Source: Halichondria panicea (taxonomy: Eukaryota > Porifera > Demospongiae > Suberitida > Halichondriidae). Taken from it: DNA of 64,000 nucleotides. The translations under genes and the position numbers were made by a program. Below are positions 1 to 64,000 of the stretch, in pieces. Positions within the stretch are counted from its first letter, which is position 1; each line of letters opens with the position of its first letter. The notes beneath the pieces were generated by a model, which was not told the DNA's origin, searched no databases, and saw only the letters and a list, made by a program, of their open reading frames with translations. Where the stretch lies: positions 7,038,419 to 7,102,418 of the forward strand of contig NC_087381.1 of NCBI RefSeq assembly GCF_963675165.1. Direction: 5' to 3'.

Positions 1-1284
1 CCTAAAATCGAGGCAAGTAGACTCTATAAAGTTACCTCCAATTAGATGCGACCCTCTAAATATGGCTATACCTTGGTATAAAAAGTCACAATTCATGAAT
101 ATAATTAAGCCTCTATAATGACATCAATATTATGGTTACATTCCATTCCACATAATTAAGTGTAACATATAATTATGTCACTACTGTAACTAATGTAACA
201 TCAATCACCACTGTAACAACTGCAACAACTGTAACACCAGTCACCACTGTAAAGCTAGTCACAACTCACCACTGTAACAACTGTAACAACTGTAACGCTA
301 GTCACAGTCTACAGTGTCTTGTCTAGTCTTTGGTCTACAGTGGTGACTAGCGTTACAGTGGTGACATGTGTTGCATTGGTGACATGTGTTACAGTTGTTA
401 CAGTGGTGACAAGTGTTACAGTTGTTACAGTTGTGACTAGTGTTACAGTTGTTACAGTGGTGACTAGCGTTACAGTGGTGACATGTGTTACAGTGGTGAC
501 AAGTGTTACAGTTATTACAGTGGTGACTGGTGTTACAGTTGTTACAGTGGTGACTGGTGTTACAGTTGTTACAGTGGTGACATGTGTTGCATTGGTGACA
601 TGTGTTACAGTTGTTACAGTGTTGACAGATGTTACAGTTGTTACAGTGGTGACTAGCGTTACAGTGGTGACATGTGTTGCATTGGTGACATGTGTTACAG
701 TTGTTACAGTAGTGACAAGTGCTACAGTTGTTACAGTTGTGACTGGTGTTACAGTTGTTACAGTGGTGACTGGTGTTACAGTTGTTACAGTGGTGACATG
801 TGTTGCATTGGTGACAAGTGTTACAGTTGTTACAGTTGTGACAGATGTTACAGTTGTTACAGTGGTGACTAGCGTTACAGTGGTGACTAGCGTTACAGTG
901 GTGACAAGTGTTACAGTTGTTACAGTTGTTACAATCGTTACAGTTGTTACAATGTTGACAGATGTTACAGTTGTTACAGTGATGACATGTGTTACAGTTG
1001 TTACAGTGGTGACTGGTGTTACAGTTGTTACAGTAGTGACATAATTATTATGTTACACTCCATGCGTACGTACACTTATTGGAATGGAATGTAACCATAA
1101 TATTGATGCCTATACCCTCATTATAGAGGTTTAATTATATTCATGAATTGTGACTTTTTATACCAAGGTATAGCCCTAAATATGCGACACCTGGGCTTCA
1201 ATATAATTGTTCAACCTCCAAAATAAGCGACCTTTGGTTTTGAAATTATTAAAAAGTATCGCTTTAAATCGAGATCTTACGGTA
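1..1284. mobile_element. TACCGTAAG MITE, right part, interrupted by foldback copy 1
   Basis: This is the leftmost of about nine copies of a MITE present once per unit. Its right end (ATCTTACGGTA) is at 1274-1284. The foldback transposon sits inside it. Confidence 0.6.
64..1175. mobile_element. Foldback minisatellite transposon, copy 1
   Basis: The element starts GGCTATACCTTGGTATAAAA and ends with its reverse complement. It is flanked by the perfect 8-base duplication CTAAATAT at 56-63 and 1176-1183. The unoccupied target is visible elsewhere (for example near 17220). Inside the ends, about 110 bases of unique inverted sequence lead to a 27-base minisatellite built from 9-base subunits such as GTAACAACT. 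The left arm runs to about 305 and the right arm, in opposite orientation, from about 346. It carries no plausible transposase. Confidence 0.9.
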
Positions 1285-2683
1285 GCCCAGCTAGATGCGG
1301 CTATTATTCGAAACATAAGCCAATAATTGCTGTGATCCTAGTCCACAGTAGTGCACTAAAACCCTGTTCTCAAATGTTTCAGCATGCCTCCAGTCTGGTT
1401 TAGCTCCTGAGTTGCTGTGCTAGACAGTTAATTTAGTCATACATCACTACATGCACTGTATTATATCACTCTTCTGTAATCATGTCGTGTCATCAGCCGA
1501 GGGTTTGCACTTTAGTGCTCTAGTTATTTTTAGTGATGGCATTAATTTGTGTGAACATTCTTTAACTGTATTCCGTGGTAAAGTTGTAATCCATGTCACG
1601 AACATTAATTTGAGAATATTAGCCCATGCTGTAAATATTTTGATGTTTTGATTTAGTTTCCTTTCATCAGTTGCATGGTTGTTCACTTAAAATGTAAACC
1701 TTTGGGTAACTCCTTAACTATAATATTATGGTTTTACGGTCGGAGTAGCAATCCACACCACAGAGGCAAATTATTCCTGTCTTAGACTAGTTGACTAACC
1801 TCCGAATAAAGGACAGTTTGAGAGTTTTGTCCTCTGGTGGGAGGTTAATTCTTATCGAAGACTGTTTCAGCATGCATGTGTACAATTGACTCCTTCACAC
1901 TCATGCACACGAATTGCTTTGGAGAAGTGCTGCTGGAGCTCATGCCAACTCAACCTGCTTTCACCATCCACCACCAACCCATTATTATATCTTGTTTGCG
2001 TGTTTCTTCAATAGAATTGCATAGTACACCCACCCAGAATGATGAGTTTGAACAAGTAGCTAAAATAATGTTCGAAAGCAGTTTAGTGAGTAGCTAGTTA
2101 GACCAAATGTTAAACTCTACTCTTTGCTGGTACCAAGAGCAGAACTTGTCTTATATCTCCAAACAATATCAATTGCCTACAGGATACCTTGCCTTCATTG
2201 GTTTGCTGTTCTTTGTGTATAGAGAATGTACTTGATATAATACAGCTCTCTAGAAATGACCTACAATGTGTCCATCACATATGAGCAACGAATACTTCTC
2301 ACGTATTCAGCGAAACTAACTTTCCCTACCATGTTATTTGTGCCCTTGTAGTGTAGTGGCTTGAACGTGCTCTTGCCCTCCCCCGTACACAGACACCAAC
2401 TAATGATTGTATTTTGTGTCTGTGGTAACTGCTATCAGTGAAATACAACAATATTATACTATAATTATAGCCACCTCGATACGAAGCCGTGGTATATATT
2501 TGATGGACGTATATATATTCGAGTAAAATCTCACTGTTTGGGAAAATATGCTTAGTCCCTTCTAGTGCCTATAAAGTTCTTAGAAAATGGTGGACGTATT
2601 TTCACGAGGGTACGATACATGGACCAATGCATGCATGTGCTGTTAACGTTTTTCTAGTGTCCATAATTTATTTGTATTCACAG
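1176..2683. other. Intron upstream of cluster 1
   Basis: Right part of the interrupted TACCGTAAG MITE, then the standard unit spacer: CCGAGGGTTTGCACTTTAGT near 1496, GGCATTAATTTG near 1537, TTTGAGAGTTTTGTCCTCTG near 1817 and the pre-exon segment. This is the short form of the spacer without the 2.4-kb block. No gene is seen. Confidence 0.6.
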
Positions 2684-3110
2684 TGGCAGTGAATGAGGAT
2701 GGAGACACTCCTCTTTCCAGTGCGTGTTTCCGTGGTGACCTGGAGATGATCAAGGTTCTCATTAACAAGCATGTTGATCTAAGTAGTAAGTGTTTATCAG
2801 TGCTGTTACGTTGTTGATGGTGGTCTTCCACAGAGCCAGTCAACAAGGCTGGTGACACTCCAATCTCTCTGGCCTGTGCTAATGGCCACTTGGACACAGT
2901 CAAGTATCTTGTGAACCAGCATCATTGTGATCCTAAAAGTAAGCATTGGTACATAATTATGGTACATCAATTGCTGCATCACTCAGTACACTCGTACATG
3001 TACAGATACAGTCAACAAGGCTGGTGACACCCCATTCTCTTTGGCCTACAAAAGTGGACACTGGGAAGTGGTAAAGTATCTCGCCATCACTCATCACTGT
3101 GATACAAAAA
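2684..3110 (+). CDS. Ankyrin exon cluster 1 (3 exons)
   Basis: Exons are 2684-2785, 2834-2938 and 3006-3110, separated by introns of 48 and 67 bases with GT-AG ends (donors gtaagt, gtaagc, gtaaag; acceptors ttcacag, ttccacag, tgtacag). Each encodes one ankyrin repeat with the usual core: GDTPLSSACFRGDLEMI in the first, GDTPISLACANGHLDTV in the second, GDTPFSLAYKSGHWEVV in the third. The first exon differs from its counterparts in clusters 2-5 (DLS instead of DPN at the end, NEDGD instead of NKAGD) and resembles the first exons of clusters 6 and 7 (SSAC, RGDLEM). The phase-1 ends make all three exchangeable. The exon calls are firm; membership of gene A is inferred. Confidence 0.85.
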
Positions 3111-3690
3111 GTAAAGTTTGTTCATTGGTTGTCAATGAATGACCTGTTGGTTTTATCGCACTATTATTCTATAGAATTGCATATCATTATTGATACCGTA
3201 GCTGTAAGTTTGGCTCTATTGGCAGTTTTTAATGCTGCAGGCATAATTATTATAAGTGCAAATGATGTACTGGGACTGACTACCAAGCTAATTGCATGCC
3301 ATTGGTAATCTTTAATCCATGATTCGCCAATCGCAAGTTTACCCGCTATAAGTTATAGCCTATAGCATGATATATATACTATGGGACAGATTGAGGATTG
3401 AGGAAAAGTTCCCCTTTTCTGGATCTCAGTCAAGACACTAGATAAAGTTATTAACCCGAGGCGCGTAGGCGGCCTCAGTTACAGTATAGTCTGTCTGTGT
3501 GTCTGTGTGTCCATGTGTCTGTCGCTCAATTTGGCTTACCTGGTGATTAGGCATCACAATTTGTACGTAGCATTAAAACTAAGGCTTAAAATTTGGCAGA
3601 TTTTGCAAAGAAGTCTTTGTTTCGTAGAAAGGTGAGCTAAACCTAAGAAGCTTTTTGCGTACTACTAAACGCGGCTATTATTTGATTAAT

Positions 3691-3932
3691 TACCGTAAGA
3701 CTTCGATTTAAGGCGACCCTCCAAATATGCGACACCCAGGAGCTTCAGCAATTTTCTGACCTCTAAAAGTGAGCGACAGCTGCGTTGACAAAAAAAATTA
3801 ATGTCGCGTTCTAAATAGAGGTAAATAATAGTGACACCTGGGCTTCAATATAATTTTTCAACCTCCAAAAAGAAGCGACCTCTGGCTTCGTAATTATTAA
3901 AAAGTGTTACTTTAAACCGAGATCTTACGGTA
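3691..3932. mobile_element. TACCGTAAG MITE in cluster 1-2 intron
   Basis: TACCGTAAGACTTCGATTTA and its inverted partner (CGAGATCTTACGGTA) bound it. Arms read TATGCGACACC-like sequence in both orientations. This copy is about 100 bases shorter than most. Direct copies of GCGGCTATTATTnGA lie just outside each end. Other copies are at 9299-9645, 12028-13337 (interrupted), 16964-17311, 22395-22741, 25031-25439, 56456-56862 and 61636-61991. Confidence 0.65.
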
Positions 3933-4984
3933 GCCCAGCTAGATACGGCTATTATTCGAAACATAAACCAGTAATTACTGTTTGCTTTGTGTGTTTGTGG
4001 AAAAGGGTCGATACAATAGAAAGCTAGAATTGTGTCTGGTTTGTCTCCATTAGCTGACTCTGGAATCCTACTCCAGGAGCCATATTTCTCTGCATGAGAC
4101 TGCAGGCTTCTTTGCTGTGATCCTAGTCCACAGTGCATATATCTATCTATGTACCACTAAAACCCTGTTCTCAAATGTTTCAGCATGCCTCCAGTCTGGA
4201 TTAGCTCCTGAGTTGCTGTGCTAGACAGTTAATTCAGTCATACATAACTACATGCACTGTATTATATCACTCATGTCACTAGCCGAGGGTTTGCACTTTA
4301 GTGCTCTAGTTATGCCTCGAGGCGTAGCCGCACAAGGAATACGACTGTGTGTGTGTCTGTGTGTGTGTGTATTCCAGCTGTAACTGCTCAAACTACTCAA
4401 CGGTTGCAATGCGACGAAAACTAACAGCTTCTATAGGCTCTTAGCCACGTTCTCTTGGATTTTGATTCGTGGATTAGCAAACTAAAGCTTAAAACAGCTA
4501 GCTAGCATTAGTAGCCATTTGTGAAATTGATCTCTTAATACAGGAATATTCCAATGATGTAATTGCCTGCAAACCAGTCTCCATACTCACTCAGGTGGAA
4601 AATTAGGTGGGAACAGGAGTATGAATGTATTCATAATTATACACTCCTGGTGGGAATTAGCTGCGAACAAGGTAGTATTGTAATATAATGTGTGTGTTGT
4701 ACTGTGTTCTCACTGAAGCTTTATAGTACTGGTGCAGTACGTTCTGTGTTGTACCAAGGGCGTATTTAAAGTAGTCTATGTAGTATAGTACATGTATAGA
4801 TTGTCTACAATTGCAAGGAATAACTTCGTCATCGGTATTGCCTACATTGAGCGATACAGATCTAGTGTATGTTATCAGCAGCATTTATCACTTGGGTTCG
4901 TTCATGCACATGACCTTCACGTATCATAATTAACAGTTACATTAACTGTGCTATGAAAACAATACACTCACGAGGACAATGACA

Positions 4985-5348
4985 CAGTGGCGGATCTAGG
5001 ATTCTTGAAAGGGGGGTTCCAGGGTTCTGAGCGGATCAAGGACCTAAAAAAAGGTCATACTTTTTCGAAACAGAGCATGCGCATTAACAGACTGAATTTT
5101 TCCTAAAAAAAAGGGTCATCACTTTTTATAAGCAGCCTGCATGCACTACACACTGGAGAATTTTAGCCTTCATAGTCACTGAAACTGCACAGACAAAGCT
5201 TCGCAGGACTAAAAAGGACTAAAGGTAAGTGAGAAGTGCATGTGAAAGCTAGTAAGAAAAGAACAACTTGCTAATGAGCCTCCCACTCACTTCTTTCTCA
5301 AAGGGGGGCTCAATTGAACCCAAAGAACCCCCTCTGGATCCGCCACTG
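4985..5348. mobile_element. hAT-like MITE, CAGTGGCGGATC ends
   Basis: Perfect inverted ends CAGTGGCGGATC / GATCCGCCACTG, flanked by ATGACA on both sides. The interior is non-coding. Later copies at 18242, 26521 and 57796 share the same flanks, so they moved with the 2.4-kb block rather than by transposition. The end sequence is typical of hAT-type elements, which normally make 8-base duplications. Confidence 0.75.
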
Positions 5349-5495
5349 ATGACATGATATCAACAGATAAATATAATCATTATCTATCTACATATTCACC
5401 TACAACGTAAATACATGCAAGAGACTGAGTCGAGTCGCAGCCAGTAGGCTACTGGCTGCGAGTGTAGCTAGCTAGCGAATTTAAGAGTATGTATG

Positions 5496-5896
5496 CAGTG
5501 GCGTAGCCAGAGGGGTGCAGAGGGTGCTCCAGCACCCCCTCTGGCCTCAGACTCTGCTCCACAAGTTCCTTTTACTAACTAGCTAAGCTAGCTAGCTAGC
5601 TGATATGAGATCGAGAGTACTAGTACTAGAGCTCTATTGTCACAACTCAAAACAATGCATTTTATAGGACATCTTCAAATGAAGATGTGGCTTAACCACC
5701 AGTACCTCAAAGCAGCAGTATACCCTAATTTCTTTAGCCAGATTGTTAGAATCAATCTCAGAGCATGTAACAACAAAAATTTTCTGGGGGAGTGCCCCCA
5801 GACCCCCCTGTTGGGGCGAATGCGCAAAGCGCACTGGTAATTTGGACAATCCATTCATCCAGCACCCCCCCTCTCAAATCCTGACTACACCCCTTG
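5496..5896. mobile_element. hAT-like MITE, CAGTGGCGTAGCC ends
   Basis: The left end CAGTGGCGTAGCCAGAG pairs imperfectly with the right end (reverse complement CAAGGGGTGTAGTCAGG). A strong internal hairpin (GAGGGTGCTCCAGCACCCCC) lies near the left end. It is non-coding, although open frames cross it. Confidence 0.6.
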
Positions 5897-7761
5897 TATG
5901 GTAAAGTCAAAACTAATAATTATTATAACATTTAGTAAGAAGTATTAAGCTTATAGATCTACATACACAGTATACAGTGTGAAGGCATGATCTCAGTCAT
6001 GGAATAATAATATCACTATTATCAGTACAGTTTGATCCCTAAAAACTCCATTCCATTCAATACCAGATGTTATCCACCGCCAGAAACTTGTCAGAGACTG
6101 AGTGGCTATATAGATAACCATGGAATGACTGGACAAGAGCCAGGAGAAACAGAGCTTTCATGAGCTTCATGAGCTTGATAATCATGCACGGGAAGCGAAG
6201 CCATCATTGAGTAATAAAATTGAAAGGTCAAAGTTTGGAATATTCCTGTATTTACGATCTCTTTGGACACACCCTTTAATTATTCCTGTGGATGTAATGC
6301 GCATTCGCGCTCATTCCCCACATGTGAGAAATAATATCCAAGATCCAGATCCAGATCCTCCTGGCAGAATCATCTTTTTCTTGATGGCCTGGTAAGCCAC
6401 AAAACACTACCATAATTACAACAACAATATGCATGTACACAAGTCTTTTCTTCTCAATAGATATCATATATACACTGAACTCCAGATCCTGGAAGAATCA
6501 ATTTTCTTCTTTCTTGAGGCCCTGGTAAGCCACATATAAGTAACAACAATAGATGCATGTAAATAAGTATTTTCTTCTCAGTGAGTTTATATGGATAAGC
6601 TAACTTTAATGTAAAATTCATTATAAACACTTGAGCGAAAGCATAACATGGCGAGAGGCATTAGCAAGCGCACATTTGCAACACTCGTTATTTTTAGTGA
6701 TGGCATTAATTTGAGAATAGTAGCCCATGCTGTATGTTTTGATTTAGTTTCCTTTCATCAGTTGGTTGTTCACTTAAAATGTAAACCTTTGGGTAACTCC
6801 ATAACTATATGGTTTCACGGTCGGAGCAGCAATCCACGCCACAGAGGCAAATTATTCCTGTCTTAGACTAGTTGACTAACCTCCGAATAAAGGACAGTTT
6901 GAGAGTTTTGTCCTCTGGTGGGAGGTTAATTCATATCGAAGACTGTTCCAGCGTGCATGTGTACAATTGATCCTTCACACTCACAAGAATTGCTTTCAAA
7001 TTGGAGAAGTGCTGCTGGAGCTCATGCCAACTCAACTTGCTTTCACCATCCACCACCAACCCATTATTATATCTTGTTTGCGTGTTTCTTCCATATTATA
7101 CTCTCACAATTTCAAGTAGAATTGCATAAGACACCCACCCAGAATGATGAGTTTGAGCAAGTAGCTAAATGTTCAAAGCAGTTTATAGTGAGTAGCTAGT
7201 TAGACCAAAGGTTAGACTTTATATACTCTTTGCTGGTACCAAGAGCAGAACTTGTCTTATAATTATCTCCAAACAATATCAATGCCTACATGATACCTTG
7301 CCTTCATACCTTGCCTTCATTGGTTTGCTGTTCGGTCCTTGTGTATAGAGAATGTACTTGATATAGTACAACTATCTAGAAATAATTTGTATGACCTACA
7401 ATATGTTCATCACATCATTCGCAACAAATACTTCTCACGTATTCAGTGAAACTACCATGTTATTAATTTTCTAATGATTGTATTTTGTGTCACTCACTGC
7501 CTGTGGTAACTGCTATCAGTGAAATAGAACAATACTACAATTATAGCCACCTCGATATATGAGGCTGTGGTATATATTTGATGGACGCATATAATTATAT
7601 TCGAGTAAAATCTCACTGTTTGGGAAAATATGCTTAGTCCCTTCTTGTGCCTATAAAGTTCTTAGAAAATGGTGAGTATATTTTCACGAGGGTACGATAC
7701 ATGGACCAATGCATGTGCTGTTAACTTTTTTCTAGTGTCCACAATTTACTTGTATTCACAG

Positions 7762-8716
7762 TTGCAGTAACTAAGGCTGGAGACACTCCTCTCTCCCTTG
7801 AGTGTTCCCGTGGTCACCTGGAGATGGTCAAGGCTCTCATCAACAAGCATGTTGATCCAAATAGTAAGTGTTTATCGGTGCTGTTACATTGTTGATGGTG
7901 GTCTTCCACAGAGCCAGTCAACAATGCTGGTGACACCCCACTCTCTCTGGCCTGTGCTAATGGCCACTTGGACACAGTCGAGTATCTTGTGAACCAGCAT
8001 CATTGTGATCCTAAATGTAAGCATTGGTATATAATTATGGTACATCAATTGCTGCATCACTCAGTACACTCGTATACATGTACAGGTACAGTCAACAATG
8101 CTGGTGACACCCCACTCTCTCTGGCCTGTGCTAATGGCCACTTGGACACAGTCAAGTATCTTGTGAACCAGCATCATTGTGATCCTAAAAGTAAGCATTG
8201 GTACATAATTATGATACATCAATTGCTGCATCACTCAGTACACTCGTATACATGTACAGGTACAGTCAACAATGCTGGTGACACCCCACTCTCTCTAGCC
8301 TGTGCTAATGGCCACTTGGACACAGTCAAGTATCTTGTGAACCAGCATCATTGTGATCCTAAATGTAAGCATTGGTATATAATTATGGTACATCAATTGC
8401 TGCATCACTCAGTACATTCGTATACATGTACAGGTACAGTCAACAATGCTGGTGACACCCCACTCTCTCTGGCCTGTGCTAATGGCCACTTGGACACAGT
8501 CAAGTATCTTGTGAACCAGCATCATTGTGATCCTAAAAGTAAGCATTGGTATATACATAATTATCGTACATTAATTGCTGCATCACTCAGTACACTCGTA
8601 TACATGTACAGGTACAGTCAACAAGGCAGGTGACACCCCACTCTCTCTGGCCTACAAAAGTGGACACTGGGAAGTGGTCAAGTGTCTCGCCATCACTCAT
8701 CACTGTGATACAAAAA
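7762..8716 (+). CDS. Ankyrin exon cluster 2 (6 exons)
   Basis: Exons are 7762-7863, 7912-8016, 8086-8190, 8260-8364, 8434-8538 and 8612-8716. The first is type A (NKAGD-like start, SLECSRGHLEMVKAL). The next four are nearly identical type B exons (GDTPLSLACANGHLDTVKYL, ending HHCDPK). The last is type C (SLAYKSGHWEVVK, ending HHCDTK). The B exons form a perfect-length tandem array with a 174-base period, made of a 105-base exon plus a 69-base intron. Because 69 is divisible by three and the intron has no in-frame stop, an open frame runs from 7968 to 8633 straight through exons and introns. This is the largest cluster in the window; cluster 5 is its duplicate with one B exon fewer. Confidence 0.85.
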
Positions 8717-11197
8717 GTAAAGTTTGTTCATGGTTGTCAATGAATGACCTGTTGGTTTTATCGCACTATTAAATTACATTTTATTATTGATACCGTAGCT
8801 GTAAGTTTGGCTCTATTATTGGCAGTTTTTAATGCTGCAGGCATAATTATTATAAGTGCAAATGATGTACTGGGACTGACTATCAAGCTAATTGCATGCT
8901 ATTGGTAAACTTTAATCCATGATTCGTCAATCGCCAAGTTTACCCGCTATAAGTTATAGCCTATAGTATACTATGGGATAGAGATTGCCCTTTTCTGGAT
9001 CTCAGTCAAGACACTAGATAAACTTATTAATCCGAGGCACGTAGGCGGCCTCGGTTACAGTAGTCTGTCTGTGTGTCTGTGTGTCTGTGTGTCTGTGTGT
9101 CTGTGTGTCCGTGTGTATGTCTGTCGCTCAGTTTGGCTTACCTGGTGATTTAGGCATCACAATTTCTACGTAGGGAAACTTGTAGTAAGGCTTAAAATTT
9201 GGCAGATTTTGCAAAGAAGTCTTTGTTTCGCAGAAAAGACGAGCTAAACCTAAGAAGCTTATATACTACTAAACGCGGCTATTATTTGAAACATTAATTA
9301 CCGTAAGACCTCGATTTAAGGCGACCCTCCAAATATGCTACACCCATGAGCTTCAACAATTTTTTGACCTCTAAAAGTGAACGACAGCTGCGTTGACAAT
9401 TATTTTTTTATGTCGCGTTTTAAATAGAGGTAAATATAGCCACTCCCTAGCCTCAATTGTAGTCCACTGGAAAATCAGTGTTTTTAAGCGGCCTAAAATC
9501 GAGGTAAGTAGACTCTATAAAGTTACTTCTAATTAGATGCGACCCTCTAAATATGCGACATCAGGGCCTCAATATAATTGTTCAACCTCCAAAAGAAGCG
9601 ACCTCTGGCTTAAAAAGTGTCGCTTTAAATCAAGACCTTACGGTAGCCCAGCTAGATGAGGCTATTATTGGAAACATAAGCCAATAATTACTGTTGGCTT
9701 TGTGTGTTTGTGGAAAAGGGTCGATACAATAGAAAGCTAGAATTGTGTCTGGTTTGTCTCTGTTAGCTGACTCTGGGATCCTACTCAAGGAGCCATACTT
9801 CTCTGCATGAGACTCTAGGCTTCTTTGCTGTGATCCTAGTCCACAGTGCATATATCTATCTATGAACCACTAAAACCCTGTTCTCAAATATTTCAGCATG
9901 CCTCCTAATCTGGTTTAGCTCCTGAGTTGCTGTGCTAGACAGTTAAGTCATACATGATATTCATCACTACATGCACTGTATTATATCACTGTTCTGGTAT
10001 TTTTATAATCATGTCACCAGCCGAGGGTTTGCACTTTAGTGCTCTAGTTATTTTTTTAGTGATTTGTGTGAACATTCTTACTGTATTCCGTGGTAAAGTT
10101 GTAATCCATGTCACGAACATTATTTTGAGTATAGTAGCCCATGCTGTAAATATTTTAATGTTTTGATTTAGTTTCCTTTCATCAGTTAGTTGTTCACTTA
10201 AAATGTAAACCTTTGGGTAACTCCATAACTATATGGTTTCACGGTCGGAGCAGCAATCCACGCCACAGAGGCAAATTATTCCTGTCTTAGACTAGTTGAC
10301 TAACCTCCGAATAAAGGACAGTTTGAGAGTTTGGTCCTCTGGTGGGAGGTTAATTCATATCAAAGACTGTTCCAGCGTACATGTGTACAATTGACTCCTT
10401 CACACTCACAAGAATTGCTTTGGAGAAGTGCTGCTGGAGCTCATGCCAACTCAACCTGCTTTCACCATCCACCACCAACCCATTATTATATCTTGTTTGC
10501 GTGTTTCTTCCATATTATACTCTCACAATTTCAAGTAGAATTGCATAAGACACCCACCCAGAATGATGAGTTTGAGCAAGTAGCTAAATGTTCAAAGCAG
10601 TTTATAGTGAGTAGCTAGTTAGACCAAAGGTTAAACTTTATATACTCTTTGCTGGTACCAAGAGCAGAACTTGTCTTATAAATATCTCCAAACAATATCA
10701 ATGCCTACATGATACCTTGCCTTCATACCTTGCCTTCATTGGTTTGCTGTTCCTTGTGTATAGAGAATGTACTTGATATAGTACAACTATCTAGAAATAA
10801 TTTGTATGACCTACAATATGTTCATCACATCATTCGCAACGAATACTTCTCACGTATTCAGCGAAACTAATTTTACCTACCATGTTATTAATTTTGTTAA
10901 ACTAATGATTGTATTTTGTGTCACTTACTGCATGTCTGTGGTAACTGCTATCAGTGAAATAGAACAATACTACAATTATAGCCACCTCGATATGAGGCCG
11001 TGGTATATATTTGATGGACGCATATTATAATTATATTCGAGTAAAATCTCACTGTTTGGGAAAATATGCTTAGTCCCTTCTTGTGCCTATAAAGTTCTTA
11101 GAAAATGGTGGGTGTATTTTCACGAGGGTACGATACATGGACCAATGCATGTGCTGTTAACTTTTTTCTAGTGTCCACAATTTACTTGTATTCACAG
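8717..11197. other. Intron between clusters 2 and 3
   Basis: GTGTGTCTGT-rich patch near 9065, TACCGTAAG MITE at 9299-9645, and the short-form spacer. No gene is seen. The left two-thirds match 21821-23500. Confidence 0.6.
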
Positions 11198-11452
11198 TTG
11201 CAGTGAATAAGGCTGGAGACACTCCTCTCTCCCTTGAGTGTTCCCGTGGTCACTTGGAGATGGTCAAGGCTCTCATCAACAAGCATGTTGATCCAAATAG
11301 TAAGTGTTTATCGGTGCTGTTACATTGTTGATGGTGGCCTTCCACAGAGCCAGTCAACAAGGCTGGTCACACCCCACTCTCTCTGGCCTACAAAAGTGGA
11401 CACTGGGAAGTGGTCAAGTATCTCGCCATCGTTCATCATTGTGATACAAAAA
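11198..11452 (+). CDS. Ankyrin exon cluster 3 (2 exons)
   Basis: Exons are 11198-11299 (type A, SLECSRGHLEMVKAL) and 11348-11452. The second is a hybrid: it begins like a type B exon (acceptor ttccacag, KPVNKAG) and ends like a type C exon (SLAYKSGHWEVVKYLAI, HHCDTK), as expected if unequal crossing-over between B and C removed the exons between them. Its ankyrin core reads AGHTPLS where all neighbours have AGDTPLS, a D-to-H change in the conserved beta-turn motif. Intron length is 48 bases. Phase 1 is kept at both ends. Confidence 0.83.
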
Positions 11453-12048
11453 GTAAAGTTTGTTCATGGTTGTCAATGAATGACCTGTTGGTTTTATCGC
11501 ACTATGAATTGCATATTATTTTGATACCGTAGCTGTAAGTTTGGCTCTATTATTGGCAGTTTTTAATGCTGCAGGCATAATTATTATAAGTGCAAATGAT
11601 GTACTGGGACTGACTATCAAGCTAATTGCATGCCATTTGTAATCCTTAATCCATGATTCGCCAATCGCCAAGTTTACCCGCTATAAGTTATAGCCTATAG
11701 CATGATATATATACTATGGGACAGATTGAGGATTGAGGAAAGTTCCCCTTTTCTGGATCTCAGTCAAGACACTAGATAAAGTTATTAACCCGAGGCATGT
11801 AGGCGGCCTCAGTTACAGTAGTCTGTCTGTGTGTCTGTCGCTCAATTTGGCTTACCTGGTGATTTAGGCATAACAATTTGTACGTAGGGAAACTTTAGCA
11901 TTAAAACTAAGGCTTAATATTTGGCAGTACAGTATTGCAAAGAAGTCTTTGTTTCGCAGAAAAGGCGAGCTAAACCTAAGAAGCTTATTGCGTACTACTA
12001 AACGCGGCTATTATTTGAAACATTAATTACCGTAAGACCTCGATTTAA

Positions 12049-12947
12049 CCCTTTCCCGGCTTTAGCCGTCATATGACGGCAGCGGTAGTGATAATTTTCA
12101 AAAAATCGTTGTGGGCACTGTGTTGGAGCTATGCACACACTGTAGGCACCAGCACATGTGCATTGGGCTGCTCTTTCACATGGTATCTTTAATATCTTGC
12201 CTTGAGGTACACTTTGTGCAGTACTGTCGAAAGAAAAGTGACCGTTTGATAATGGCTACAAGATCTTTGTAGTACAACCTCAGCGAGGTTCTAGGGAAGC
12301 TAGACAGTGAGAATAACGATGCTTATGGCCTTGTTGAGTAATAGGACAGTGACTGGGATCATATCAAGAGAGAAAACTACTTTTCAGAGATCAAGTTATA
12401 AACATAGAGCCTGAAGAGCCGGAGGAAGAAGCTCCTGAGCATGAACCAAAGTCCTGGACCTTGTAAGTAACTATGGAGTATCATATGTAGTCTGGATAGC
12501 TTCAGTATGGTATGCTTAGTCTAGTTAGTACACAAGTGGACATCATGAGCCACCATTGAACTTGTAAACCTGTGTGTAGGTGAAGAAAACATTTCCCGGG
12601 AAAAGAGCGTCTGCCGATACGACCTCGCAGAGAAGTTTCTGCTGATCCTGATTGAACCATGTCACCGTGAGAACATTGAGAACACTTACTTAGTGTTTTT
12701 AGTTACTTCATGCCTTCATACAATATTCTTTATGTTCATAATTGTGAAATGTGTAAAAAATCGTTAATTAGTGGGGGGTGGTCAGTTGCTAGGTAACGAT
12801 GATGATGTCATGGTGCCCCCAGGATCTGGGCTACCTGTAGGAAATAGTTGCAAGTGATTTCAATGCATTGTTCATGAGATATGTATTTTTAAAGAAAAAT
12901 ATGTATTTATTCTGTATTTTGTTTTTTTAATTAAAGCCGGGAAAGGG
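12049..12947. mobile_element. piggyBac-type element in TTAA
   Basis: Termini CCCTTTCCCGGCTTT and AAAGCCGGGAAAGGG form a perfect 15-base inverted repeat. TTAA is at 12045-12048 and again at 12948-12951, and the empty site reads GATTTAAGGCGACC in other units. TTAA targets and CCC starts are characteristic of piggyBac. The interior has no long open frame, so the element is non-autonomous. It may hold decayed coding fragments. Confidence 0.85.
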
Positions 12948-13555
12948 TTAAGGCGACCCTTCAAATATGTGACACCCAGGAGCTTCAGCAATTTTCTGAC
13001 CTCTAAAAGTGAGCAACAGCTGCATTGACAATTATTTGTTAATGTCGCGTTCTAAATAGAGGTAAATATAGCCACTCCCTAGCCTCGATTGTAGCCCACT
13101 GGAAAATCAATGTTTGAATAGCAGACGATCTCTAGTTGAAGCTGAAGAGCAAGATTTCATCCATTTTAAGCGGCCTAAAATCGAGGCAAGTAGACTCTAT
13201 AAAGTTACCTCCAATTAGATGCGACCCTCTAAATATGCGACACCAGGGCTTCAATATAATTTTTCAACCTACAAAAGAAGCGACCTCTGGCTTCGTAATT
13301 ATTAAAAAGCGTCGCTTTAAATCGATATCTTACGGTAGCCCAGCTAGATGTGGCTATTAGTTAAAACATAAGCCAATAATTACTGTTTGCTTTGTGTGTT
13401 TGTGGAAAAGGATCGATACAATAGAAAGCTAAAATTGTGTCTGGTTTGTCTATGTTAGCTGACTCTGGGATCCTACACAAGGAGCCATAGTGATACTTCT
13501 CTGCATGAGACTCCAGGCTTCTTTGCTGTGATCCTAGTCCACAGTGCATATATCT

Positions 13556-14635
13556 TAGCCTCTACACAGGCTCTCCTTTTTCTGTTCTTTATCACAATCG
13601 TTCAATAAGATAAAATACTGTATTATTCGTTCAATGAGATAAAATACGGTATTAATTGGAGGAATAAAGAAAGAAATAGACGTAAAGTTAGGAAAAAGGA
13701 GAGCCTGTATCGGGAAGTCGCGTGAGGGTAGAAGGGTGGTAGAAGGGTGAAAATGAGCGTGGGCATACTGAGCTAGAGATGTTGGACTGCCCACGCAGAG
13801 GTCTACGACTAGTAAAACTTTGCCTGCAGCAAGCTGGACATGGACTTGGAACTGGAAGTTTGCAAGCACTATAGCTAGCTATACCTTAGGCTTAGCTAGA
13901 TGATCTACTAGTCTAGATTGTGTGTTTGGATTCTATCACTATTACTTTTTCTTGTGTCTTTCTACATGCTATAGTAGAATAGCTTAGTCATCATTATCAC
14001 ATAGCATGTAGCTACTGCCACCAGAGCTGGCCACGCTGGTTCTCTGATCTGACTTGCAGCACAGCTTGTAGATGGGCGGGCCCGTCCCCAGCCATAAAAA
14101 TGGGGGGACGGGTTTCAGCCCTATCTAGCATTCGTTCTGCTGCAGAAAATCATGCAGCACCAATCAGATTGCAGACTGCTTACGTAATATATTTCAGCAC
14201 CAATCAGATTGTATAGTTCTTACGTAATGTATTCCTTGGCTTCTCAGCTCCTCCCCTTCTCTGCAGCAAGCTGAGCTCTGTGGTTAGAGGCGCGGCTAAT
14301 ATTAACTATATTCATAGTTAGTAAGATAGGGCTGAAACCCGTCCCCCCATTTTTATGGCCGGGGACGGGCACGCCCATCTACACAGCTTGGTGGTCTCAG
14401 TGCAGTACAGTACAGTCTTACTCCGAATGTGTGGGAGAATACCTTACGTCACGATTGTGGGCCATATCGCCCACGTTCATAAAAATCCTTGTGGATCACG
14501 CGATTTCCCAAACCAGGCCTTACTTTTTCTTAACTGTACGGCCATTTCTTTCTTTGCTGCCTCACTATGTCTTTCTTATGTTTATGGATGAACAGTGACA
14601 ACAGCAAGAAAAAGTAAGGCCTGGGAACGAGGCTA
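13556..14635. mobile_element. 1080-base Mutator-like element with 9-base target duplication
   Basis: TAGCCTC...CAGGC ends in inverted orientation, with similarity extending about 180 bases inward (AAAGAAAGAAAT and GGGAAGTCGCGTGA have mirrored partners near 14560 and 14495). CATATATCT is duplicated at 13547-13555 and 14636-14644; uninterrupted units carry it once. Nine-base duplications and long inverted ends fit Mutator-type elements. No transposase is recognisable. Confidence 0.8.
14069..14381. mobile_element. 313-base MITE nested in the Mutator-like element
   Basis: Nearly perfect inverted arms at 14070-14126 and 14324-14380, starting TAGATGGGCG. The 9-base duplication CACAGCTTG lies at 14060-14068 and 14382-14390. 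Between the arms is a short tandem duplication (AGCACCAATCAGATTG twice, near 14156 and 14195). Confidence 0.88.
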
Positions 14636-15949
14636 CATATATCTATCTATGTACCACTAAAACCCTGTTCTCAACTGTTTCAGCATGCCTCCAGTCTGAT
14701 TCCTGAGTTGCTGTGCTAGACAGTTAATTCAGTCATACACCACTACATGCACTGTATTATATCATTCTTCTGGTTTCTTTATAATCATGTCATGTCACCA
14801 GCCGAGGGTTTGCACTTTAGTGCTCTAGTTATTTTTAGTGATGGCATTAATTTTTGTGAACATTCTTTAACTGTATTCCGTGGTAAAGTTGTAATCCATG
14901 TCACGAACATTAATTTGAGAATATTAGCCCATGCTGTAAATATTTTGATGTTTTGATTTAGTTTCTTTTCATCCGTTGGTTGTTCACTTAAAAATAATGT
15001 TAACGTTTGGGTAACTCCATAACTATATGGTTTCACGGTCGGAGCAGCAATCCACGCCACAGAGGCTGTCTTAGACTAGTTGACTAACATTCAAATAAAG
15101 AACAGTTTGAGAGTTTTGTCATCTGGTGGGAGGTTAATTCATATCGAAGACTGTTCCAGTGTGCATGTGTACAATTGACTCCTTCACACTCACAAGAATT
15201 GCTTTGGAGAAGTGCTGCTGGAGCTCATGCCAACTCAAGCTGCTTTCACCATCCACCACCAACCCATAATTATATATCTTGTTTGCGTGTTTCTTCCATA
15301 CTCTCACAATTTCAAGTAGAATTGCATAGGGCGCCCACCCATGCAGAATGATGAGTTTGAGCAAGTAGCTAAATGTTCGAAAGCAGTTTATAGTGAATAG
15401 CTAGTTAGACCAAAGGTTAGACTCTACTCTTTGCTAGTATACCAAGAGCAGAACTTGTCTAAACAATATCAATTGCCTACAGGATACCTTGCCTTCATTG
15501 GTTTGCTGTTCCTTGTGTATAGAGAATGCACTTGATAATTATAATACAACTATCTAGAAATAATTTTTATGACCTACAATGTATCCATCACATCATGAGC
15601 AACGAATACTTCCCACGTATTCAGCGAAACTAATTTTACCTACCATGTTATTTTGTTAAACTAATGATTGTATTTTGTGTCACTCACTGTCTGTGGTAAC
15701 TGCTATCAGTGAAATAGAACAATACTACAATTAAAGCCACCTCGATATGAGGCCGTGGTATATATTTAATGGACGCATATAATTATATTCGAGTAAAATC
15801 TCACTGTTTGGGAAAATATGCTCAGTCCCTTCTTGTGCCTATAAAGTTCTTAGAAAATGGTGGGCGTATTTTCACGAGGGTATGATACTTGAACCAATGC
15901 ATGTGCTGTTAACTTTTTTCTAGTGTCCACAATTTACTTGTATTCACAG

Positions 15950-16376
15950 TTGCAGTGAATAAGGCTGGAGACACTCCTCTCTCCCTTGAGTGTTCCCGTG
16001 GTCACCTGGAGATGGTCAAGGCTCTCATCAACAAGCATGTTGATCCAAATAGTAAGTGTTTATCGGTGCTGTTACATTGTTAATGGTGGTCTTCCACAGA
16101 GCCAGTCAACAATGCTGGTGACACCCCACTCTCTCTGGCCTGTGCTAATGGCCACTTGGACACAGTCAAGTATCTTGTGAACCAGCATCATTGTGGTCCT
16201 AAAAGTAAGCATTGGTACATAATTATGGTACATCAATTGCTGCATCACTCAGTACACTCGTACATGTACAGGTACAGTCAACAAGGCTGGTGACACCCCA
16301 CTCTCTCTGGCCTACAAAGGTGGACACTGGGAAGTGGTCAAGTATCTCGCCATCACTCATCACTGTGATACAACAA
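15950..16376 (+). CDS. Ankyrin exon cluster 4 (3 exons)
   Basis: Exons are 15950-16051 (A), 16100-16204 (B) and 16272-16376 (C), with introns of 48 and 67 bases. Each encodes one ankyrin repeat. The B exon ends HHCGPK instead of HHCDPK, and the C exon reads SLAYKGGHWEVV and ends DTTS-like rather than DTKS. The surrounding DNA from about 14.65 to 16.2 kb closely matches 62.1-63.6 kb of gene B, offset near 47.4 kb, including a 4-base longer spacer version at about 15328 and 62728, so clusters 4 and 10 are counterparts. Confidence 0.84.
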
Positions 16377-18241
16377 GTAAAGTTTGTTCATGGTTGTCAA
16401 TGAATGACCTGTTGGTTTTATCGCAACTATTAAATTTTTCTCTTTATGGAATTGCATATTATTATTGATACCGTATATATATAGCTGTAAGTTTGGCTAT
16501 TATTAGCAGTTTTTAATTTAACGATTGCTGCAGGCATTATAAGTGCAAATGATGTACTGGGACTGACTATCAAGCTAATTGCATGCCATTTAATCCCAAT
16601 CACCAGGTTTACCCACTATAAGTTATAGCCTATAGCATGATATATATACTGTGGGACAGATTGAGGATTGAGGAAAAGTTCACCTTTTCTGGATCTCAGC
16701 CAAGACACTACCCGAGGCGGCGCGTAGGCGGCCTCGGTTACAGTAGTGTGTCTGTGTGTCCGTGTGTGTGTCTGTCGCTCAGTTTGGCTTACCTGGTGAT
16801 TTAGGCATCACAATTTGTACATAGGGAAACTTGTAGCATTATAACTAAGGCTTAAAATTTGGCAGATTTTGCAAAGAAGTCTTTGTTTTGCAGAAAAGGC
16901 GAGCTAAGCCTAAGTAGCTTTTTGCGTACTCTACTAAACGCGGCTATTATTTGAAACATTAATTACCGTAAGACCTCAATTTAAGGCGACCCTCCAAATA
17001 TGCGACACCCAGGAGCTTCAGCAATTTTCTTACCTCTATAAAAGTGAGCGACAGCTGCGTTGACAATTATTTTTTAATGTTGCGTTCTAAATAGAGGTAA
17101 ATATAGCCACTCCGATCCCTAGCCTCGATTGTACCCCACTGGAAACTCAGTGCTTTAAGCGGCCTAAAATCGAGGCAAGTAGACTCTATAAAGTTACCTC
17201 CAATTAGATGCGACCCTCTAAATATGCGACACCTGGGCTTCAATATAATTGTTCAACCTCCAAGTTTCGAAATTATAAAAAAGTGTCGCTTTAAATCGAG
17301 ATCTTACGGTAGCCCAGCTAGATGTGGCTATTATAAAACATTAGCCAATAATTGCTGTGATCCTAGTCCACAGTAGTGCACTAAAACCCTGTTCTTAAAT
17401 GTTTCAGCATGCCTCCAGTCTGGTTTAGCTCCTGAGTTTCTGTGCTAGACAGTTAATTCACTCATACATCACTACATGCACTGTATTATATCACTCTTCT
17501 GGTTTCTTTATAATCATGTCATGTCACCAGCCGAGGGTTTGCACTTTAGTGCTCTAGTTATGCCTCGAGGCGTAGCCGCACGAGGGATACGACTGTGTGT
17601 GTCTGTGCTGTGTGTGTATTCCAGCTGTAACTGCTCAAACTGCTCAACGGTTGCAATGCGACGAAAACTAACAGCTTCTATAGGCTCTTAGCCACATTCT
17701 CTTGGATTTTGATTCGTGGATTAGCAAACTAAAGCCTAAAACAGCTAGCTAGCATTAGTAGCCATTTGTGAAATTGATCTCTTAATACAGGAATATTCCA
17801 ATGATGTAATTGCCTGCAAACCAGTCTCCATACTCACTCAGGTGGAAAATTAGGTGGGAACAGGAGTATGAATGTATTCATAATTATACACTCCTGGTGG
17901 GAATTAGCTGCAAGACAAGGTAGTATTGTAATATAATGTGTGTGTTGTACTGTGTTCTCACTGAAGCTTTATAGTACTGGTGAGTACGTTCTGTGTTGTA
18001 CCAAGGGCGTATTTAATAAAACACAAGTAGTCTATGTAGTACAGTACATGTATAGATTGTCTATAATTGCAAGGAATAACTTCGTCATCGGTATTGACTA
18101 CATTGAGCGATATAGATCTAGTGTATGTTATCAGCAACATTTTATCACTTGGGTTCGTTCATGCACATGACCTTCACGTATCATTATTAACAGTTACATT
18201 AACTGTGTTATGAAAACAATACACTCACGAGGACAATGACA

Positions 18242-18610
18242 CAGTGGCGGATCTAGGATTCTTGAAAGGGGGGTTCCAGGGTTCTGAGCGGATCAAGGAC
18301 CTAAAAAAAAAGGTCATACTTCTTCGAAACAGTGAGCATGCGCATTAACAGACCAAATTTTTCCTAAAAAAAGGGTCATCACTTTTTATAAGCAGTCTGC
18401 ATGCACTATACACACTGGAGAATTTTAACCTTCACAGTCACTGAAACTGCACAGACAAAGCTTCGCAGCACTAACAAGGGCTAAAGGTTAGTGAGAAGTG
18501 CATGTGAAAGCTAGTAAGAAAAGAACAACTTGCTAACGAGCCTCCCACTCACTTCTTTCTCAAAGGGGGGTTCAATTGAACCCAAAGAACCCCCTCTGGA
18601 TCCGCCACTG
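18242..18610. mobile_element. hAT-like MITE, CAGTGGCGGATC ends, copy 2
   Basis: Same element and same ATGACA flanks as at 4985. Confidence 0.75.
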
Positions 18611-18760
18611 ATGACAATGATATAAACAGATAATTATAATCATTATCTATCTACATATTCACCTACAACGTAAATACATGCAAGAGACTGAGTCGAGTCG
18701 CAGCCAGTAGGCTACTGGTTGCGAGTGTAGCTATAGCTAGCGAGTTTAAGAGTATGTATG

Positions 18761-19162
18761 CAGTGGCGTAGCCAGAGGGGTGCAGAGGGTGCTCCAGCAC
18801 CCCCTCTGGCCTCAAACTCTGCTCCACAAGTTCCATTTACTAACTAGCTAAGCTAGCTAGCTAGTTGATATGAGATCGAGAGTACTAGTACTAGAGCTCT
18901 ATTGTCACAACTCAAAACAATGCATTTTATAGGACATCTTCAAATGAAGATGTGGCTTAACCACCAGTACCTCAAAGCAGCAGTATACCCTAATTTCTTT
19001 AGCAAGATTGTGTTAGAATCAATCTCAGAGCATGTAACAACAAAAATTTTCTGGGGGAGTGCCCCCAGACCCCCCTGTTGGGGCGAATGCGCAGAGCGCA
19101 CTGGTAATTTGGACAATCCATTCATCCAGCACCCCCCCTCTCAAATCCTGACTACACCCCTG
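18761..19162. mobile_element. hAT-like MITE, CAGTGGCGTAGCC ends, copy 2
   Basis: Same element as at 5496. The right end here is CAGGGGTGTAGTCAGG, closer to the left end. Confidence 0.6.
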
Positions 19163-21049
19163 GTATGGTAAAGTCAAAACTAATATTATAACATTTAGTA
19201 AGAAGTATTAAGCTTATAGATCTACATATACAGTATACAGTGTGAAGGCATGATCTCAGTCATGGAATAATAATATCACTATTATCAGTACAGTTTGATC
19301 CCTAAAAACTCCATTCCATTCAATACCAGATGTCATCCACCGCCAGAAACTTGTCAGAGACTGAGTGGCTATAGGTAACCATGGAATGACTGGACAAGAG
19401 CCAGGAGAAACAGAGCTTTCATGAGCTTCATGAGCTTGATAATCATGCACGGGAAGCGAAGCCATCGTTGAGTAATAAAATTGAAAGGTCAAAGTTTGGA
19501 ATATTCCTGTATTTAGTCGCTTCGATCTCTTTGGACACACCCTTTAATTATTCCTGTGGATGTAATGCGCATTCGCGCTCATTCCCCACGTGTGAGAAAA
19601 TAATATCTAAGATCCAGATCCAGATCCTCCTTGCAGAATCATCTTTTTCTTGAGGGCCTGGTAAGCCACAAAACACTACCATAATTACAACAACAATATG
19701 CATGTACACAAGTCTTTTCTTCTCAATAGATATCATATATACACTGAACTCCAGATCCTGGAAGAATCAATTTTCTTCTTTCTTGAGGCCCTGGTAAGCC
19801 ACATATAAGTAACAACAATAGATGCATGTAAATAAGTCTTTTCTTCTCAGTGAGTTTATATAGATAAGCTAACTTTAATGTAAAATTCATTATAAACACT
19901 TGAGCGAAAGCATTACATGGCGAGATGCATTAGCAAGCGCACGTTTGCAACACTCGTTATTTTTAGTGATGGCATTAATTTGAGAATAGTAGCCCATGCT
20001 GTATGTTTTGATTTAGTTTCCTTTCATCAGTTGGTTGTTCACTTAAAATGTAAACCTTTGGGTAACTCCATAACTATATGGTTTCACGGTCGGAGCAGCA
20101 ATCCACGCCACAGAGGCAAATTATTCCTGTCTTAGACTAGTTGACTAACCTCCGAATAAAGGACAGTTTGAGAGTTTTGTCCTCTGGTGGGAGGTTAATT
20201 CATATCGAAGACTGTTCCAGCGTGCATGTGTACAATTGATCCTTCACACTCACAAGAATTGCTTTGGAGAAGTGCTGCTGGAGCTCATACCAACTCAACC
20301 TGCTTTCACCATCCACCACCAACCCATTATTATATCTTGTTTGCGTGTTTCTTCCATATTATACTCTCACAATTTCAAGTAGAAATGCATAAGACACCCA
20401 CCCAGAATGATGAGTTTGAGCAAGTAGCTAAATGTTCAAAGCAGTTTATAGTGAGTAGCTAGTTAGACCAAAGGTTAGACTTTATATACTCTTTGCTGGT
20501 ACCAAGAGCAGAACTTGTCTTATAAATATCTCCAAACAATATCAATGCCTACATGATACCTTGCCTTCATACCTTGCCTTCATTGGTTTGCTGTTCGATC
20601 CTTGTGTATAGAGAATGTACTTGATATAGTACAACTATCTAGAAATAATTTGTATGACCTACAATATGTTCATCACATCATTTGCAACGAATACTTCTCA
20701 CGTATTCAGTGAAACTAACTTTACCTACCATGTTATTAATTTTCTAATGATTGTATTTTGTGTCACTTACTGCATGTCTGTGGTAACTGCTATCAGTGAA
20801 ATAGAACAATACTACAATTATAGCCACCTCGATATGAGGCCGTGGTATATATTTGATGGACGCATATTATAATTATATTTGAGTAAAATCTCACTGTTTG
20901 GGAAAATATGTTTAGTCCCTTCTTGTGCCTATAAAGTTCTTAGAAAATGGTGGGCGTATTTTCACGAGGGTACGATACTTGAACCAATGCACGTGCTGTT
21001 AACTTTTTTCTAGTGTCCACAATTTACTTGTATTCACAGTTGCAGTGAA

Positions 21050-21820
21050 TAAGGCTGGAGACACTCCTCTCTCCCTTGAGTGTTCCCGTGGTCACCTGGA
21101 GATGGTCAAGGCTCTCATCAACAAGCATGTTGATCCAAATAGTAAGTGTTTATCGGTGCTGTTACATTGTTGATGGTGGTCTTCCACAGAGCCAGTCAAC
21201 AATGCTGGTGACACCCCACTCTCTCTGGCCTGTGCTAATGGCCACTTGGACACAGTCGAGTATCTTGTGAACCAGCATCATTGTGATCCTAAATGTAAGC
21301 ATTGGTATATAATTACGGTACATCAATTGCTGCATCACTCAGTACACTCGTATACATGTACAGGTACAGTCAACAATGCTGGTGACACCCCACTCTCTCT
21401 GGCCTGTGCTAATGGCCACTTGGACACAGTCAAGTATCTTGTGAACCAGCATCATTGTGATCCTAAATGTAAGCATTGGTATATAATTATGATACATCAA
21501 TTGCTGCATCACTCAGTACACTCGTATACATGTACAGGTACAGTCAACAATGCTGGTGACACCCCACTCTCTCTAGCCTGTGCTAATGGCCACTTGGACA
21601 CAGTCAAGTATCTTGTGAACCAGCATCATTGTGATCCTAAAAGTAAGCATTGGTATATACATAATTATCGTACATTAATTGCTGCATCACTCAGTACACT
21701 CGTATACATGTACAGGTACAGTCAACAAGGCAGGTGACACCCCACTCTCTCTGGCCTACAAAAGTGGACACTGGGAAGTGGTCAAGTATCTCGCCATCAC
21801 TCATCACTGTGATACAAAAA
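21050..21820 (+). CDS. Ankyrin exon cluster 5 (5 exons)
   Basis: Exons are 21050-21151 (A), 21190-21294, 21364-21468, 21538-21642 (three type B) and 21716-21820 (C). It is the duplicate of cluster 2, but with three B exons instead of four. Features before the array are offset by about 13.25-13.29 kb from their partners, and features after it by 13.10 kb, so the difference is one 174-base module. The B introns are again 69 bases, in frame and stop-free. Residues match cluster 2 almost everywhere, including the unusual donor context CCTAAAT|GT in two B exons. Confidence 0.85.
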
Positions 21821-24231
21821 GTAAAGTTTGTTCATGGTTGTCAATGAATGACCTGTTGGTTTTATCGCACTATTAAATTACATTTTATTATTGATACCGT
21901 AGCTGTAAGTTTGGCTCTATTATTGGCAGTTTTTAATGCTGCAGGCATAATTATTATAAGTGCAAATGATGTACTGGGACTGACTATCAAGCTAATTGCA
22001 TGCTATTGGTAAACTTTAATCCATGATTCGTCAATCGCCAAGTTTACCCGCTATAAGTTATAGCCTATAGTATACTATGGGATAGAGATTGCCCTTTTCT
22101 GGATCTCAGTCAAGACACTAGATAAACTTATTAATCCGAGGCGCGTAGGCGGCCTCGGTTACAGTAGTCTGTCTGTGTGTCTGTGTGTCTGTGTGTCTGT
22201 GTGTCCGTGTGTATGTCTGTCGCTCAGTTTGGCTTACCTGGTGATTTAGGCATCACAATTTCTACGTAGGGAAACTTGTAGTAAGGCTTAAAATTTGGCA
22301 GAGTTTGCAAAGAAGTCTTTGTTTCGCAGAAAAGACGAGCTAAACCTAAGAAGCTTATATACTACTAAACGCGGCTATTATTTGAAACATTAATTACCGT
22401 AAGACCTCGATTTAAGGCGACCCTCCAAATATGCTACACCCATGACCTTCAACAATTTTTTGACCTCTAAAAGTGAACGACAGCTGCGTTGACAATTATT
22501 TTTTTATGTCGCGTTTTAAATAGAGGTAAATATAGCCACTCCCTAGCCTCAATTGTAGTCCACTGGAAAATCAGTGTTTTTAAGCGGCCTAAAATCGAGG
22601 CAAGTAGACTCTATAAAGTTACTTCCAATTAGATGTGACCCTCTAAATATGCGACATCAGGGCCTCAATATAATTGTTCAACCTCCAAAAGAAGCGACCT
22701 CTGGCTTAAAAAGTGTCGCTTTAAATCAAGACCTTAAGGTAGCCCAGCTAGATGAGGCTATTATTGGAAACATAAGCCAATAATTACTGTTGGCTTTGTG
22801 TGTTTGTGGAAAAGGGTCGATACAATAGAAAGCTAGAATTGTGTCTGGTTTGTCTCTGTTAGCTGACTCTGGGATCCTACTCAAGGAGCCATACTTCTCT
22901 GCATGAGACTCCAGGCTTCTTTGCTGTGATCCTAGTCCACAGTGCATATATCTATCTATGAACCACTAAAACCCTGTTCTCAAATATTTCAGCATGCCTC
23001 CTAATCTGGTTTAGCTCCTGAGTTGCTGTGCTAGACAGTTAAGTCATACATGATATTCATCACTACATGCACTGTATTATATCACTGTTCTGGTATTTTT
23101 ATAAGCACTTTAGTGCTCTAGTTATTTTTAGTGATGGCATTAATTTGTGTGAACATTCTTTTAACTGTATTCCGTGGTAAAGTTGTAATCCATGTCACGA
23201 ACATTATTTTGAGTATAGTAGCCCATGCTGTAAATATTTTAATGTTTTGATTTAGTTTCCTTTCATCAGTTAGTTGTTCACTTAAAATGTAAACCTTTGG
23301 GTAACTCCATAACTATATGGTTTCACGGTCGGAGCAGCAATCCACGCCACAGAGGCAAATTATTCCTGTCTTAGACTAGTTGACTAACCTCCGAATAAAG
23401 GACAGTTTGAGAGTTTGGTCCTCTGGTGGGAGGTTAATTCATATCAAAGACTGTTCCAGCGTGCATGTATACAATTGACTCCTTCACACTCACAAGAATT
23501 GCTTTGGAGAAGTGCTGTTGGAGCTCATGCCAACTCAACCTGCTTTCACCATCCACCACCAACCCATATATCTTGTTTGTGTGTTTCTTCCATACTCTCA
23601 CAATTTCAAGTAGAATTGCATAAGACACCCACCCAGAATGATGAGTTTGAGCAAGTAGCTAAATGTTCGAAAGCAGTTTAGTGAGTAGCTAGTTAGACCA
23701 AAGGTTAGACTCTACTCTTTGCTATAGTATACCAAGAGCAGAACTTGTCTTCAAACAATATAAATTGCCTACAGGATACCTTGCCTTCATTGGTTTTCTG
23801 TTTCTTGTGTATAGAGAATGTATACTTGATATAATACAACTCTCTAGAAATAATTTGTATGACCTATACAATGTGTCCATCACATCATGAGCAACGAATA
23901 CTTCTCACGTATTCAGCAAAACTAACTTTCCCTATACCATGTTATTAATTTTCTAATGATGGTATTTTGTGTCACCTACTGTCTGTTGTAACTGGTATCA
24001 GTGAAATAAAACAATACATTATTATACTATAATTATAGCCACCTCGATATGAGGCCGTGGTATATATATTTGAGTAAAATATCACTGTTTGGGAAAATAC
24101 GCTTAGTCCCTTCTTGTGCCTATACAGTTCTTAGAGAAAATGGTGGGAGTATTTTCACGAGGGTACGATACATAAACCAGCGCATGTGCAGTTAACTTTT
24201 TCTAGTATCCATAATTTGCTTGTATCCACAG
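21821..24231. other. Intron between clusters 5 and 6
   Basis: TACCGTAAG MITE (22395-22741, right end mutated to TTAAGGTA) and the short-form spacer. Compared with its partner near 10005, a piece including the CCGAGGG motif is missing around 23104. Confidence 0.6.
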
Positions 24232-24486
24232 TGACAGTGAATAAGGCTGGAGACACTCCTCTTTCCAGTGCGTGTTACCGTGGTGACCTGGAGATGATCA
24301 AAGCTATCATCAACAAGCATGTTGATCCAAATAGTAAGTGTTTATCAGTGCTGTTACGTTGTTGATGGTGGTCTTCCACAGAGTTAGTCAACAAGGCTGG
24401 TGACACCCCACTCTCTCTGGCCTACAAACGTGGACACTGGGAAGTGGTCAAGTATCTCGCCATCACCCATCACTGTGATACAAAAA
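24232..24486 (+). CDS. Ankyrin exon cluster 6 (2 exons)
   Basis: Exons are 24232-24333 and 24382-24486, separated by a 48-base intron. The first belongs to the same subtype as in clusters 1 and 7 (VTVNKAGDTPLSSACYRGD, then LEMIKAIINKHVDPN). The second is a B/C hybrid as in cluster 3, starting KLVNKAG and continuing SLAYKRGHWEVVKYLAITHHCDTK. Both preserve phase 1. The cluster lies just beyond the right edge of the duplicated 13.27-kb segment. Confidence 0.83.
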
Positions 24487-26520
24487 GTAAAGTTTGTTCA
24501 TGGTTGTCAATGAATGACCTGTTGGTTTTATCGCACTATGAATTGCATATTATTTTGATACCGTAGCTGTAAGTTTGGTTCTATTATTGGCAGTTTTTAA
24601 TGCTATAGGCATAATTATTATAAGTGCAAATGATGTACTGGGACTGACTATCAAGCTAATTGCATGCCATTTGTAATCCTTAATCCATGATTCGCCAATC
24701 GCCAAGTTTAGATTGAGGATTGAGGAAAAGTTCCCCTTTTCTGGATCTCAGTCAAGACACTAGATAAAGTTATTAACCCGAGGCACGTAGGCGGCCTCGG
24801 TTACAGTAGTCTGTGTGTGTGTCTGTGTGTCCGTGTGTGTGTCTGTCGCTCAGTTTGGCTTACCTGGTGATTTAGGCATCACAATTTGTACGTAGGGAAA
24901 CTTTAGCATTAAAACTAAGGCTTAATATTTGGCAGTATTGCAAAGAAGTCTTTGTTTCGCAGAAAAGGCGAGCTAAACCTAAGAAGCTTTTTGCGTACTA
25001 CTAAACGCGGCTATTATTTGAAACATTAATTATCGTAAGACCTCGATTTAAGGCGACTCTTCAAATTATGTGACGCCCAGGAGCTTCAGCAATTTTCTGA
25101 CCTCTAAAAGTGAGCAACAGCTGCGTTGACAATTATTTATTTTATGTCGCGTTCTAAATAGAGGTAAATATAGCCACTCCGATCCCTAGGCTCGATTGTA
25201 GCCCACAGGAAAATCAGTGTTTGAATAGCAGAGGATCTCTAGTTGAAGCTGAAGAGCAAGATTTCATCCATTTTAAGCGGCCTAAAATCGAGGCAAGTCT
25301 ATAAAGTTACCTCCAATTAGATGCGACCCTCTAAATATGCGACACCAGGACTTCAATATAATTTTTCAACCTCCAAAAGAAGCAACCTCTGGCTTCGTAA
25401 TTATTAAAAAGCGTCGCTTTTAATCGAGATCTTACGGTAGCCCAGCTAGATGTGGCTATTATTCAAAACATAAGCCAATAATTACTGTTTGCTTTGTGTG
25501 TTGTTTGTGGAAAAGGACTGATACAATAGAAAGCTAGAATTGTGTCTGGTTTGTCTATGTTAGCTGACTCTGGGATCCTACTCAAGGAGCCATACTTCTC
25601 TGCATAATACTCCAGGCTTCTTTGCTGTGATCCTAGTCCACAGTGCATATATCTATCTATGTACAACTAAAACCCTGTTCTCAAATGTTTCAGCATACCT
25701 CCAGTCTGATTCCTGAGTTGCTGTGCTAGACAGTTAATTCAGTCATACATGATATTCATCACTACATGCACTGTATTATATCACTCTTCTGGTTTATTTA
25801 TAATTATGTCATGTCACCAGCCGAGGGTTTGCACTTTAGTGCTCTAGTTATGCCTCGAGGCGTAGCCGCACGAGGGATACGACTGTGTGTGTGTCTGTGT
25901 GTGTGTGTATTCCAGCTGTAACTGCTCAAACTGCTCAACGGTTGCAATGCGACGAAAACTAACAGCTTCTATAGGCTCTTAGCCACGTTCTCTTGGATTT
26001 TGATTCGTGGATTAGCAAACTAAAGCTTAAAACAGCTAGCTAGCATTAGTAGCCATTTGTGAAATTGATCTCTTAATACAGGAATATTCGAATGATGTAA
26101 TTGCCTGCAAACCAGTCTCCATACTCACTCAGGTGGAAAATTAGGTGGGAACAGGAGTATGAATGTATTCATAATTGTATTAGCTGCAAGACAAGGTAGT
26201 ATTGTAATATAATGTGTGTGTTGTACTGTGTTCTCACGGAAGCTTTATAGTATACTGGTGCAGTACGTTCTGTGTTGTACCAAGGGCGTATTTAATAAAA
26301 CACAAGTAGTCTATGTAGTACAGTACATGTATAGATTGTCTACAATTGCAAGGAATAACTTCGTCATCGGTATTGACTACATTGAGCGATATAGATCTAG
26401 TGTATGTTATCAGCAACATTTTATCACTTGGGTTCGTTTATGCACATGACCTTCACGTATCATTATTAACAGTTACATTAACTGTGTTATGAAAACAATA
26501 CACTCACGAGGACAATGACA

Positions 26521-26888
26521 CAGTGGCGGATCTAGGATTCTTGAAAGGGGGGTTCCAGGGTTCTGAGCGGATCAAAGACCTAAAAAAAATGGTCATACTT
26601 CTTCGAAACAGTGAGCATGCACATTAACAGACCGAATTTTTCCTAAAAAAAAGGGTCATCACTTTTTATAAGCAGTCTGCATGCACTACACACTGGAGAA
26701 TTTTAGCCTTCATAGTCACTGAAACTGCACAGACAAAGCTTCGCAGCACTAACAAGGACTAAAGGTAAGTGAGAAGTGCATGTGAAAAGCTAGTTAGAAA
26801 AGAACAACTTGCTAACGAGCCTCCCACTCACTTCTTTCTCAAAGGGGGTTCAATTGAACCCAAAGAACCCCCTTTGGATCCGCCACTG
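26521..26888. mobile_element. hAT-like MITE, CAGTGGCGGATC ends, copy 3
   Basis: Same element and flanks as at 4985. Confidence 0.75.
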
Positions 26889-27035
26889 ATGACATGATAT
26901 CAACAGATTATTATAATCATTATCTATCTACATATTCACCTACAACGTAAATACATGCAAGAGACTGAGTCGAGTCGCAGCCAGTAGACTACTGGCTGCG
27001 AGTGTAGCTAGCTAGCGAGTTTAAGAGTATGTATG

Positions 27036-27442
27036 CAGTGGCGTAGCCAGAGGGGTGCAGAGGGTGCTCCAGCACCCCCCTCTGGCCTCAGACTCTGCTC
27101 TAAAAGTTCCTTTTACTAACTAGCTAAGCTAGCTAGCTATAGCTGATATGAGATCGAGAGTACTAGTACTAGAGCTCTATTGTCACAACTCAAAACAATG
27201 CATTTTATAGGACATCTTCAAATGAAGATGTGGCTTAACCACCAGTACCTCAAAGCAGCAGTATACCCTAATTTCTTTAGCCAAATTGCGTTAGAATCAA
27301 TCCCAGAGCATATAACAACAAAAATTTTCTGGGGGAGTGCCCCCAGATCCCACCTGTTGGGGCGAATGCGCAGAGCGCACTGATAATTTGGACAATCTAT
27401 TCATCCAGCACCCCCCTCTCTCAAATCCTGACTACGCCCCTG
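27036..27442. mobile_element. hAT-like MITE, CAGTGGCGTAGCC ends, copy 3
   Basis: Same element as at 5496, with right end CAGGGGCGTAGTCAGG. Confidence 0.6.
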
Positions 27443-29290
27443 GTATGGTAAAGTCAAAACTAATATTATATAACATTTAGTAAGAAGTATTAAGCTTATA
27501 GATCTACATACACAGTATACAGTGTGAAGGCATGATCTCAGTCATGGAATAATAATATCACTATTATCAGTACAGTTTGATCCCTAAAAACTCTATTCCA
27601 TTCAATACCAGATGTCATCTACCGCCAGAAACTTGTCAGAGACTGAGTGGCTATAGGTAACCATGGAATGACTGGACAAGAGCCAGGAGAAACAGAGCTT
27701 TCATGAGCTTCATGAGCTTGATAATCATGCACAGGAAGCGAAGCCATCGTTGAGTAATAAAATTGAAAGGTCAAAGTTTGGAATATTCCTGTATTTAGTC
27801 GCTTCGATCTCTTTGGACACACCCTTTAATTATTCCTGTAGATGTAATGCGCATTCGCGCTCATTCCCCACGTGTGAGAAAATAATATCCAAGATCCAGA
27901 TCCAGATCCTCCTTGCAGAATCATCTTTTTCTTGAGGGCCTGGTAAGCCACAAAACACTACCATAATTACAACAACAATATGCATGTACACAAGTCTTTT
28001 CTTCTCAATAGATATCATATATACACTGAACTACAGATCCTGGAAGAATCAATTTTCTTCTTTCTTGAGGCCCTGGTAAGCCACATATAAGTAACAACAA
28101 TAGATGCATGTAAATAAGTCTTTTCTTCTCAGTGAGTTTATATAGATAAGCTAACTTTAATGTAAAATTCATTATAAACACTTGAGCGAAAGCATAACAT
28201 GGCGAGAGGCATTAGCAAGCGCACGCTTGCAACACTCGTTATTTTTAGTGATGGCATTAATTTGAGAATAGTAGCCCATGCTGTAAATATTTTGATGTTT
28301 TGATTTAGTTTCCTTTCATAAGTTGGTTGTTCACTTAAAATGTAAACCTTTGGGTAACTCCATAACTATATGGTTTCACGGTCGGAGCAGCAATCCACGC
28401 CACAGAGGCAAATTATTCCTGTCTTAGACTAGTTGACTAACCTCCGAATAAAGGACAGTTTGAGAGTTTTGTCCTCTGGTGGGAGGTTAATTCATATCGA
28501 AGACTGTTCCAGCGTGCATGTGTACAATTGATCCTTCACACTCACAAGAATTGCTTTGGAGAAGTGCTGCTGGAGCTCATGCCAACTCAACCTGCTTTCA
28601 CCATCCACCACCAACCCATATATCTTGTTTGTGTGTTTCTTCCATACTCTCACAATTTCAAGTAGAATTGCATAAGACACCCACCCAGAATGATGAGTTT
28701 GAGCAAGTAGCTAAATGTTCGAAAGCAGTTTAGTGAGTAGCTAGTTAGACCAAAGGTTATATAGACTCTACTCTTTGGTATAGTATACCAAGAGCAGAAC
28801 TTGTCTTCAAACAATATCAATTGTCTACAGGATACCTTGCCTTCATTGGTTTTCTGTTTCTTGTGTATAGAGAATGTATACTTGATATAATACAACTCTC
28901 TAGAAATAATTTGTATGACCTATACAATGTGTCCATCACATCATGAGCAACGAATACTTCTCACGTATTCAGCAAAACTAACTTTCCCCATACCATGTTA
29001 TTAATTTTCTAATGATGGTATTTTGTGTCACCTACTGTCTGTGGTATAACTGCTATCAGTGAAATAGAACAATACATTATTATACTATAATTATAGCCAC
29101 CTCGATATGAGGCCGTGGTATATATATTTGAGTAAAATATCACTGTTTGGGAAAATACGCTTAGTCCCTTCTTGTGCCTATACAGTTCTTAGAGAAAATG
29201 GTGGGAGTATTTTCACGAGGGTACAATACATAAACCAGCGCATGTGCAGTTAACTTTTTTCTAGTATCCATAATTTGCTTGTATCCACAG

Positions 29291-29545
29291 TGGCAGTGAA
29301 TAAGGCTGGAGACACTCCTCTTTCTAGTGCGTGTTACCGTGGTGACCTGGAGATGGTCAAAGCTATCATCAGCAAGCATGTTGATCCAAATAGTAAGTGT
29401 TTATCAGTGCTGTTACGTTGTTGATGGTGGTCTTCCACAGAGCCAGTCAACAAGGCTGGTGACACCCCACTCTCTCTGGCTTACAAAAGTGGACACTGGG
29501 AAGTGGTCAAGTATCTCTCCATCACTCATCACTGTGATACAAAAA
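29291..29545 (+). CDS. Ankyrin exon cluster 7 (2 exons), last before Roc-COR
   Basis: Exons are 29291-29392 (VAVNKAGDTPLSSACYRGD, then LEMVKAIISKHVDPN) and 29441-29545 (B/C hybrid, SLAYKSGHWEVVKYLSITHHCDTK). It is the final small-exon cluster of gene A. The hybrid exon leaves one base in phase 1, which joins to GT at 30507 to make a serine codon and continues into the Roc-COR exon, whose first residues (LLLAITHNC) echo the LAITHHC end of these repeats. Confidence 0.83.
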
Positions 29546-30506
29546 GTAAAGTTTGTTCATGGTTGTCAATGAATGACCTGTTGGTTTTATCGCACTATTA
29601 AATTGCATTTTATTATTGATACCGTAGCTGTAAGTTTGGCTCTATTATTGGCAGTTTTTAATGCTGCAGGCATAATTATTATAAGTGCAAATGATGTACT
29701 GGGACTGGCTATCAAGCTAATTGCATGCCATTGGTAATTTTTAATCCATGATTCGCCAATCACCAAGTTTACCCGCTATAAGTTATAGCCTATAGCATGA
29801 TATACATATACTATGGGACAGATTGAGGATTGAGGAAAAGTTCCCTTTTTCTGGATCACAGTCAAGACACTAGATAAACTTATTAACCCGAGTATCATCA
29901 TTTATGTTGGAAAATTGCATTGTATAAATAAACATTACGAAGTGACAATCCTATAGCCGTCTCGAGTATAACGGACATTGCTAAATTCGTTCCTTGCTAT
30001 TACGTCTAGTTATAATGAGTGCACCCAATACCCAATACCTGAGCCTGTTGTGGTTGGGTAGAAATGTAATTATATAATTATAGACTGTATGCATGTATAG
30101 TTATATAGTTGTTTATACTAACATTTACCATGCATCACTAACTTCTGGTACTATTTTTTAGGTTTTCTATTACTAGCTGTAAAGCGTGACGAATATTACA
30201 GACTATGTAATTACATACCGTACGGGTAGAAAATTTCGAGGTGTTTTTTATTTCGCATTTTTCGTGGGTGGCTGCAGAACACGAAAATTAAAACCCATGG
30301 AAGGCTTCGTATACGCATGCGAGATAGTGCCACACCCTAACTCTACGAAATTACTACCCGCGACATTTTCCAAATAAAACAGAATATTGAATTGCACAAA
30401 AATTTACAGCCTCTAAATTTTCCACCAGTACGGTAACTATAGTTATTATTATAGTTGTTTATACTAACATTTACCATACATCACTATAACTTCTGTACTA
30501 TTTTAG
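29546..30506. other. Intron before the Roc-COR exon, with duplicated splice-acceptor segment
   Basis: The sequence leading into the exon is duplicated: TAGTTGTTTATACTAACATT occurs near 30106 and again near 30452, each followed by a TTTTAG acceptor and similar exon-like bases. The upstream copy (TTTTCTATTACTAGCTGTAA) is interrupted after about 25 bases and is not used as coding in my model. A TACCGTACGG-ended MITE lies between them. Confidence 0.6.
30216..30435. mobile_element. 220-base MITE with TACCGTACGG ends
   Basis: The left end TACCGTACGGGTAGAAAATT is mirrored by the right end up to 30435 with two mismatches. It is non-coding, and TA at each end may be the target duplication. It sits between the two copies of the splice-acceptor segment. 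Confidence 0.65.
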
Positions 30507-32782
30507 GTGTTCTACTACTAGCCATAACGCATAATTGTGAGGTAAAAGTGGAGTTTTTATTGGCAGAATGCCACAGTGATCCGAATGTGACCAGCAAAGA
30601 TGGCAAGACACCTCTCGATTTCTCCAACAACCCTAAGATCATAAAACTCCTCTTGAAACATGGAGCCAAGGCTGCCAATGTCTACAAGGAACACAGCAAG
30701 TTCATCGGAAAGCTCTCCTCCGAGCGACCCCCACACCTTCCTCTGTCTGTGCTCATCATTGGTGATGGTGGCGTGGGGAAGAGCACTCTGTTGAAGTCCA
30801 TTCTGAGCCCAAAAGGGTTTTGGTCTAAACTACAGAAGGCAAAACCCGTAGATGGTGTCGATGCAAAGACAGTGGGTATCATTCCGTACGAAATATACAC
30901 CAAAGAGTTTGGGAGGATCATCTACTTTGATTTTGCTGGCCAGAAAGAGTTTTACACGAGCCACTGTGCCATTCTGGAGAATGCTGTTCAAATCTCACCA
31001 CCCATCATTATCCTCTGTGCTAAGCTTGTAGAAAGTGAGCAGGCGATTATTGATTCCATGTATCGTTGGTTGACCCTCGTCCAAAACCAGTGCACCAATC
31101 TGAAAGGCAAAGCACACGTGATAGTAGTTGGTAGCCATGCCGACCAGGTGAAGGAAATGAGAGAAGATCCACAAGCCAAAGCGAGAATCTTTGCCCCCAT
31201 TATCAAGCAATTCCCAAAGTTTGAGTTTAAAGAGTTCATTCCAATGGATTGCCGCTTTGCTGATTCGAACGATATGACAAAAGCAAGAAAACAGATTCAG
31301 AAAAGCTCTGCTATTCTTCGTTCTCCAGAAACTATCAGCTTGAATGCTCACACCTTTTACATCTACCTTGCCGAAAGCTTCAAAGACGACCTTGCTTTGT
31401 CGTTGAGAAATGTCTATGAAAGAATCAAGAGCGATCTTAACGAGGATCTGTCAAAACGCACTCAAGATATTCTTTCTTTCATACCCAGCACCGTCCCTCA
31501 CCTTGTAGAGATCTGTGACCAGCTACATAAAAGAGGTCTCCTATTGTTTCTCCGCAATGACAGCTCTCCAGAGAAGTCTTTCTTAGTGATTGACCAAGCA
31601 ACACTTCTGTCCAGAGTCACTGGGACCGTGTTTGCTCCTGAAAGTTTCCGCCAACACTGCAAGCTAGCTTCAAGCACTGGAGTGGTGCCTTTGACGAAAT
31701 TCGAAAAAGAATTTGATGGCTTCGACATAGAGATGCTGATTGCCTACATGTCTCATTTAGAGCTGTGTTTCGAAATATTAGACAAGCAAGTGTTGGATTT
31801 CATTTCGAAGGAGATTGCTTCTTCCACTGACAGAGATGCTTCTGTTCCTGAGTCTGACACTCGATACCTCTTCTTTCCAGGGCTCATTCGAATCGAAACT
31901 CCAGAGCAAGTTTGGAAAGATACTCAAAGCATCAAGTACCACTTCGGTTGGATACTTAAAACCTCTCAAAAAACTGAGTTTTTTGATCCTCGCTGCTTTC
32001 AGGTTCTCATTCTGAGGATAGTGTTCACATTCCGCCTTGCCCCTGCCAGTAACATAATGCATGATGTCCCTTCCCTACAGAGATTCTGCTCTGTGTGGAA
32101 GAGTGGGATCTGCTGGTGTGATGATGATGGAATCACTGCACACCTCGAGCTTGCTGAAAATGGCCGATCTCTTGTTCTCAAAATGCGCACTGACACAGTT
32201 CGACCTGAAGGTCTGATTCATCGCTCCAGAATTATGAGCACAATCTGTGAGACTGTTGAAAGTTTTGGCCGGAATGTGAATGTGATTGAATCAGTGATTG
32301 ATCCAGATGAAGTTATCAAGCATCCTCTGAAAAATCCCTCTGACCTCCCACTGGTCAACATCAAAGATATTGCAGCAGCTGTCTCCTCCAACAGAAGAAT
32401 GATCAAATCAACACAACAAGTTGCCTTAGCCTTCAAGCATCTCTTACAGTTTGAGCCATACGCTGGCCTAGATCAAACCACCATACAGTGTATCCACAGT
32501 GACAAAAATCCCAAGAAAGATGAGAAAATCTCCACAGCTTTCATTTCATATTTTGCCAGTCAAATTTCCGACCCTGACAGTGAAGAACAGGATCAAGTAG
32601 TTCGAAACAGTCGTATGTACAGAAGAATCCTGAGCCCTTCCATTGTCAAAATCCCGCTAGTCAGTCCCAGACAGGAGGTGGTCCAGGCCCTTGAGATGTG
32701 GAGGAGTGAAACTGAGGGAACTTACAGCTGTCTGAGGGAGACTCTCAACAAGTACAGCGTCTTCACTGGGAGAAACCCTCTG
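30507..32782 (+). CDS. Roc-COR exon of gene A (end of ankyrin array, Roc GTPase, COR domain)
   Basis: About 758 codons in one exon, entered in phase 1 after acceptor ttttag and left in phase 0 at donor gtgagt. The first ~65 residues finish the ankyrin array (KDGKTPLDFSNNPKIIKLLL). Next comes a Ras-like Roc domain: P-loop GDGGVGKST (30761-30787), switch-2 DFAGQKEF from 30929, and GSHAD from 31130 in the place of the usual T/NKxD or THxD guanine-binding motif. The remaining ~500 residues match a COR domain in position and character (for example LVEICDQLHKRGLLLFL and YLFFPGLI). In ROCO proteins Roc binds GTP and COR mediates dimerisation. All visible nucleotide-binding motifs are intact, so an active switch is likely. 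The open frame reaches an ATG at 30455, but that lies in the intron and I do not take it as a start. The COR part is duplicated at 38332-39885. Confidence 0.9.
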
Positions 32783-32860
32783 GTGAGTAGAATTTAAAAT
32801 TATATGGTCTAACTGCATAACTTTGCTTTCATTATAATATTGCTAATCACGTACATACAG

Positions 32861-32929
32861 GACCTAGCTGGTGTGGCTCATGATGATATTGATCCCTCTG
32901 TGTTTAGTATCAGTGGTGATCAGCAAATG
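32861..32929 (+). CDS. Linker exon of gene A (23 codons)
   Basis: Sixty-nine bases between acceptor acatacag and donor gtgagt, phase 0 at both ends, encoding DLAGVAHDDIDPSVFSISGD and three more residues. It is supported by its counterpart at 39978-40050 in the chimeric gene, which shares the beginning DLAGVAH and then diverges. Such short acidic linkers between COR and Death domains carry no recognisable fold. Confidence 0.75.
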
Positions 32930-33166
32930 GTGAGTAGTTGGTACGTTCCAAAATCTTAATTAGATCCAAGGGTAAATTAATCCTCTTAAGGCTCTGTAAG
33001 AACAATGTTATGGGGTAAATGTAAACACACAAAACTATAGCTAGTCTGAATGCTTTGAGTGAAAAAAAAGCATGTGAGCGAGTGTTATACTGTTTAACGA
33101 ATTTTTTATACAAAATCACAAAAGTGTGCACGAAACAATAATTACTGCATGTACTACTCTTCACAG

Positions 33167-33218
33167 GATCATGATACATTGAGAGAAGATCACCAGATAC
33201 CTTCAATCTCTACCTCAG
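33167..33218 (+). CDS. Linker exon of gene A (17 codons)
   Basis: Fifty-two bases after acceptor ttcacag and before donor gtatga, phase 0 in and phase 1 out, encoding DHDTLREDHQIPSISTS. It is needed to change phase between the exons at 32861 and 33434, which is the main support. It contains no recognisable domain. Confidence 0.6.
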
Positions 33219-33433
33219 GTATGACTTCAGAACTTAATAATGACTGTCAATAGTTTGATCTTCAACTGCATTGTCAGCAATGAACATCATCGCCTCATCA
33301 TATAATAATTCGATATAATCATGCATGCATGCCTATATACAACTGAAGCATGCAGTTACTCATAGCTTGTGTGTCTGACTACGTACATCGATGCTGTGCA
33401 TGTCACTAATATCAATGTTCACTACCTCTATAG

Positions 33434-33772
33434 GACCACCACCCACTAATCAAGTCACGCTCCAAGAACTAATAAAACGATACAGTCTGACTGACGAGCA
33501 ACTCAACAGTGAAATAGTGGAAATTACCTTTCTTGCTGAATATTTTGATGGTGTGAAGATCTATTCAAATGCAATGGGACTAACTCGTGCTGAACAAGCC
33601 GATGTGAATGAGTTGTTCCATAAGAGAGGAACTCAAGTAGCCATGACTGAATGTCTGACTATCTGGAAGCAGCATAATCCTTATGCAGCCACTTACAGAG
33701 CTCTACTGGAGTTGTTACTAAGATTGAGAAAAGAGAAGATAGCTGATGAAATCTGTCAACACTTGACTCAAT
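33434..33772 (+). CDS. First Death-domain exon of gene A
   Basis: The exon is 339 bases (113 codons), phase 1 at both ends, with acceptor ctatag and donor gtgagt. After a proline-rich start (GPPPTNQ) and a helix, the residues look like a Death-fold domain: GLTRAEQADVNELF, then TECLTIWKQHNP, and a final helix ending KEKIADEICQHL. The W preceded by hydrophobics and the closing ADEI-type helix are typical of Death and CARD members. Death domains mediate homotypic assembly of signalling complexes. The family call comes from pattern, not from a search. Confidence 0.75.
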
Positions 33773-34006
33773 GTGAGTGTATACTATCATACTCGTATAA
33801 TGCAATATACACATGCAGCCATGCATGCACTTTATTGCTTTTGTTGGGTATTACTATATAATTATGTTATACTGTATAATTGTCTACTGAATGAGAGAAT
33901 GTATGTCAGCTCAGGATTTGAGACAATAATTATTAACATGAATTTCCTGATGTTTGCAGTGTTTACAATTATTATGATAATTATACAATTGAAAACTTTT
34001 TCACAG

Positions 34007-34048
34007 TACCTCAGATTCGGAGATATACTGACTCAGACACACAGAGAG
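34007..34048 (+). CDS. Possible small exon of gene A (14 codons)
   Basis: Forty-two bases, phase 1 at both ends, between acceptor tttcacag and donor gtcagt, encoding LPQIRRYTDSDTQR. The exons on either side are also compatible with being joined directly, so this exon may be optional or not real. It has no domain signature. Confidence 0.4.
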
Positions 34049-34514
34049 GTCAGTTCAGGTGTACATAGATGATTGCCGATCAATAGGTGTCTGTGTCTAT
34101 TGAAACTACTCTATAATAACAAACAAAAAGTTACTTTTTGAACTGTTCATATTCAATTATAGCATCAGCCTGGATAGTCCTCTATAGGGAGTATATAATT
34201 AAGATACAGAGACCCTCACAGTAGGTTTAAGTTTATCTAATATTTATAATCAGTCTCTGCCCTAATGACAATGCATAATAATAATGCACTGTATGGGACA
34301 TGGGTGCATGGGCTTTGAAGCTGGGCCTCAATCTGGAGTGAAGCCAATTGCCTAGTAAATAAAATTATGGCTTATAAACAACCAATGCCGATGGCTTCAG
34401 TCCTATATAGCCTTTAGGTGTGAACACGGGGGCTTACAATGAGCTGTTTCTGAGTGATGTCAAATTTTAGCGACCATGTATAGCACACCAGTTACAAAAT
34501 AATTATGTATACTG

Positions 34515-34688
34515 TATAGCGGGTATATATTTCGAGGGTATATAAATGTTCGTGGTTTTCGCGGACTAGGCATGTATCGCGAACATTCATAATATCGCAT
34601 GCATGAAAAAGGCGCTATTCCACAAAAACCTTTCTAAAGGCAATTTCCGCAAAAATTTATACCCTCGAGATAATTTACACCCGCTATA
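34515..34688. mobile_element. 174-base MITE with TATAGCGGG ends
   Basis: TATAGCGGGTATATATTTCG at the left pairs with the right end (CTCGAGATAATTTACACCCG, then CTATA). The interior has further GCGAAC/TTCGCG symmetry. It lies in the intron before gene A's last exon. Confidence 0.65.
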
Positions 34689-34830
34689 CGATAATACAAT
34701 AATGGTATATAAAGCAACTATTATTATTGTTAGCTCTGTAATCATATTCAGCGTGTGATAAAGGCTTTATGTAATCATCGTGCGTATTTAACCTGTATGG
34801 AAATTATAATTGTAATGTGCTTAAATATAG

Positions 34831-35135
34831 TCGATCCGATTGTTCTGGCTGAAAAGGATATTCAAACAATTTGTGAGAAGCTGAAGAGTGCTAGTAAAGA
34901 TTGGTTCAATTTGGGAATGGCTTTTGGTCTAATTCGCGCACAGTTGAAGGACATTGAAGATCAATACCCCAGTAATAACCGCCGCCTATCGGAGATGGTG
35001 GGAAAGCGTCTCGAAGTCACTGATCCAGAACATCCGGTCACATGGCCTTATATATGTGAATGTCTGAGGAATTGTACTGTTGAGCGTAACGATGTAGCCA
35101 ATGAAATTGAAGCATTAAAACTATGTAGCCAATAA
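34831..35135 (+). CDS. Terminal Death-domain exon of gene A
   Basis: 305 bases entered in phase 1 after acceptor aaatatag and ended by TAA at 35133-35135. The ~101 residues form a Death-fold domain: DIQTICEKLKSASKDWFNLG, a second helix ending LIRAQLKDIEDQYP, WPYICECLRNC, and a closing helix with NDVANEIEALK. The W-F-LG motif, the I-x-x-Q spacing and the final A-x-E-I helix are the usual hallmarks. This is the second Death domain of the protein and its C-terminus. A polyadenylation hexamer overlaps the stop codon. Confidence 0.82.
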
Positions 35136-35282
35136 AATGTTTAGTTTTATTATTAATCATTTCACACAACACTTGTTTTATTTTATACAGCAATAGAGTT
35201 TGTACAGTTAGCTAGTTTATTTTTACACCTGCATCTTAAGTTAGAAGTGACCCAAAATATTTTTTTTAGTTTAATTAATAAA
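35131..35282 (+). terminator. Candidate polyadenylation signals of gene A
   Basis: AATAAA occurs at 35131-35136, overlapping the TAA stop codon, and again at 35277-35282, about 140 bases downstream. The second has normal spacing for a 3' untranslated region. The first would place the cleavage site only about 10-30 bases after the stop. Confidence 0.45.
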
Positions 35283-36434
35283 GATGTGATGCCTGAGCGA
35301 TATTGACATGTGAGTGTGGAAGATTGTGTCAAGCTCATTTCTCATTGCAAAATCGAATGATGAAAGGAAATACGAAATACGAGTTGCTCGAAGTCACATC
35401 CGTCTCTCTCCCTCATGAACTTTGTACCTATTTTCTCTCTACATGAGCATGTATGAGCAACTAATCTTTTAAGTGGAACTCCAGTGCCCATGTCACAGCT
35501 CAAGCAGATATGGTTTGTGCATCCTGAAGGAAGATGTATGGATTCAGTTTCTGTGTGGCAGTAATCTCGTTACCTATTATAGGTAAGAGCATGCAGACAG
35601 TTTGGCTTTAAAAGGTGTGTGTACATGCAGTTAATGTGTGTGCAACTACATCACTAGCGTTAATTCTTTCTTGTATACTATTTGCAATGTGTATCAAATC
35701 TTATATAGTAACCCCTTCATTGTCTACACACCAAAGGTATGTGAGAAAGCTGAACTAGAGGTAGTGCTAAAGTTTACTGATGATTGTTTCTTGAGGAAAG
35801 AGGGCTCCTCCATGCAGACGTCAGATCAAGTGATGATCAGCCCAACACTCTGAGCTTCCAGAGTGTGAGAGAGGAGGACTTTGGTCACTGCCAGAGTGAG
35901 GTGAAGGAAAGTTACCCTCACTCTCTACACAGCTCTCTACATATACAAAAAATAGCCAAGTGAGTACTTAGCATTTTACATTTGTATTATGTATATGCAT
36001 AAAACAATTTTTTTTTCAGCTCAGGTGAAATTTATATCGAGAGTCAAAGATTATAGAGAGCGCCACCTGGCCGACATCTCCGACAAGTCAGACACAAAAC
36101 TGATGTAGCTGCACTAAAAAATTTAGAACTCAAATGAAACCCTTGCTCTCAAAAACCAACCAGTTTAGCAACGCAATTGGACAGGAATACCTTTAGTACC
36201 ACACTGTTCCATGCATGCACGTCTGTTCTCTCTCAAACTGTCCATCAATTATCATGCAGTAGGTCTTCTTTCAGGAGGTGAGTCAGGTTTGCATTGAGTG
36301 TTAATAATTATATATCGACTACATGCTTGTTTTCGAACTTCATATCATTATTCAAACCAGGCTGTGATTGACTGTCTTGTCAGTTTTGAAGTTTTTCATT
36401 TCTCTCTCACAGTTGATCGTCCTGTGTGACAGTG
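35136..36434. other. Region between gene A and the chimeric gene, with possible coding relics
   Basis: After the poly(A) signals there is no long open frame. Two short stretches look coding-like. One is 35736-35850 (CEKAELEVVLKFTDDCFL, stop at TGA) after a good acceptor context. The other is around 36029-36107 (VKFISRVKDYRERHLADI, then SDKSDTKLM and a stop). Neither matches a family I can name, and they may be exons broken from an older gene. Confidence 0.3.
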
Positions 36435-36655
36435 ATGATGCAACTCTGGCTAAGCTCGGCCCTGCTTGTCAGTGTTGTTCTTTAGCGATACTAGTCGTCG
36501 AAGTTGCTTCATGGTTGAAGTAACACAAGACCTTCGTTACGAATTTGAAGAGAAATTTTTTCTGCAATTTATTTCGCTTGAAGGCATGCACTAGTTACCT
36601 GACAAACTTGTGCTCGATCCAGCTCGCAGAGACATCACAATTCTGGACAATGAAG
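36435..36655 (+). pseudogene. Signal peptide and Calx-beta fragment, frameshifted
   Basis: ATGATG at 36435 opens MMQLWLSSALLVSVVL, a good signal-peptide core, but TAG follows at once. Moving the frame by one gives SCFMVEVTQDLRYEFEEKFF, LQFISLEG, then a stop, and later LPDKLVLDPARRDITILDN just before donor gtaaag. The last string is the typical end of a Calx-beta domain, a calcium-binding extracellular module. At least one frameshift and one in-frame stop make this copy non-coding as it stands. Confidence 0.45.
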
Positions 36656-36706
36656 GTAAAGTATAGTGGTGATTCCTTCTAATTGCTAAACCATAAATTA
36701 TACCAG

Positions 36707-36928
36707 ACGTGACTGTTGGTTTCATCAACCCACCATACTCTGCCAGGGATCGAGGACGAAGAACCAATCCATACATGTACAGAGGTGACTGTTGGTTTCA
36801 TCAACCCACCATACTCTACCAGGGATCGAGGACGAAGGACCAATGATATTCACTGTGGGAGTGACTAGTAACCATATACATTAAACAGAGATATTGAGTT
36901 GTCCTTCTCGACTGCGGACGGTCTGATA
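36707..36928 (+). pseudogene. Calx-beta domain start with 76-base internal tandem duplication
   Basis: After acceptor accag, VTVGFINPPYSARDRG is the beginning of a Calx-beta domain. The same DNA recurs 76 bases later (about 36711 and 36787), which shifts the frame because 76 is not divisible by three. The frame then gives FTVGVTS, a stop, and finally IELSFSTADGLIV before donor gtaggt. The domain is recognisable but broken in at least two places. Confidence 0.5.
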
Positions 36929-36985
36929 GTAGGTGATTTATGAAGCGTATTCAGTATTAAATGACACACGTTTACATTTACCACG

Positions 36986-36988
<3 letters not shown>

Positions 36989-37040
<52 letters not shown>
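36989..37040 (+). repeat. (AC)26 microsatellite next to a 3' splice site
   Basis: Twenty-six perfect AC dinucleotides directly precede AG at 37041-37042, the acceptor of the next Calx-beta exon. The repeat stands where the polypyrimidine tract should be. Confidence 0.95.
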
Positions 37041-37042
<2 letters not shown>

Positions 37043-37043
<1 letters not shown>

Positions 37044-37258
37044 TTTTGCTGCTCTGGCTGGTCTGGACTATGTTTTGGTTATCAACATGCCAATCATTCT
37101 GAGCGCAGGCATTCAAATCATAAATATTCCTGTTGATTTGATCAATGATCCAATATTTGAGAATAATGAAATATTTCAAGGTACACTAACCATCACTAGT
37201 GGGGAGAGAGTGTCCCTGAGTCCAGGCACTGCCGACGCTACCATCTTCGAGGACGATG
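37043..37258 (+). CDS. Calx-beta domain exon (second half of domain)
   Basis: 216 bases, phase 1 at both ends, encoding 72 residues starting DFAALAGLDYVLVINMPIIL and ending ATIFEDDG. The D-F-x-x-L-x-G-x-D-Y start, the EN-E-F-x-x-L strand and the A-T-I-x-E-D-D ending are classic Calx-beta features. This exon is intact, unlike its upstream partner. The domain is extracellular in receptors with sushi modules. Confidence 0.75.
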
Positions 37259-37404
37259 GTATATGTACACGCTAATGCAATAATTATTATAATACTTACT
37301 GTAGCTTGTATTATAGTAGACTAGTGAATGGCATAGGCAGTTGACTGTGTTAAAATCTTGGACACATTCACATGGCAAGTGATATACAACCTTTTTTCCC
37401 ATAG

Positions 37405-37590
37405 TTGTTTGTCAAGAGTTGGAATTGCTTGTCAATGGTCGTATTGAGTACTTACCTGACACGACGGCTCCATACCTTGAGGGAACTAACGCTGAGCATA
37501 TCTGTTTCCCTGGGTTCGTTCTCATCGGAAACATGATCAGAGTTTGTCAGAGTGACAGCACTTTCAGTGGAGTACCACCAACATGTCAAC
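37405..37590 (+). CDS. Sushi/CCP domain exon 1
   Basis: 186 bases, phase 1 at both ends, acceptor cccatag and donor gtaagt. It encodes one complement-control-protein module with four cysteines and characteristic spacing: CQELELLVNGRIEY, NAEHICFPGFVLIG, VCQSDSTFSGVPPTC. These modules are extracellular and disulphide-bonded (C1-C3, C2-C4). The phase-1 symmetry is typical of shuffled extracellular domains. Confidence 0.8.
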
Positions 37591-37705
37591 GTAAGTATTT
37601 CACTATAGCTGGATGAAAGTTTATACAGTTCCTCCATTTGGCCTTCGGAGTTGGGTTTTAAGGTTGCATACGTCATTGTTCTAGAATAACTAATTGATGT
37701 TGCAG

Positions 37706-37902
37706 GTATACAGTGTGAAGAGCTGCCACCTCTTGGGAATATTGTATTACATTGGCACCACTTTCCCGGTAACCATAGCAATGTACACGTGTGAGGATGG
37801 GTTCTTCCTATAATTATGGGGATAATGAGAGGAACTGTACCACTGGAGTTGCAGGAAGTAGAATGGTGTGGGCGTGGACTGACCAAGAACCACAATGTCT
37901 CC
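37706..37902 (+). pseudogene. Sushi/CCP domain exon 2 with two frameshifts
   Basis: The exon begins IQCEELPPLGNIVLHW in the expected frame, continues TIAMYTCEDGFFL in a second frame, and ends YNYGDNERNCTTGVAGSRMVWAW and TDQEPQCL in a third. All four cysteines and the tryptophan of a sushi module are present, but across three frames. Length is 197 bases, so the exon also ends in the wrong phase. This is either recent decay or base-call error. Confidence 0.6.
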
Positions 37903-37953
37903 GTAAGTAATTTTCCAGTTGCATTATCCTTTAATCACATAATGTGATCACAG

Positions 37954-38136
37954 CTTTGTGTAATGATCTTCCACCACTCACTAATGGAATGATCATCTAT
38001 AATGTGTCTGAAGGACCACATAGGACAGTTGCTACGCACACTTGTGATGAAGGGTTCCAGCTCCTAGGATATGAGATAAGGTCCTGTGAAGATGGAGTGT
38101 GGGCGGAAGCTAGTCCTATTCAGTGTGCACAAGAAG
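37954..38136 (+). CDS. Sushi/CCP domain exon 3
   Basis: 183 bases, phase 1 at both ends, encoding CNDLPPLTNGMIIYNVSEG, VATHTCDEGFQLLGYE, RSCEDGVWAEASPIQC. Four cysteines, the conserved G-F and the W before the last cysteine support a sushi/CCP module. It lies directly before the transmembrane exon, as in membrane receptors. Confidence 0.8.
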
Positions 38137-38224
38137 GTGTGTTGCAATTGCATTAATTCTTCTAGCAATCATTACAACGATAATTATAGGGAATGTGTAT
38201 AATATTGCGTGTGTATGTTTTTAG

Positions 38225-39885
38225 CTCAAAACAGGACTTATAAGACTATTTATGTACTTATTGCACCTCCTTCACTACTGAGTGTAGGTGCTGTGATTGG
38301 CATTGTGATTGGATCATTGGCTCTTATTGAGTTCAAAGAGTTCATTCCAATGGATTGCCGCTTTGCTGATTCGAATGATATGACGAAAGCAAGAAAACAG
38401 ATTCAGAAAAGCTCTGCTATTCTCCGCTCTCCAGAAACCATCAGCCTGAATGCTCACACTTTTTACATTTATCTTGCCGAAAGCTTCAAAGACGACCTTG
38501 CTTTGTCGTTGGGAAATGTATATGAAAGAATTAAGAGCGATCTTAACGAGGATCTGTTAAAACGCACCCAAGATATTCTTTCTTTCATACCCAGCACCGT
38601 CCCTCACCTTGTAGAGATTTGTGACCAGCTGCATAAAAGAGGTCTTCTCTTGTTTCTCCGCAATGACAGCTCTCCAGAGAAGTCTTTCTTAGTGATTGAT
38701 CAAGCAACACTTCTGTCCAGAGTCACTGGGACCGTGTTTGCTCCTGAAAGTTTCCGCCAGCACTGCAAGCTAGCTTCAAGTACTGGAGTGGTGCCTTTGT
38801 CGAAATTCAAAAAAGAATTCGAAGGCTTTGACACGGAGATGCTGATTGCCTACATGTCACATTTAGAGCTGTGCTTCGAAATTATAGACATCCAAGTCTT
38901 GGATTTCATTTCGAAGGAGATTGCTTCTTCCACTGACAGAGATTCTTCTGTTCCTGAGTCTGACACTCGATACCTCTTCTTTCCAGGGCTCATTCGAATC
39001 GAAACTCCAGAGCAAGTTTGGAAAGATACTCAAAGCATCAAGTACCACTTCGGTTGGCTTAAAACCTCTCAAAAAACTGAGTTTTTTGATCCTCGCTGCT
39101 TTCAGGTTCTCATTCTGAGGATAGTGTTCACATTCCGCCTTGCCCCTGCCAGTAACATAATGCATGATGTCCCTTCCCTACAGAGATTCTGCTCTGTGTG
39201 GAAGAGTGGGATCTGCTGGTGTGATGATGATGGAATCACTGCACACCTCGAGCTTGCTGAAAATGGCCGATCTCTTGTTCTCAAAATGCGCACTGACACA
39301 GTTCGACCTGAAGGTCTGATTCATCGCTCCAGAATTATGAGCACAATCCGTGAGACTGTTGAATGTTTTGGCCGCAATGTGAATGTGATTGAATCAGTGA
39401 TTGATCCAAATGAAGTTGTCAAGCATCCTCTGAAAAATCCCTCTGACCTCCCACTGGTCAACATCAAAGATATTGCAGCAGCTGTCTCCTCCAACAGAAG
39501 AATGATCAAATCAACACAACAAGATGGCCTCACCTTCAAGCATCTCTTACAGTTTGAGCCATACGCTGGCCTGGATCAAACCACCATACAGTGTATCCAC
39601 AGTGACAAAAATCCCAAGAAAGATGAGAAAATCTCCAGAGCTTTCATTTCATATTTTACCAGCCAAATTTCCGACCCTGACAATGAAGAACAGGATCAAG
39701 TAGTTCGAAACAGTCGCATGTACAGAAGAATCTTGAGCCTTTCCATTGTCAAAATTCCGCTAGTCAGTTCCAGACAGGAGGTGGTTCAGGCCCTTGAGAC
39801 GTGGAGGAGTGAGACTGAGGGAACTTACAGCTGTCTGAGGGAGAATCTCAACAAGTACAGCGTCTTCACTGGGAGAAACCCTCTG
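38225..39885 (+). CDS. Transmembrane helix fused to a duplicated COR domain
   Basis: One open exon of about 553 codons, acceptor tttttag, donor gtgagt. It starts with a short juxtamembrane stretch (QNRTYKTIYV), then a transmembrane helix (SLLSVGAVIGIVIGSLALI). It continues without a break into EFKEFIPMDCRFADSNDMTK, the end of Roc and the complete COR region of gene A. From about 38332 to the donor it is nearly identical at DNA level to 31226-32782. One difference is a 3-base deletion (GWLK for GWILK). The P-loop, switch-2 and guanine-recognition motifs of Roc are absent. The junction lies inside a short match (TTGAGTTnAAAGAGTTC), suggesting duplication joined at microhomology. The protein would be a membrane-anchored COR lacking GTPase activity. 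Confidence 0.75.
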
Positions 39886-39977
39886 GTGAGTGGAATTCAT
39901 TTTCTCGTGTATATTTATATAGTTCGTATGTGTATATTTATAGTTAATATACACATTACTTGGTCCCCTACATGCAG

Positions 39978-40050
39978 GACCTAGCGGGTGTGGCTCACAG
40001 CAAGGTTGATCTCTCTGTATTCCCAGAACCTCCTGCTACAGATGATACAG
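39978..40050 (+). CDS. Linker exon of the chimeric gene
   Basis: 73 bases, phase 0 in and phase 1 out, encoding DLAGVAHSKVDLSVF and then PEPPATDDT. The first half copies gene A's exon at 32861; the second half does not, so the duplication ends near here or the sequence has changed. Confidence 0.65.
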
Positions 40051-40104
40051 GTTTGTATGTTTTCAATTACAAGTTGTGACCTCATGGTTCATCACCACAT
40101 GCAG

Positions 40105-40444
40105 GAGAAGACTTGCTACCACTAGATAAAGTGAAGAATGCAGTCAGTGCAATCACTGCTGACTGGTACAGTCTGGCAATACAGCTGGATATTGGCTACA
40201 AAACTAGAAAGGTAGAAATGTGACAATCATGTAATGCATGAGCGAATATTCATTACTTAGACATTGTTGTCATGTCCAGGTCATTGAGCGTGATCACCCA
40301 TTGGCAGAAGCTGGATTCCATGCCATGTTGCAGCACTGGGTGAGGAGACCCTCCCCTCCCCCCTCCTGGTTGGCCCTCATTAGAGCACTAAAGTGCCTCG
40401 TCATCAATCGAGCAGACATTGCAGCAGAAATGGAAACACATCAG
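40105..40444 (+). CDS. Death domain 1 of the chimeric gene (two exons)
   Basis: Exons 40105-40211 (phase 1 to 0) and 40280-40444 (55 codons, phase 0). Together they encode LDKVKNAVSAITADWYSLAI, QLDIGYKTRKVIERDHPLAE, MLQHWVRRPSPPPSWLALI and a final NRADIAAEMET helix. W-Y-x-L-A-x-x-L, the I-E-x-D-H-P turn, M-L-x-x-W and the W-x-x-L-x-x-A-L helix are standard Death-domain landmarks. It differs clearly from gene A's Death domains, so this half of the gene derives from another ROCO or receptor paralogue. Confidence 0.75.
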
Positions 40445-40503
40445 GTATTTTGTACAATCGTGTGTGTACAGTACATTGCATTAACTAACTCCTGAATGTG
40501 CAG

Positions 40504-40579
40504 GATGTGTTGGGAGTATCTAGAGATGGTGAATCATCCATTCCCTCTCAGGATCAGCAAAATTTATTTCTCCAAAAAG
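40504..40579 (+). CDS. Linker exon between Death domains
   Basis: 76 bases, phase 0 in and phase 1 out, encoding DVLGVSRDGESSIPSQDQ and a few further residues to FLQK. It is supported by clean acceptor and donor contexts and by fitting the phases of both neighbours. Confidence 0.6.
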
Positions 40580-40628
40580 GTTTGTACATAAATATAGCAT
40601 TGATTTCAGCTTGACTTGCTTGCTACAG

Positions 40629-41021
40629 AGCCACTCAGTGTGGACCAGCACTTGAAGGTGGTGAGAGAGACCACCTGGGAAGCAAGAGCCAAATGGAAGT
40701 GTCTGGGAGAACAGTTGGGAGTTACCATGGGGAAATTAGATGTGAGGATTTTCCTTCAAAAGTCCCTAATGTGCTCTATATAATTTTGTTGTTTAGACTA
40801 AGTATAAGTTGATCATGTTGTGATTTTTCTTCCCACAGGAGATTCAGCACAACCATCCTCATGTAGCTGGAGCTTGTTTAACTGGCATGCTGGAGCACTG
40901 GTTGACCCAGACCGACCCTCCCCCCTCCTGGTTCGCTCTCATTGAGGCTTCCAGATCCCCTGCTCTTGGTCGGGGGGACATTGCCAGTGAGATTGAGACT
41001 AGGATCACTACCACACCATAG
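40629..41021 (+). CDS. Death domain 2 and C-terminus of the chimeric gene (two exons)
   Basis: Exons 40629-40741 (phase 1 to 0) and 40839-41021 (61 codons with TAG stop at 41019). They encode KWKCLGEQLGVTMGKLDEIQ, MLEHWLTQTDPPPSWFALIE and GDIASEIETRITTTP. The pattern matches the preceding Death domain closely (M-L-x-H-W, PPPSW, D-I-A-x-E-x-E-T), so the two are an internal tandem duplication. The reading frame is intact to the stop. Confidence 0.78.
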
Positions 41022-44000
41022 ACAAGTGGACGCATGCATTGTTCAAACAATAATTATCTTAGTATTTATACAGTTCCTCTCTCAGACTTGAACACATGCA
41101 AGCACTGTGTATAGTATTGGTATAGTGTAGTGATTGTTAATTTGTATGCAATATCGTTCGTTTATTGTTGTTATGTACAAATCTTTCATATTCAGTTTCA
41201 TATGTGAACTGAACAATGTCATGTACATTGTGTTCAAAAAGTATATAAGTACATACATGAACTTAAACAGATGATCAATGCATGTCTATAACACATGCAG
41301 GTGAGGGTGCAGTCAGTGTTCAATGTCTGCCTTGTAGCAGAACAATAGCAGTATACTTAGTATTAGCACAATAGGGGGTGTCATAAAATATACAGACATG
41401 AGTACATGATCATGAGAAGATCAGAAACTGAACATCAAGTGAGAATAAAAATAGCAGAATACTTAGTCTAGTATCTATAGCACAATAGGGGGAGGGAAAC
41501 TAGATTATACAGTCAATATGAGAAGATCAGAAACTGAACATCAAGTGATTATATACTAGCTAGTTTCCAATGGACTCTCCAATAGTAGTAGAAGTAGTTA
41601 AACAGGGAAGTCTCATCAGCAGTATCTTGCTTGTCTTCTGAGAGCACTGCGCCCTTTGGTAAAGGTCATTAAAATTATCTTTTGTACAAGGAGGTCCTAA
41701 AGACTTTTACCTTGTTAAGCACATTCCTTGACATGCGCACTGATGCACACACAGTGTCTCCAGGGATCATCACTAGCCAAGACTGAAGAGATCTCTAACT
41801 TGCCCTGAGGCTGGTGTTACAAGTGAACCAGATACGGCAGGATCACAACCACAGGTGTGCTTACAATGACAATGCATATCTAGCTATTAATTAATTAAGC
41901 GCTTATAAGTTATTATGTGTATCCACCAGTTCTGCTTTATGTATAATGTACATATCAGTATAGTACTGTGACTGTGGTTTTGGGTATACTTTATGACTCT
42001 GTGACAGTGTTTGTGTTGTTGTGAGGTATACATTGTGTGTGCTGAATGATAGTCCAGAAGCTTGTAATGACTTTGGTGTTGAGTGTATCCTGTGTGGTGG
42101 GAAGTACAGTGGCGGATCCAGACAAGTTCCATAGAACCCCCCCTTTCACACAAGAACACACTGATGGAGATCAACTTACTAGCTAGCTAGCTGTACTATG
42201 TAACTCCAACTCAGCTTGAATGATGGTGATCTGTAGTTACTAGGCTGATGTCATGCAATTGATATGTGGGCAGGGCTCTCTATAATGTTCATGCTGACTG
42301 CGGAAGAAAACATTTTTTAGGTGAAATTTAGCGCTCCATGTAAAAAGCGAGGAGGGTTTCCAACACCAGATATCAAGAAACAGTGCTTTTTTTGTAAAAT
42401 TGTACAGTTTTGGAACGCCCCTCTCAAAATTCCTGGATTCGCCACTCACTAGTTTGTTACTTAGTGTCATGTGAAGTATAATTTTATATATGTATGTGTA
42501 CTTAATGGACTCTGCAGTCTCTATATAGGTGGCCTACATTAATCAAGGTTTCCCTGCATTGTATACTGTCTTGTCTCTTGATGACAATGTCCACTTCTTA
42601 TGGTCATACACATGAGTCAGTAAAATGATAAGCAGATGGTTGAATCTCCACTGAGAATTGAGAGGTTGTATATAGTATTTGTAACACATCCCATGTGAAT
42701 ATTCATGTGACAATGAGTGAACTGGTTTTGGGCAGGAGATAGTATGTGCATGGTTTCCACTGAGAATTGAGTACAAGTGCATGGGCTTACTTTATTACTG
42801 CATCCCACGTGAATACGGTGATGCTTTCAGTGATCAATTCACTATTGCCAATAAAAACGTGATAATTACAAACTCAGGGGTCATTGATTTCCTGTAAGTT
42901 GTGATTTGTGTGTCAGTTCACTGCATGTAGCCATTAACCAATTCAGCATATACTACCAGAGGAGGTACTACATGCATATCCTGGAGCAATAGTCTAATGA
43001 TAAGCTAATTAAGCTGGATTAGCTGACTCAGCATTAATAACCTAGGCCTACATGTGCATGAACGGAATGCAATTACAGCTCTCAATCATGCAAGTGCCTA
43101 TAATTGCTCATGCTTGTCGTACCTCCTCTGATATACTATTGTATCCCCCAGTTCTGCTTTATTGTCAGATGCTGGTATTGCACTATATAACTGTACCATC
43201 TTCTGGAAGTGTAGTACTTGTAACACACCTCACGACATGATTATGGTAAAATTGCTGAATTTAGTTCATACAGTACTTTATTGATGAATCCCACGTGAAT
43301 ATGTATTATGTGAGCTCTGATGTGAGCTGGTGTTGGGTTGCAGGTGTGTGCATTGTTGTCATTCTTAGATGTGGGTGGTTGGTTTTAGTGGTTCCCCATT
43401 GTAATAATTATAATCATCCTTCCCTGTATGTGTGGTGTACTGACGTGACCATGTTTGGTATACTAGTAGTATATGTAGTATAATAATGGAGCTCTCCTCA
43501 CACTCACATGCACACGTACTTCATGTGGTACCACTGCACAGTCATCAAAAGCTTGGAAGAACTATACTGCTAGAATCTTCAAACTTAGTTTGTAGCCAGT
43601 CTAATAAGTGGGCGGGGCTCACTTGCATGTGCAACTTATTATACATGCATGTATGACTGAGCATATGCACTGAGCAGTGAGCTAGTGAAGCCACATAAGA
43701 GAGCTGAGCAATGATGCTACCGGAGCATCTTCCCACAATAATACATCTTCTTCCATGTAGAGAGAAAGACATAGTCTTTGCACTGAAAATCGTGTGCTTA
43801 ATTATATTGAATTCACGCCTCCTTTGATGGCCAGCTGCTAATGTTTTGTCTGGGGGAGTTGACATCTATGGTCAGAGACGAAGTTACAAATTATGGCGAT
43901 AGCTATGCACAACATCGATTGTCTTACAGGCAGATCCAACATTGCAGAGTTCTCCATTTACCGCATCAAAGCATTTAACATTTAATAGGTATATAAGCAT

Positions 44001-44833
44001 GAGCAACTTGAAAGGTTCACTTTTGAATTCCATAATAGAATAATAATGCTAACATTGCTGCTACTTTTATACAGAAGAGTCTTTGCATTTTTCATTTTTT
44101 CCGTATCGACTTCAATTGTTTGTACATGTATACTTAGGCCTCACCTGAAGAGAATAACTTCTCAGGTGTGGCCTGGGATCTAGGCTAGTGTATACTAAGA
44201 GTTCATTGCCTAGTCCCTGATGTGTTAGCCTTGAGGTCACAGACTGCAGGTATGCTATATCTTACCTAGACAAGACTACTCTTATAGTCATTTGTATTTG
44301 TAACGCATCCCATCCATTCATGTGAAGAATATTTGTCAAATTGAGAACTGAGAATTGAGTATATAAGTACATGACATCCCACATGAATATGTATAATGTG
44401 AGCTGGTGTTGGGTTGCAGGTGTGTGCATTGTTGTCATTCTTAGATGTGGGTGGTTGGTTTTAGTGGTTCCCCATTGTAAATATATGGCATCATCCTTTC
44501 CTGTGTGGTGTACTGACGTGACATTGTTTGGTATACTAGTAGTGTGTAGTGACTAACGATGATTTGACCAATCATAATTACTGTCAGTCTAAGTGTTGTG
44601 TAGATCTATATAGAGTTGGTGAGAAGCTACTTTTAACTATACAAGAATCAGGTAAATTGCTAATAATTATGTGCTAGTACTCAATCAATCGTGGTTTTGT
44701 TACTGAATACTATCTTGTGTTATCTGGAACTGGATGGCTTAGATGACCAGTGGGTTCAGATACTATGTACTTGTTGCACACCTGTTGCTCGAATATCAAC
44801 AGTTACATGATCATAAATGTATTTACTATACAG
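41022..44833. other. Intergenic region between chimeric gene and gene B
   Basis: No gene recognised. It contains an imperfect tandem duplication of about 110-120 bases at 41340-41555 (AACAATAGCAGTATACTTAG-like units, each ending in a shared AGAAGATCAGAAACTGAAC), a hAT-like MITE (42106-42447), and diverged copies of a segment seen at 43300-43480 and 44370-44556. It also has several short stretches around CCCACGTGAATA. A possible AATAAA for the chimeric gene lies at 41444. Confidence 0.5.
42106..42447. mobile_element. hAT-like MITE, CAGTGGCGGATCCAG ends
   Basis: CAGTGGCGGATCCAG at the left pairs with CTGGATTCGCCACTC at the right, with two mismatches. The interior is unrelated to the MITE at 4985. 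Length is about 342 bases, non-coding. Confidence 0.6.
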
Positions 44834-45107
44834 GTCTGATCAGGAGTACATTGGTCTGATCCATCCACTTTTGAGACTAAGCCGTCACTATTATGAGGTG
44901 ATCATCATTGGCACTTGGTATGAATTTGCTCACCAATCCTCCCCCTTGAGTCAACACACACTTTGTGAATCTATTGTGTATTAATTGCAGAAGTTGAGAG
45001 TTGTTACTATCACTAAAGCTGTGGCTGCTACTGATGATATTGATCGTATGCAAGCCTTGAGTAAGCTAGTGAGATTACAGAGACATTGGAAGCAAGCCAC
45101 TGTCTGA
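44834..45107 (+). CDS. Possible two-exon gene end, unknown
   Basis: 44834-44897 and 44991-45107 are bounded by AG acceptors, with a GT donor between them. Joined, they read SDQEYIGLIHPLLRLSRHYY, then E, KLRVVTITKAVAATDDIDRM and QALSKLVRLQRHWKQATV to TGA at 45105. The composition is helix-like and charged, as in real proteins, and gene B starts only 150 bases later. I recognise no family, and it may be a relic. Confidence 0.3.
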
Positions 45108-45258
45108 AATGAGGTTAGTGCATGACACCACTGTTGTTGTTTCACTGTTTATGTCAACTATTAATATCAGTTGGCATGGTTACAGACACTTCACGGCTAT
45201 TGTGTATCGTACATTTACCAAAACATTATCACATGCACACCCAAACACTAACTAATCA

Positions 45259-45592
45259 ATGATGGCTGCACTCATCTTATCTCCCCATAGTGACAACCTT
45301 ACTAAACAACTCTACTATGCTAGTCGTGATGGTCGTGACCAAGAAGTGCTTGAGCTGCTACAGAGAGGAGCTCCACCCAACAACAGTGACCACTACACTA
45401 CAGTGCAGTATGGATACACTCCACTACACTCGGCATGTGTTGGCAACTATCTCCGCAGTGCAGAACTACTCATCAAGTTTGGAGCCATTGTAGCTGCTAC
45501 AAATAACGATGGTTGGACCCCCTTACATAATGCATGTCTCTACAACAGTGAGGCCATTGCTAAGCTGTTACTGGAGCACCACCATCCCACAG
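45259..45592 (+). CDS. First exon of gene B: N-terminal ankyrin repeats
   Basis: ATG at 45259 (context caATGATGGCTGC) opens 111 codons plus one base. Residues MMAALILSPHSDNLTKQLYY precede three ankyrin repeats: ASRDGRDQEVLELLQRGA, YGYTPLHSACVGNYLRSAEL and DGWTPLHNACLYNSEAIAKL. These have the canonical TPLHxAC core, unlike the TPLSLAC core of the array exons. Several repeats share one exon, also unlike the array. No signal peptide is seen, so the protein is probably cytoplasmic. Donor is gtgagc. Confidence 0.8.
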
Positions 45593-46152
45593 GTGAGCCT
45601 GGGTGTTAGTCCAGCTGTGTCTGTAGGTGTCTGTCATCATCTTGTCCAGGTGTGTGGCAGTGCCGCCATTGTAGCTAGCAAAGCTTCACAGTAGGTACAT
45701 TTGAGAAGTCATTGTACAATTCATCTAATTATTTAATGGTGCATGGCCACTATATGTAACGTACTTACAAACACTTTTTAGCATGTTTCATTGTCTGGTA
45801 GGTACAGGGTAACCCGGTTATCCCATTATGGAAATACAAGTACAGCTGAAAAATTTGACAACATTATAAGTTTAGCAACCAGATTGAAAATTACTGTTAA
45901 TGACGTGTACGTACTACTATCTTATTATAGTATCTGTATTGTATGCAAGCCATAACATTGTAGACATTGGCAAATTTATATTCCCTTACCTTTTATTATT
46001 ATTTTAGAGATATTTGCCAAAGCATCCAAATATTTTGTCATTGGTTTGACTTGTTTGTATATGTTGTGTCAATGTCTGGGTGAGTGCTAGCACACAGTAA
46101 ACCACATGCATGTACTGTCAGTTCATGTTCTCCTGTTCAACCAACCATGCAG

Positions 46153-46254
46153 ATATCAAGACCAGAGATGGACAGACTGCTGCTGATATGGCCAGATCGA
46201 GGCAGTACGGTGGCTTGGCTAACTATGTGAAGAGGTTCCAGCCTGGACCTAGAG
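46153..46254 (+). CDS. Gene B exon 2: ankyrin repeat end
   Basis: 102 bases, phase 1 at both ends, acceptor catgcag, donor gtgagt, encoding DIKTRDGQTAADMARSRQYG and then GLANYVKRFQPGPR. This is the usual last ankyrin repeat with a DGQTAADMA core, capping the N-terminal block. Confidence 0.75.
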
Positions 46255-46557
46255 GTGAGTTGCCACCAGCTGTTGTACACATGCAGTAGTCAGTAGGTAT
46301 CTAGTGAGTTGCATGGTCAGTACAGCTAGATCAGTGGTTTCCGTGTAATGCCGTTCATGCACCTTCCATATGCAGTTAATTAGTGATAAGTTTCTTTGAA
46401 TGGGAATGTATTTGTAAATAGTGTAATATGATTGGTCACAATGTCTATAACCTCGATCTAGCAACATTTGCATTCATAGTTTATTTTATAGCCCTCCGGC
46501 AGTTTACTTGTACAGTGCAATACCACAGTGTATGACTAGACAATGACAATGCCTCAG

Positions 46558-46887
46558 GTATGCCTTCTCAGTACACTCCATATTTATACTACATGAGTCC
46601 CTTTGGCTTTAATACTTCCTTTTCTAATTATTATGTAGATCCTCTGTCCTCGTACCCAACACTGGAACAGCTGAGTCAGTTGGAATGTGACCAATGGCTT
46701 CAACTTGGTGTTCGCTTCAGATTGGAAAATGACCAACTGGAAACCATAAAGAAGAGCCAACATCCCATAGCAGCAACTCTCCAGGCAATCAAAATTAAGA
46801 ATATTGACATGCAGTGGAAGGATATTGTGGAAGCTCTAGTGAGCATTGGAGAGTACATGTTGGCAGAGAGTGTGTGCACTCAGCAAG
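46558..46887 (+). CDS. Gene B exon 3: Death domain
   Basis: 330 bases, phase 1 at both ends. After a tyrosine- and serine-rich stretch it encodes TLEQLSQLECDQWLQLGVRF, LENDQLETIKKSQHP, WKDIVEALVSIGEYMLAESV. The W-x-x-L-G, L-E-x-I and W-x-x-I-x-x-A-L landmarks identify a Death domain. It sits between two ankyrin blocks, an unusual placement. Confidence 0.75.
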
Positions 46888-46982
46888 GTCAGTAAATGAT
46901 CGCTTCTGTTTTATTACTAACATTCTTGTATGGGAAACTACTCCGTACTGCAAGCTTGTGTAGACTTTTTTCTCTTTTGCTG

Positions 46983-47795
46983 TAGAGTAAACAACTGATT
47001 ATCATTTTCGAATGCTTGCTCTCGAGGGTAGCAGCTCAGAGTACTAAGTGGAATGACAAGGCCAAACATTTAACTATTCTAGTTCAAACATATAATTATA
47101 GCCACGATTTTTCGAACTCTCTCTCTCGTATCAACAGAAGGCTCTAAAGAGCTAGCTACAATGTTTTAGAGCTAGCTACAATGCATGACTGTAATTTACA
47201 ATAAATAAACTATGTACAGTTCTGGTTTCGAGGTCTGACTGCAAGCCGCTAGACAATGGTGGCCTCTTGAAAAGGTGCAGTAGTGTCATCAAAATCCAAA
47301 CGATTAATACCTTTTCTTTATAATTTCCAGTGTAGCCATGACATAAAACTGCAACTTAGGAAAAAAATGGAGAAAAGGTATTAATCGTTCGGATTTTGAT
47401 GACACTACTGCACCTTTTCAAGAGGCCACCATTGTCTAACGGCTTGCAGTCAGACCTCGAAACAAGAGCTGTACATAGTTTACTTGTTGTAGATTAAAGT
47501 TATGCATTGTAGCTAGCTGTTTAGAGCCTTCTGTCAATACAAGAGAGAGAGAGAGAGAGAGCGAAGATTCGTGGCTATGTTTGAACTAAATCTGTTCCAA
47601 TAGTTGATTGTTTGGCCTTGTCATGATCACTCCGCCGAGGAAGCTTTTTGCTGATCGTGGGTTCGGACTTGAATAGAGCCTTACCTAGTCTATACCTATA
47701 GGTATTATCAGCTTAGTGCTCTGAGCCGCTGTCTTCGAGAACAAGCGTTCGAAAATAGAAAATAGAACGTGTTCGATAATCGTTCGTTTACTCTA
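46983..47795. mobile_element. Foldback element in gene B intron
   Basis: Ends are TAGAGTAAAC and GTTTACTCTA. Most of the element is one long imperfect palindrome. For example, TTTTCGAA..GCTTG..TCTCGA near 47006 pairs with its reverse complement near 47730. The stretch from GGTCTGACTGCAAGCCG (about 47231) to AAAGGTATTAATCG pairs with 47375-47460. A (GA)n run at about 47543-47562 pairs with CT repeats near 47120. The right arm has an unmatched insertion around 47640-47710. I found no clear target-site duplication. Confidence 0.65.
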
Positions 47796-47886
47796 TTCGT
47801 CTGTATTCACGTCTGCACTGTACAATGCAATAAACTTAACAATTGTATGCTGTCTTAATTAATGATGCTAACAATACCAACTGCAG

Positions 47887-47979
47887 GGGAAGGTGAGAGT
47901 GCTCTGTTAGTGAGTGCATTCTATGGCTGGCTGGACTGTGTCAAGCGTCTTGTGGAAACTGTGGGCCTCAATCCAAAAG
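47887..47979 (+). CDS. Gene B exon 4: ankyrin repeat
   Basis: 93 bases, phase 1 at both ends, acceptor actgcag, donor gtgaaa (weak). It encodes GEGESALLVSAFYGWLDCVK and RLVETVGLNPK, a single ankyrin-type helix pair with GESALLVSAFYGWLDCV replacing the usual GDTPLSLAC..GHLDTV. It is the last recognisable coding exon before the transposon-rich stretch. Confidence 0.65.
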
Positions 47980-48215
47980 GTGAAAATGGTACCTCAAGAA
48001 AAAGTTTCATGTTCACTCCTATAGTTAGACTGAGCCCACAATAATCGCTTATCAAATTATATTTATGATCGAGGCTTATTTTAATAATAATGGATAATAT
48101 AGTTATTATGACTAATAACTAACTGGGAGCTCAGGCAAACAAAAAGCAAATAAGTAGAGCTTGTCTATAGGAGTGAAAGAAAAAACCTTTTCTTGAGGTA
48201 CTGTTTCGTCACAAA

Positions 48216-49052
48216 TACCGTATATGCTTGATCAGGAGCCGCGGCTACTAAATGTTTCATTTTGCTGGAAGAGGACGCTACAATTTGAGAGAGGCCATAG
48301 TACTACTCAAGAGCGGCGTTTATTAGCTCCAGCTAATTCAACAACCTTTAGTTTGTCATCAAAAGTTATTTTCACCTGCATAAACTTGAACTCTGCCATG
48401 AGAAAGTCTTCGTGAAGCACTAACAAGCTGCTACCTGTAACCAACCAGCAGCTACGTGCATATACCGTAATTAATGTAATTACAGCGCCACTGTAATTTA
48501 AGTGCCACGTCAGCATCAGCGCAATTTTTTAGTTCCTAAAAAAGCGCCAACGGTTGCTGGAATTTTTTTTCTGGCGCTTATAAAAAGGCTTGTTTGAGAC
48601 ATCAAGACAATCATCCTGCATCTTTGACTTCCTTCACTTCTAACCCATAGCTACAGTCAATGAATGTTGTTCTCATGAGTCACTCAGCCTCTCAACGGTG
48701 TAGCTAGCAAGTGAAACTGAGTTAGATCACGCCCATTTTTTCTACTAATTCTATACTAGCTGTTGAACATAAGCGCCACCATAATTTAGGCGCCAGCTTG
48801 GGCAGAACGCAATTCTAAAGATGCGCCACTCAGAAGTGTAATTAATTTTTTCTGGCGCTTTAATTAAATCAATTACGGTAGCTATAGCTGCTAGTATTAA
48901 TAATTTTTTTAGCTGCCACGTGCAGAAATGCTAGAGTCACTGTTCACTGAGGCTACTATTTGAGAGCGGCTATACCATTTTGCTAGCAAGGGAGGCTACT
49001 ATTTGAGTGTGGCTCTTATACAAGCGCGGCCCCTGATCAAGCATATACGGTA
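48216..49052. mobile_element. TACCGTA-ended element with GGCCGCG subterminal motif
   Basis: The first bases TACCGTATATGCTTGATCAG are matched in inverted orientation by the last bases up to 49052, followed inward by GCCGCG on both sides. Subterminal arms share GCTACTATTTGAG-like motifs. It carries no coding potential and is about 837 bases long. A second element is nested inside (48463-48880). The TA at each end may be the target duplication. Confidence 0.6.
48463..48880. mobile_element. Nested MITE with TACCGTAATT ends
   Basis: TACCGTAATTAATGTAATTA at the left is mirrored by the right end, and AGCGCCA follows on each side. It lies wholly inside the 837-base element. Length is 418 bases, non-coding. 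Confidence 0.55.
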
Positions 49053-49438
49053 CTCCCTCCAGGTTCAAGGTGTTCAATAACAATGCTGATAGTAACGTAT
49101 AGGAAAGGCAATGAATAACGTAAGTGATAATCATCACTATACCGTACCCTCGCGAAAATAAGCCCATCTTGGAATAAACGCCCATCCCCTCTTTTGCTTC
49201 GAAGTTCTTGCTCGATTATAAGCCCACCCGGCCAGAATAATAAGTTGAGCATGCGCAGTAGCTATAAATACCACATGTTTACTATTAATTTTAGTAAAGA
49301 AAGGAAGTTTGGCTATACCTTGGTATAAAAAGTCACAATTCATGAATATAATTAAGCCTCTATAATGACATCAATATTATGGTTACATTCCATTCCACAT
49401 AATTAAGTGTAACATATAATTATGTCACTACTGTAACT

Positions 49439-51555
49439 AATGTAACATCAATCACCACTGTAACAACTGCAACAACTGTAACACCAGTCACCACTGTAAC
49501 ACGTATCACCACTGTAACAACTGTAACACTTGTCATCACTGTAACACTAGTCACAACTCACCACTGTAACAACTGTAACAACTGTAACACTTGTCACCAC
49601 TGTAACACTAGTCACAACTCACCACTGTAACAACTGTAACAACTGTAACAACTGTAACACTTGTCACCACTGTAACGCTAGTCACCACTGTAACAACTGG
49701 TAACACTTGTCACCACTGTAACAACTGTAACAACTGTAACACTTGTCACCACAGTAACAACTGTAACACTAGTCACAACTGTAACACTTGTCACCACTAT
49801 AACAACTGTAACAACTGTAACGCTAGTCACCACTGTAACAACTGTAACACTTGTCACCACTGTAACACTAGTCACAACTGTAACAACTGTAACACTTGAC
49901 TACTGTAACAACTGTAACACTAGTCACAGCTGTAACAACTGTAACACATGTCACAACTGTAACAACTGTAACACGTACTTGACTACTGTAACAACTGTAA
50001 CACTTGTCACAACTGTAACAACTGTAACGCTAGTCACCACTGTAACAACTGTAACACTTGTCACCACTCTAACAACTGTAACACTAGTCACAACTGTAAC
50101 AACTGTAACGCTAGTCACCACTGTAACAACTGTAACACCAGTCACCACTGTAACAACTGTAACACTTGTCACCACTGTAACACTAGTCACCACTGTAACA
50201 ATTATAACACTTGTCACCACTGTAACAACTGTAACACTAGTCACAACTGTAACAACTGTAACGCTAGTCACCACTGTAACAACTGTAACGCTAGTCACCA
50301 CTGTAACAACTGTAACACTTGTCACCACTGTAACACTAGTCACCACTGTAACAATTGTAACACTTGTCACCACTGTAACACTAGTCACAGCTATAACAAC
50401 TGTAACACATGTCACCACTGTAACGACTGTAACACTTGTCACAACTGTAACAACTGTAACACTAGTCACCACTGTAACAACTGTAACGCTAGTCACCACT
50501 GTAACAACTGTAACACTTGTCACCACTGTAACAACTGTAACACTTGTCACCACTGTAACACTAGTCACAGCTATAACAACTGTAACACATGTCACCACTG
50601 TAACGACTGTAACACTTGTCACAACTGTAACAACTGTAACGCTAGTCACCACTGTAACAACTGTAACACTTGTCACCACTGTAACACTAGTCACCACTGT
50701 AACAATTGTAACACTTGTCACCACTGTAACAACTGTAACACTAGTCACCACTGTAACAACTGTAACGCTAGTCACCACTGTAACAACTGTAACACTAGTC
50801 ACAACTGTAACAACTGTAATGCTAGTCACCACTGTAATAACTGTAACACTTGTCACAACTGTAACAACTGTAACGCTAGTCACCACTGTAACAACTGTAA
50901 CAACTGTAACGCTAGTCACCACTCTAACAACTGTAACACCAGTCACAACTGTAACAACTGTAACGCTAGTCACCACTGTAACAACTGTAACACTTGTCAC
51001 CACTGTAACAACTGTAACACTAGTCACAACTGTAACAACTGTAACACTTGTCACCACTGTAACAACTGTAACACCAGTCACAACTGTAACAACTGTAACG
51101 CTAGTCACCACTGTAACAACTGTAACACTTGTCACCACTGTAACAACTGTAACACTAGTCACAACTGTAACAACTGTAACACTTGTCACCACTGTAACAA
51201 CTGTAACACCAGTCACAACTGTAACAACTGTAACGCTAGTCACCACTGTAACAACTGTAACACTTGTCACCACTGTAACAACTGTAACACTAGTCACCAC
51301 TGTAACAACTGTAACACCAGTCACAACTGTAACAACTGTAACGCTAGTCACCACTGTAACAACTGTAACACTTGTCACAACTGTAACAACTGTAACACTA
51401 GTCACAACTGTAACAACTGTAACACCAGTCACCACTGTAACAACTGTAACACTAGTCACAACTGTAACAACATGCCACCACTGTAACATCTGTAACGCTA
51501 GTCACAACTGTAACACTTGTCACCACTGTAACACATGCAACAACTGTAACACTAG
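49439..51555 (+). repeat. 27-base minisatellite, left arm of copy 2
   Basis: Consensus GTAACAACT GTAACACTA GTCACCACT, a three-part unit of related nonamers. It is repeated with point variants and occasional loss of one nonamer. Confidence 0.95.
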
Positions 51556-51596
51556 TTCTTATAGTACTTATAATCTATAGTGGTGCCAGACTAAAG

Positions 51597-53077
51597 TGTT
51601 ACAGTAGTGACGTGTGTTGCATTGGTGACATGTGTTACAGTTGTTACAGTGGTGACAGATGTTACAGTTGTTACAGTGGTGACTAGTGTTACAGTTGTTA
51701 CAGTGGTGACATGTGTTGCATTGGTGACATGTGTTACAGTTGACAGTTGTTACATTTGTGACTAGTGTTACAAGTGCTACAGTTGTTACAGTTGTGACTG
51801 GTGTTACAGTGGTGGCTGGTGTTACAGTTGTTACAGTGGTGACGTGTGTTGCATTGGTGACTAGCGTTACAGTGGTGACATGTGTTGCATTGGTGACATG
51901 GTACAGTTGTTACAGTGGTGACAAGTGTTACAGTTGTTACAGTTGTGACTAGTGTTACAGTGGTGACAAGTGTTACAGTTGTTACAGTGGTGACTGGTGT
52001 TACAGTTGTTACAGTGGTGACTGGTGTTACAGTTGTGACAAGTGTTACAGTTGTTACAGTTGTGACTAGTGTTACAGTGGTGACAAGTGTTACAGTTGTT
52101 ACAGTGGTGACTGGTGTTACAGTTGTTACAGTTGTGACTAGTGTTACAGTGGTGACAAGTGTTACAGTTGTTACAGTGGTGACTAGCGTTACAGTTGTTA
52201 CAGTGGTGACTGGTGTTACAGTTGTTACAGTTGTTACAATTGTTACAGTGCTGACAGATGTTACAGTTGTTACAGTGGTGACATGTGTTACAGTTGTTAC
52301 AGTGGTGACTAGCGTTACAGTGGTGACATGTGTTGCATTGGTGACATGTGTTACAGTTGTTACAGTGGTGACAAGTGTTACAGTTGTTACAGTTGTGACT
52401 AGTGTTACAGTTGTTACAGTGGTGACTAGCGTTACAGTGGTGACATGTGTTACAGTGGTGACAAGTGTTACAGTTGTTACAGTGGTGACAAGTGTTACAG
52501 TTGTTACAGTGGTGACTGGTGTTACAGTTGTTACAGTGGTGACATGTGTTGCATTGGTGACATGTGTTACAGTTGTTACAGTGTTGACAGATGTTACACT
52601 TGTTACAGTGGTGACTAGCGTTACAGTTGTTACAGTTGTGACTAGTGTTACAGTTGTTACAGTTGTGACTGGTGTTACAGTTGTTACAGTTGTGACTGGT
52701 GTTACAGTTGTTACAGTTGTGATTGGTGTTACAGTTGTTACAGTGGTGACAAGTGTTACAGTTGTGACTGGTGTTGCAGTTGTTACAGTGGTGACAAGTG
52801 TTACAGTTGTGACTGGTGTTACAGTTGTTACAGTGGTGACAAGTGTTACAGTTGTTACAGTGGTGACATGTGTTACAGTTGTTACAGTGCTGACAGACGT
52901 TACAGTTGTTACAGTGGTGACTAGCGTTACAGTGGTGACAAGTGTTACAGTTGTTACAGTTGTTACAATTGTTAAAGTTGTTACAATGTTGACAGATGTT
53001 ACAGTTGTTACAGTGGTGACATGTGTTACAGTTGTTACAGTGGTGACTGGTGTTACAGTTGTTACAGTAGTGACATA
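51597..53077 (-). repeat. 27-base minisatellite, right arm of copy 2
   Basis: The same unit in inverted orientation (reading GTTACAGTTGTTACAGTGGT on the + strand). It includes a variant block with TGTGTTGCATTGGTGACA that is also common in copy 1. Confidence 0.95.
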
Positions 53078-53216
53078 ATTATATGGTACACTCCATGCGT
53101 ACGTACACTTATTGGAATGGAATGTAACCATAATATTGATGCCTATACCGTCATTATAGAGGTTTAATTATATTCATGAATTGTGACTTTTTATACCAAG
53201 GTATAGCCGGAAGTTT

Positions 53217-55074
53217 TAGGTAGTAGCTAGCAGTGGCGTAGGAAGATTTTTGCAAGGGGGGGCTAATAGTAGTCTGGCCACGCCCTCCCAACTTCAAAGA
53301 CTGAAAGAGGCTGGAATTCGAGACTCAGGCTGCACTTTAGACTTTTGAAACCTAGCCCATCATTGAAATAATCACGTAATTTAGAGTTTTAGCTAGCTGG
53401 CTGCAGCCAGCATGCTGTAGCTAAGCTAGCTCAACAGTTCAAGCTAAACATTGCTCTCCAACAAGGGGGGGCTCCAGCCCCTGGAGCCACTCCACTTCCT
53501 ACACCACTGGCTAGTAAGACTATACTCCTTGCTAGACCAAGATCAGACATTAATGCATTATAGCCCCTGAAGATGTATATGCAGGGAACAAGTAGTCCTA
53601 TATGCTGAGAAAGGAAACACAAAGTCTAAGAAAGTTATCAATCAACCAATCGGCCAATAACTCAAGAAGTATGATAATTTTCCCCACTTCCAATATATAG
53701 CTGAAGCAATAAAATACCATCATGTACTACTACTGTGACCATTCATTTACAATAGATGCAATTCATAAGTCAGTTCCTACCCCACAAATAAAAAGAAGAA
53801 GCTAAGTGTTGTAAAATCTTCAAATTTTGTGTGCTACCAGAGCGAACATGACTTCTAGCTAGTAATAATGTTTCATTTTATACCTAGCCATGCCTCAAGA
53901 CAAATTTTAGGGCTATTCATACATTTACTTACCTAGTATCCTCTCATTTGCTTCTTTTCAAAAGCTTCTTTTGACCTCAAAACCAGTAAAATCACACCTC
54001 AAGGTGTCTATTGGTTGCAACGCGCACGGTCCCAGAGGCCTCACGTTGCAAGCATAAGCTCACGTGATCCCGTTTCCAATCCCCTTCCTCTACTATCTAT
54101 GCGTAGAGCTAGCTAGCTGCCACGAACAGTCAACTAGCTAACCTAGGCTAACCTGAACACTCCTTTGGCAGTTGCTGATCAAAACAACAGGTACAATCAT
54201 TGAATCAAATTACAATAGCTACAAAACTGATAGATAGCTAGCTGGTAGCTGTAGTAAAGCCACAATAGCTAGACTGAAAGGGTGGATCTGTGGCACCCTG
54301 GGATCTCCCCCTGGATCCGCCACTGACTGTTGAGATTTAAGTCTTCCCGAGCAAGAACTGTCACAATAGTTTCATATATATATATATCGGTAGTCGAGCG
54401 TACGTAGGGCCGGCGGTAGTGGCTGCTTCTGAGAGAATTATCAAATGCCACCTGTAGTTCACGTGATGGAAACACGCATCTGAACCAAGAATGCTATGAA
54501 TATCATTACGTTCCCAATACATTTAGGAAGTGCCACGCCCATCGCAAATCCTCTAAAAACAGCAAAAAGGGGTGAATCAGATTGACTTTAATTGTTCTGA
54601 GATTGAGAGAAGTCTTCTCTTGGTATACCAGCAAAGAGTAGAGTCTAACCTTTAATCTAAAAGTCTATTAGTGTTGAGTTTGACCTTCATAAAGTTCTCA
54701 TAACTTTGTCATACTTCACTGAAATTCAAAGTTTCATATACCATTAGATTCCTTGTTAAAAAGCGCTTTTATCTATATGCTGTAGAGCTGGTAAGCTCCA
54801 ACCAGCTAAAGGTTAGCATTTTCCATGTAGAAGTCCCAGGCATACTTGTCAACCACATAAAGCATAAATGAAGCCATAATTGACCACATAACTTCCGGGG
54901 TCAAACTCAACGCAAATATACTTTTAACTAGCTACTCATTAAAAGTGAACGTGATATTTTAGCTATGCAATGCTCAAACTCTCATATTATCGAGTCAAAA
55001 TACCCTTGTGCAAGAACTACTACAAATAGTAAGTGTTTATCAGTGCTGTTAGGTTGTTGATTGGTCTTCCACAG
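53217..55074. other. Gene B intron, non-unit part
   Basis: Apart from the MITE at 53231 I see no gene. A fragment at about 54609-54658 is the reverse complement of the unit sequence around GGTTAGACTCTACTCTTTGC. Unit sequence in normal orientation begins abruptly near 55022 with only the last bases of a type A exon (CAAATA|GTAAGTG). Confidence 0.55.
53231..53510. mobile_element. hAT-like MITE, CAGTGGCGTAGGAAG ends
   Basis: CAGTGGCGTAGGAAG is mirrored by CTTCCTACACCACTG at the right end with one mismatch. GCTAG occurs on both outer sides. It lies just outside foldback copy 2. A further isolated end of the same class (GGATCCGCCACTG) is at about 54313. Confidence 0.6.
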
Positions 55075-55862
55075 AGCCAGGCAACAAGGCTGGTGACACC
55101 CCACTCTCTCTGGCCTGTGCTAATGGCCACTTGGACACAGTCAAGTATCTTGTGAACCAGCATCATTGTGATCCTAAAAGTAAGCATTGGTACATAATTA
55201 TGGTACATCAATTGCTGCATCACTCAGTACACTCGTACATGTACAGGTACAGTCAACAAGGCTGGTGACACCCCACTCTCTCTGGCCTGTGCTAATGGCC
55301 ACTTGGACACAGTCAAGTATCTTGTGAACCAGCATCATTGTGATCCTAAAAGTAAGCATTGGTACATAATTATGGTACATCAATTGCTGCATCACTCAGT
55401 ACACTCGTACATGTACAGGTACAGTCAACAATGCTGGTGACACCCCACACTCTCTGGCCTGTGCTAAAGGCCACTTGGACACAGTCAAGTATCTTGTGAA
55501 CCAGCATCATTGTGATCCTAAAAGTAAGCATTGGTATATACATAATTATGATACATCAATTGCTGCATCACTCAGTACACTCGTACATGTACAGGTACAG
55601 TCAACAAGGCTGGTGACACCCCACTCTCTCTGGCCTGTGCTAATGGTCACTTGGACACAGTCAAGTATCTTGTGAACCAGCATCATTGTGATCCTAAAAG
55701 TACATAATTATGGTACATCTAATTGCTGCATCACTCAGTACACTCGTACATGTACAGGTACAGTCAACAAGGCTGGTGACACCCCACTCTCTCTGGCCTA
55801 CAAAAGTGGACACTGGAAAGTGGTCAAGTATCTCGCCATCACTCATCATTGTGAAACAAAAA
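55075..55862 (+). CDS. Ankyrin exon cluster 8 of gene B (5 exons, first exon lost)
   Basis: Exons are 55075-55179, 55247-55351, 55419-55523, 55595-55699 (type B) and 55758-55862 (type C). The usual type A exon is missing: only its last bases and its donor remain at about 55022-55034. The third exon reads GDTPHSLACAKGHLDTV. The fourth exon's donor has lost ten bases of intron (gtaagcattg), leaving GTACAT, a weaker site. The last exon reads GHWKVVK and ends HHCETK. Phase 1 is maintained throughout. Confidence 0.82.
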
Positions 55863-57795
55863 GTAAAGTTTGTTCATGGTTGTCAATGAATGACCTGTTG
55901 GTTTTATCGCACTATGAATTGCATATTATTTTGATACCGTAGCTGTAAGTTTGGCTCTATTATTGGCAGTTTTTAATGCTGCAGGCATAATTATTATAAG
56001 TGCAAATGATGTACTGGGACTGACTATCAAGCTAATTGCATGCCATTTGTAATCCTTAATCCATGATTCGCCAATCGCCAAGTTTACCCGCTATAAGTAA
56101 TAGCCTATAGCATGATATATATATACTATGGGACAGATTGAGGATTGAGGAAAAGTTCCCCTTTTCTGGATCTCAGTCAAGACACTAGATAAAGTTATTA
56201 ACCCGAGGCACGTAGGCGGCCTCGGTTACAGTAGTCTGTCTGTGTGTCTGTGTGTCCGTGTGTGTGTCTGTCGCTCAGTTTGGCTTACCTGGTGATTTAG
56301 GCATCACAATTTGTACGTAGGGAAACTTTAGCATTAAAACTAAGGCTTAATATTTGGCAGTATTGCAAAAAAGTCTTTGTTCCGCAGAAAAGGCGAGCTA
56401 AACCTAAGAAGCTTTTTGTGTACTACTAAACGCGGCTATTATTTGAAACATTAATTACCGTAAGACCTTGATTTAAGGCGACCCTCTAAATATGCGACAC
56501 CCAGGAGCTTCAGCAATTTTTTGATCTCTAAACGTGAACGACAGCTGCGTTGACAATTATTTGTTAATGTCGCGTTCTAAATAGAGGTAAATATAGCCAC
56601 TCCCTAGGCTCGATTGTAGCCCACTGGAAAATCAATGTTTGAATAGCAGACGATATCTAGTTGAAGCTGAAGAGCAAGATTTCATCCATTTTAAGCGGCC
56701 TAAAATCGAGGCAAGTAGACTCTATAAAGTTACCTCCAATTAGATGCGACCCTCTAAATATGCGACATCAGGGCTTCAATATAATTTTTCAACCTCCAAA
56801 AGAAGCGACCTCTGGCTTCGTAATTATAAAAAAGTGTCGCTTTAAATCGAGATCTTACGGTAGCCCAGCTAGATGTGGCTATTATAAAGCATTAGCCAAT
56901 AATTGCTGTGATCCTAGTCCACAGTAGTGCACTAAAACCCTGTTCTTAAATGTTTCAGCATGCCTCCAGTCTGGTTTAGCTCCTGAGTTTCTGTGCTAGA
57001 CAATTAATTCACTCATACATCACTACATGCACTGTATTATATCACTCTTCTGGTTTCTTTATAATCATGTCATGTCACCAGCCGAGGGTTTGCACTTTAG
57101 TGCTCTAGTTATGCCTCGAGGCGTAGCCGCACGAGGGATACGACTGTGTGTGTCTGTGTGTGTGTGTATTCCAGCTGTAACTGCTCAAACTGCTCAACGG
57201 TTGCAATGCGACGAAAACTAACAGCTTCTATAGGCTCTTAGCCACGTTCTCTTGGATTTTGATTCATGGATTAGCAAACTAAAGCCTAAAACAGCTAGCT
57301 AGCATTAGTAGCCATTTGTGAAATTGATCTCTTAATACAGGAATATTCCAATGATGTAATTGCCTGCAAACCAGTCTCCATACTCACTCAGGTGGAAAAT
57401 TAGGTGGGAACAGGAGTATGAATGTATTCATAATTATACACTCCTGGTGGGAATTAGCTGCAAGACAAGGTATAGTATTGTAATATAATGTGTGTGGGTT
57501 GTACTGTGTTCTCACTGAAGCTTTATAGTACTGGTGAGTACGTTCTGTGTTGTACCAAGGGCGTATTTAATAAAACACAAGTAGTCTATGTAGTACAGTA
57601 CATGTATAGATTGTCTACAATTGCAAGGAATAACTTTGTCATCGGTATTGACTACATTGAGCGATATAGATCTAGTGTATGTTATCAGCAACATTTTATC
57701 ACTTGGGTTCGTTCATGCACATGACCTTCACGTATCATAATTAACAGTTACATTAACTGTGTTATGAAAACAATACACTCACGAGGACAATGACA

Positions 57796-58162
57796 CAGTG
57801 GCGGATCTAGGATTCTTGAAAGGGGGGTTCCAGGGTTCTGAGCGGATCAAGGACCTAAAAAAAAGGTCATACTTCTTCGAAACAGTGAGCATGTGCATTA
57901 ACAGACCGAATTTTTCCTAAAAAAAGTGGTCATCGCTTTTTATAAGCAGTCTGCATACACTACACACTGGAGAAGTTTAGCCTTTATAGTCACTGAAACT
58001 GCACAGACAAAGCTTCGCAGCACTAACAAGGACTAAAGGTAAGTGAGAAGTGCATGTGAAAAGCTAGTAAGAAAAGAACAACTTGCTAACGAGCCTCCCA
58101 CTCACTTCTTTCTCAAAGGGGGTTCAATTGAACCCAAAGAACCCCCTTTGGATCCGCCACTG
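57796..58162. mobile_element. hAT-like MITE, CAGTGGCGGATC ends, copy 4
   Basis: Same element and flanks as at 4985, in gene B's array. Confidence 0.75.
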
Positions 58163-58309
58163 ATGACATGATATCAACAGATAATTATAATCATTATCTA
58201 TCTACATATTCACCTACAACGTAAATACATGCAAGAGACTGAGTCGAGTTGCAGCCAGTAGGCTACTGGCTGCGAGTGTAGCTAGCTAGCGAGTTTAAGA
58301 GTATGTATG

Positions 58310-58719
58310 CAGTGGCGTAGCCAGAGGGGTGCAGAGGGTGCTCCAGCACCCCCTCTGGCCTCAGACTCTGCTCTAAAAGTTCCTTTTACTAACTAGCTAA
58401 GCTAGCTAGCTAGCTATAGCTGATATGAGATCAAGAGTACTAGTACTAGAGCTCTATTGTCACAACTCAAAACAATGCATTTTATAGGACATCTTCAAAT
58501 GAAGATGTGGCTTAACCACCAGTACCTCAAAGCAGCAGTATACCCTAATTTCTTTAGCCAGATTGCGTTAGAATCAATCTCAGAGCATGTAACAACAAAA
58601 ATTTTCTGGGGGAGTGCCCCCAGATCCTACCTGTTGGGGCGAATGCGCAGAGCGCACTGATAATTTGGACAATCTATTCATCCAGCACCCCCCTCTCTCA
58701 AATCCTGACTACGCCCCTG
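58310..58719. mobile_element. hAT-like MITE, CAGTGGCGTAGCC ends, copy 4
   Basis: Same element as at 5496; closest to the copy at 27036. Confidence 0.6.
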
Positions 58720-60657
58720 GTATGGTAAAGTCAAAACTAATATTATATAACATTTAGTAAGAAGTATTAAGCTTATAGATCTACATACACAGTATACAGT
58801 GTGAAGGCATGATCTCAGTCATGGAATAATAATATCACTATTATCAGTACAGTTTGATCCCTAAAAACTCTATTCCATTCAATACCAGATGTCATCTACC
58901 GCCAGAAACTTGTCAGAGACTGAGTGGCTATAGGTAACCATGGAATGACTGGACAAGAGCCAGGAGAAACAGAGCTTTCATGAGCTTCATGAGCTTGATA
59001 ATCATGCACAGGAAGCGAAGCCATCGTTGAGTAATAAAATTGAAAGGTCAAAGTTTGGAATATTCCTGTATTTAGTCGCTTCGATCTCTTTGGACACACC
59101 CTTTAATTATTCCTGTAGATGTAATGCGCATTCGCGCTCATTCCCCACGTGTGAGAAAATAATATCCAAGATCCAGATCCAGATCCTCCTGGCAGAATCA
59201 TCTTTTTCTTGAGGGCCTGGTAAGGCACAAAACACTACCATAATTACAACAACAATATGCATGTACACAAGTCTTTTCTTTTCAGTGAGTTTATATAATT
59301 TAAATAAGCTAACTTTAATGTAAAATTCATTATAAACACTTGAGCGAAAGCATAACATGGCGAGAGGCATTAGCAAGCGCACGCTTGCAACACTCATTAT
59401 TTTTAGTGATGGCATTAATTTGAGAATAGTAGCCCATGCTGTAAATATTTTAATGATTTGATTTAGTTTCCTTTCATCAGTTGGTTGTTCACTTAAAATG
59501 TAAACCTTTGGGTAACTCCATAACTATATGGTTTCACGGTCAGAGCAGCAATCCACACCACAGAGGAAAATTATTCCTGTCTTAGACTAGTTGACTAACC
59601 TCCGAATAAAGGACAGTTTGAGAGTTTTGTCCTCTGGTGGGAAGTTGATTCATATCGAAGACTGTTCCAGCGTGCATGTGTACAGTTGACTCCTTCACAC
59701 TCACAAGAATTACGTACTTTGGAGAAGTGCTGCTGGAGCTCATGCCAACTCAACCTGCTTTCACCATCCACCACCAACCCATTATTATATCTTGTTTGCG
59801 TGTTTCTTCCATATTATACTCTCACAATTTCAAGTAGAATTGCATAAGACACCCACCCAGAATGATGAGTTTGAGCAAGTAGCTAAATGTTCAAAGCAGT
59901 TTAGTAAGTAGCTAGTTAGACCAAAGGTTAGACTCTACTCTTTGCTGGTACCAAGAGCAGAACTTGTCTTATAATTATTTCCAAACAATATCAAATGCCT
60001 ACATGATACCTTGCCTTCATACCTTGCCTTCATTGGTTTGCTGTTCCTTGTGTATAGAGAATGTACTTGATATTTATAAAGGACAGTTTGAGAGTTTTGT
60101 CCTCTGGTGGGAAGTTATTTCGTATCAAAGACTGTTCCAGCGTGACTTAGACTCTATACTCTTTGCTGGTACCAAGAGCAGAACTTGTCTTAATATATCT
60201 CCAAACAATATCAATTGCCTACAGGATACCTTGCCTTCATTGGTTTGCTGTTCCTTGTGTATAGAGAATGTACTTGATATAATACAGTTCTCTGGAAATA
60301 ATTTTTATGACCTACAATGTGTCCATCACATCATGAGCAACGAATACTTCTCACGTATTCAGCAAAACTAACTTTCCTTACCATGTTATTAATTTTCTAA
60401 TGATTGTATTTTGTGTCACTTACTGCATATCTGTGGTAACTGCTATCAGTGAAATAGAACAATACATTATTATACTATAATTATAGCCAGCTCAATACGA
60501 GGCCGTGGTATATATTTGGGAAAATACGCTTAGTCCCTTCTTGTGTCTATGAAGTTCTTAGAAAATGATGTGGGCGTATTTTCACGAGGGTACGACACAT
60601 AAACCAATGCATGTGCTAAACTTTTTTCTAGTGTCCACAATTTGCTTGTATCCACAG

Positions 60658-61087
60658 TTGCAGTGAATAAGGCTGGAGACACTCTTCTCTCCCTTGAGTG
60701 TTCCCGTGGTCACCTGAAGATGGTCAAGGCTTTCATCAACAAGCATGTTGATCCAAATAGTAAGTGTTTATCAGTGCTGTTACGTTGTTGATGGTGGTCT
60801 CCACAGAGCCAGTCAACAAGGCTGGTGACACTCCACTCTCTCTGGCCTGTGCCAATGGCCACTTGGACACAGTCAAGTATCTTGTGAACCAGCATCATTG
60901 TGATCCTAAAAGTAAGCATTGGTATATACATAATTATGGTACATCAATTGCTGCATCACTCAGTACACTCGTACATGTACAGGTACAGTCAACAAGGCTG
61001 GTGACACCCCACTCTCTCTGGCCTACAAAAGTGGACACTGGAAAGTGGTCAAGTATCTCGCCATCACTCATCACTGTGATACAAAAA
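60658..61087 (+). CDS. Ankyrin exon cluster 9 of gene B (3 exons)
   Basis: Exons are 60658-60759 (A), 60807-60911 (B) and 60983-61087 (C). The first reads GDTLLSLECSRGHLKMVKAF, with L for P in the TPL core. The A-B intron is 47 bases, one shorter than elsewhere (ggtctccacag for ggtcttccacag). The C exon reads GHWKVVK as in cluster 8. All in phase 1. Confidence 0.83.
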
Positions 61088-63353
61088 GTAAAATTTGTTC
61101 ATGGTTGTCAATGAATGACCTGTTGGTTTTATCGCACTATGAATTGCATATTATTTTGATACCGTAGCTGTAAGTTTGGCTCTATTATTGGCAGTTTTTA
61201 ATGCTGCAGGCATAATTATTATAAGTGCAAATGATGTACTGGGACTGACTATCAAGCTAATTGCATGCCATTTGTAATCCTTAATCCATGATTCGCCAAT
61301 CGCCAAGTTTACCCGCTATAAGTTATAGCCTATAGCCTGATATATATACTATGGGACAGATTGAGGATTGAGGAAAAGTTCCCCTTTTCTGGATCTCAGC
61401 CAAGACACTATACCCGAGGCGGTGTGTAGGCGGCCTTGGTTACAGTAGTGTGTCTGTGTGTCCGTGTGTGTGTCTGTCGCTCAGTTTGGCTTTCCTGGCA
61501 TCACAATTTGTACGTAGGGAAACTTGTAACATTGCTTAAAATTTGGCAGATTTTGCAAAGAAGTCTTTGTTTCGCAGAAAAGGCGAGCTAAGCTTTTTGC
61601 GTACTACTAAACGCGGCTATTATTTGAAATATTATTACCATAAGACCTCGATTTAAGGCGACCTTCCAAATATGCGACACCCAGGAGCTTCGACAATTTT
61701 CTGACTTCTAAAAGTGAGCGACAGCTGCGTTAACAATTATTTTTTCATGTCGCGTTCTAAATAGAGGTAAATATAGCCACTCTGATCCCTAGCCTCGATT
61801 GTAGCCCACTGGAAACTCAGTGTTTTAAGCCGCCTAAAATTGAGGCAAGTAGACTCTATAAAGTTACCTCCAATTAGATGCGACCCCTCTAAATATGTGA
61901 CACCAGGGCTTCAATATAATTGTTCAACCTCCAAAATAAGCGACCTCTGGTTTCGAAATTATTAAAAAGTGTAAATTGAGATCTTACGGTAGCCCAGCTA
62001 GATGCGGCTATTATTCGAAACATAAGCCGATAATTGCTGTGATCCTAGTCCACAGTGCACTAAAACCCTGTTCTCAAATGTTTCAGCATGCCTCCAGTCT
62101 GGTTTAGCTCCTGAGTTGCTGTGCTAGACAGTTAATTCAGTCATACATCACTACATGCACTGTATTATATCACTCTTCTGGTTTCTTTATAATTATGTCA
62201 TGTCACCAGCCGGGGGTTTGCACTTTAGTGCTCTAGTTATTTTTAGTGATGGCATTAATTTGTGCGAACATTCTTTAACTGAATTCCGTGGTAAAGTTGT
62301 AATCCATGTCACGAACATTAATTTGAGAATAGTAGCCCATGCTGTAAATATTTTGATGTTTTGATTTAGTTTCTTTTCATCAGTTGGTTGTTCACTTAAA
62401 ATGTTAACCTTTGGGTAACTCCATAACTATATGGTTTCACGGTCGGAGCAGCAATCCACGCCACAGAGGCTGTCTTAGACTAGTTGACTAACATTCGAAT
62501 AAAGAACAGTTTGAGAGTTTTGTCATCTGGTGGGAGGTTAATTCATATCGAAGACTGTTCCAGTGTGCATGTGTACAATTGACTCCTTCACACTCACAAG
62601 AATTGCTTTGGAGAAGTGCTGCTGGAGCTCATGCCAACTCAAGCTGTTCACCATCCACCACCAACCCATATATCTTGTTTGCGTGTTTCTTCCATATTAT
62701 ACTCTCACAATTTCAAGTAGAATTGCATAGGGCGCCCACCCATGCAGAATGATGAGTTTGAGCAAGTAGCTAAATTTTCGAAAGCAGTTTATAGTGAGTA
62801 GCTAGTTAGACCAAAGGTTAGACTCTACTCTTTGCTTGTATACCAAGAGCAGAACTTGTCTAAACAATATCAATTGCCTACAGGATACCTTGCCTTCATT
62901 GGTTTGCTGTTCCTTGTGTATAGAGAATGCACTTGATAATTATAATACAACTATCTAGAAATAATTTTTATGACCTAAAATGTATCCATCACATCATGAG
63001 CAACGAATACTTCCCACGTATTCAGCGAAACTAATTTTACCTACCATGTTATTAATTTTGTTAAACTAAAGATTGTAATTTTGTGTCACTCACTGTCTGG
63101 TAACTGCTATCAGTGAATTAGAACAATACTACAATTAAAGCCACCTCGATATGAGGCCGTGGTATATATTTAATGGGCGCATATAATTATATTCGAGTAA
63201 AATCTCACTGTTTGGGAAAATATGCTCAGTCCCTTCTTGTGCCTATAAAGTTCTTAGAAAATGGTGGGCGTATTTTCACGAGGGTACGATACTTGAACCA
63301 ATGCATGTGCTGTTAACTTTTTTCTAGTGTCCACAATTTACTTGTATTCACAG
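61088..63353. other. Intron between clusters 9 and 10
   Basis: GTGTGTCCGT-rich patch near 61450, TACCGTAAG MITE (61636-61991), and the short-form spacer. It matches about 16.4-17.3 kb and then 14.65-15.95 kb of gene A. No gene is seen. Confidence 0.6.
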
Positions 63354-63952
63354 TTGCAGTGAATAAGGCTGGAGACACTCCTCTCTCCCTTAGGTGTTCC
63401 CGTGGTCACCTGGATATGGTCAAGGCTCTCATCAACAAGCATGTTGATCCAAATAGTAAGTGTTTATCGGTGCTGTTACATTGTTGATGGTGGTCTTCCA
63501 CAGAGCCAGTCAACAATGCTGGTGACACCCCACTCTCTCTGGCCTGTGCTAATGGCCACTTGGACACAGTCAAGTATCTTGTGAACCAGCATCATTGTGA
63601 TCCTAAAAGTAAGCATTGGTACATAATTATGGTACATCAATTGCTGCATCACTCAGTACACTCGTACATGTACAGGTACAGTCAACAATGCTGGTGACAC
63701 CCCACTCTCTCTGGCCTGTGCTAATGGCCACTTGGACACAGTCAAGTATCTTGTGAACCAGCATCATTGTGATCCTAAAAGTAAGCATTGGTACATAATT
63801 ATGGTACATCAATTGCTGCATCACTCAGTACACTCGTACATGTACAGGTACAGTCAACAAGGCTGGTGACACCCCACTCTCTCTGGCCTGTGCTAATGGC
63901 CACTTGGACACAGTCAAGTATCTTGTGAACCAGCATCATTGTGATCCTAAAA
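63354..63952 (+). CDS. Ankyrin exon cluster 10 of gene B (4 exons visible, continues)
   Basis: Exons are 63354-63455 (A, SLRCSRGHLDMVKAL), 63504-63608, 63676-63780 and 63848-63952 (type B). The B introns here are 67 bases. The window ends within the intron after the fourth exon, and the cut sequence matches the start of another module, so more exons are expected. Residues are nearly identical to gene A's cluster 4 and cluster 2 exons. Confidence 0.83.
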
Positions 63953-64000
63953 GTAAGCATTGGTACATAATTATGGTACATCAATTGCTGCATCACTCAG

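What the first reader, a model, noticed from the sequence alone, without database searches (positions are those of the whole stretch)
64..53208. A foldback transposon family whose body is an inverted 27-base minisatellite
Two copies (64-1175 and 49311-53208) share exact termini GGCTATACC...GGTATAGCC, and each is flanked by its own perfect 8-base duplication (CTAAATAT; GGAAGTTT). The interior is almost entirely a 27-base tandem repeat in two opposed arms. Length differs 3.5-fold by repeat number alone. Target duplications with unrelated sequences show genuine transposition, so this is a mobile element and not a local satellite. Eight-base duplications are known for hAT and P-type families, but I cannot place these termini in a named family.
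Basis: partly seen in the sequence, partly recalled or inferred. Interest (0 to 1): 0.82.

Follow-up and report, generated by a model that had tools for sequence, protein, structure and literature searches.

The report
Foldback transposon family moving gene clusters
The two repeats in this window belong to a recently active family of jumping DNA whose body is an inverted 27-base repeat, and two neighbouring copies elsewhere in the same genome appear to have jumped together and carried a 30,000-base cluster of genes to a new place.

Summary
Confirmed and extended. Both window copies are real, with exact ends and exact 8-bp duplications. The genome (131 Mb) holds 14 intact copies, whose 28 ends match exactly over 18 bases. 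Thirteen are near-identical and 1.1 to 4.7 kb long. Eleven of these 13 carry their own perfect 8-bp duplication. The other two explain each other: they lie 30.3 kb apart in direct orientation and share one 8-bp duplication at their outer edges. Together they bracket a 39.75-kb unit holding tyrosine-phosphatase/sushi/EGF genes. The ends of this passenger find their main relatives in an array about 250 kb away in opposite orientation, while its flanks belong to another gene family whose equivalent spacers carry no insert. This is best read as foldback-mediated macrotransposition. One 20-bp palindromic remnant with intact duplications marks a collapsed or excised copy. The minisatellite is almost confined to the family (566 of 567 exact hits of a 23-base probe). 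No autonomous partner was found. The 5'-GG ends and 8-bp duplications fit Merlin best, unproven. One correction: the short window copy also lost the conserved centre, so length does not differ by repeat number alone. The kind is known; this family appears undescribed in the papers searched.

The parts
56..63 (.). left 8-bp target duplication CTAAATAT of copy 1
64..1175 (+). copy 1 of the foldback family (1112 bp; internally deleted derivative)
64..185 (+). left terminal region of copy 1 (identical to the 122-base query taken from copy 2)
183..296 (+). shortened left minisatellite arm of copy 1
318..335 (+). 18 bases of copy 1 that align with none of four copies compared, where the conserved family centre is missing (deletion with filler)
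336..1041 (-). right minisatellite arm of copy 1 (same unit, opposite strand)
1032..1175 (-). right terminal region of copy 1
1176..1183 (.). right 8-bp target duplication CTAAATAT of copy 1
49303..49310 (.). left 8-bp target duplication GGAAGTTT of copy 2
49311..53208 (+). copy 2 of the foldback family (3898 bp)
49311..49432 (+). left terminal region of copy 2 (query that found the family)
49424..51556 (+). left minisatellite arm of copy 2 (27-base unit, 9-base sub-unit)
51557..51596 (+). centre shared by 12 of the 13 young copies
51597..53075 (-). right minisatellite arm of copy 2
53066..53208 (-). right terminal region of copy 2
53209..53216 (.). right 8-bp target duplication GGAAGTTT of copy 2

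Best explanation
A recently active, non-autonomous foldback family of cut-and-paste DNA transposons. SHOWN by sequence: fixed GGCTATACC ends, 8-bp target duplications, opposed minisatellite arms, no coding centre, clustering of insertions, a 20-bp collapsed remnant, and one 39.75-kb unit made of two direct copies around a 30.3-kb gene segment with a single shared 8-bp duplication. INFERRED: a transposase supplied in trans (most likely Merlin type) binds the ends; the 27-base arms act as many binding or enhancer sites and change length through slippage and gap repair; when two copies lie close together in direct orientation the transposase can pair the left end of one with the right end of the other and move everything between as a macrotransposon. 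Confidence per step: cut-and-paste foldback transposon 0.95; macrotransposition of the 30-kb segment 0.75; Merlin-type transposase 0.4; arms as transposase-binding arrays 0.5.
For: Genome search with 122 end bases found the paired ends. The 28 exact 18-base tips pair into 14 elements. 11 of 13 young copies have their own perfect 8-bp duplication; the other two, L006 and L007, share CATAAATT across the pair. The passenger is 30,342 bp; 4 of 5 pieces of it scanned have tyrosine-phosphatase, sushi or EGF domains. Its two end pieces (2000 and 1601 bp searched) find their long matches at C4:1.92-2.33 Mb on the opposite strand or inside the passenger itself; the only other match over nearly the whole of a query is 90%. 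The flanks on both sides are paralogues of each other (85% over 660 bp), and the joined flanks align across the junction, at 70-71%, to three spacers of the neighbouring array. The remnant GGCTATACCAAGGTATAGCC sits between two CAGAATTG copies and is the only place where the two 9-base tips lie within 30 bases. Minisatellite confined to the family (566 of 567). Uninterrupted frames through the joined flanks of L002, L010 and L011, 3 of 11 tested. Clustering: 4 pairs under 100 kb among 13 insertion events, reached in 8 of 200,000 random sets.
Against: No transposase with these tips was found in the loci examined or close to the listed tips. No donor scar: the two inner duplications within 30 bases of each other occur at 10 places, none on C4, against 6 for the reversed control. 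The older copy L014 has no matching duplication. Five further diverged ends (L015-L019) could not be paired. The clustering test used guessed lengths for 5 of 17 contigs. The empty-site alignments are only 70-71% and gapped at the site itself. Flanks and passenger share a short stretch (158 and 182 bp at 78-80%), probably a dispersed repeat.
Confidence: 0.82

Rival explanations
1. The 39.75-kb unit arose by homologous recombination and not by transposition of the whole: two copies in the phosphatase array recombined to release a circle carrying the passenger and one hybrid element, and the circle recombined into a single copy already sitting at the CATAAATT site.
For: Gives the same final structure, including the shared outer duplication and unmatched inner flanks. 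The two copies are in direct orientation and differ at 3 of 4664 aligned positions. Foldback ends are described as apparent hotspots of ectopic recombination (PMC3169594, passage read).
Against: Needs three events (a resident insertion, a circle, an integration) where macrotransposition needs one once the pair exists. Nothing here excludes it.
Confidence: 0.2
2. The 39.75-kb unit is an assembly error that swapped sequence between two near-identical 4.7-kb elements.
For: L006 and L007 are nearly identical and reads were not available.
Against: A swap would be expected to leave an element with the complementary wrong flanks elsewhere; the 28 exact tips are accounted for and the other 11 young copies have matched duplications. 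The joined flanks align across the junction to spacers of the same array.
Confidence: 0.05
3. The family is moved by a MULE (Mutator-type) transposase, as argued in print for most foldback elements, not by Merlin.
For: Most foldback elements have been placed with Mutator (PMC4079207, passage read). The genome has 31 MULE-domain matches.
Against: The one MULE copy resolved here has a 9-bp duplication and tips CGCTGTGAC; it is 1 of 6 loci examined, the other 5 unresolved. The 13 insertion events of this family that show a duplication (11 single copies, the pair, the remnant) have 8 bp.
Confidence: 0.3
4. hAT, P or KDZ (Zisupton) transposase drives the family; these can also make 8-bp duplications.
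For: 8-bp duplication length; hAT and KDZ domains are present in the genome.
Against: The KDZ subfamily examined here begins near CAGGGGG by alignment border in 3 of 4 copies, with no duplication resolved. hAT and P ends starting CA/TA are recalled, not tested; the one hAT locus fetched gave no ends. P was not searched.
Confidence: 0.2
5. A local satellite that happens to have inverted arms.
For: The body is a tandem repeat.
Against: Exact tips and distinct 8-bp duplications at scattered sites; minisatellite found almost only inside elements.
Confidence: 0.01

Closest known systems
Drosophila FB elements and the composite Ising TE (TE146) moved between foldback copies
   Same: Large host segments moved between foldback transposons (PMC6431247, passage read; the TE146 paper itself is not held); long internally repetitive inverted ends (recalled; FB ends also described as very long in PMC2775673, passage read).
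   Different: 9-bp duplications in FB (recalled). Here the ends are GGCTATACC, the duplication 8 bp, the unit a 27-base minisatellite, and the moved segment is resolved to the base with its duplication and paralogous empty sites.
Tm1 (root-knot nematode, Mutator/foldback)
   Same: Terminal repeats made mostly of a short tandem motif whose number varies between ends and copies (PMC3169594, passages read).
   Different: Motif mostly of 14 bases, 9-bp duplications, asymmetric 7-bp ends outside the inverted repeat; members with a Phantom-like transposase are known. None known here.
Tetris (Drosophila virilis)
   Same: Apparently non-autonomous foldback, 8-10 bp duplications, internal tandem repeats, no autonomous partner found (PMC4079207, passages read).
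   Different: 220-base repeats that also make satellite arrays; here the minisatellite stays inside the elements.
Galileo (P superfamily)
   Same: Foldback-like ends with tandem repeats that hold further transposase-binding sites (PMC3688188, passages read).
   Different: P-type transposase and 7-bp target sequences (PMC2775673, passages read); no transposase known here.
Ac/Ds macrotransposons of maize
   Same: Linked copies move with the DNA between them; a 28-kb macrotransposon that excised and left a modified 8-bp duplication is described (PMC9910405, passages read); direct orientation is named in the title of Huang and Dooner 2008 (reference-list entry seen).
   Different: hAT elements with an autonomous copy (recalled); here foldback elements, with the history inferred from one assembly.
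Merlin (IS1016-related) transposons
   Same: 5'-GG ends and 8- or 9-bp duplications (PMC8101967, passage read; five copies resolved here).
   Different: No Merlin transposase between these tips; the first 18 bases match the three Merlin tips compared at only 6-8 positions. A search for papers holding foldback, Merlin and transposon listed two, neither titled on such an element (listing only).

Membership tests
Foldback (FB-like) transposons | long inverted arms made of short tandem repeats of varying number | tested here: met
Foldback (FB-like) transposons | fixed termini and target-site duplication of constant length | tested here: met
   28 exact tips, all paired; 8 bp in 11 single copies, 1 pair and 1 remnant; not met in the one older intact copy L014
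Foldback (FB-like) transposons | arms able to pair with each other on one strand | tested here: met
   arms 91.5-95.1% complementary in aligned columns in 13 copies (copy 1 of the window left out); in the one copy tested (window copy 2, 0.947) five shuffles of the order of 27-mers gave 0.940-0.946, so the unit is shared and not its order; copy 1 folds end to end (no shuffle control at this length)
Merlin superfamily | 5'-GG ends and 8- or 9-bp duplications | tested here: met
   definition from PMC8101967
Merlin superfamily | IS1595-type DDE transposase between the same ends | tested here: inconclusive
   24 Merlin-domain matches in the genome; 15 loci examined, 5 with both ends resolved, none of the 15 with these tips; 9 matches not examined
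Mutator (MULE) superfamily | MULE transposase between the same ends; 8-11 bp duplications (range recalled) | tested here: inconclusive
   31 matches, 6 loci fetched, 1 resolved with a 9-bp duplication and other tips
hAT superfamily | hAT transposase between the same ends; 8-bp duplication; CAG/TAG-like ends (ends recalled) | tested here: inconclusive
   32 matches; 1 locus fetched, ends not resolved; 3 hAT matches lie within 8 kb of two listed tips, both with 3 mismatches
KDZ / Zisupton | KDZ transposase with these tips; 8-bp duplication | tested here: inconclusive
   53 matches; one subfamily, four copies fetched, begins near CAGGGGG in 3 of 4 and has no foldback tips; no duplication resolved
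P superfamily | P-type transposase between the same ends | not tested
   no search was left for it
Macrotransposon / composite transposon | two linked copies bounding host DNA, with one target duplication at the outer edges only | tested here: met
   outer CATAAATT on both sides, inner CAATCTTG and ATTATAGT unmatched
Macrotransposon / composite transposon | segment foreign to the target site and empty site known | tested here: met
   (empty site by paralogous spacers at 70-71%, not by another individual)
Macrotransposon / composite transposon | donor scar or observed excision | tested here: not met
   no scar of the expected kind on C4; a scar longer than 30 bases or a repaired donor would not be seen

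The most novel reading that the evidence does not exclude
The family is a Merlin-driven foldback, a combination not seen in the listing of the one search made for it, and it is a working vehicle for gene clusters: local hops place direct pairs inside tandem gene arrays, and the pairs then move tens of kilobases of genes into other arrays, seeding new arrays in new contexts.
Probability: 0.2. Interest if true: 0.75.

Novelty: new member of a known kind. Interest (0 to 1): 0.58.

Why it matters
Movement of large host segments between foldback elements is known from classical Drosophila genetics. Here one natural case is readable to the base: two direct copies, a 30-kb gene passenger, one target duplication, a likely source array and paralogous empty sites. 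It gives a concrete route by which tandem gene arrays can spread, and a family young enough that its excision, arm-length change and partner transposase could be tested.

Tried and rejected
Autonomous partner: profiles for Merlin, MULE, hAT and KDZ transposases were searched genome-wide. Ends were sought in 15 Merlin, 6 MULE, 1 hAT and 4 KDZ loci; none had the foldback tips. Closeness (8 kb) of Merlin, MULE and hAT matches to 98 of the 100 listed tip hits (two overlapping duplicates dropped; 122 in all, the 22 unlisted presumably with 3 mismatches because the list is ordered) gave L010 sitting beside a Merlin match, and three hAT matches near two 3-mismatch tips, which look like chance. The KDZ closeness check used a shortened list of tips and found none.

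Relatives among near-matching tips: L030-L036 showed no paired ends of this type. Diverged ends L015-L019 could not be paired; L015 holds reverse-transcriptase- and integrase-like frames, judged by eye.

Donor scar of the 39.75-kb unit: not found with the pattern used, nor in the two array pieces read. A simple inversion between two copies was considered for L006/L007 and rejected because the flank sequences do not fit (worked out by hand). Unequal crossing-over between two copies was rejected because it would not give a shared outer duplication (reasoning, no call).

Long open frames in the arms (up to 628 codons) are a mechanical effect of a 27-base unit without stops and are not taken as genes.
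Full report
OBSERVATION. Tandem-repeat analysis finds opposed arms of a 27-base unit, with related periods such as 9, 18 and 45. Autocorrelation in three left arms gives 0.78-0.80 at lag 27 and 0.63-0.65 at lag 9, so the unit looks like three diverged 9-mers. In window copy 2 the left and right ends match over the first 58 bases with one mismatch and then differ by small insertions; left and right ends can be told apart in the young copies because one end matches the left query at 99-100% and the other at 81-83%.

THE FAMILY. A search of the genome containing the window (131 Mb, 39 contigs, unnamed) with the first 122 bases of copy 2 returned 33 matches: 13 pairs, one pair of a diverged copy (L014) and 5 unpaired diverged ends. 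The 18-base tip occurs exactly 28 times and all 28 pair into 14 elements. Thirteen (L001-L013) are 1112 to 4718 bp long, and eleven of these 13 have a perfect 8-bp duplication of their own. The fourteenth, L014 on C9, has the same tips but ends 77-84% like the others and no matching duplication. The five diverged ends (L015-L019) suggest that the family is older than the recent burst. A 23-base minisatellite probe has 566 exact hits in the 14 elements and 567 in the whole genome, so the repeat is a part of the element and not a genomic satellite. The target sites are A+T-rich: 28% G+C over 13 duplications.

LENGTH VARIATION. Twelve of the 13 young copies share a unique centre. Copy 1 of the window lacks it and has 18 bases there that align with none of four copies compared. 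It is an internal deletion with filler as well as a loss of repeats.

REMNANT. The two 9-base tips lie within 30 bases of each other at one place only, C1:15035769-15035788. The 20-bp palindrome GGCTATACCAAGGTATAGCC is flanked on both sides by CAGAATTG (L029, printed). The best reading is that an element was once there and nearly all of it is gone while both duplications stayed. Whether this is an imprecise excision or a hairpin-driven deletion cannot be told.

INSERTION SITES. Joining the flanks and removing one duplication gives an uninterrupted frame of 111-130 codons at 3 of 11 sites tested, in stretches of 392 bases; the longest frames at the other eight are 34-93 codons. L002 lies in an EGF-repeat frame; L011 in a frame with no Pfam match. 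L010 lies inside a transposon of about 1.5 kb with GG ends and an 8-bp duplication, in a frame beside a Merlin transposase-domain match that starts 191 bases away.

CLUSTERING. Counting the pair L006/L007 once and adding the remnant, there are 13 insertion events. They fall on 4 contigs and include 4 pairs under 100 kb. Random placement on 17 contigs reached 4 such pairs in 8 of 200,000 sets, 3 pairs under 60 kb in 45, 1 pair under 20 kb in 4783, and used 4 or fewer contigs at a frequency of 9.5e-5 (five contig lengths were guessed and small contigs left out). Short-range jumps are the natural reading.

THE 39.75-KB UNIT. L006 and L007 lie on C4 at 2612953-2617670 and 2577920-2582610, in the same orientation. 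Each has unmatched flanks, but the outer flank of L006 and the outer flank of L007 are the same 8-mer, CATAAATT. Between them lie 30,342 bp, internally duplicated in part (84-89% over 2.9-4.0 kb); 4 of 5 pieces scanned have tyrosine-phosphatase, sushi or EGF domains, the fifth none. Two pieces, 2000 bp at one end and 1601 bp near the other, were searched in the genome. The first has 93 matches, the long ones in an array at C4:2.0-2.33 Mb on the opposite strand or inside the passenger; the best outside is 90% over query 10-2000 at C4:2329333-2331348, about 250 kb from the unit. The second has 76 matches (40 of 202 candidates scored), the long ones at C4:1.93-2.31 Mb on the opposite strand, best 83%; shorter, weaker ones lie at C4:3.12-3.15 Mb and on other contigs. 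Short pieces of the array reach 94-98% and a few very short ones 100%. The rest of the passenger was not searched. Outside the unit, the two flanks are paralogous to each other (85% over 660 bp, 83% over 746 bp); they share only a short stretch with the passenger (158 and 182 bp at 78-80%, plus two pieces of about 40), and the one flank frame scanned has no Pfam match over cut-off. The joined outer flanks align across the junction with spacers of the neighbouring array at C4:2641645-2641933, 2638705-2638992 and 2625421-2625613 (70-71%); the spacer at 2633436-2633612 aligns at 87% on one side and in a second, weaker piece on the other, close together. None of the four carries an insert there. 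The simplest account is that the left end of L006 and the right end of L007 acted as the two ends of one large transposon. The expected donor scar (the two inner duplications side by side) was not found on C4. A circle that recombined into a resident element would give the same product and stays open as a rival.

WHICH TRANSPOSASE. No copy has a coding centre. Eight-base duplications allow hAT, P, Merlin, KDZ and some MULEs (hAT, P and MULE from general knowledge; Merlin and Zisupton from papers, passages read). The 5'-GG end is the stated Merlin end (PMC8101967). In this genome five Merlin copies with both ends resolved (of 15 loci examined, of 24 matches) have GG ends and 8-bp duplications. 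One MULE (of 6 loci) has a 9-bp duplication. A multi-copy KDZ subfamily begins near CAGGGGG in 3 of 4 copies. P was not searched. The Merlin assignment is a lead, not a membership: no transposase was found between these tips, and three Merlin tips compared match at only 6-8 of 18 bases.

ROLE OF THE ARMS. In Galileo, tandem repeats inside foldback-like ends hold further transposase-binding sites (PMC3688188, passages read). By analogy the 27-base arrays here may gather transposase; this is inference. The arms of one element are 91.5-95.1% complementary in aligned columns (13 copies), but in the one copy tested shuffling the order of 27-mers in one arm gives about the same value, so the arms share the unit and not its order.

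NOVELTY. Foldback elements, and movement of host DNA between foldback copies or other linked transposons, are known. Library searches for foldback with sponge (7 listed of 7), foldback element with repeats and duplications (6 of 6), foldback with composite transposon (15 of 55), macrotransposition (15 of 42) and foldback with Merlin (2 of 2) showed no description of this family in the titles and abstract starts listed. The library is only open-licence papers, so this is not proof of absence.

Noticed in passing
window 7915-8653, 21193-21757, 55078-55799, 63507-64000: Four tandem arrays of a 172-174 base unit (94-99% matches within each array), with nearly the same consensus; the one scanned codes for ankyrin repeats.
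   Followed up: no
window 30455-32797 and 38203-39984: Two long, similar open frames; the first has a Roc GTPase domain over cut-off and a weak ankyrin match, the second shares much of its later part by eye.
   Followed up: partly
L024 413-1507; L019 994-1080, 3603-4332 and 3222-3271; L030 1306-1363: Short inverted-repeat elements with ends like TAGCCTCGATCCCAGGCC and 9-bp duplications; the left flank of window copy 1 also holds a TAGCCTCGAT stretch.
   Followed up: no
L057-L060 and other KDZ matches: A multi-copy KDZ-type transposon family, 96-98% alike over the longest pieces (3.6-5.6 kb) of four copies, beginning near CAGGGGG.
   Followed up: partly
L015 (C5:6532500-6537000): An old foldback end lies in the same 4.5 kb as frames that look like Ty3/gypsy integrase and reverse transcriptase, judged by eye from the translations.
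   Followed up: no
C4:1.92-2.33 Mb: A large tandem array related to the tyrosine-phosphatase/sushi/EGF passenger, almost all matches on one strand.
   Followed up: partly
C14:537836 and six further places on C14: Seven copies of GGGTATACGTTGGTATAA, two mismatches from the foldback tip; the two fetched (L031, L032) are identical over the 95 bases printed, so they look like a duplicated segment and not this family.
   Followed up: partly
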